This document shows, one piece after another, positions 1 to 32,394 of a DNA stretch of 32,394 nucleotides. Positions within the stretch are counted from its first letter, which is position 1, and each line of letters starts with the position of its first letter. The notes under the pieces are model-generated. The model saw only the letters and a list, made by a program, of their open reading frames with translations. It did no database searches and was not told where the DNA came from. This DNA is from an uncultured Lentisphaerota bacterium (GTDB lineage: Bacteria > Verrucomicrobiota > Kiritimatiellia > RFP12 > UBA1067): assembly GCA_900320225.1 (NCBI GenBank), contig ONRL01000020.1:1-32394 (forward strand), given 5' to 3'. The position numbers were made by a program, and so were the translations under genes.

Positions 1-409
1 GACCACGGATTCGTGAAGAAGGGTGACGAGAAGGAGCGCACGCGGTATTCCTCGCGCGACGAGATCGAGGCGGAGAAGACGTTCCGGCGCGATGCGGACG
101 GGACGTTGCATCTGTCGTTCACGGGCTTCCTGCGCGAGGCCCATGTTCGGACAGCTGCGCAACCGCATTGCGTTCACGGTGTCGTACGTTTTCCGCGACG
201 ACACGGGGTTCGACGTGGACGTGCGCGTGAAGGTGCACGGCAAGCCCGTGGCCGACGTGCCGCCGCGGTTGCTGTTCCAGGCGTGGCGTCCGGACGGGAC
301 GGACGCCGTGCGCCATGCGTTCCTGGACGGCGACGCGTCGGGGTTCAAGCCCGGCACGGAATATTCATTTGGCGTGAAGCTTGGCACGCTGGAAGGAGAG
401 GCAAAATGA
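1..409 (+). CDS. C-terminal end of an unknown protein, frame broken
   Basis: The window opens inside a gene. Frame 1 reads a charged segment (DHGFVKKGDEKERTRYSS at the start, then LHLSFTGFLRE up to about base 138). From about base 143 the sensible reading moves to frame 2, starting MFGQLRNRIAFTVSYVFRDD and ending LGTLEGEAK with a TGA at 407-409. A single extra base near 125-143 would explain the change of frame, so this is either a sequencing error or a real frameshift. The stop overlaps the start of the next gene (ATGA), which implies translational coupling. I do not recognise the family. The frame 2 part looks like a small beta-rich domain (alternating hydrophobic residues such as IAFTVSYVF and VDVRVKV). 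No function is assigned. Confidence 0.5.
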
Positions 410-1584
410 ACAAGAAATTGATTTTTGCGGGGTTGGTTGCGGCGTGCATGGTGCAGCTGCAAGCCGGTCCTGCGGCATTGAAAGGTAACGACAAGATGAT
501 AACGGAAGAACAGAAGGCATTCCTGAAGAAGCTGATCGACACGCCCACCCCGACGGGTTCCGAGGCGGCGGGCGCGCTCCTGCTCGGACGGCGCATCCGC
601 GAGAAGACGGGAATCGCGCCGACCATCGACGTGCACGGCAACCTCCATGCCGTGCTGGACGTGGGAGCGAAGACCACGGTGATGCTGGAAGGGCACGGCG
701 ACGAAATCGGGTACATCGTCCAGTACATCGACAAGAACGGCTACGTCTACCTCCAGAACCTCGGCGGGGTCGTCGTGCCGCTGACGGCGGCGGAGCGGCT
801 GGTCATCCTCGCGAAGGACGGTCCGGTGAGAGGCGTGGTGGGAACGCGTCCGCCGCACCTGATGAAGGCCGACGAGAAGAAGAACGTGGCGGCGGACGAC
901 CTGCGTCTCCTGCCGTGCGACATCGGGGCGTCCTCGAAGGAGGAGGCGGAGGCGCTGATCTCCATCGGGGACTCGGCGGTGGTGGAGTCGGGGTTTCGTC
1001 CCCTGGCCGGCGCGCGCGTGTCGGGGCGCGGGTTCGACGACCGCATCGGGACGTTTGCCATGTGCGAGGCGTTCATCCGGCTCGCGACGTCGGCCGAGAA
1101 GCCGAAGGTGAACGTCCACTACGTGTCGAGCGTGTGCGAGGAGATCGGGCTGGTGGGCGGACGCCTCGCGAGCTATTCGGTGCATCCGACGATCGGCATC
1201 AGCTGCGACGTGGGGCACGCCTCCGACGGCCCCCTTGGCGACGACCGCAAAGCTGTCGGCGACATCCAGCTCGGGAAGGGGGCCTCGCTCTCCATCGGCC
1301 CCATCTACCACAAGGGACTGGTTGCGCACTTCCGCAAGACGGCCGAAACGCGTCAGATACCGACGCAGCTCCATTCGGTGCCGAAGGGGGCGGGCAACAA
1401 CGGCTGGGCGCTCAAGCTCGAGCGCGGCGGCGTGCCGGTGGTGCAGATCGCGGTTCCCCTGCGCTACATGCACTCGCCCGTGGAAGTGGCCGACCTGCGC
1501 GACGTCGAGAGCGTGATCTCGCTCACGGCCGCCGGCGTTCTCGGGCTGGACGACGACTTCCCGCTCCTTCCCGAGCAGCCCTAG
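406..1584 (+). CDS. M42-family aminopeptidase/glutamyl aminopeptidase with an N-terminal signal peptide
   Basis: This 392-residue protein matches the M42 (FrvX-like) metallo-aminopeptidases, which trim peptides using two metal ions. Expected metal and catalytic residues are visible: H97 and D99 in EGHGDEIG, D212 in GFDDRIG, the Glu pair E245-E246 in SVCEEIGLVGG, D268 in ISCDVGHASDG and H356 in RYMHSPVE. The ATG at 406 is preceded by GGAGAGG and overlaps the upstream stop. An open frame runs back to base 13 but the upstream residues have no coding sense. Oddly for this usually cytoplasmic family, the first 20 residues (MNKKLIFAGLVAACMVQLQA) look like a signal peptide; the second Met at 496 (MITEEQKAFLKKL) is where ordinary M42 proteins begin. 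Substrate unknown. Confidence 0.85.
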   Translation: MNKKLIFAGLVAACMVQLQAGPAALKGNDKMITEEQKAFLKKLIDTPTPTGSEAAGALLLGRRIREKTGIAPTIDVHGNLHAVLDVGAKTTVMLEGHGDEIGYIVQYIDKNGYVYLQNLGGVVVPLTAAERLVILAKDGPVRGVVGTRPPHLMKADEKKNVAADDLRLLPCDIGASSKEEAEALISIGDSAVVESGFRPLAGARVSGRGFDDRIGTFAMCEAFIRLATSAEKPKVNVHYVSSVCEEIGLVGGRLASYSVHPTIGISCDVGHASDGPLGDDRKAVGDIQLGKGASLSIGPIYHKGLVAHFRKTAETRQIPTQLHSVPKGAGNNGWALKLERGGVPVVQIAVPLRYMHSPVEVADLRDVESVISLTAAGVLGLDDDFPLLPEQP

Positions 1585-1611
1585 CTTGTCATACCCCTAA
1601 GGGCAAATGTG

Positions 1612-1620
1612 TGGTATAAT
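1612..1620 (+). promoter_or_regulatory. Extended -10 promoter for a near-leaderless lipoprotein mRNA
   Basis: TGGTATAAT at 1612-1620 is a perfect -10 box with the TG extension. A TTGTCA at 1586-1591 is too far away (23-base gap) to be a standard -35. The expected transcription start is about 1627, one base before the ATG at 1628, so the message would have almost no leader. Confidence 0.6.
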
Positions 1621-1627
1621 ATCGCGC

Positions 1628-2128
1628 ATGAAAGCCCTTTCCATACTCACTGCGTGCGCGGCGCTGCTCGCAGGCTGCACCTCGTTCGAGCCTCTGCGCT
1701 CGACCCGCTTCGTGGACGACAACAACAACTACCTCCACGTCGACTACGGGCGCGACACGAAAGACCATGAATCCACCGCCGTTCTTGAAAACGGCGTGAG
1801 CTGGCCATTCAAGAGCAAGAACATGGTGCGCGTGGAGTTGCCGGACGGCACGCGCTTCACCGCCTACCAGAACATGGCCCCCACGGGCAACCTCTACAAG
1901 ACGGAAGACGGGGAATGGGAGTTCTTCGAGAGCGGGGCGGGCTGCATCGTGGCCCGCTTCGTGAAGGAACGTTCCGGATACGTCACTCGGTTCCGCGGCA
2001 CGCTCTGCGCGACCGTCCGCAACCCCGCCAACGCCACGCGCTCGCGTCTTCGCACCGGCGGCTCCACGCCATCTGGATTCGGACGCGACGCCAACGGGCC
2101 GCGCGACGTGACGAACGAGAAGAACTGA
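1628..2128 (+). CDS. Small predicted lipoprotein of unknown function
   Basis: This 166-residue protein begins MKALSILTACAALLAGCTS, a short signal peptide with a lipobox (LLAGC) whose Cys17 should be lipidated, so it is probably anchored in a cell-envelope membrane. The rest has no motif I recognise. It holds two possible beta strands (KNMVRVELPDGTRFTAYQ, CIVARFVKE) and a polar, Ser/Thr/Asn-rich tail. The start at 1628 is chosen because the signal peptide begins there and the promoter -10 box ends 7 bases upstream. An earlier in-frame ATG at 1607 lies within the promoter. trmJ begins 4 bases after the stop, so the two are probably cotranscribed. Confidence 0.75.
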   Translation: MKALSILTACAALLAGCTSFEPLRSTRFVDDNNNYLHVDYGRDTKDHESTAVLENGVSWPFKSKNMVRVELPDGTRFTAYQNMAPTGNLYKTEDGEWEFFESGAGCIVARFVKERSGYVTRFRGTLCATVRNPANATRSRLRTGGSTPSGFGRDANGPRDVTNEKN

Positions 2129-2132
2129 CGCC

Positions 2133-2888
2133 ATGAATCCGCTGGACAACATCAAGGTCGTGCTTGTCGGCACGCTCTACACGGGCAACGTGGGCAGTTC
2201 CTGCCGCGCCATGGCCAACATGGGCTTCCGCCATCTCGTCCTCGCCGCGCCCAACCTCCAGAACTCCTGGGACGAGGGCGAGCGCATGGCGGTGCACGCG
2301 ACAGACATCATGAACAGCCGCGTGGAGACGGACACGTTCGAGGAGGCCGTGGCCGACTGCGTGGCGGTAGTGGGCACCACCGCGCGCAACGGACTCTACC
2401 GCCAGCACGTGAAGGCCCCGCGCGACTGCGCGGCGGAGATCCTCGCGCTCGCCGCCACGGGGCCCGTGGCGCTCGTCTTCGGCCGCGAGGACAAGGGGCT
2501 TCTCAACGAGGAGGTGGCGCAGTGCACGCACTTGATCCGCATCCCCGTGGACGAGGGCTACACCTCCATCAACCTCTCGCAGGCGGTCCTCATCACCTGC
2601 TACGAGTTCTTCACCGCCACCGGCAGCTACCAGCCGCCGCACGAGAAGTCGCCGCCCGCGCCGCAGGCGCAGAAAATGCAGCTCATGAAGAACTGGCAGA
2701 CGATGCTGCAGGACATCGGGTTCATGAACGAGAAGCAGACGGAGCACATGATGCAGGGCATCCACCGCATCTTCTCGCGCGGCGTGCAGACGCGGGACGA
2801 CGCCGCGATCCTCCTCGGCGTCGCGCGCCAGGCGCTCTGGGCGCACCACAACCCCGCACTGGAAGGCCGCAAACCCTCGATCGGCTGA
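2133..2888 (+). CDS. trmJ: TrmJ-like tRNA 2'-O-methyltransferase (SPOUT/SpoU family)
   Basis: The 251-residue protein carries the three SPOUT methyltransferase motifs in order: GNVGSSCRAMANMGF (residues 18-32), FGREDKGLLNEE (116-127) and the S-adenosylmethionine knot motif IPVDEGYTSINLSQAV (137-152). Length and the opening VVLVGTLYTGNVGSSCRAM fit TrmJ, which methylates the ribose of C/U32 in tRNA, better than the rRNA enzymes RlmB or TrmH. The tail (residues about 165-251) is a helical extension with a Pro/Ala linker at PPHEKSPPAPQAQ, as in TrmJ proteins. It starts 4 bases after the lipoprotein stop and is followed 4 bases later by the metalloprotease gene. The exact target nucleotide is inferred from the family. 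Confidence 0.85.
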   Translation: MNPLDNIKVVLVGTLYTGNVGSSCRAMANMGFRHLVLAAPNLQNSWDEGERMAVHATDIMNSRVETDTFEEAVADCVAVVGTTARNGLYRQHVKAPRDCAAEILALAATGPVALVFGREDKGLLNEEVAQCTHLIRIPVDEGYTSINLSQAVLITCYEFFTATGSYQPPHEKSPPAPQAQKMQLMKNWQTMLQDIGFMNEKQTEHMMQGIHRIFSRGVQTRDDAAILLGVARQALWAHHNPALEGRKPSIG

Positions 2889-2892
2889 GGCC

Positions 2893-3447
2893 ATGTTCAG
2901 GACGGGGCGCAATTTCATCGACGGCATCGAGATCGACGTCGTGCGCAAGCGGGTGAGGCGCATCAACATCCGCGTCTCGCCGGACGGCGTCGTCCACCTC
3001 TCGATACCCTCGTGGGGGTGTACGATCGCCGAGGGAGAGGCGTTCCTCCGCGCCAACTGGAAGTGGGCCGTGTCGGCGCGCGCGAAGGCGCTTGCGCGCC
3101 GCGCGTCTGCGCCGCCGCTGACGCCCGAACAGGTCCAGGCCTTCGTCGCCCTGCTCGGGCGGTTGCACGCCGACTGGTGCGCGCGACTCGGCGAGCTGGG
3201 CGTGACGTGGAAGCTCCGCGCGATGAAGACGCTTTGGGGGTCGTGTCACTTCCGCAAGCGGCACGTCACCTACAACCGGGAACTCTCCCGCGTGTCCGAA
3301 GATCTCGTGGAGTACGTCGTGGTGCACGAACTCACGCACCTGCGCGTGCCCAACCACGGCCCCGCGTTCTATGCGCTCATGGACGCGCGCCTCCCCGGCT
3401 GGCGCGCGCGCCGCCGCGCGCTCAACGGTCGCCGCACGGTGCCATGA
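2893..3447 (+). CDS. YgjP-type (DUF45) zinc metallopeptidase-like protein
   Basis: This 184-residue protein has the YgjP/DUF45 signature HELTHLRVPNHGPAFY, in which H145, E146 and H149 form HExxH and H155 is the likely third metal ligand. Upstream it has the family motifs RRINIRVSPDGVVHLSIP (residues 22-39) and KTLWGSCHFRKRHVTYNREL (112-131). E. coli YgjP is reported to act on UTP, but for most members the substrate is unknown, so only a metal-dependent hydrolase is claimed. It is shorter than the usual 230-240 residues, with a compressed N-terminal half. It ends about 20 bases before the iron promoter, so it closes the first operon. Confidence 0.8.
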   Translation: MFRTGRNFIDGIEIDVVRKRVRRINIRVSPDGVVHLSIPSWGCTIAEGEAFLRANWKWAVSARAKALARRASAPPLTPEQVQAFVALLGRLHADWCARLGELGVTWKLRAMKTLWGSCHFRKRHVTYNRELSRVSEDLVEYVVVHELTHLRVPNHGPAFYALMDARLPGWRARRRALNGRRTVP

Positions 3448-3466
3448 AAAAATCTGAAATTCCCAC

Positions 3467-3500
3467 TTGCGCCAACAAGTTAGTTTTGGTAAACTAACTT
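3467..3500 (+). promoter_or_regulatory. Promoter and operator-like palindrome of the feo operon
   Basis: TTGCGC at 3467-3472 and TAAACT at 3490-3495, 17 bases apart, form a plausible promoter. A perfect inverted repeat, AAGTTAGTTT at 3477-3486 and AAACTAACTT at 3491-3500 with TGGT between, covers the -10 box and start site. Its shape (TTAG...CTAA) resembles operators of the DtxR/IdeR/MntR family of metal-dependent repressors, so repression by an iron- or manganese-loaded regulator is likely. The regulator is not encoded here. A good Shine-Dalgarno (AGGAG near 3521) sits before the ATG at 3535. Confidence 0.6.
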
Positions 3501-3534
3501 CGCGTTCGCTAAATGGGCGCAGGAGAAGAAAGAT

Positions 3535-3744
3535 ATGCCAATCGCACTGATGTCAATCGGAAGTCGGCACCGCGTGAAGGCGGTGAAGGGTAACGACGTC
3601 GCGAGGAAACGCCTCGCGACGATGGGTTTCGTCGAAGGGGCGGAGGTGACCGTGATCGCGCACTCCGCCGGAAACTACATCCTCGGCGTCTGCGACTCGC
3701 GCGTGGCGGTGGACGAGGCTCTCGCCATGCGGATACTGGTTTAA
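3535..3744 (+). CDS. feoA: FeoA-domain protein, first copy
   Basis: At 69 residues this is a single FeoA (SH3-like) domain. The pattern RKRLATMGFVEGAEVTVIAHSAGNYILGVCDSRVAVDEALAMRILV matches FeoA: a conserved RLxxMGFxxGxEV turn, then strands ending in the typical ...A..I.V. FeoA is a small cytoplasmic partner of the ferrous iron transporter FeoB, thought to modulate its GTPase part. The gene follows the palindromic operator and a strong AGGAG, and is followed 19 bases later by a second FeoA gene. The N-terminus (MPIALMSIGSRHRVKAVKG) is shorter and less typical than that of the second copy. Two FeoA genes before feoB are common in anaerobes. Confidence 0.88.
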   Translation: MPIALMSIGSRHRVKAVKGNDVARKRLATMGFVEGAEVTVIAHSAGNYILGVCDSRVAVDEALAMRILV

Positions 3745-3763
3745 CGAGAAAGGATTCAAACGA

Positions 3764-3982
3764 ATGACACTGGATGAAGTCAAGCCCGGGCAGGCGGCGA
3801 CGATTGCGCGCCTGCGCGGGGACGGCGCGACGAAGCGCCGCATCATGGACATGGGCCTCACCAAGGGAACCGAGGTGACCGTCCGCAAGATCGCCCCGCT
3901 GGGCGACCCCATCGAACTGACCGTGCGGGGCTACGAACTCTCGATCCGCAAGGACGAGGCCGCCGCCATCGAGGTTGCGTGA
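3764..3982 (+). CDS. feoA: FeoA-domain protein, second copy
   Basis: This 72-residue protein is a canonical FeoA: MTLDEVKPGQAATIARLRGDG, then RRIMDMGLTKGTEVTVRK, then DPIELTVRGYELSIRKDEAAAIEV. It should bind FeoB at the inner face of the cytoplasmic membrane and help ferrous iron import. AGAAAGGA before the ATG is the ribosome site. FeoB begins 24 bases after the stop, so the three genes form one operon. It shares the RxxMGxxxGxEVTV core with the first copy, so the pair look like old duplicates, possibly acting as a heterodimer. Confidence 0.9.
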   Translation: MTLDEVKPGQAATIARLRGDGATKRRIMDMGLTKGTEVTVRKIAPLGDPIELTVRGYELSIRKDEAAAIEVA

Positions 3983-4006
3983 TTTTTTTTGGGAAAGAGG
4001 TTAGAC

Positions 4007-6679
4007 ATGGCTAATATAAAGATCGCGCTCGCGGGAAACCCGAACTGCGGCAAGACGACGCTCTTCAACGACCTGACGGGTTCCGACCAGTACGTCGGCA
4101 ACTGGCCCGGCGTGACGGTGGAGAAGAAGGACGGCAGGCTGAAGGGCGCGCACGACGTGGTGATCCAGGACCTTCCCGGCATCTACTCGCTCTCGCCGTA
4201 CTCGCTCGAGGAGGTCGTGGCGCGCAACTATCTCGTCAACGAGAAGCCGGACGCCATCCTGAACATCGTGGACGGCTCGAACCTGGAGCGCAACCTCTAC
4301 CTCACCACGCAGCTGCTGGAGCTGGGGTTGCCGATGGTGGTGGCGGTGAACATGATGGACGTGGTGAAGCGGAACGGCGACAAGATCGACGCCACCCGCC
4401 TCTCCAAGTCCCTGGGCTGCCCTGTGGTGGAGATCTCGGCCCTGAAGGGCGAAGGAACGCGCGAGGCCGCGGAGCTGGCCCTGGCCGAGGCGAAGAAGGG
4501 CGTGAAGGGCGAGCGTCCGCACGTGTTCACCGGATCGGTGGAGCACGCGCTCGCGCACATCGAGGAGTCCCTGCACGGGAAGGTGGAGAACGCCACGAGC
4601 CGCTGGGCGGCGATCAAGGTGTTCGAGCGGGACAAGAAGGCGATTGAGACGCTGGGCGTGCCGGCGGACATCATTTCGCACGTGGAAGACCACATCACGG
4701 ACTGCGAGAAGGAGATGGACGACGACGCGGAATCCATCATCACCACGCAGCGCTACAACTACATCCAAGGCATCGTCGGCACCGTCCTCACGCGCTCGTC
4801 GCGCAGGGCGTCGACTTCTCTTTCGGACAAGATCGACAAGTTCGTGACACACCGCATCCTCGCGTTGCCGATCTTTATCCTCTCGCTCTGCGTCATGTGG
4901 TGGCTCGCGGTGGCCGAGAAAGGCCCCGGAACGATCCTCACCGACTGGGCGAACGACGGCTTCCTCGGCGACGGCTGGCATCTGCCGTTCACGACACACG
5001 CGTGCAAGGTGGATGGCAAATACAAGGACATGGAGTTCGAGGACGCCCAGGGCGAGTTCGCCAAGCAGGACGCCTCGAAGTCCAAATGGGAGGAGACCTA
5101 CAAGGAAAGCTACAACGCCAAGAACGGAGAAGGAAGCTACGACAAGGCGCTCGAAGCCTTCAACGAGAAGGCCAAGGCCGAATTCAAGCCCGAGAAGGAG
5201 GGCGATGAATTCGAGGCGAGCGAGTTCGAGGTTCTTGACGAGGCGTTGGCCAAGACCGTCGTCGCGAAGGACGTGTTCGTGGAGGACGAGGAGACCGGCG
5301 AGCCTGTGGCCAAGGAGTGCGACTGCGAGAAGTGCTCGAAGAAGCGCGAAGCAGGCGAGGAGTGCGACGGCTGCGGCTGTGGCTGCGGCGAACCGGACAA
5401 GTGGGACGTGGACTATGCGGCCTACCAGAAGGCAAAGGAATGGGAAGAGCCCGATCCGTCGCAGTTCGGCGTGTGGGTGCCGGGCATCGGCGCGCTTCTG
5501 GGCGACGGGTTGGACAAGCTGGGCGTGGGCGAGACGGTGAAGAGCCTCGTGGTGGACGGCGCGTGGGGCGGCGTGGCGACGGTTCTCGGCTTCGTGCCGG
5601 TGATCACCATCGTGTTCCTCTTCCTCGCGTTCCTCGAGGACTGCGGGTACATGGCGCGCGTGGCGTTCATCATGGACCGCATCTTCCGCAAGTTCGGGTT
5701 GAGCGGAAAGTCGTTCATACCGATGATCGTGGGCAAGGGCTGCGGCGTGCCGGCCGTGATGGCGGCGCGCACGATCGAGAGCGAGCGCGACCGCCGCATG
5801 ACGATCATTCTCTCCACCTTCATCCCCTGCGGCGCGAAGACCGTGATCATCGCCATGTTCGCGGCGATCTTCTTCCGCGAGATGTGGTACGTGGCGCCGC
5901 TCATGGACGTGATCGGCATCGCGATCATCGTGCTGGGGGGCATCGCGCTCAAGAAATCACGTTTCTTCGCGGGCGAGGCCGCGCCGTTCGTGATGGAGCT
6001 GCCGGCCTATCACATGCCGACGTTTGGCGGCATCTTCCACCACACCTGGAACCGCGTGAAGGGCTACATGCTCAAGGCCGGCGTGATCATCTTCCCCGCA
6101 TGCGTGTTCCTGTGGTTCATCATGCACTTCGACTGGCATTTCAACCTGCTGGCGGACGAGGCCATCGAGCAGTCGATGCTGCACGACATGGGCAGCTGGA
6201 TCGCCTGGTTCTTCGCGCCGCTCGGGTTCGGCTCGTGGCAGGGCGCGGCGGCGTCGGTCTCCGCGGAGATCGCGAAGGAGCAGGCCACGGCCACGCTGGG
6301 ACTCGTGGCGGCGAACATGGACGGCGCGTCCACGGCGGCGCAAATCTCCAATCTGTTTGCCTCGTTCGGCGACTTCCCGAAGCTCGCGGCGATGTCGTTC
6401 ATGCTCTTCAACCTCTTCGTGCCGCCGTGCATGGTGGCAATCGCGACGACGTTCCGCGAGATGGGCGCGGCCAAGTGGGGCTGGTTCGCAATCGCCTTCC
6501 AGCTGTTCGTCGGCTACGCGCTCGCGCTGTCGGTCTACCAGATCGGCGTGCTGATCGCCGGCGGCGGATTCGGCGTGTGGACCGCGGTGGCCATCCTGGT
6601 CGACCTCTGGGTCCTGTGGACGATCTTCCGTCCGGCGCGGAAGGCAAATGGGGAATTGAAACTGGAGAACGGGAAATGA
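4007..6679 (+). CDS. feoB: FeoB ferrous iron transporter with an inserted Cys-rich loop
   Basis: This 890-residue protein imports Fe(II). The N-terminal G domain shows G1 GNPNCGKT (residues 10-17), G2 GVTVEKKDG, G3 DLPG (55-58) and G4 NMMD, followed by a helical linker. A first membrane helix (HRILALPIFILSLCVMWWLAV) is followed by an extra, very acidic, Lys/Glu-rich segment of roughly 150 residues. This carries seven cysteines (C438, C440, C443, C453, C456, C458, C460) before the normal Gate motifs FLEDCGYMARVAFIMD, GKGCGVPAVMAARTIE and FIPCGAKTVIIAMFAAIFF. In standard FeoB this position lies outside the inner membrane, so the Cys cluster would be periplasmic. The start at 4007 has AAAGAGG 6 bases upstream; a TTG at 3989 is less likely. 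Its stop overlaps the next start (ATGA). Confidence 0.93.
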   Translation: MANIKIALAGNPNCGKTTLFNDLTGSDQYVGNWPGVTVEKKDGRLKGAHDVVIQDLPGIYSLSPYSLEEVVARNYLVNEKPDAILNIVDGSNLERNLYLTTQLLELGLPMVVAVNMMDVVKRNGDKIDATRLSKSLGCPVVEISALKGEGTREAAELALAEAKKGVKGERPHVFTGSVEHALAHIEESLHGKVENATSRWAAIKVFERDKKAIETLGVPADIISHVEDHITDCEKEMDDDAESIITTQRYNYIQGIVGTVLTRSSRRASTSLSDKIDKFVTHRILALPIFILSLCVMWWLAVAEKGPGTILTDWANDGFLGDGWHLPFTTHACKVDGKYKDMEFEDAQGEFAKQDASKSKWEETYKESYNAKNGEGSYDKALEAFNEKAKAEFKPEKEGDEFEASEFEVLDEALAKTVVAKDVFVEDEETGEPVAKECDCEKCSKKREAGEECDGCGCGCGEPDKWDVDYAAYQKAKEWEEPDPSQFGVWVPGIGALLGDGLDKLGVGETVKSLVVDGAWGGVATVLGFVPVITIVFLFLAFLEDCGYMARVAFIMDRIFRKFGLSGKSFIPMIVGKGCGVPAVMAARTIESERDRRMTIILSTFIPCGAKTVIIAMFAAIFFREMWYVAPLMDVIGIAIIVLGGIALKKSRFFAGEAAPFVMELPAYHMPTFGGIFHHTWNRVKGYMLKAGVIIFPACVFLWFIMHFDWHFNLLADEAIEQSMLHDMGSWIAWFFAPLGFGSWQGAAASVSAEIAKEQATATLGLVAANMDGASTAAQISNLFASFGDFPKLAAMSFMLFNLFVPPCMVAIATTFREMGAAKWGWFAIAFQLFVGYALALSVYQIGVLIAGGGFGVWTAVAILVDLWVLWTIFRPARKANGELKLENGK

Positions 6680-6840
6680 ACGTCGCTTCGGTGATCGTCG
6701 TGGGGGTGCTGCTCGCCCTCGTCGGGCTGGCCGTGTGGCGGAACATCCGGAAGGGCGCGCCCTGCGCGTGCGGGAGCTGCGGCGCGTGCAAGGGCGACTG
6801 CCATTGCCAGGGCGGAGAAAGCACGTCCCGCGAGAGGTGA
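6676..6840 (+). CDS. FeoB-associated Cys-rich membrane protein
   Basis: A 54-residue protein, MNVASVIVVGVLLALVGLAVWRNIRKG and then a Cys-rich tail with the core CACGSCGACKGDCHC. The one N-terminal membrane helix followed by closely spaced cysteines matches the FeoB-associated Cys-rich membrane protein family, found next to feoB in many anaerobes and sometimes treated as a FeoC substitute. The start ATG overlaps the feoB stop (ATGA at 6676-6679), so translation is coupled. The tail probably sits in the cytoplasm (positive residues RNIRKG follow the helix) and may hold iron or another metal. The Cys motif resembles the one inserted in FeoB. Confidence 0.85.
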   Translation: MNVASVIVVGVLLALVGLAVWRNIRKGAPCACGSCGACKGDCHCQGGESTSRER

Positions 6841-6861
6841 GATTTAACAAACAAACGAAAC

Positions 6862-6885
6862 CCTCCGGCGCGCAGAACGCCGGGG
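6862..6885 (+). other. Small GC-rich hairpin between the feo genes and the barrel gene
   Basis: CCGGCG at 6865-6870 pairs with CGCCGG at 6878-6883. There is no T-run after it (AAAAAAGG follows), so it is not a clean terminator and may only reduce readthrough into the next gene. Confidence 0.4.
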
Positions 6886-6904
6886 CAAAAAAGGAAAAAG
6901 GAAA

Positions 6905-7840
6905 ATGAACATCAAGACACTGACAGCGGCGGTTCTGGCTGCCGGTTGCGTGTTCGGCGCGGTGGCCGACGAGCAGAAGGCCGTCCCCGCCACGGCCGAT
7001 ACGAAGAGCGCGAATCGCATGGAAGTCGAGGAGGACGACAATCCTCTGGACAACCTCGTCTCGGCGGAGTTCCACATCGGCATGGACTCCCGCTACATGA
7101 CGTACGGCATGATCGACGGCAAAGACCCGATCATCGTACCCGGCGCGCAGATCACGTTCTTCGACTGGGTGTATTTCGGCGTCGAGACGATCTTCGACGT
7201 GACGAAGGGCAACGGCAAGCGCGGCGGCTACGGAAACCGGGCCGGCCGCTGGACGACGCTCGACTCCATCGTCGGCGTCGCGCACGAGTTCGAGCTCGGC
7301 GAAAAGGCGGGCAAGCTCTCCGTGGACTTCAACTACATGTACGAGTACATCGAGCGCTACCACAGCGACATGGGCGACACGCAGTACCTCAACCTCGAGC
7401 TCGGCCTTTCCGACGGCATCTTCTGGCTGGAGCCGACGCTTGCGATCGAGCGGGACCTGATGGCGGACGAGGGCACCTACGTGAACCTCGACCTCGGCCA
7501 CTCGTTCGCGATCATCGACGGCAAGGGCGAGGACGACGACCCCGTGCTCGAGTTCCGTCCGTCGGTCGGCCAGGGATTCGGCAACACGCAGCGCGTGCGC
7601 GGGTACAGCCCCGAGGAGCGGACGTACGACCACGGCGGCGTGATGGACACCTGCATCAAGGGCGAGTTCACCTGGCGGGTCGTTGACCATGTGTCGCTTT
7701 CCGCCTACGTCGCCTACAGCGACTACTGGTTCGACCGCACGATGCGTCACTGCGCGCGCGAGCACAACGCCGAATGGGGCAAGGGCTGCGACCACTCCTG
7801 GAACTTCTACGGCGGCGTCGGCGTGTCCGTGGAGTTCTGA
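6905..7840 (+). CDS. Outer-membrane beta-barrel protein linked to the feo operon
   Basis: This 311-residue protein starts with a signal peptide (MNIKTLTAAVLAAGCVFGAVA) and ends in ...GVGVSVEF, a terminal Phe typical of proteins folded by the BAM complex. In between, hydrophobic residues alternate with polar ones over many strands (VYFGVETIFDV, KLSVDFNYMYEYI, YVNLDLGHSFAII, VSLSAYVAYSDYWF). No catalytic motif is seen. The pattern SRYMTYGMIDGKDPIIVPGAQITF resembles the SDYIWRGTICNGNPVWQPSATI of the barrel behind amtB, so the two look related. AAAAGGAAAAAGG precedes the ATG. It lies 64 bases after the iron genes on the same strand, so a role in passage of metal or another small solute is possible but unproven. 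Confidence 0.7.
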   Translation: MNIKTLTAAVLAAGCVFGAVADEQKAVPATADTKSANRMEVEEDDNPLDNLVSAEFHIGMDSRYMTYGMIDGKDPIIVPGAQITFFDWVYFGVETIFDVTKGNGKRGGYGNRAGRWTTLDSIVGVAHEFELGEKAGKLSVDFNYMYEYIERYHSDMGDTQYLNLELGLSDGIFWLEPTLAIERDLMADEGTYVNLDLGHSFAIIDGKGEDDDPVLEFRPSVGQGFGNTQRVRGYSPEERTYDHGGVMDTCIKGEFTWRVVDHVSLSAYVAYSDYWFDRTMRHCAREHNAEWGKGCDHSWNFYGGVGVSVEF

Positions 7841-7872
7841 GTTCCCAGGCGGCGCGCGGGGGGCGCGCCCTA

Positions 7873-7912
7873 CCGGCGGGAGAGTCGCGCTGCTGCGCGA
7901 TCCTCCCGCCGG
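7873..7912. terminator. Bidirectional terminator-like hairpin between convergent genes
   Basis: CCGGCGGGAG pairs with CTCCCGCCGG around a loop containing TCGCGCTGCTGCGCGA, itself a near palindrome. It lies between the plus-strand barrel gene (ends 7840) and carB on the minus strand (ends 7919). The inner motif is close to the GC-rich repeat family found inside purF, gltD, gltB and leuB. A second palindrome, GGCGCGC...GCGCGCC, lies just before it near 7852-7870. Confidence 0.65.
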
Positions 7913-7918
7913 GAAATC

Positions 7919-10900
7919 TCATTGGCGATGATATTCCTGAAGGCTGTAAACGGCTTTCTCTGTCCGATCCTCGGCGAGTCCGGCGACGGCGGCGGCGAAG
8001 CCGGCCAGGGTCGTGGTGACGGGGACGCCGGCCGCGACGGCGCAGGAACGGAGCAGGACGGAGTCCCCCGTCGCCTCGCCGTCTGATTCGGACGTGTTGA
8101 CGACCCAGTCGATCTCGCCCTTGTGGATGAGGTCGATCACGTTTGGCCGCCCACGCGAAATCCTGAACGCCGCCTTCGACTCGACGCCGCTGTTCCACAG
8201 ATACGTGGACGTGCCCAGCGTCGCGTAGATGTTAAAGCCCAGCGACTTGAGTTCCGCCGCGAGTTTCGAGACCTGCGGCTTGTCCTCGTCGCGGACGGAG
8301 AGGAACACGTTGCCGCCTTTCGGCAGGGGGCTTCCGCAGGCGATCTGGCTCTTGCAGTAGGCGCCGAAACGGTCGTAGTCGATTGCCATCACCTCGCCCG
8401 TGGACTTCATCTCGGGCGAAAGCGTGATCTTCGCTCCCGGGAACTTGACGTAGGGGAACACGGCTTCCTTGACGCAGTAGTAGTTGCGAGTTGGTAGTCG
8501 GTCGTCGGCAGCTGGTAGTTTTTCGCCGACCATCGCGAGCGTGCCGAGGTCGGCGAGGGGAATGCCCGTGGCCTTTGAGACGAAGGGCACCGTGCGCGAG
8601 GCGCGGGGGTTGACCTCAATCATCCAGATTTCATCATTCTTCACGGCAAGCTGTAGGTTCATGAGCCCAACGACATGAAGGCGCTTTGCAAAAATCTCGG
8701 TGTAGCGCTTCACCTCGGCAAGCGTCTTCTCGGAAAGGCTGACCGGCGGCGTGATCGCGGCGGCGTCGCCGGAGTGGCAGCCGGCCGCCTCGATATGCTC
8801 GAGGATCGCGCCGATCTGCGTCGTTTCGCCGTCGGAGACGGCATCGACATCCAGTTCAATCGCGTGTTCGAGGAACTTGTCGATGAGGATGGGCTTCCCC
8901 TCCGACGCGGCGACGGCCTCGGCGACGTACGAATCCAGTTCGGACTCCTTGTAGACAATTGCCATGCCGCGTCCCCCAAGGACGAAACTCGGCCGCACGA
9001 GGACGGGATAGCCGATCTCGTTGGCGATGCGCCGCGCATCCTCGATGGAATGGGCAATGCCGCTCGCAGGCTGCTTCATGCCGATCTCCGCGACGAGCGC
9101 GCGGAAGAAGTCGCGGTCTTCGGCGAGGGCGATGTCTTTCGGCGAGGTGCCGATGATCTTGGCCCCGGCCTGCTCAAGCCGCTCGGCGAGATTGAGGGGC
9201 GTCTGGCCGCCGTACTGCACGATCACGCCGTCGCACTGCTCGCGGTCGTAGATTTCCATCACGTCCTCGAATGTCAGCGGCTCGAAGTAGAGTCTGTCCG
9301 AGGTGTCGTAGTCGGTCGAGACGGTCTCGGGGTTGGAGTTGACCATCACCACCTCGTAGCCGCGCTTCTGCAAGGTGAAGGCCGCATGGCAGCAACACCA
9401 GTCGAACTCGATGCCCTGCCCGATGCGGTTGGGCCCGCCGCCCAGCACCATGATCTTGCCAATGTTGCCAATGTTGCCAGTGTTGCCAATGTTACCAGTG
9501 TTGCCAGTTACCACTTGATTATTGGCATTGGCAATTGGCAACATTTCCACATTGGCAACATTCGCCAAAGGCGTATGACCTTCAGGCGAATAGTAGCTAT
9601 AGTAGTACGGCGTCACGGCCTCGAACTCGCCCGCGCACGTATCGACCTCGCCAAACTCCGGACGGATGCCGAGCGAGATCCTTTTCTTCCGCACCGTAAT
9701 CTCATCTTCTCCGATCGCCTCGGCGATCTCCTTGTCGCTGAAGCCAAAGACCTTTGCCTGGCGGAAAAGGGAGGAAAACTCTTCACTAAGATTTATGCCG
9801 CAAAGATCGCAAAGTCCGCAAAGAGATTCTTGACTCTGGGCAGATTTTTCCTTCTTTGCGCGCTTTGCGTTCTTTGCGGCTAGAAAATGTTCTCCCAGAT
9901 ATTTTTTGAACGCCTCGATTTCATCCAGTTCGCGCCTGAACCACGGGTCGTAGGTTTCCGCGTGGTGGTACTTGAGCGGCGCCTCCAGCGAGCGTATGGC
10001 CTTCAGGTACGCCTGCTTGAAGGTGCGGCCGATGGCCATCACCTCGCCGACGGATTTCATTTGCGTGCCGAGCGTCGTGGGGGTGCCGTGGAATTTCTCA
10101 AACGCGAAGCGGGGGATCTTCACGACCACGTAATCCAGCGCGGGCTCGAAGCAGGCAAGCGTCTTGCCCGTGATGTCGTTCGTGATTTCGTCGAGCGTGA
10201 AGCCGACGGCCAGAAGGGCGGCGATCTTCGCGATCGGGAAGCCCGTCGCCTTGGAGGCGAGCGCCGACGAGCGCGAGACGCGCGGGTTCATCTCGATGAT
10301 GATGCGCCGTCCGTCTTTCGGGTTGACGGCCCACTGCACGTTGGAGCCGCCCGTCTCGATGCCGATCTTCTCCAGCACCTTGATGGAGTCGTCGCGCATC
10401 GCCTGGTATTCGCGGTCTGTGAGCGTGAGGATCGGCGCGACGGTGATGGAGTCGCCCGTGTGGACGCCCATCGGGTCCATGTTCTCGATGGAGCAGACGA
10501 TCACGGCGTTGCCGGCCTTGTCGCGCATCACCTCCATCTCGTATTCCTTCCAGCCGATCAGCGACTCCTCCACGAGCACTTCGTGGTTGAGCGACGCCTC
10601 GAGTCCGCCGGTCACGATCCGCGTAAACTCCTCCGCGTCGTGCGCGATGCCGCCGCCGGTGCCGCCGAGCGTGAAGCCAGGCCGCACGATGAGCGGCCAC
10701 GAACCGATCGTCCGCGCGATCGCCTCCGCCTCCGCAAGCGAGTGGGCGCTGCCGGAACGCGGCATGTCGAGTCCGATCTCGCGCATCGCCTCCTTGAAGA
10801 GGTTCCGGTCCTCGGCGCGCGCAATCGCCTCCGCATTCGCGCCGATCAGTTCCACGCGGTAGCGCTTCAGGACGCCGCCCTTGTCCAGCTCCATCGCAAG

Positions 10901-11188
10901 GTTGAGCGCGGTCTGACCGCCCAGCGTCGGGAGAAGGGCGTCGGGGCGTTCGCGGCGGATCACCTCATGGAGGTAGTCCGCCGTCAGCGGCTCGATGTAG
11001 GTTCTGTCGGCGCGGTCGGGATCGGTCATGACCGTCGCGGGGTTGGAATTGACGAGTACGACCTCGTAGCCGAGGTTCTTGAGCGCCTTGACGGCCTGTA
11101 CGCCCGAGTAGTCGAACTCGCATCCCTGCCCGATGACAATCGGACCCGAGCCGATGATCAGGATCTTTCTCAAATCAGTGCGTTTCAT
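7919..11188 (-). CDS. carB: Carbamoyl-phosphate synthase large subunit with three repeat-derived inserts
   Basis: This 1089-residue protein makes carbamoyl phosphate for pyrimidines and arginine, using ammonia channelled from CarA. Both ATP-grasp halves are intact: the first begins [22 protein letters not shown], the second [20 protein letters not shown], with GGQTALNLA and GGQTPLNLA motifs and Glu/Asn metal sites [21 protein letters not shown] and [20 protein letters not shown]. The C-terminal allosteric domain ends SLQEYHRQ. Compared with E. coli CarB (1073 residues), extra segments lie at about residues 437-464 in the oligomerisation domain (ending LCGLCDLCG), 541-578 just before the second half (a GNTGNIG-type tract), and about 889-903. 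The start overlaps the pyrG stop (ATGA), so it is the last gene of glnA-purF-carA-pyrG-carB. None of the inserts touches an active-site motif. Confidence 0.95.
8480..8522. repeat. In-frame repeat of TTGGTAGT type inside carB
   Basis: GTTGCGAGTTGGTAGTCGGT and then CGGCAGCTGGTAGTT make a run of related 10-base units (minus strand AACTACCAG, CGACTACCAACT). One reading frame would give [14 protein letters not shown], a peptide pattern of a dispersed bacterial repeat. carB reads it as [15 protein letters not shown], in the loop between GTLAMVGE and YCVKEAV. Confidence 0.45.
9455..9566. repeat. Nine-base tandem tract (TTGCCAATG) with inverted partner inside carB
   Basis: Units TTGCCAATG/TTGCCAGTG run from 9455 to about 9512. 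Inverted copies (TTGGCATTGGCAATTGGCAAC, then ATTGGCAACAT) follow to 9566, so the whole can fold as a long hairpin. On the minus strand it encodes [17 protein letters not shown] and then a GNTGNIG-like repeat directly before the second ATP-grasp half of CarB. Confidence 0.8.
9797..9880. repeat. Palindromic repeat, family A, in frame in carB
   Basis: The outer arms GCCGCAAAGATCGCAAAG and CGCTTTGCGTTCTTTGCGGC are near-inverse. CarB reads it as [11 protein letters not shown]... ending in LCGLCDLCG. The site lies in the loop between two helices of the CarB oligomerisation domain. Confidence 0.85.
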
Positions 11189-12894
11189 TTTCTTTTCCCT
11201 TTGAGCGCAGCTTTGACGAGGCCGTTGAAGAGCGGATGCGGCGCGGTCGGCCGCGACTTGAACTCGGGATGGAACTGCGAGGCGATGAAGTAGGGGTGGC
11301 CGGGCAGCTCGACGATCTCCACGAGCTTGCCGTCCGGGGAGAGGCCGCTCGCCACAAGCCCCGCCGCCTCGATGGCCTGTTGCGCCTTGGCCCCGTTCGC
11401 AAACTCGTAACGGTGCCGGTGGCGTTCGGAGATCATCGTCTCCACAAAGGCTTTGTGATCTTTGTGTCCTTTGTGGCAATAAAGCTTTTCCGCAAGCGAC
11501 CCCGTCTTGAGCACGCACGGATAGGCGCCGAGGCGCATCGTGCCGCCTTTCTGCGTGATGCCGCGCTGCTCTTCCATGAGGTCGATCACCGGGTGCGCCG
11601 TTTTTTCATCGAATTCAGTGGAGTTGGCGTCCTTCCAGCCGAGTACGTCACGCGCATACTCGATGACCGTGCATTGCATTCCGAGGCAGATGCCGAGGAA
11701 GGGAATCTTCTTTTCCCGCGCATACTTAATCGCCGCGATCTTGCCTTCCACGCCCCGCGAACCGAACCCGCCCGGCACGAGGATGCCATCGACGTCTTTT
11801 AATTTTTTGCCACAAAGGACGCAAACATTTTTCTCTTCGTCTTTCTTCTTTGTGTCCTTTGTGGCTAAAAGATCTTCCGCTTCGATGGGGACCACGTTCA
11901 CCTTGCAGTCGTTCGCCATGCCGGCGTGCTGCAGCGCCTCGTGGATGGATTTGTAGGCGTCGCGGATCGAGATGTACTTGCCGACGAGCGCGATGGTGCA
12001 TTCGCGTTTGGGTTGCGTCGCCTTGCGCACAAGCGAGTCCCAGATGGTGTGTTTGATCGGCCACACGTCGAGCCGCAACTGCCTCAGCACCTGCTCGTCC
12101 AGTCCCTGGTCGCGCAGTTCGCGCGGCACGGCATAGACGGAATCCGTGACGTCCTTCTCCTCGATCACGCACTCGCGTTTTACGTTGCAGAACATGGCAA
12201 GCTTCTTCAGGTGCTCCTCGGGGATCGTCATTTCGGTGCGGCACACGAGGATGTCGGGGATGATGCCGATGTTGCGGAGCATGCCGACGGAATGCTGCGA
12301 CGGCTTCGTCTTGAGCTCGCCCGCCGCCTTGAGGTAGGGGACGAGCGTCAGATGCACGAAGCACGTGTTCTCCTCGCCTTCCTCGAACCTGAACTGGCGC
12401 GCCGCCTCCAGGAAGGGCAGGGATTCGATGTCGCCCGAGACGCCCCCGATCTCGCAGAGAACGATGTCGGGCGCGGGCTCGTCCCCATGCGGTTCGCCCG
12501 CGCTGTGGATCGCCGACTTGATTTCATCGGTGATGTGCGGCACCACCTGCACCGTGCCGCCCAGGTAACCGCCCGCCCGTTCCCGCGCAAGCACGGCGGA
12601 GTAGATGCGCCCGGACGTGTAGTTGCTCGCCTTCGAACAGGTCACGCCCGCGAACCGCTCGTAGTGTCCGAGGTCGAGGTCCGTCTCCGCACCGTCGTCC
12701 GTCACGAACACTTCCCCGTGCTGGTAGGGCGACATTGTGCCGGGATCGACGTTGAGATAGGGGTCGAGCTTCTGCATGAACACCCTGTAGCCGCGGCTCT
12801 TCAGGAGAAGCGCCAGCGACGCGCTCGTGATGCCCTTGCCAAGGCTGGAGACCACTCCGCCGGTGATAAACACGTATTTGACTTGCTTTTTCAT
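11185..12894 (-). CDS. pyrG: CTP synthase (glutamine-hydrolysing) with two repeat-derived inserts
   Basis: This 569-residue enzyme turns UTP into CTP with ATP and glutamine. The synthetase half shows [21 protein letters not shown] at the start, [21 protein letters not shown], and the CTP-feedback region [14 protein letters not shown]. The glutaminase half has the nucleophile C of [19 protein letters not shown] (about residue 402) and the His-Glu pair in [12 protein letters not shown]. coli PyrG has 545 residues; the extra ones lie at about 343-362 (a Lys-rich stretch ending VCVLCGK, in the linker before the glutaminase active site) and about 473-484 (CHKGHKDHK). The start ATG at 12894 follows GGAAACGGGC. 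The stop overlaps carB. Third downstream of glnA in the operon. Confidence 0.95.
11442..11476. repeat. Short palindromic repeat, family A, in pyrG
   Basis: CCACAAAGG at 11442-11450 and CCTTTGTGG at 11468-11476 are perfect inverse arms around CTTTGTGATCTTTGTGT. PyrG reads it as [13 protein letters not shown], a different frame from the other copies. Confidence 0.8.
11809..11865. repeat. Palindromic repeat, family A, in pyrG
   Basis: Arms GCCACAAAGGACGCAAA and CTTTGTGTCCTTTGTGGC. PyrG reads it as [20 protein letters not shown], between the end of the synthetase-glutaminase linker (IEAEDLL) and the strand [10 protein letters not shown]. Confidence 0.85.
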
Positions 12895-12911
12895 GGTTTG
12901 CCCGTTTCCTT

Positions 12912-12973
12912 TAGGCGCAAAGACCGCAAAGACATCATCTATTGCATCTTTGCGCTCTCTGCGTTCTTTGCGG
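12912..12973. repeat. Palindromic repeat, family A, between carA and pyrG and forming the carA end
   Basis: AGGCGCAAAGACCGCAAAG and CTCTGCGTTCTTTGCGGC are inverse arms. On the minus strand, carA runs into the repeat and ends inside it (last residues [11 protein letters not shown]). The rest is the spacer before pyrG. Confidence 0.8.
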
Positions 12974-14138
12974 CTGAAATCATTTCCTTGAAATCCTTGA
13001 AAAGATATTTGCTGTCGTGCGGGCCGGGGCAGGATTCGGGATGGTACTGCACCGAAAACGCCGGAAGCGTCTTGTGGCGCACGCCCTCGATGGAGCCGTC
13101 GTTGAGATTGACATGCGTGACCTCCAGGCACTCGGGAACCGTCGCGGGGTCGACGGCGAAATTGTGGTTCTGGCTCGTGATCTCCACCTGTCCCGTCGCC
13201 AGGTTCTTGACGGGATGGTTGCAGCCGTGATGTCCGAACTTGAGCCGCATCGTCTTCGCCCCGCAGGCGAGCGAAAGCAGCTGGTGCCCGAGGCAGATGC
13301 CCATGATCGGAGCTTTGCCGAGCAGCTTCCGGATGTTCTCGATGGCGTAGATGACGGCGGCGGGGTCGGCCGGGCCGTTGGAAAGGAAGATGCCATCGGG
13401 ATTGAGCGCCAGCACCTCCTCCGCGCTCGTCTTGGCCGGCACGACCGTGACCTTCGCCCACGCCGCAAGTGAGCGGAGGATGTTGCTTTTCACGCCGAAG
13501 TCGTAGCAGACGATGCGGGGAGGATCTTTTTCGCCGCAAAGAACGCAAAGGTCTTTTTTACTCTCTGTGTTCTTTGTGTCCTTTGTAGCTGAAAACTCAT
13601 GCACCTCCCCGCAAGTAACCTTCGCCGCGTAATCCTGTCCGTCCAATCCCACCCATTCACGGGCTTTGGCGATTGCCTCCGACTCGGTCGCAGCCAGCTG
13701 CGACCCTCCCGTGCAAAGATACGCCTTCTGGTTGCCATGTTCACGGAGATGGATCGTCAATGCGCGCGTATCGACGCCGTAGATGCCGGGTACGCCGTTC
13801 TCCTTCAGGTAGTCGTCAAGGCTCTTCTCGCTCCGCCAGTTGCTGGGCGGGGTCAGGTCGCCGATTACGAGTCCGGACAGAAAAAGGGCGCGGCTTTCCA
13901 CGTCCGCGCCATTGATTCCGTAATTTCCGATCTCCGCGGCGGTGAGGGTGACGAACTGCCCGGCGTAGGACGGGTCGGTGAGGATTTCCTGATAGCCGCT
14001 CATGCCGGTGTTGAACACGACCTCGCCGAGCGCATCTTTCGCGGCGCCAAACGCGACGCCGTGGAACACCGTTCCGTCCGCCAGCGCGAGAAACGCCTTT
14101 CTCTCGCGCTCCGCTTTCCATTTGCTTTCGTAATCCAT
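12939..14138 (-). CDS. carA: Carbamoyl-phosphate synthase small (glutaminase) subunit
   Basis: This 399-residue protein frees ammonia from glutamine for CarB. The N-terminal CarA domain begins [18 protein letters not shown] (from residue 14) and includes [21 protein letters not shown]; the class I glutamine amidotransferase domain has nucleophile C282 in [11 protein letters not shown] and H366/E368 in QYHPES. An insert at about residues 184-203 ([20 protein letters not shown]) lies in the linker between the two domains, and the last about ten residues ([11 protein letters not shown]) come from another repeat copy. E. coli CarA has 382. The start ATG shares a base with the purF stop (TGATG). 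The gene sits between purF and pyrG, unusually separated from carB by pyrG. Confidence 0.95.
13533..13590. repeat. Palindromic repeat, family A, in carA
   Basis: Arms GCCGCAAAGAACGCAAAG and CTTTGTGTCCTTTGTAGC. Read in CarA as [20 protein letters not shown], at the junction between the N-terminal domain and the glutaminase domain. Confidence 0.85.
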
Positions 14139-15946
14139 CAATATGACCTTTCGGAATTCTTTTCGAGATAGTTGAGAAGCGCCTTGCGCAACACCTTGTA
14201 ACCTCCGGGCGTGGGATAATCGCCAGTGAAGTACCAGTCGCCAAAGGCGAGCTGGGAGTTGTTTAAGCACTTTCTTAAATTCTCGACCGTCTGATAGACC
14301 ACCACCACTTCCGCCTTTGTGCCGGGGGGCGTGAGGAGGCGTGCGATCTCGGCGCAGTGCTGTTCGTCGGAGAAGCGGGCGTAGAGCGGCGCGAGGGGAT
14401 TCAACGGGCAAGATGCCCGTCCTTCCAGTGCTTCACGCAGTTCCTTCTCCGCGTCCGGGCCGAGGAGATTCACAAGCGCGCGGAATGCCACGAGCTCGCC
14501 GAGGGTGGACATGTCGATCCCGTAGCAGTCGGGATAGCGGATCGGCGGGGCGGACGACACGATCACGATGCGCTTCGGCCCGAGGCGCGAGAGCATCGGG
14601 ATGATTGCGTTCCGCATCGTGTTGCCGCGCACGATCGAGTCGTCCATCACGACGAGCGTGTCCTCCTCGTCGATGAGCCCGTAGGTGACGTCGTAGACGT
14701 GCTTGTAGAACTCGCGGCGGGCGGCGGCGTCTGCGATGAACGTGCGGAACTTCGCGTCCTTCACGGCAATCTCGCCGAATCGGGGAAGGTTCTTGCCACA
14801 AAGATCACAAAGAAAAGGATCTGAATCTTTGTGTCCTTTGTAGCTTAGAACTAAACTGAACAGCCGTTCGAGAAGTCCATAAAAGGCGATGCGGGCCGAG
14901 TTGGGGATGTAGCTGAAGAAGATGCGCTCCATCGGCGCGTGGGCGGCGGCGAGGATCTGCGGCACGAGCGCCGCGCCGAGCGCCTTGCGCTCGCGGTAGA
15001 TGCCGGCGTCGTTCGCGCGCGAGAAGTAGATGCGCTCGAATGCGCAGGGGTGGGGGGATTCTTGGATGTCCGAACGCAGTTCGGACATCAGGACTTCGCC
15101 ATCAGGGGAAATGAGCAGCGCCGCGCCGGGCGGAAGCTCCTTCACGGCCTCCGGCGGCACGTCGAACGCGGCCTGGATCGCGGGGCGTTCGCTGGCCACC
15201 ACGAACACCTCGTCGTCGCTGTAGCAGTAGCCGGGGCGTATGCCGTGCGGGTCGCGCGTCGCGAAGGCCCAGCCGTCGCCCGTCGCCCCGCAGAACGTCC
15301 ATGCGCCGTCGGCGTCCTTCAACGCGCGGGAAAGCGCTGAGGCGAGGGGAGGGACGCGCTCCTGCGCGTCCGTACCCTCAACGGTCGCGCAGGAGCGCGC
15401 CCCTCCCAGCTCGTGCGCGATCAGCTCGCAGATGAGGTAGCCGTCGGCGCGGCTCGTCGGGAACTCGCCCTTGCGGCGGTAGTCCTCGAACAGCTCGCCG
15501 GCGTTCGTGAGGTTGAAGTTTCCGGCGAGGAGCAGCGTGTGGCAGAGTTCGCTCGCCTGGTGGATGAACGGGTGGCAAAACGCCACCTCGTTCTTCCCAA
15601 AGGTGGCGTAGCGCAGGTGCCCGAGGAAGATGCGTTCCGATGATCCGGTGTCGAACAAGGACATGGCGGACTGCTCATGCCGTTTGCCGATTGCGTCCAG
15701 CAGGTCCGCGAGGGCGGTTGACGAGGATGACTTGAACGCCCAGTAGGGCATGTAGCCCGACTCGGGGTGGCTGGAGAGGATCGCCGCGCCCGCGCCGTCC
15801 TGCCCGCGGTTGTGCTGCTTCTCCAGGAGGAGCGAGAGCTTCGTGCCGCCGTAGTCGCTCGACCCGTATTTATTGCGATAATGCTCGCCGTCCTTTTTCA
15901 GGACGACGAGCGCTACCGCACATTCGTGTTTCAGTTCGTCAGTCAT
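14138..15946 (-). CDS. purF: Amidophosphoribosyltransferase, long form with four inserted repeats
   Basis: This 602-residue enzyme starts purine synthesis by adding glutamine nitrogen to PRPP. The N-terminal class II amidotransferase domain begins MTDELKHECAVALVVLKKDG, with C9 the likely nucleophile after removal of eight residues, and shows LEKQHNRGQDGAGAAI and FLGHLRYATFG. The PRPP-binding site is LVVMDDSIVRGNTMRNAI (residues 431-448). It resembles the roughly 620-residue PurF-like proteins of Bacteroidetes more than the 470-500-residue E. coli or Bacillus enzymes. Extra palindrome-coded segments lie at about residues 180-201, 287-295, 368-386 and 508-517. Its start is 18 bases after the glnA stop, and its stop overlaps carA. 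A standard PurF elsewhere in the genome is possible. Confidence 0.88.
   Translation of the reverse strand: MTDELKHECAVALVVLKKDGEHYRNKYGSSDYGGTKLSLLLEKQHNRGQDGAGAAILSSHPESGYMPYWAFKSSSSTALADLLDAIGKRHEQSAMSLFDTGSSERIFLGHLRYATFGKNEVAFCHPFIHQASELCHTLLLAGNFNLTNAGELFEDYRRKGEFPTSRADGYLICELIAHELGGARSCATVEGTDAQERVPPLASALSRALKDADGAWTFCGATGDGWAFATRDPHGIRPGYCYSDDEVFVVASERPAIQAAFDVPPEAVKELPPGAALLISPDGEVLMSELRSDIQESPHPCAFERIYFSRANDAGIYRERKALGAALVPQILAAAHAPMERIFFSYIPNSARIAFYGLLERLFSLVLSYKGHKDSDPFLCDLCGKNLPRFGEIAVKDAKFRTFIADAAARREFYKHVYDVTYGLIDEEDTLVVMDDSIVRGNTMRNAIIPMLSRLGPKRIVIVSSAPPIRYPDCYGIDMSTLGELVAFRALVNLLGPDAEKELREALEGRASCPLNPLAPLYARFSDEQHCAEIARLLTPPGTKAEVVVVYQTVENLRKCLNNSQLAFGDWYFTGDYPTPGGYKVLRKALLNYLEKNSERSY
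14401..14427. repeat. Small palindrome GGGCAAGATGCCC in purF
   Basis: GGGCA and TGCCC pair around AGA, followed by GTCCTTCCAG. PurF reads the reverse strand as EGRASCPLNP; the opposite strand would give TGKMPVLP, a peptide pattern of a dispersed repeat. Confidence 0.5.
14795..14845. repeat. Palindromic repeat, family A, in purF
   Basis: Arms GCCACAAAGATCACAAAG and CTTTGTGTCCTTTGTAGC. Read in PurF as SYKGHKDSDPFLCDLCGKN, in the loop between ERLFSLVL and GEIAVKDAKF. Confidence 0.85.
15065..15089. repeat. Perfect 11-base-arm palindrome in purF
   Basis: GATGTCCGAAC and GTTCGGACATC around GCA. Read in PurF as LMSELRSDIQ, within a variable loop of the amidotransferase domain. A hairpin this exact inside an ordinary coding sequence is unexpected, so it is probably another inserted repeat. 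Confidence 0.65.
15346..15408. repeat. GC-rich palindromic repeat, family B, full copy in purF
   Basis: GGGAGGGACGCGCTCCTGCG, a short loop, then GCGCAGGAGCGCGCCCCTCCC: inverse arms of about 26 bases. PurF reads it as [20 protein letters not shown], a loop insertion after LICELIAHEL. Confidence 0.85.
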
Positions 15947-15964
15947 TCACCAACTTTCAGCTCA

Positions 15965-18067
15965 TCAATACAGGAACAGCATGTCCCGGTACTTCGGCAA
16001 CGGCCAGCGTTTGTCCGCGACCTTGCGCTCCAGCGCGTCGATCGTCGTGCGCAACACCTGCATCGCGCAAAGGGTGGTGTTCTCCTTGCCGTCGTGCAGC
16101 GCCTCGTCGAGCCTCGCGATGCCGCTCTTGAGCTGGTCGAGTCCGCTTCCCAGCTCCACAAGCGCCTCCTTGAGCGCGGCCGTGCCGGAGAAGACGCCGA
16201 CCTTCTCCGCGGTCGCGAACGCCTGCAGGGTCTCGAGGTACTCGGACTTGACCGCCGGCAGGATCATCTCGCTCGCGATGTCGCGTGCGCAGGCGCCTTC
16301 GATGCGGACCTTCTTCGCGTACTCCTCGAGGAGGATCTCGTGGCGGCTCTCGAGCTCGCGCTTCGTCATCACGCCGTATTTCTCGAAGAGGCGGGCGTTC
16401 TCCTTCTTGGTGAGCGCGGCGAGCGCGGACGGCGTGTCGGGCGCGTTGGGGAGTCCGCGCTTCTCGGCCTCCTTCGGCCAGTCCGCCTCGTAGCCGTTGC
16501 CGTTGAAGACGACGCGCTTGTGTTCCTTGAGAGAGGCCTGGAGGATCTTCTGGAGCGCGTTGTGGAACGCGGCGGTGTGCTCGCCGGGCTTCGCCTTGCC
16601 GGCGACCTTCGCGGCCTCCAGCTCGCCCGCGATGCGGTCCACGGCCTCGGCGACGATCGTGTTCAGCACGGTCATCGGACCCGCGCAGCAGACCGACGAG
16701 CCGGGGGCGCGGAACTCGAACTTGTTGCCGGTGAACGCAAACGGCGACGTGCGGTTGCGGTCGGTCGCGTCCTTCGGGATCGTGGGCAGCACGTCGCTGC
16801 CGAGCTTCATCGTCCCGGCCTGCTTGCCCTTGTCGGCGCGGCCTTTCTCGATGCGGTCCAGGACCTCCGCGAGCTGGTCGCCCACGTAGATCGAGATCAC
16901 GGCGGGCGGCGCCTCGTTCGCGCCGAGACGGTGGTCGTTGCCCGCGCCGGCGACGGACGCGCGCAGGAGGTCGGCGTGCTTGTCCACCGCCTCGATCACG
17001 GCGCAGAGCATCGTCAGGAAGAGCGCGTTGTCGTTGGGGTCCTTGCCGGGATCCAGCAGGTTCTTGCCGCCGTAGCTCACGGACCAGTTGTTGTGCTTGC
17101 CCGAGCCGTTCACGCCGGCGTAGGGCTTTTCGTGCAGGAGACACTTGAGGCCATGTTTCTCCGCGACGTTGCGGAGCGCGTCCATCACGAGCATGTTGTG
17201 GTCCGTCGCGAGGTTGAGCTCCTCGAACTGCGGCGCAAGCTCGAACTGCGCGGGGGCGACTTCATTGTGCCGCGTCTTCGCGGGGATGCCGAGCTTCCAC
17301 AGCTCGCGCTCCACGTCGTTCATGAACGAGAGGATGCGGTCGGGTATCGTGCCGAAGTAATGGTCCTCGAGCTGCTGGCCCTTGGCGGACGGCGCGCCGA
17401 AGAGGGTGCGCCCCGTGAGGACGAGGTCCGGGCGCTTCTTCCAGTACTCCTTGTCCACAAGGAAGTATTCCTGCTCCGCACCGAGAGTGCACGCGGAATG
17501 ACCCTCAGGCCGTCCAAAGAGGGTCATCAGGCGCCTGAGCGACTTGTCGAGCGCCTGCATGGAACGGAGAAGGGGAGTCTTCTTGTCGAGCGATTCGCCC
17601 GTGTACGCGCAGAACGCAGTGGGAATGCAGAGCGTCGCGCCGTTCGAGTGGCGCTTGATGAACGCCGGGCTCGTGGGATCCCACGCCGTGTAGCCCCGCG
17701 CCTCGAAGGTCGAGCGGAGGCCGCCCGACGGGAACGAGGAGGCGTCCGGCTCGCCCACGATGAGGTTCTTGCCCGAAAACTGCATGATCGGCTCGCCGTT
17801 CTTGATCTCCAGGAAGGCATCGTGCTTCTCCGCCGTGGAGCCCGTCATCGGCAGGAACCAGTGCGTGTAGTGCGTGGCGCCGCGGTCCATCGCCCAGTGG
17901 CGGATGCCGTGGGCGACCTCGCCCGCGATGGACGCGTCGAGCGGCTTGCCCTCGTCGATCGTCGCCTGGAGTTTCTTGGCCGTATCCTTTGAGAGGTAGG
18001 TATTGATTGCCTCTTTGCCGAAAACGTCGGCTCCGAAAGCGGTCGTTGTCTTCGTTTCTTCCATCAT
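15965..18067 (-). CDS. glnA: Type III glutamine synthetase
   Basis: This 700-residue protein makes glutamine from glutamate, ammonia and ATP. Its length and motifs match GSIII (also called GlnN), not the 450-470-residue type I enzyme: N-terminal KGATHYTHWF-like DRGATHYTHWFLPMTG, then MQFSGKNLIVGEPDASSFPSGG, GAEQEYFLVD (metal Glu), HEKPYAGVNGSGKHNNWSVSYGG, GNDHRLGANEAPPAVISIYVG and NRTSPFAFTGNKFEFRAPGSS. GSIII is typical of Bacteroidetes, cyanobacteria and the PVC group. The start at 18067 has AAGGAG 7 bases upstream; an open frame extends to 18217 but crosses the promoter. A consensus sigma-54 site lies at 18120-18136. Head of a minus-strand operon with purF, carA, pyrG and carB, and divergent from glnK. 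Confidence 0.95.
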   Translation of the reverse strand: MMEETKTTTAFGADVFGKEAINTYLSKDTAKKLQATIDEGKPLDASIAGEVAHGIRHWAMDRGATHYTHWFLPMTGSTAEKHDAFLEIKNGEPIMQFSGKNLIVGEPDASSFPSGGLRSTFEARGYTAWDPTSPAFIKRHSNGATLCIPTAFCAYTGESLDKKTPLLRSMQALDKSLRRLMTLFGRPEGHSACTLGAEQEYFLVDKEYWKKRPDLVLTGRTLFGAPSAKGQQLEDHYFGTIPDRILSFMNDVERELWKLGIPAKTRHNEVAPAQFELAPQFEELNLATDHNMLVMDALRNVAEKHGLKCLLHEKPYAGVNGSGKHNNWSVSYGGKNLLDPGKDPNDNALFLTMLCAVIEAVDKHADLLRASVAGAGNDHRLGANEAPPAVISIYVGDQLAEVLDRIEKGRADKGKQAGTMKLGSDVLPTIPKDATDRNRTSPFAFTGNKFEFRAPGSSVCCAGPMTVLNTIVAEAVDRIAGELEAAKVAGKAKPGEHTAAFHNALQKILQASLKEHKRVVFNGNGYEADWPKEAEKRGLPNAPDTPSALAALTKKENARLFEKYGVMTKRELESRHEILLEEYAKKVRIEGACARDIASEMILPAVKSEYLETLQAFATAEKVGVFSGTAALKEALVELGSGLDQLKSGIARLDEALHDGKENTTLCAMQVLRTTIDALERKVADKRWPLPKYRDMLFLY

Positions 18068-18119
18068 CGTCGTTCTCCTTGTGTCCGATGCGACCGTCGC
18101 ACCCGACGCTGGACATCTA

Positions 18120-18136
18120 AGCAAACATCGTGCCAA
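18120..18136 (-). promoter_or_regulatory. Sigma-54 promoter of glnA
   Basis: Minus strand TTGGCACGATGTTTGCT matches the -24 GG / -12 GC consensus (TGGCACG-N4-TTGC) in every key base. The -12 C is at 18121, predicting a start near 18109 and a leader of about 42 bases to the ATG at 18067. It needs an NtrC-like activator, in keeping with nitrogen control. Confidence 0.85.
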
Positions 18137-18196
18137 CGGCGTGTCAGCCGTATTTCGGGGCATTTGATTCAGAAAATGTAAAGGTCCCGCCGGATG

Positions 18197-18288
18197 CCAT
18201 TCACGCCATGTAAGCATTTACAGAATCCGCCCCGGGAATGGGCGTGCTTGTACACAGAATGGAAGAAATGCCCTCGCGAAGGCCATTC
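18197..18288. promoter_or_regulatory. Shared control region between divergent glnA and glnK
   Basis: Between the two sigma-54 sites lie four copies of GAATGG/CCATTC (18197-18202, 18236-18241, 18257-18262, 18283-18288) and the palindrome TGTAAGCATTTACA at 18209-18222. They are candidates for activator sites serving both genes. The classic NtrC consensus (GCAC-N5-TGGTGC) is not seen. Confidence 0.4.
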
Positions 18289-18295
18289 CGGACCG

Positions 18296-18311
18296 TTGGC
18301 ACGGCTTGTGC
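18296..18311 (+). promoter_or_regulatory. Sigma-54 promoter of glnK-amtB
   Basis: TTGGCACGGCTTGTGC has the invariant GG and GC at the correct spacing. The -12 C is at 18311, predicting a start near 18323 and a leader of about 41 bases to the ATG at 18364. It points away from the glnA promoter. Confidence 0.85.
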
Positions 18312-18363
18312 ATAAGAGCGGCGTCGGCGCGAATGTCGTGCCGAGAACAGAAAGACCATAAAG

Positions 18364-18705
18364 ATGAAACTGATAATCGCATACATCCAGCCGGAGCGGC
18401 TGAATGCCGTCAAGCAGGCGTTGTTCGCCCGCGAAATCTACAAGATGTCCGCCACCAACGCGCTTGGATGCGGCAAGCAGGGCGGCTACCTGCACCTGTA
18501 CCGTGGCGCCGTGGAGGAGGTCACGCTTCACAAGAAGATGCGCCTCGCCATCGCCGTGAACGACGACTACATCGAGAAGACGATCGACGCCATCATCGAG
18601 GGCGCCCGCACGGGCGACATCGGCGACGGCAAGATATTCGTCCTTCCAATGGACGAATGTGTCCGAATACGAACCGGCGAACGAGGTCCGGCGGCAATTG
18701 GATAG
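18364..18705 (+). CDS. glnK: PII nitrogen regulatory protein (GlnK/GlnB type) without Tyr51
   Basis: This 113-residue PII protein senses 2-oxoglutarate and ATP/ADP and, from its place before amtB, probably gates the ammonium channel. It aligns without gaps to E. coli GlnB over the first 60 residues. Conserved parts: [20 protein letters not shown], the YRGA at 46-49, [13 protein letters not shown], and [13 protein letters not shown] (nucleotide-binding Arg/Gly). In the T-loop, position 51, uridylylated as Tyr in enteric bacteria, is Glu here ([10 protein letters not shown]), so control by uridylylation is unlikely; binding of effectors alone, or another modification, must do the job. It is transcribed from its own sigma-54 promoter, divergent from glnA. 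Confidence 0.93.
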
Positions 18706-18829
18706 TGAGAAATGAAGAATGAAGAATGAACGAGGACAGATGACAGAAGACAGATGACAGAGGGATGATTCACAATCCTTTGTCTTACGTCTTACGTCCT
18801 TTGTCCTCAACACAAAAAGGAACCCCAAA
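18706..18829. repeat. Imperfect hairpin repeat between glnK and amtB
   Basis: The spacer holds GAAATGAAGAATGAAGAATG, then GAGGACAGATGACAGAAGAC and a later CTTACGTCTTACGTCCTTTG whose reverse complement is nearly the same as the former. Together they could form a long imperfect hairpin. No promoter was seen, and AAAAAGGAACCCC before the amtB ATG is a modest ribosome site. The hairpin may adjust the glnK to amtB ratio. Confidence 0.55.
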
Positions 18830-20125
18830 ATGACACCTGAAATCACAACAACTGCAGTCCAAACCAACCTGAACGTGGTCTGGACGCTCATCGCCGCCAT
18901 CCTCGTCTTCATGATGCAGGCTGGCTTCGCCCTTGTGGAGACCGGCTTCACGCGGGCCAAGAACGCGGCGAACATCATGATGAAGAACCTCATGGACTTC
19001 GCCGCCGGCTCGCTCGCGTTCTACGTCCTCGGCGCCGCACTCATGTTCGGCGCGACGAAGGCCGCGGGATGGTTCGGATGGGGCGGGCTCGGCATGCCGT
19101 CGCTCGCCACCGGCGAAGGAGTCTGGGACTGGACGTTCCTCTTCTTCCAGACCATGTTCTGCGCCACGGCGGCGACGATCGTCTCCGGCGCGGTCGCGGA
19201 GCGGATCGAGTTCAAGAGCTATCTCATCTACTCGATCCTCATCTCCGCGCTCGTCTATCCCGTGAGCGGACACTGGATGTGGGGCGGACTCGCAGGAGAG
19301 GCGTCGCAGGGCTGGCTAGAAAAGATGGGCTTCCACGACTTCGCCGGCTCCACGGTCGTCCACTCCGTCGGCGGCTGGATCGCCCTCGCCGGCGCCATCG
19401 CGCTCGGACCGCGCATCGGCAAGTACCGGCACGACGGCAAGGCGAACCCGATCCCCGGCCACAGCCTCGTCCTCGGCACACTCGGCGTATTCCTCCTGTG
19501 GATCGGCTGGTTCGGGTTCAACCCCGGCAGCTACACGGCCGGCGTCGGTTCCATCGGACGCGTCGCGATGACCACGAACCTCGCCGCCTGCGCCGGCACG
19601 ATCGCCGCGCTCGTCACGGCCTGGATCATCATGGGCAAGCCCGACCTCACGATGGCGCTCAACGGCTCGCTCGCGGGACTCGTCGCGATCACCGCGCCAT
19701 GCGACCTCGTGACGGCCAACGCGTCGATCATCATCGGCCTCGTCGCGGGCGTGCTGGTGGTCCTCTCGGTGTTCGCGCTCGACCGCGTCCACGTCGACGA
19801 TCCCGTCGGCGCGGTCTCGGTGCACTGCGTGAACGGCGTGTGGGGCACGCTCGCCGTCGGACTCTTCGCCGCGCCGACAACCTGCGGCTACGGCAACGAG
19901 CTCGCGGGACTCTTCTACGGCGGCGGCGCGAAGTTCCTCGGCGTGCAGCTGGTCGGCGCGGGCGCGACGGCGATCTGGGCGTTCGGCATGGGCCTCGCGA
20001 TCTTCTTCGCGCTGAAGAAGCTCGGCATCCTCCGCGTCAGCGCCACGACCGAGCTCAAGGGCCTCGACATCACCGAACACGGGCAAGACGCCTACGCCTC
20101 CTTCCAGTTCTTCAGCAACACCTGA
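18830..20125 (+). CDS. amtB: Ammonium transporter AmtB
   Basis: This 431-residue inner-membrane channel moves ammonium into the cell. About eleven membrane helices are visible, starting VWTLIAAILVFMMQAGFALVETG (residues 17-39). Key parts: the twin His of the pore, H178 in STVVHSVGGW and H332 in VSVHCVNGVWG, and the family motif AKNAANIMMKNLMD. The C-terminal tail (TTELKGLDITEHGQDAYASFQ) is the segment GlnK grips. There is no obvious signal peptide; the first helix follows a short polar start (MTPEITTTAVQTNLN). glnK lies 124 bases upstream, and a beta-barrel gene lies 99 bases downstream, on the same strand, so the three are probably one unit under the sigma-54 promoter. Confidence 0.95.
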   Translation: MTPEITTTAVQTNLNVVWTLIAAILVFMMQAGFALVETGFTRAKNAANIMMKNLMDFAAGSLAFYVLGAALMFGATKAAGWFGWGGLGMPSLATGEGVWDWTFLFFQTMFCATAATIVSGAVAERIEFKSYLIYSILISALVYPVSGHWMWGGLAGEASQGWLEKMGFHDFAGSTVVHSVGGWIALAGAIALGPRIGKYRHDGKANPIPGHSLVLGTLGVFLLWIGWFGFNPGSYTAGVGSIGRVAMTTNLAACAGTIAALVTAWIIMGKPDLTMALNGSLAGLVAITAPCDLVTANASIIIGLVAGVLVVLSVFALDRVHVDDPVGAVSVHCVNGVWGTLAVGLFAAPTTCGYGNELAGLFYGGGAKFLGVQLVGAGATAIWAFGMGLAIFFALKKLGILRVSATTELKGLDITEHGQDAYASFQFFSNT

Positions 20126-20150
20126 GAAGGATCGGTAACGACGTAAACAA

Positions 20151-20188
20151 TGGTCTGGGGGTCGTGGTCTAGCGCGGCCACCCAGACC
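20151..20188 (+). other. Stem-loop between amtB and the barrel gene
   Basis: GGTCTGGG at 20151-20158 pairs with CCCAGACC at 20181-20188, and an inner GTGG/CCAC pair extends it. There is no T-run, so it is likely a partial terminator or an mRNA-stability stem. Confidence 0.5.
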
Positions 20189-20224
20189 GAAGGAAACCCA
20201 AAAGTCAAAAAAAGAGACAGAAAA

Positions 20225-21028
20225 ATGAAAAGGACACTTTTAACCCTGGTAACGACCTCGCTCGTGCTGGTCGCCGAAGCGGCCGAGACGAACGAACTCG
20301 AGAAGACCGAAAGCGGAGGCCTAACCGTCGAGGCGTCCGTCGACGTGCTGAGCGATTACATCTGGCGCGGTACGATCTGTAACGGGAATCCCGTCTGGCA
20401 GCCGTCGGCGACAATCGGCTACGACGCAGGCGACTTCGGCACCGTCTCGGCTAACGTCTGGTCGAGCTTCGACCTGACGCACAAGCGCGGCACGGCGACA
20501 AACAGTCGCAGGTCGTGCGGCGCGCAGGAGATCGACTACACGCTCGCGTACGCCAACTCTCTCGGACCCGTCGGCATCGAGGCCGGACACATCTGGTACA
20601 CGTTCCCGAACAACAACGGATCCAGCGACCAAGATCTGTACGCGACCGTCTCGTACGAGAATGACATCGTGACGCCCTCCGCGTCCGCCTATTGGAACTA
20701 TTCCGACTCGGCGGGAACGGACGTCTCGGCGGTCTACTTCTCGTTTGGGCTTTCGCACGACTTCAAACCGATAGAGGCGCTGACTCTCACGCCCAAGGCC
20801 GAGATCGGCTTCGGCGACCACGCCTACACCGGATCGGCCGGCGGCACGGAACTGACGGACCAGACGCTTGGCTTTTCGGCCAGCTACGCGGTTACCGACT
20901 GGTTCTCGATCGGCGCGCAGATCAACTACACCTGGACGCCCTCGCACACCCTGCGCCACGAAGGCTACATGGGCGAGGGCAAGCACCAGATACTCTGGGG
21001 CGGCGTCAACGCAACGATTTCTTTCTAG
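20225..21028 (+). CDS. Outer-membrane beta-barrel of the Gcw_chp type next to amtB
   Basis: This 267-residue protein has a signal peptide (MKRTLLTLVTTSLVLVAEA) and ends GVNATISF, with a terminal Phe for BAM recognition. The early motif VDVLSDYIWRGTICNGNPVWQPSATI matches the TIGR02001/Gcw_chp group, proteins of unknown function often encoded beside glnK-amtB in Proteobacteria. Amphipathic strands such as FGTVSANVWSSFDL and ISIGAQINYTW-like segments run through it. I chose the ATG at 20225 because the signal peptide starts there; an upstream in-frame start lies inside the stem-loop. It probably belongs to the ammonium operon and may admit small nitrogen compounds through the outer membrane, but no substrate is known. 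Confidence 0.75.
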   Translation: MKRTLLTLVTTSLVLVAEAAETNELEKTESGGLTVEASVDVLSDYIWRGTICNGNPVWQPSATIGYDAGDFGTVSANVWSSFDLTHKRGTATNSRRSCGAQEIDYTLAYANSLGPVGIEAGHIWYTFPNNNGSSDQDLYATVSYENDIVTPSASAYWNYSDSAGTDVSAVYFSFGLSHDFKPIEALTLTPKAEIGFGDHAYTGSAGGTELTDQTLGFSASYAVTDWFSIGAQINYTWTPSHTLRHEGYMGEGKHQILWGGVNATISF

Positions 21029-21042
21029 CCAAAGAAAATCCT

Positions 21043-21087
21043 GGCCTGCGGCGGCGGTTTTCGTATTTGCACCGTCCGCCGCAGGCC
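21043..21087 (+). terminator. Strong hairpin after the glnK-amtB-barrel operon
   Basis: GGCCTGCGGCGG at 21043-21054 pairs perfectly with CCGCCGCAGGCC at 21076-21087, with an inner CGGT/ACCG pair. Only TTAA follows, so termination may be Rho-assisted. It precedes nadE by 26 bases. Confidence 0.65.
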
Positions 21088-21113
21088 TTAACCCCAGTTG
21101 ACAAACCCGAACC

Positions 21114-22931
21114 ATGCAGGGATTCTACAGAATTGCCGCAGCGGCGCCGCGCCTCCACTTGGGCGATCCGGCGGCGAACGCGAAGGAGCTCGTGCGGCTC
21201 GCAAAGGACGCCGCCAAAAACGGCGTCGCCGCGATCGTGTTCCCCGAATTGTGCCTAACGGGCTACACCTGCGGCGACATGTTCTTCCGCGACGAACTCC
21301 TCGCCGCGGCGAACGAGGCGGCAGAGAACTTCGCCGCTAAGACGGCGAACCTGCCGCTCGTCTCCATTGTCGGCCTGCCGGTCGCGGAAGGCCCCGCCAT
21401 TTACAATGCGGCGGCCGTCGTCCACGGCGGTAAGATCGCAGGCATCGTCCGCAAGCGCGCCCTGCCGAACTACGGCGAGTACTACGAGCGCCGACAGTTC
21501 ACGCCGGCGCCAGCCGACGAACCGCTTTCCATCTTCGATGTCGGAGGATTCCGGTTCGGCGTCGAGATCTGCGAGGATCTTTGGACGCCCGTGCCGCCGA
21601 GCTCCCTGATGGCGGAAGGCGGCGTCGACGTGGTGTTCAACCTCTCCGCCAGCACGGATTTCCTCGGCAAGTCGCAGAAGCGCCAGTCGCTCGTCGAGCA
21701 GCAGAGCCTGCGCCTCGGGTGCGCCTACGCGATGGCGTGTGCCGGTTCGGGCGAGTCGAGCTCCGACGCGGTCTACGGCGGATGTCCCGTCATCGCCGTG
21801 GAAGGACGGACCGTAGCCGCGGGCAAATTGTTCAACGGCGCGCCGCAGATCGTCGCGGCGGACGTCGACGTCGCCGCCGCACGGCACCGCAGAAGAAGCA
21901 CGTCGTCCGTCTATTGCTCGCATCCCATTCCCGGCGTCCGCCGGCAGCTGGTCACCCTCGCCGTCCAGCTGCCCGCCGCCACGCCGTCCGTCGTCTCCCG
22001 CTCGCCCTTTCTCGACGAATACGGGGAAGACCGCTGGTGGCGGAAGCTGCTCGACATCCAGGCGACGGGACTCTCGCGGCGGATGGCGAGCGCCGCCATC
22101 GGACGGCTTGTCGTGGGCGTGTCGGGCGGCGCGGACTCCGCCCTCGCGCTCCTCGGCGCTTCGGCGGCGCTCGACAGGCTGGGGCTTGAGCGCGACAATC
22201 TCCTCGCCGTCGTCATGCCGGGTTTCGGCTCGACGAAGACCACGCAGGACCGGGCCGTCGCGCTCGCGGAGGCCGTCGGCGCGTCCGTGCGCGTCGTCGA
22301 CATCCGCGAATCGTGCCGCAAACACCTCTCCGACATCGGACACGTCAAGGGCGTCCACGACATCGCGTACGAGAACGCGCAGGCGCGGGAGCGGACGCAG
22401 GTCCTGATGGACATCGCGAACATGGAGCGCGCGCTCGTCGTCGGCACGGGCGACCTTTCCGAGATCGCGCTCGGGTGGAACACCTACAACGGCGACCACA
22501 TGAGCATGTACCAGATCAACGCCTCCGTGCCGAAGACGATGGTCCTCGCCGCCCTGCGTCTCCTGGCAAACGACTTGGACGGAGCGCTCGGCGACCTGCT
22601 GCGCCGGATATCCTCCGCGCCGATTACGCCCGAACTCCTCCCCGGTGCCGCCGCGAACGACTCGGAGGCGAGGCTCGGGCCGTACGAACTCCACGACTTC
22701 TTCCTCTACCATTATCTGGTCGACGGCGCCTCGGCCGCGACGCTCCGCGAATTGGCGGAGATCGCCTTTGCCGGCGAGTATTCGCGCGACGTAGTCGAAG
22801 AAACACTGACCAAGTTCCTCCGCCGGTTCCGCACCGCGCAGTACAAGCGCAACTGCGTGCCGGACGGCCCGAAGATCACGCTCTCGCTCTCACCCCGCGC
22901 CGACTGGCGCATGCCCAGTGACTTGTCCTGA
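21114..22931 (+). CDS. nadE: Glutamine-dependent NAD+ synthetase
   Basis: This 605-residue protein finishes NAD synthesis by amidating deamido-NAD. An N-terminal nitrilase-type glutaminase has the Glu-Lys-Cys triad: E45 in FPELCLTGYT, K114 in RKRALPNYGEYYERR, and C153 in GVEICEDLW. The C-terminal synthetase has the ATP P-loop VVGVSGGADSAL and NMERALVVGTGDLSEIALGW. Because it contains the nitrilase domain it uses glutamine, not free ammonia, which fits the glutamine theme of the region. It follows a hairpin and has no clear promoter: a TTGACA at 21098-21103 is too close to the ATG to act as a -35. A LysE-type gene follows with its own promoter overlapping the nadE end. Confidence 0.95.
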   Translation: MQGFYRIAAAAPRLHLGDPAANAKELVRLAKDAAKNGVAAIVFPELCLTGYTCGDMFFRDELLAAANEAAENFAAKTANLPLVSIVGLPVAEGPAIYNAAAVVHGGKIAGIVRKRALPNYGEYYERRQFTPAPADEPLSIFDVGGFRFGVEICEDLWTPVPPSSLMAEGGVDVVFNLSASTDFLGKSQKRQSLVEQQSLRLGCAYAMACAGSGESSSDAVYGGCPVIAVEGRTVAAGKLFNGAPQIVAADVDVAAARHRRRSTSSVYCSHPIPGVRRQLVTLAVQLPAATPSVVSRSPFLDEYGEDRWWRKLLDIQATGLSRRMASAAIGRLVVGVSGGADSALALLGASAALDRLGLERDNLLAVVMPGFGSTKTTQDRAVALAEAVGASVRVVDIRESCRKHLSDIGHVKGVHDIAYENAQARERTQVLMDIANMERALVVGTGDLSEIALGWNTYNGDHMSMYQINASVPKTMVLAALRLLANDLDGALGDLLRRISSAPITPELLPGAAANDSEARLGPYELHDFFLYHYLVDGASAATLRELAEIAFAGEYSRDVVEETLTKFLRRFRTAQYKRNCVPDGPKITLSLSPRADWRMPSDLS

Positions 22932-22951
22932 CGCGGAAGGTATGAGATAAT
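22923..22951 (+). promoter_or_regulatory. Promoter for a leaderless lysE-type gene
   Basis: TTGTCC at 22923-22928 and GATAAT at 22946-22951, exactly 17 bases apart. The expected start is about 22958-22959, that is, at the ATG of the exporter gene, so the message has no leader. It overlaps the last codons and stop of nadE. Confidence 0.65.
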
Positions 22952-22958
22952 ATCATAC

Positions 22959-23591
22959 ATGCTCGTTACCTACATCATCGGTTCGCTCGCGCTCATCATC
23001 AAGCCGGGACCTGATTTGACGTGCGTCATCGCCACCGCGCTCGCGGACGGCAAGGCGCGCGCCACGACATTGATGGCCGGCCTCATCCTCGGATGCTGGC
23101 TGTGGATCCTCATTCTCGCCGCAGGCGTCGCGACGGTTTTCACGCACCATCCCGCCGTCATGCTCTCGATCCAGATTCTGGGAACCGCGTACATCGCCTA
23201 CCTCGCATTCGGCGCATTCCGGGAGGCGTGGGCGAGTTTCAAGTCTACTGCGGCAGGCCTTGTTGGTGGCGCGACGGCGCGGGGCTGGCGGCTCGTCGGA
23301 CGCGGCATCCTCATGTCCATGTCGAACCCGCTGACGATCCTCTTCTTCCTCGCGTTTCTGCCGAACTTCACGCACGAGGGCGCATCGCTCCCGCCGTCCG
23401 TCCAAACGCTTCTCCTCGGTACGCTCTTCTGTGTGCTTGTTCCAATCGTCTATCTGCCTTTCATCTTCGCGTGCGATTACTTCCGTACGCGTCTCCTCGG
23501 CTCGCCGAAGGCCACAGCCTGCCTCAAACTCGTCTCCGCGATCATGCTCGCGGCAGTCGTGATGATTCTCGCACGGGCATTGTGGAAGTAG
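22959..23591 (+). CDS. LysE/RhtB-family amino acid exporter
   Basis: This 210-residue membrane protein matches the LysE/RhtB exporters. It opens MLVTYIIGSLALIIKPGPDLTCVI, where KPGPD corresponds to the family TPGPN motif, and has the second motif SMSNPLTILFFLAFLPNF (residues about 122-139). Five to six hydrophobic helices are visible, including WLWILILAAGVATVF and ILGTAYIAYLAFGAF. Members push out amino acids such as lysine, threonine or homoserine lactone; the substrate here cannot be told. It starts at a leaderless ATG right after its promoter, 28 bases after nadE, and is followed by the gltD control region. Confidence 0.85.
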   Translation: MLVTYIIGSLALIIKPGPDLTCVIATALADGKARATTLMAGLILGCWLWILILAAGVATVFTHHPAVMLSIQILGTAYIAYLAFGAFREAWASFKSTAAGLVGGATARGWRLVGRGILMSMSNPLTILFFLAFLPNFTHEGASLPPSVQTLLLGTLFCVLVPIVYLPFIFACDYFRTRLLGSPKATACLKLVSAIMLAAVVMILARALWK

Positions 23592-23625
23592 GTATTTTGT
23601 AAAATCTTTGTTGCCAGAGCGCGAC

Positions 23626-23650
23626 GGCCTTACAATAATTGTAAAAGGCC
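23626..23650. promoter_or_regulatory. Palindrome upstream of gltD (operator or terminator)
   Basis: A perfect 15-base palindrome TTACAATAATTGTAA lies at 23630-23644, flanked by GGCC on both sides so the total forms a hairpin. A related TTTTGTAAAA lies about 35 bases further upstream (23596-23605). It could terminate lysE transcription or bind an activator of the sigma-54 promoter 15 bases downstream. Confidence 0.5.
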
Positions 23651-23664
23651 GGGCGGTTTTGGCG

Positions 23665-23680
23665 TTGGCACGCCTTGTGC
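23665..23680 (+). promoter_or_regulatory. Sigma-54 promoter of gltD-gltB
   Basis: TTGGCACGCCTTGTGC, with GG and GC at -24/-12 spacing, is nearly identical to the glnK promoter. The -12 C at 23680 predicts a start near 23692, only 4 bases before the ATG at 23696. Confidence 0.85.
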
Positions 23681-23695
23681 TATTGTGGCTCTGAT

Positions 23696-25072
23696 ATGAA
23701 CCGCATACACGACATTTACCGCCCGATGGAGGAGCGCAAAGGCGACTGGCACGAGGTCGAACGCGCGCTTTCCGATGAGGAGCTGAAGGAACAGACCTCG
23801 CGCTGCATGAACTGCGGCCAGCCGTTCTGCCATGCCTACGGGTGTCCGCTCGGCAACCTCGTGCCCGACCAGAACCGGGCCGTGGCGCAAGGGAATTTCA
23901 AGCTTGCCTACGAACTCCTCTCGGCGCACTCCGATTTCCCCGAATTCACCTCCCGCATCTGCCCGGCGCTCTGCGAGGCAAGTTGCGTTCACGGCCTCGA
24001 CGAAGAGGCGGTGATGGTGCGGCAGTCCGAGAAGCGCATCATCGAGGCGGCGTTTGCGAACGGCTGGGTCGTGCCGCGTGCGCCGAAAACGGAGAACGGC
24101 AAGTCCGCTGCGGTCGTCGGCGCCGGCCCCGCCGGACTTTCCGCCGCCGTGACCCTGCGCCGGAGGGGATGGAAGGTTACCGTCTATGAAAGGCGCTCCA
24201 ACATCGGCGGCCTCCTCAGGTACGGCATTCCCTGCTTCAAGCTCGAGAAGACCCTGATCGACCGCCGTCGCAAGATTCTCGAGGCCATGGGTATCCGTTT
24301 CGTGACGGATGTCGAAGTCGGGCGCGACGTCGCGGCCGATTGGCTCGCGAAAATGAACGACGCGGTCGTGATCGCCATCGGTACGCCCGCCGCCAGGGAC
24401 TTGAAGATCCCGGGGCGCGAACTGGGCGGCATCCATCTGGCGCTTGAGCTCCTTGAAGGGCAGAACCGCTTCCTGACGGGCGAGATTGCGGCCGCGCCAA
24501 TCAATGCCAAGGGAAAGCATGTGTTGGTGATTGGCGGCGGCGACACCGGCAGCGACTGCGTGGGCACGTCCATCCGTCAGGGCGCGGCGTCCGTCACGCA
24601 GATCGAAATCATGCCCAAGCCGCCGGATACGCGCGATTCCTCCACGCCCTGGCCGTTGTGGCCGTATATGCTCCGTACGAGTTCCAGCCACAAGGAGGGA
24701 TGCGAAAGGCGGTGGAACCTGAATTCGCTGCGGTTCCTCCCGGGAGGGTCGCGCTCCTGCGCGACCGAACGTGTCGGCGGCGTCGAGGTGGAAACGGTGG
24801 AATGGGAGTTCTCGCCGGAAGGGCGCCCGGTGAAGTTCCACGCAGTGGCGGGTACGAAGGAGATCATCAAGGCCGACCTCGTATTCCTGGCCATGGGCTT
24901 TACGGGCGTCCAGCCGGACAACCCGATCATCGCGCAGCTGGGGCTTTCCCAGACACCGCGCACGGCGCTCGTCCCCGACCCCGCACGCAACATCTACTGC
25001 GTCGGCGATTGCGCGTCGGGGGCGTCGCTTGTCGTCCGCGCCCTCGCCAGCGGCAAGAACCTGAATCTTTAA
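23696..25072 (+). CDS. gltD: Glutamate synthase small subunit
   Basis: This 458-residue flavoprotein passes electrons from NAD(P)H to GltB for making glutamate. It starts MNRIHDIYRPMEERKGDW, then the iron-sulfur Cys motifs RCMNCGQPFCHAYGCPLGN and CPALCEASCVHG. The FAD fold VVGAGPAGLSAAVTLRRRG and the NADPH fold VIGGGDTGSDCVGTSIRQG follow. It ends IYCVGDCASGASLVVRALASGKNLNL. A short insert (PGGSRSCATER) near residue 352 derives from a GC-rich palindrome and is read through in frame. The ATG at 23696 lies 4 bases after the predicted sigma-54 start, so translation is almost leaderless. gltB follows after 24 bases. Confidence 0.95.
   Translation: MNRIHDIYRPMEERKGDWHEVERALSDEELKEQTSRCMNCGQPFCHAYGCPLGNLVPDQNRAVAQGNFKLAYELLSAHSDFPEFTSRICPALCEASCVHGLDEEAVMVRQSEKRIIEAAFANGWVVPRAPKTENGKSAAVVGAGPAGLSAAVTLRRRGWKVTVYERRSNIGGLLRYGIPCFKLEKTLIDRRRKILEAMGIRFVTDVEVGRDVAADWLAKMNDAVVIAIGTPAARDLKIPGRELGGIHLALELLEGQNRFLTGEIAAAPINAKGKHVLVIGGGDTGSDCVGTSIRQGAASVTQIEIMPKPPDTRDSSTPWPLWPYMLRTSSSHKEGCERRWNLNSLRFLPGGSRSCATERVGGVEVETVEWEFSPEGRPVKFHAVAGTKEIIKADLVFLAMGFTGVQPDNPIIAQLGLSQTPRTALVPDPARNIYCVGDCASGASLVVRALASGKNLNL
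24741..24767. repeat. GC-rich palindromic repeat, family B, in gltD
   Basis: GGGTCGCGC and GCGCGACC pair around TCCT. GltD reads it as GGSRSCATER, between LNSLRFLP and VGGVEVETVEW, a surface loop. Confidence 0.75.
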
Positions 25073-25096
25073 CGTTCAAGCAAAAGCAAATACCAC

Positions 25097-26479
25097 ATGA
25101 ACAGCAAATACGTCCAGCAATCTGATCGACAGCAAGGCCCGCAGGGATTGTACAGAAGCGAATTCGAGCATGACAACTGCGGCGTGGGCATGGTGGCCAA
25201 CCTCTCCGGAGAAGCCTCCCACGAAATCGTCGTGAACGGCGTGACGATCCTCAAGCGCCTTCTGCACCGCGGCGCCACCGGCAACGATCCCGAGACCGGC
25301 GACGGCGCCGGGTTGCTGCTCAAGATCCCGCACGCATTCTTCAGGAAGGCTTTGGCCGCAAAGAACGCAAAGACGAAAGATGATTTCGGCGTCGCGATGA
25401 TATTCGGAGGGGAGGGCGAAGAGAAGGCGATTGAGGGAGTCGTCAAGTCTGAAGGCTGCGACGTGCTCTGCTGGCGTGACGTGCCGATCGACCCAGATGC
25501 CATCGGCAAAGATGCACGAAAAGTCATGCCGCGAATCAGGCAGTTGTTTATAGCCGCAAAGAACGCAGAGGACGCAAAGAAGAATGGTTCTTCTCTTTGT
25601 GAGCTTTGCGGCAAGGATATTTCATCGTTCGAGCGGAGGCTCTACATCATCCGCCGGCAGATCGAGAAGGCGACCACGAAGACCTACATCTGCTCCTGCT
25701 CGTCGAAGACGATCGTCTACAAGGGGCTCCTGCTCGCCACCCAGATCGAAAGGTTCTACCCCGACCTCTCCGATCCGGATTTCGTTTCGCCTTTCGCGAT
25801 CGTCCACCAGCGCTATTCCACGAACACGTTCCCGTCCTGGGAACTCGCGCATCCGTTCCGCGCCATCGCCCACAACGGCGAGATCAACGCGCTGAAGGGC
25901 AACCTCAACGCCCTTGCCGCGCGCGAAGGCTCGCTCGTCTCGCCGCTGTTCGGCGACGAGCTGAAGAAGCTGCTGCCGGTCGCCCACGGCGGACAATCCG
26001 ACTCGGCTTCGTTGGACAACGTGTTCGAGCTGCTCGTCGCGGCCGGACGCGATGCGCCGCACGCGATGATGATGCTCATCCCGCAGGCGTGGGGCGCGAA
26101 ATACCATGTGGGCCACGACGTGCGCGCGTTCTACGAATACCACTCCGCCCTGATGGAGCCGTGGGACGGCCCCGCTGCCGTCTGCTTTACCGACGGCACG
26201 GGCCTGGGCGCGGCACTGGACCGCAACGGACTGCGCCCTGCCCGGTGGACGCTCACGAAGTCGGGGCTTTTCGTGCTCGCCTCCGAAACCGGCGTTCTCG
26301 ACATCGCCCCCGAGGACGTCGAACGCCACGGGCGCCTCCGCCCCGGCTCGCTGCTCTGGCTCGACCTCGTCAACCACCGGTTGATGGAGAACACGGAGCT
26401 CAAGACCTACTACGCCCGCCGGAAACCCTATCGCCGCTGGGTGAAGGAGAACCACATCCCCGTCACCGGGGACGCTTGA
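25097..26479 (+). CDS. gltB: Glutamate synthase large subunit, N-terminal part (frame broken)
   Basis: This 460-codon frame carries the class II glutaminase domain of GltB. It begins MNSKYVQQSDRQQGPQGLYR and has the nucleophile C28 in EHDNCGVGMVANLSG. Further motifs are HQRYSTNTFPSWELAHPFR, AHNGEINALKGN and DRNGLRPARW. The enzyme turns glutamine and 2-oxoglutarate into two glutamates. Two palindrome inserts are read through (AAKNAKTKDD near residue 87 and AAKNAEDAKK...LCELCGK near 153-172). The frame stops at 26477-26479 just after NHIPVTGDA, and the next frame resumes with TLEDIELIVRPMAETG. One extra G in the run at 26468-26471 would explain it, so it is either a sequencing error or a recent mutation. 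It follows gltD in one operon. Confidence 0.9.
   Translation: MNSKYVQQSDRQQGPQGLYRSEFEHDNCGVGMVANLSGEASHEIVVNGVTILKRLLHRGATGNDPETGDGAGLLLKIPHAFFRKALAAKNAKTKDDFGVAMIFGGEGEEKAIEGVVKSEGCDVLCWRDVPIDPDAIGKDARKVMPRIRQLFIAAKNAEDAKKNGSSLCELCGKDISSFERRLYIIRRQIEKATTKTYICSCSSKTIVYKGLLLATQIERFYPDLSDPDFVSPFAIVHQRYSTNTFPSWELAHPFRAIAHNGEINALKGNLNALAAREGSLVSPLFGDELKKLLPVAHGGQSDSASLDNVFELLVAAGRDAPHAMMMLIPQAWGAKYHVGHDVRAFYEYHSALMEPWDGPAAVCFTDGTGLGAALDRNGLRPARWTLTKSGLFVLASETGVLDIAPEDVERHGRLRPGSLLWLDLVNHRLMENTELKTYYARRKPYRRWVKENHIPVTGDA
25354..25382. repeat. Half copy of repeat family A in gltB
   Basis: GGCCGCAAAGAACGCAAAG is the left arm of the family with no right arm. GltB reads it as AAKNAKTKDD. It looks like a decayed or partial insertion. 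Confidence 0.6.
25553..25612. repeat. Palindromic repeat, family A, in gltB
   Basis: GCCGCAAAGAACGCAGAGG pairs with CTCTTTGTGAGCTTTGCGGC. Read in GltB as AAKNAEDAKKNGSSLCELCGK, in a loop of the glutaminase domain before the strand FERRLYIIRR. Confidence 0.85.
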
Positions 26480-26504
26480 GGACATCGAGCTCATCGTCCG
26501 CCCG

Positions 26505-29461
<2,957 letters not shown>

Positions 29462-29465
<4 letters not shown>

Positions 29466-30628
29466 GTTCTTAAGAGTGCGCCGCTGATGGCGTTGCCCAT
29501 TTCGGACGTGGAGACGGCCGCATGATCGTTTCCCAGGGCGATGTCTTGGGTGCGCACCCCCGCCGCAAGCGTGTCCGACACAGCACGGTCCACGGCGTCC
29601 GCTTCGGCGGCAAGCCCGAGGGAATGGCGCAGCATCATCGCGGCGGAAAGAATCGTCGCGATGGGATTCGCGATTCCCTTGCCGGCGATGTCCGGCGCGC
29701 TGCCGTGTATCGGCTCGTACAGTCCGCCACGCGCATCCCCGAGCGACGCCGACGGCAACATGCCGATGGAGCCCGTGATCTGCGAGGCCTCGTCCGAGAG
29801 GATGTCGCCAAACATGTTCTCGGTGAGGATCACGTCGAAACGCGACGGGTCGCGCACGAGCTGCATGGCGGCGTTGTCAACGTACATGTGCTCGAGTTCC
29901 ACGTCGGAATATTCCGATGCGTGGAGAGCCGTCACCGTTTCGCGCCACAGGCGTGACGTTTCAAGGACGTTCGCCTTGTCCACGCTCGTGACTTTCGGCG
30001 GACGCGCAGGAGCGCGTCCCTCCCTGCACGGACGCGCAGGAGCGCGTCCCTCCCCGCACGGACGCGCAGGAGCGCGTCCCTCCCCGCGCGTGCGCGCCGC
30101 GGCGAACGCGACGCGGGCAACTCGCAGAATTTCGCGTTCGGAGTACGGCGTCGTGTCGCAGGCCGATTTCCCATCGGCGGCGCGGCGCTTCTCGCCGAAG
30201 TAGGCGCCGCCCGTCAGTTCGCGCACGATCAACAGGTCGATTCCCCGTGCAACGATTCCGTTTTTGAGCGGACTCGCTTCCGTCAGCGCGTCCCACACTT
30301 TCGCGGGGCGCAGATTCGCGAAAAGGCCGAGCTTGGCGCGCAAACCGAGAAGGGCACGCCGCTCGGGACGCTTCTCCGGCGGCAGCGCGTCCCACTTGGG
30401 ACCGCCGACCGCACCGAGCAGAATCGCATCAGCAGTCTGGCACGCGGCGAGCGTCGTTTCCGGCAGGCAGTCTCCGCACGTGTCGTATGCCGCGCCACCG
30501 ACTGGAAGCTCCATCATCTCGAAGTCATGCCCGAAGCGGCGCGCGACCGCGTCCAGAACCTTGACCGCCTCGGCGACGATTTCCGGCCCCACGCCGTCAC
30601 CGGGCAGAATTGCGATCTTCGCTTTCAT
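29462..30628 (-). CDS. leuB: 3-Isopropylmalate dehydrogenase with a three-unit tandem insert
   Basis: This 388-residue NAD-dependent enzyme performs the third leucine-pathway step, oxidative decarboxylation of 3-isopropylmalate. It begins [23 protein letters not shown], has [35 protein letters not shown] and the metal/substrate site [38 protein letters not shown], and the cofactor loop [33 protein letters not shown]. At about residues 180-210 three 10-residue repeats ([10 protein letters not shown] type) are inserted between [11 protein letters not shown] and [14 protein letters not shown], a surface loop; typical LeuB has about 350-360 residues. The start overlaps the leuD stop (ATGA), and its stop overlaps gltB on the other strand. 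No terminator lies between. Confidence 0.93.
30001..30090. repeat. Three tandem 30-base units of repeat family B in leuB
   Basis: Units at 30001-30030, 30031-30060 and 30061-30090 differ at only a few bases. Each begins with the palindrome GACGCGCAGGAGCGCGTC followed by CCTCCCYGC. Thirty bases is ten codons, so each unit adds exactly ten residues (minus strand [10 protein letters not shown]-like) and keeps the frame. Confidence 0.95.
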
Positions 30629-31116
30629 GCTTTCTTTCCTTTCAAGTAGGCGACGAGTCCCCCCGCCGCGATCAACTCCATCATGAACGGCGGGAAGGGT
30701 TCTGCGCGGAAGGTTTGCCCCGTGGTGTGATTGACGATCTCGCCCGTCTCCAGGTCGACGGAGACTTCATCCGCGGCGGAGATGGCGCGCACGGCGGCGG
30801 GGCATTCCAGGATGGGAAGGGCGATGTTGAGCGCGTTGCGGTAGAAGATGCGGGCGAAGCTCTCCGCGATCACGCACGCGATTCCGCTTTCCTTGATTGC
30901 GAGCGGCGCGTGCTCGCGCGAGGAACCGCAGCCAAAGTTGCGTCCGGCGACAAGGATGTCGCCGGGCTGGACACGCGCGGTGAAGGAGTCGTCGATATCC
31001 TCCATGCAGTGGCCCGCGAGCTCGGATGCGTCCGGTGTGTTGAGGTAACGAGCCGGAATGATTACGTCCGTGTCGACGTTGTCCCCGTACTTGAACGCTT
31101 TCCCTTTTGCCTTCAT
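30625..31116 (-). CDS. leuD: 3-Isopropylmalate dehydratase small subunit
   Basis: This 163-residue protein pairs with LeuC to isomerise 2- to 3-isopropylmalate. It begins [27 protein letters not shown] and has the swivelling-domain substrate motif [20 protein letters not shown], then [23 protein letters not shown]. The short length (about 163, not 200) is that of the small-subunit type that goes with the roughly 420-residue LeuC. The stop overlaps leuB, and the start lies 3 bases after the leuC stop, so translation is coupled. The ribosome site is weak (AATAGGCA), consistent with coupling. Confidence 0.95.
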
Positions 31117-31119
31117 TGC

Positions 31120-31857
31120 CTATTCTCCGATGATGGTTTCCGGTGCGGTGATTCGTCCTGCGATGGCCGACGCCGCCGCCACGGCGGGCGAGGCGAGGTA
31201 GACCTCCGATTTGACGTGCCCCATGCGCCCCACGAAATTGCGGTTGGTGGTCGCGACGCACCGCTCGCCTTGTGCGAGGATGCCCATGTGCCCGCCGAGG
31301 CACGGGCCACACGTCGGCGGCGAAACGACGCACCCGGCCTCCGCGAACACCTTCAGAAGCCCCTCTTCCAGCGCCTGGAGCCAGATGCGCTGCGTGGCGG
31401 GGATCACGATGGCGCGGACCCGTTCCGCGACCGTGTGCCCCCGCAGCACCTCGGCGGCGATGCGCATGTCGGAGATGCGCCCGTTGGTGCAGGACCCGAT
31501 GACCACTTGGTCGATGGCCACATCGCCTGCCTCGCGCACGGGCCGGGTGTTGGACGGCAGATGCGGGAACGCGACGGTCGGCTCGAGCGCGCCGAGGTCG
31601 ATATCAACCGTGCGCGTGTATTCCGCGTCCGGATCCGCCGCGTAGACGCGCGGCGGTTTCGCGCCGTGTTCGCGCAGATAGGCGAGCGTCTGTTCGTCCA
31701 CGGGGAAGATGCCGTTCTTCGCCCCCGCCTCGATCGCCATGTTCGCGATGGTGAAGCGGTCGTCCATTGAAAGATTCGCCACGCCGTCGCCCGTGAACTC
31801 AAGCGACTGGTAGCGCGCGCCGTCAACGCCGATCCTGCCGATCAGGTGCAGGATCAC
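31120..31857 (-). CDS. leuC: 3-Isopropylmalate dehydratase large subunit, C-terminal part
   Basis: This frame (sensible back to about 31881, RRWVGGKDV) continues LeuC. It holds [47 protein letters not shown], the first cluster Cys in [13 protein letters not shown] and the two others in [14 protein letters not shown], which bind the 4Fe-4S cluster. It ends [11 protein letters not shown]. The upstream part of the gene is in another frame: roughly 15 residues normally present between the GKTW motif and the WVGGKD motif are missing, with about 40 bases lost. So the gene as assembled could not make one intact protein. leuD begins 3 bases after the stop. Confidence 0.9.
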
Positions 31858-32350
31858 GTCCTTGCCGCCGACCCACCTGCGCGGCCCACGTTTGTCCCGC
31901 CGCCATGCCCGCCGCCATGTCCGTGGAGCCGACGCCGGTGGAGAACGCGCCGAGTGCGCCGTAGGTGCACGTATGGGAGTCCGCGCCGATCACGAGGTCG
32001 CCGGCCGTGACCAGTCCTTTTTCGGGCAGGAGCGCGTGCTCGATCCCGCAGTCGTGTCCCGTCTCGAAGTAGTTGACGATCCCCTGCGTCCGCGCGAACG
32101 CCCGCATCGCGGCGCATTGCGTGGCCGCCTTGATGTCCTTGTTGGGGGTGAAGTGGTCGGGCACGAGCACGACCTTCTCGCGGTCAAACACGCGGTCGCA
32201 TCCGAACCTCGGGAACTCCTTGATGGCGATCGGCGCCGTGATGTCGTTCCCGAGAACGAGGTCGAGTTTCGCCATGACCAGTTCGCCGGGGCGCGCCTCC
32301 GCTTTGCCTGCGTGCGCGGCGAGGATCTTCTGCGTCATCGTCATTTTCAT
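31823..32350 (-). CDS. leuC: 3-Isopropylmalate dehydratase large subunit, N-terminal part (frame broken)
   Basis: This frame begins [24 protein letters not shown] and shows [53 protein letters not shown] and [35 protein letters not shown], all typical of the aconitase-family LeuC of about 420 residues. After GQTW (near 31886) the sequence loses the expected FKVPE...TGK segment, and the frame then reads nonsense ([12 protein letters not shown]) to a stop at 31823. The real continuation is the neighbouring frame. The start ATG overlaps the stop of the preceding gene (ATGA at 32347-32350). Treat the two parts as one broken gene unless reads show otherwise. Confidence 0.9.
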
Positions 32351-32394
32351 CTTTTCGCCTCCAGCATGCGGTTGACCGCCACCAGCAGCGCGAG
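32347..32394 (-). CDS. leuA: C-terminal end of a probable 2-isopropylmalate synthase (partial)
   Basis: Only 15 codons are in the window: [15 protein letters not shown], stop TGA at 32347-32349, sharing bases with the leuC start. A short helix of this kind (A-x-N-R) is typical of the tail of LeuA/CimA proteins, and gene order leuA-leuC-leuD-leuB supports it, but the piece is too short to prove which one. Confidence 0.45.

What the first reader, a model, noticed from the sequence alone, without database searches (positions are those of the whole stretch)
9797..28713. Family A: one palindromic repeat inserted in frame in several essential biosynthetic enzymes
Related hairpins with arms like GCCRCAAAGAACRCAAAG / CTTTGTGNNCTTTGYGGC occur at 9797-9880 (carB), 11442-11476 and 11809-11865 (pyrG), 13533-13590 (carA), 14795-14845 (purF), and 25553-25612, 26924-26987 and 28647-28713 (gltB), plus a half copy at 25354-25382 and one between genes at 12912-12973. 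Each keeps the frame and sits where the family normally has a linker or surface loop. Rickettsia palindromic elements are a known precedent for selfish DNA inside proteins. I do not know of a described equivalent for this kind of genome.
Basis: partly seen in the sequence, partly recalled or inferred. Interest (0 to 1): 0.88.

Follow-up and report, generated by a model that had tools for sequence, protein, structure and literature searches.

The report
Swapped palindromic repeats inside core enzymes
In a group of gut bacteria, short hairpin-forming repeats sit in frame inside loops of core metabolic enzymes, and closely related species carry different repeats at the very same loops, as if these loops were sockets that keep being refilled.

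Summary
The repeats are real: arms of 9-nt units (CTTTGYGNN, usually three) facing their complement. The genome holds 45 arm matches against 1 for the reversed pattern, 10 of them in this 32-kb window. Nine of ten merged window copies lie in frame inside carB, pyrG, carA, a purF-like gene and gltB; the tenth forms the end of carA. Outside the window 31 of 31 copies are intergenic. Relatives show short loops at these sites or other repeat families, up to six at one site by my rules. In one near pair (G003/G004, PyrG) the whole segment of about 80 nt differs while the adjoining 100 nt on each side differ at 3 places. The selfish-element reading is supported and the precedent is right (Rickettsia coding palindromes, intragenic REPs). 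But the repeat is not special to this genome (17 named phyla, mostly intergenic), lacks the GTAG/CGTC tag of REPs in 51 of 53 arms and shows no link to Y1 transposases. New is the rapid exchange of palindromes at fixed loops of amidotransferase genes. How elements move or are exchanged is not determined; some swaps have raised flank divergence, so short-tract recombination stays possible.

The parts
9797..9880 (-). family A palindrome in carB (CDS 7919-11188, -), reads [11 protein letters not shown]...LCGLCDLCG
   Evidence: same site in G009 also family A
11442..11477 (-). family A, one arm of three units, second site of pyrG (CDS 11185-12894, -), reads [11 protein letters not shown]
   Evidence: G002 and G020 have 4 aa here
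11804..11870 (-). family A palindrome, first site of pyrG, reads [22 protein letters not shown]
12912..12973 (-). family A palindrome across the end of carA: gives its last residues and stop
13533..13590 (-). family A palindrome in carA (CDS 12939-14138, -), reads [21 protein letters not shown]
14795..14845 (-). family A palindrome in the purF-like gene (CDS 14138-15946, -), reads YKGHKDSDPFLCDLCGK
25355..25382 (+). family A, left arm only, in gltB first ORF (25097-26479, +), reads LAAKNAKTKDD
25553..25612 (+). family A palindrome in gltB first ORF, reads AAKNAEDAKKNGSSLCELCGK
26924..26987 (+). family A palindrome in gltB second ORF (26505-29465, +), reads [22 protein letters not shown]
28647..28713 (+). 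family A palindrome (left arm degenerate) in gltB second ORF, reads [23 protein letters not shown]
9447..9562 (-). another repeat family (C, TTGCCAATG units) in frame at the joint of the two halves of CarB
15347..15407 (-). family B (GGGAGGG...CGCGCTCCTGCGCG) palindrome in frame in the purF-like gene
28853..28881 (+). family B element in frame in gltB (reads GGTRSCAS)

Best explanation
Family A is a dispersed, probably mobile or mobilisable short palindrome with no gene of its own that I could find. It lives mostly between genes in many phyla. In this Kiritimatiellia lineage it and other palindromic families (14 by my rules, some perhaps related) have repeatedly ended up in frame in a fixed set of permissive loops of core enzymes, above all CarA, CarB, PyrG, a PurF-like protein and GltB. 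Shown: sequence, frame, loops that are short in several relatives, different families at one site in near species, hairpin enrichment, and more family likeness among sites of one genome than permutation gives. Inferred: copies arise by an insertion or copying process that is not frame-specific, and selection keeps only in-frame hits where the peptide is tolerated. The 9-nt unit (three codons) lets arms grow or shrink without breaking the frame. A loop that has once accepted an insert stays open to later replacement.
For: 45 arm matches vs 1 control in the genome. 41 merged copies: window 9 of 10 in genes, elsewhere 0 of 31 (Fisher p 3e-8). 14 loop sites in relatives: 232 readings, 133 inserts at least 8 aa above the site minimum. 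69 of 133 are hairpins at p<=0.01 vs 10 of 133 control segments 300-450 nt away. 76 of 133 share a 13-mer with an insert at another site vs 4.3 in shuffles and 6 of 133 in the controls. Up to six families at one site. On the rebuilt tree at least 9 changes at PyrG1, 8 at GltB3, 7 at GltB5 and 7 at PyrG2 with empty as a state; 7, 6, 6 and 5 among filled loops alone. Clean swap between near species G003/G004 at PyrG1. Sites of one genome share a family more often than permuted: 60 vs 25 pairs, 0 of 2000. Indels of at least 8 aa per 1000 aa: PurF-like 6.1, CarA 5.2, GltB 3.9, PyrG 2.5, CarB 2.3, against GlnA 0, GuaA 0, LeuRS 0.9. 9-nt period.
Against: No mobilising enzyme was found: Y1_Tnp is present in 40 of 49 family-A-positive genomes and 173 of 239 negative ones (p 0.21). 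Target-site duplications were not looked for systematically. Why these genes and not others is unexplained. 53 of 232 readings could not be assigned to a family; 64 of 133 inserts are not hairpins at p<=0.01. Family rules were written after seeing the sequences, and families A and D have similar units (CTTTGTG, CTCTGTG). In several swapped pairs the adjoining 100 nt are more diverged than the rest. Within-genome family likeness can partly come from shared ancestry. Relatives are draft genomes.
Confidence: 0.6

Rival explanations
1. The inserts are domesticated: the loops do a job (for instance disordered or CxxC-bearing regulatory loops in glutamine amidotransferases) and selection keeps something there.
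For: Concentration in amidotransferases: AT-rich hairpin inserts in 5 of 22 window genes vs 3 of 546 others in the sampled 0.89 Mb. Same sites reused in many species.
Against: Peptides at one site can be unrelated between near species. G002 has loops at or near the minimum at all 12 sites read. Another amidotransferase, GuaA, has no indel of 8 aa or more in 18 orthologues. LeuRS, not an amidotransferase, has repeat-like inserts in G004 and a 29-aa one in G016.
Confidence: 0.12
2. Swaps come from homologous recombination between species that carry different alleles of the gene or of a short tract, not from events at the insert.
For: Raised divergence beside the insert in four of six swapped pairs compared: PyrG1 G009/G013 7 and 10 SNPs per 100, CarA G009/G011 10 and 11, GltB3 G011/G013 10 and 10, GltB5 G011/G013 28 and 9.
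Against: No rise in the other two: G003/G004 PyrG1 3 and 3 beside, 0-7 beyond except one window (14) at the next loop; G009/G011 PyrG1 5 and 6 beside, 1-9 within 900 nt on the left and 1200 nt on the right. Three pairs with the same family also have 7-12 on the right side, so a rise beside loops is not special to swaps.
Confidence: 0.17
3. These are REP elements moved by a Y1 (RAYT) transposase.
For: Short palindromes, multi-copy, mostly intergenic. The genome has three Y1_Tnp matches, best E 2e-7.
Against: GTAG/CTAC lies at the outer end of 2 of 53 arms and CGTC/GACG of 0 of 53. No association with Y1_Tnp across 288 genomes. Nine family-A genomes have no Y1_Tnp match at the threshold used.
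Confidence: 0.1
4. Mis-binned contig or assembly artefact makes the window look unlike the rest of the genome.
For: Draft genome with 351 contigs. gltB is split by a frame change. GuaA is 99% identical to that of G013, PyrG about 84%.
Against: For one window stretch (15900-25069) and one control stretch of contig C220, DNA identities to the same genomes overlap: over pieces of more than 500 nt G005 76-93% vs 87-89%, G011 81-89% vs 65-91%, G013 71-89% vs 65-92%, the low ends being probable paralogues. The carA-carB-pyrG part was not tested this way. The same sites carry inserts in many separate assemblies.
Confidence: 0.05

Closest known systems
Rickettsia palindromic elements (RPE) and Wolbachia palindromic elements (WPE)
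   Same: Palindromic repeats, several families, in frame inside genes for real enzymes as well as between genes. [quoted passage not shown]
   Different: Family A arms are made of tandem 9-nt units, it occurs in 17 named phyla, and different families stand at one site in near species. I did not compare the sequences with RPE families.
GTAG- and CGTC-tagged REPs inside ORFs
   Same: PMC3733652 (section 15 read, other passages) lists REPs inside ORFs, most GTAG ones in O. terrae, and different REPs at about the same site of recB in X. campestris and X. oryzae.
   Different: Tag missing in 51 of 53 family A arms, longer element, no RAYT association; here the targets are amidotransferases and site reuse is on a larger scale.
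Short tandemly repeated repetitive (STRR) heptamers of cyanobacteria and GGGAATC-type heptamer repeats
   Same: Tandem short units, dispersed; GGGAATC repeats in Xanthomonas and GGGGA(C/T)T repeats in Nostoc (PMC4692102, passages). My families S, E and F look like heptamers of this style. STRR within RNase P RNA and tRNA-Leu intron stems is recalled, not read.
   Different: The passages report repeats that are mainly intergenic. Family A has period 9 and face-to-face arms.
PARCEL (palindromic amphipathic repeat coding elements)
   Same: Coding palindromic repeats spread over distant clades (PMC2996958, abstract and outline).
   Different: PARCELs are tandem arrays of a 25-residue motif in ORFs lacking assigned function; here single inserts in conserved enzymes.
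Microdiversity loci of E. coli and others
   Same: Short different segments at one locus, often within genes, explained by replacement or fragile sites (PMC2884548, passages).
   Different: In the passages seen, the segments are not described as palindromic repeat families filling fixed loops.

Membership tests
Rickettsia palindromic element (RPE) | palindromic, multi-copy, in frame inside protein genes | tested here: met
Rickettsia palindromic element (RPE) | sequence likeness to a described RPE family | not tested
   no RPE sequences were fetched
Rickettsia palindromic element (RPE) | found in Rickettsiales | tested here: not met
   window is placed in Kiritimatiellia by G016 = RGIG6720; family A loci in 17 named phyla
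GTAG/CGTC REP | GTAG or CGTC tag at one end | tested here: not met
   GTAG/CTAC at the outer end of 2 of 53 whole arms, CGTC/GACG of 0 of 53 (an earlier test looked inside three-unit arms and is replaced)
GTAG/CGTC REP | association with Y1 tyrosine transposase (RAYT) | tested here: inconclusive
   40 of 49 positive vs 173 of 239 negative genomes have Y1_Tnp, p 0.21; vicinity of RAYT genes not examined
MITE | terminal inverted repeats of an insertion sequence plus target-site duplication | not tested
   no systematic search; one near-perfect 12-nt tandem repeat seen beside a different-family insert in CarA of G011
PARCEL | tandem 25-residue motif | tested here: not met
   the kept inserts at these sites are single segments with at most 58 aa between anchors; family A has a 9-nt period
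described RNA family (Rfam) | match at gathering score | tested here: not met
   0 matches in the window

The most novel reading that the evidence does not exclude
Fragile sockets: a palindrome that has landed in a tolerated loop forms a hairpin, is cut by a hairpin nuclease (SbcCD-like), and the break is healed by capturing another dispersed palindrome, related or not. In a gene the cell needs, only in-frame repairs survive. The loop therefore renews its own content and becomes a standing exchange site, filled by whichever family is active in that genome.
Probability: 0.2. Interest if true: 0.9.

Novelty: new variant of a known kind. Interest (0 to 1): 0.76.

Why it matters
Coding palindromes have been known since Rickettsia, but how they enter and leave genes is open. 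Here the same loops of core, structurally solved enzyme families are filled with different repeats in species only a few percent apart, so gain, exchange and loss can be followed on a tree and tested in a laboratory strain. It also warns that loop inserts in such proteins from metagenomes can be repeats rather than new domains, and shows a source of protein linkers. The bias toward amidotransferase genes is unexplained and testable.

Tried and rejected
RAYT as mover: no association. All glutamine amidotransferases as targets: rejected, because GuaA has no indel of 8 aa or more in 18 orthologues, and by the two-unit rule no family A copy lies inside a gene elsewhere in this genome (one 15-nt fragment lies in a 141-aa ORF of L283). 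A property of the chromosomal neighbourhood: weakened, because GlnA, next to purF, has no indel of 8 aa or more in 6 orthologues, nor AmtB in 1 (for FeoB, NadE, LysE and the M42 peptidase no orthologue was held), and GltB carries inserts in G007 and G011 where it lies on another contig than PyrG. Mis-binned contig: not borne out for the part tested. mRNA hairpin kept by selection: by eye, arms mix CAC/CGC so that some pairs are A-C in the mRNA sense (carA, pyrG) and G-U in others (gltB); I did not count this. Arm sequences in print: no paper of the library holds any of six arm strings. Searches joining Kiritimatiellota with palindromes, intragenic or in-frame terms listed nothing on point among the rows shown, nor did one on same-site intragenic REPs beyond PMC3733652. 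The cross-site 11-mer test had a high chance level (46 of 133) and was replaced by 13- and 14-mers. The first tree counted GltB columns twice and was replaced. The first tag test was replaced. No structure was predicted; sites were placed only by alignment to chain sequences of solved structures, and surface exposure was not measured.

Full report
What is there. The window (contig C170 of a 5.21-Mb, 351-contig draft genome) carries, on the minus strand, a purF-like gene (14138-15946), carA (12939-14138), pyrG (11185-12894) and carB (7919-11188). On the plus strand lie FeoB, an ammonium transporter, NAD synthase, a LysE-type translocator, a GltD-like protein and gltB; a type III glutamine synthetase lies between the purF-like gene and the transporter. 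NCBIfam names PyrG, CarA, CarB and the second GltB ORF over their cut-offs; the first GltB ORF matches as a part (429 bits), and the purF-like protein matches TIGR01134 at 127 bits, below its cut-off of 350. The genome belongs to Kiritimatiellia: G016, given as same family, has the same contig place and score as the genome of L033, a record titled Kiritimatiellae bacterium RGIG6720 from sheep rumen.

The element. Family A is built from units CTTTGYGNN spaced by 9 nt (73 cases; at most 3 for any other spacing from 7 to 14). An arm has three units as a rule (35 of 53 arms; 17 have two, 1 has four), and in the ten two-armed copies caught by the pattern it faces its complement over 10-40 nt. Outside the last unit follows GC(T or A)AAAA: G in 96% and C in 98% of 53 arms, then A in 75-86%. 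GTAG/CTAC stands at the outer end of 2 of 53 arms, CGTC/GACG of none. The one-arm pattern has 45 matches in the genome and 1 for the reversed pattern. Because units are three codons long, arms may gain or lose units without a frame change (sequence and inference).

Where copies lie in this genome. I held stretches with all 45 matches: 3-kb loci, and about 0.85 Mb besides the window taken. They were partly chosen for the matches and are not a random sample. With a simple codon-based gene caller, 41 merged copies result. In the window 9 of 10 are inside genes and the tenth forms the end of CarA. Elsewhere 0 of 31 are inside genes (Fisher p 3e-8); a 15-nt fragment lies inside a 141-aa ORF of L283. 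A wider scan for hairpin-forming, low-coding-score segments of under 56% GC inside genes of at least 150 aa finds 7 in 5 of 22 window genes and 5 in 3 of 546 other genes (p 3e-6). A GC-rich family (B, GGGAGGG...GCGCTCCTGCGC) behaves differently: 58 of 607 genes of at least 100 aa hold an internal 14-mer that recurs in three or more intergenic places, and from the listing I judge most of these to be family B, all over the genome.

Comparison with relatives. PyrG and GltB were searched in 40 relatives each and the neighbourhoods of 20 fetched. Where read, the order-level genomes G024, G025, G027, G029, G030, G031, G034 and G038 and the same-genus genome G002 have short loops, while the order-level genomes G026, G028, G035, G037 and G039 carry inserts of their own. 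At 14 loop sites I read 232 orthologue loops; 4 readings of 70 aa or more, judged mis-anchored, were dropped. 133 exceed the site's shortest loop by 8 aa or more. Of these, 69 of 133 score as hairpins at p<=0.01 in dinucleotide shuffles (82 of 133 at 0.05), against 10 and 19 of 133 equal-length segments 300-450 nt away in the same loci. 76 of 133 share a 13-mer with an insert at another site, against 4.3 in shuffles and 6 of 133 in the control segments. Inserts are less GC-rich than the controls (median 0.53 vs 0.64). Against solved homologues the PyrG and GltB site 3 inserts face gaps; CarA and GltB site 5 do not, and CarB is ambiguous.

Turnover. With motif rules written after seeing the inserts, 92 of 232 readings fall into 14 families, 83 are empty or nearly so, 53 cannot be assigned and 4 are the dropped ones. 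Families A and D have similar units and may be related. PyrG site 1 and GltB site 3 have six families each, CarA and GltB site 5 five. On a rebuilt tree (34 genomes, 2412 columns of four proteins, insert columns largely removed by the fill rule, 14 starred and 6 open forks) at least 9 changes are needed at PyrG1, 8 at GltB3, 7 at GltB5, 7 at PyrG2, 6 at CarA, 5 at PurF2, 4 at PurF1, 4 at GltB4 and 2 at GltB2 with empty as a state. Among filled loops alone the numbers are 7, 6, 6, 5, 4, 4, 2, 1 and 1. The clearest case is G003 and G004. At PyrG1 one carries a GGGAGGG-type palindrome and the other an AGCACC-type palindrome of nearly the same length (26 and 28 aa), while the neighbouring 100 nt on each side differ at 3 places and the next at 5 and 0. 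G009, G011 and G013 differ in family at PyrG1, CarA, GltB3 and GltB5. In four of these six swapped pairs compared, the adjoining 100 nt are more diverged (7-28 SNPs) than most of the rest, but three same-family pairs also show 7-12 on the right side; short-tract recombination is therefore not excluded. Sites of one genome tend to share a family: 60 same-family pairs of 242, against 25 in permutations within sites, 0 of 2000. Without this genome it is 32 of 206 against 18, 3 of 2000. Shared ancestry may add to this.

Which genes. Indels of 8 aa or more per 1000 aligned aa between this genome and same-genus and same-family orthologues: PurF-like 6.1 (9 orthologues), CarA 5.2 (13), GltB second ORF 3.9 (16), isocitrate dehydrogenase-like 2.7 (3), PyrG 2.5 (18), CarB 2.3 (4) and GltD-like 0.8 (3), against type III glutamine synthetase 0 (6), AmtB 0 (1), GuaA 0 (18) and LeuRS 0.9 (21). 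LeuRS of G004 carries AGCACC-type inserts and that of G016 a 29-aa one, so the habit is not confined to amidotransferases. Contamination of the genome by this contig is not supported for the part tested: a 9.2-kb window stretch and a 10.3-kb control stretch give overlapping DNA identities to 18 relatives.

Beyond the lineage. In 288 genomes of the phylum 49 have the one-arm pattern, this genome included. Titles assign 111 of them to 17 named phyla, Bacteroidota leading (61 loci), and 5 of the 118 to archaea; individual draft genomes may be mis-binned. Of 124 copies in these loci 15 lie inside ORFs of at least 120 aa and 15 more overlap one partly; some of these ORFs are doubtful. Clear ones are a glycosyltransferase in RGIG6720 (L033), a PQQ enzyme in an Acidobacteria record (L048) and Mfd in a Burkholderiales record (L112); five of the nine ORFs scanned had no Pfam match, and one more (L075) none either.

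How it may work. Shown: a dispersed palindrome in frame at loops that are short in several relatives, and other palindromes at the same loops in near species. Inferred: insertion is blind to frame and selection retains in-frame hits in tolerant loops. That a palindrome itself invites breakage and replacement is a hypothesis (probability about 0.2) not tested here. No mobilising enzyme was identified; Y1_Tnp is not associated.

Relation to known things. It works like RPE and intragenic REPs, but it is not a tagged REP by the test above, and RPE likeness was not tested. Same-site reuse has been noted on a small scale: recB in two Xanthomonas species (PMC3733652, section read) and WPE/eRPE-4 in the same regions of genes (PMC3767692, passages). 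Short different segments at one locus are known as microdiversity (PMC2884548, passages). The scale, the number of families and the amidotransferase targets make this a new variant.

Noticed in passing
window 26420-26560: gltB is split: the first ORF ends at TGA 26477-26479 and the second starts at ATG 26505 in another frame, while many relatives have one open frame of about 1500 codons. Sequencing error or real frameshift is open.
   Followed up: partly
window 29999-30104: Three tandem family B units in frame in the isocitrate dehydrogenase-like gene (reads [29 protein letters not shown]).
   Followed up: no
window 6639-6672 and 27602-27635: GGGGAAT-type heptamer repeat (CCCCATT on the other strand), one copy inside gltB reading [11 protein letters not shown], inverted relative to a copy at 6639-6672.
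   Followed up: no
G002 orthologues (L180, L203): A same-genus genome of 2.7 Mb has loops at or near the minimum at all 12 sites read, unlike many congeners.
   Followed up: partly
L183 (G011), carA insert: Beside the GTGGAA/TTCCAC-type insert in CarA the codons for IVCY stand twice in a row, a possible trace of the insertion event.
   Followed up: no
window 14138-15946: The purF-like protein scores far below the NCBIfam purF cut-off (127 of 350 bits) and carries several inserts; whether another gene is the genome's main PurF was not settled (a GATase_6 match lies on contig C132).
   Followed up: no
L249 707-4060 (own genome, contig C160): A 1118-codon gene with a family C insert and a GGGCATCTTGCCC-type palindrome in frame.
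   Followed up: no
L112 1655-5137: Family A copy in frame in the mfd gene of a Burkholderiales record.
   Followed up: no
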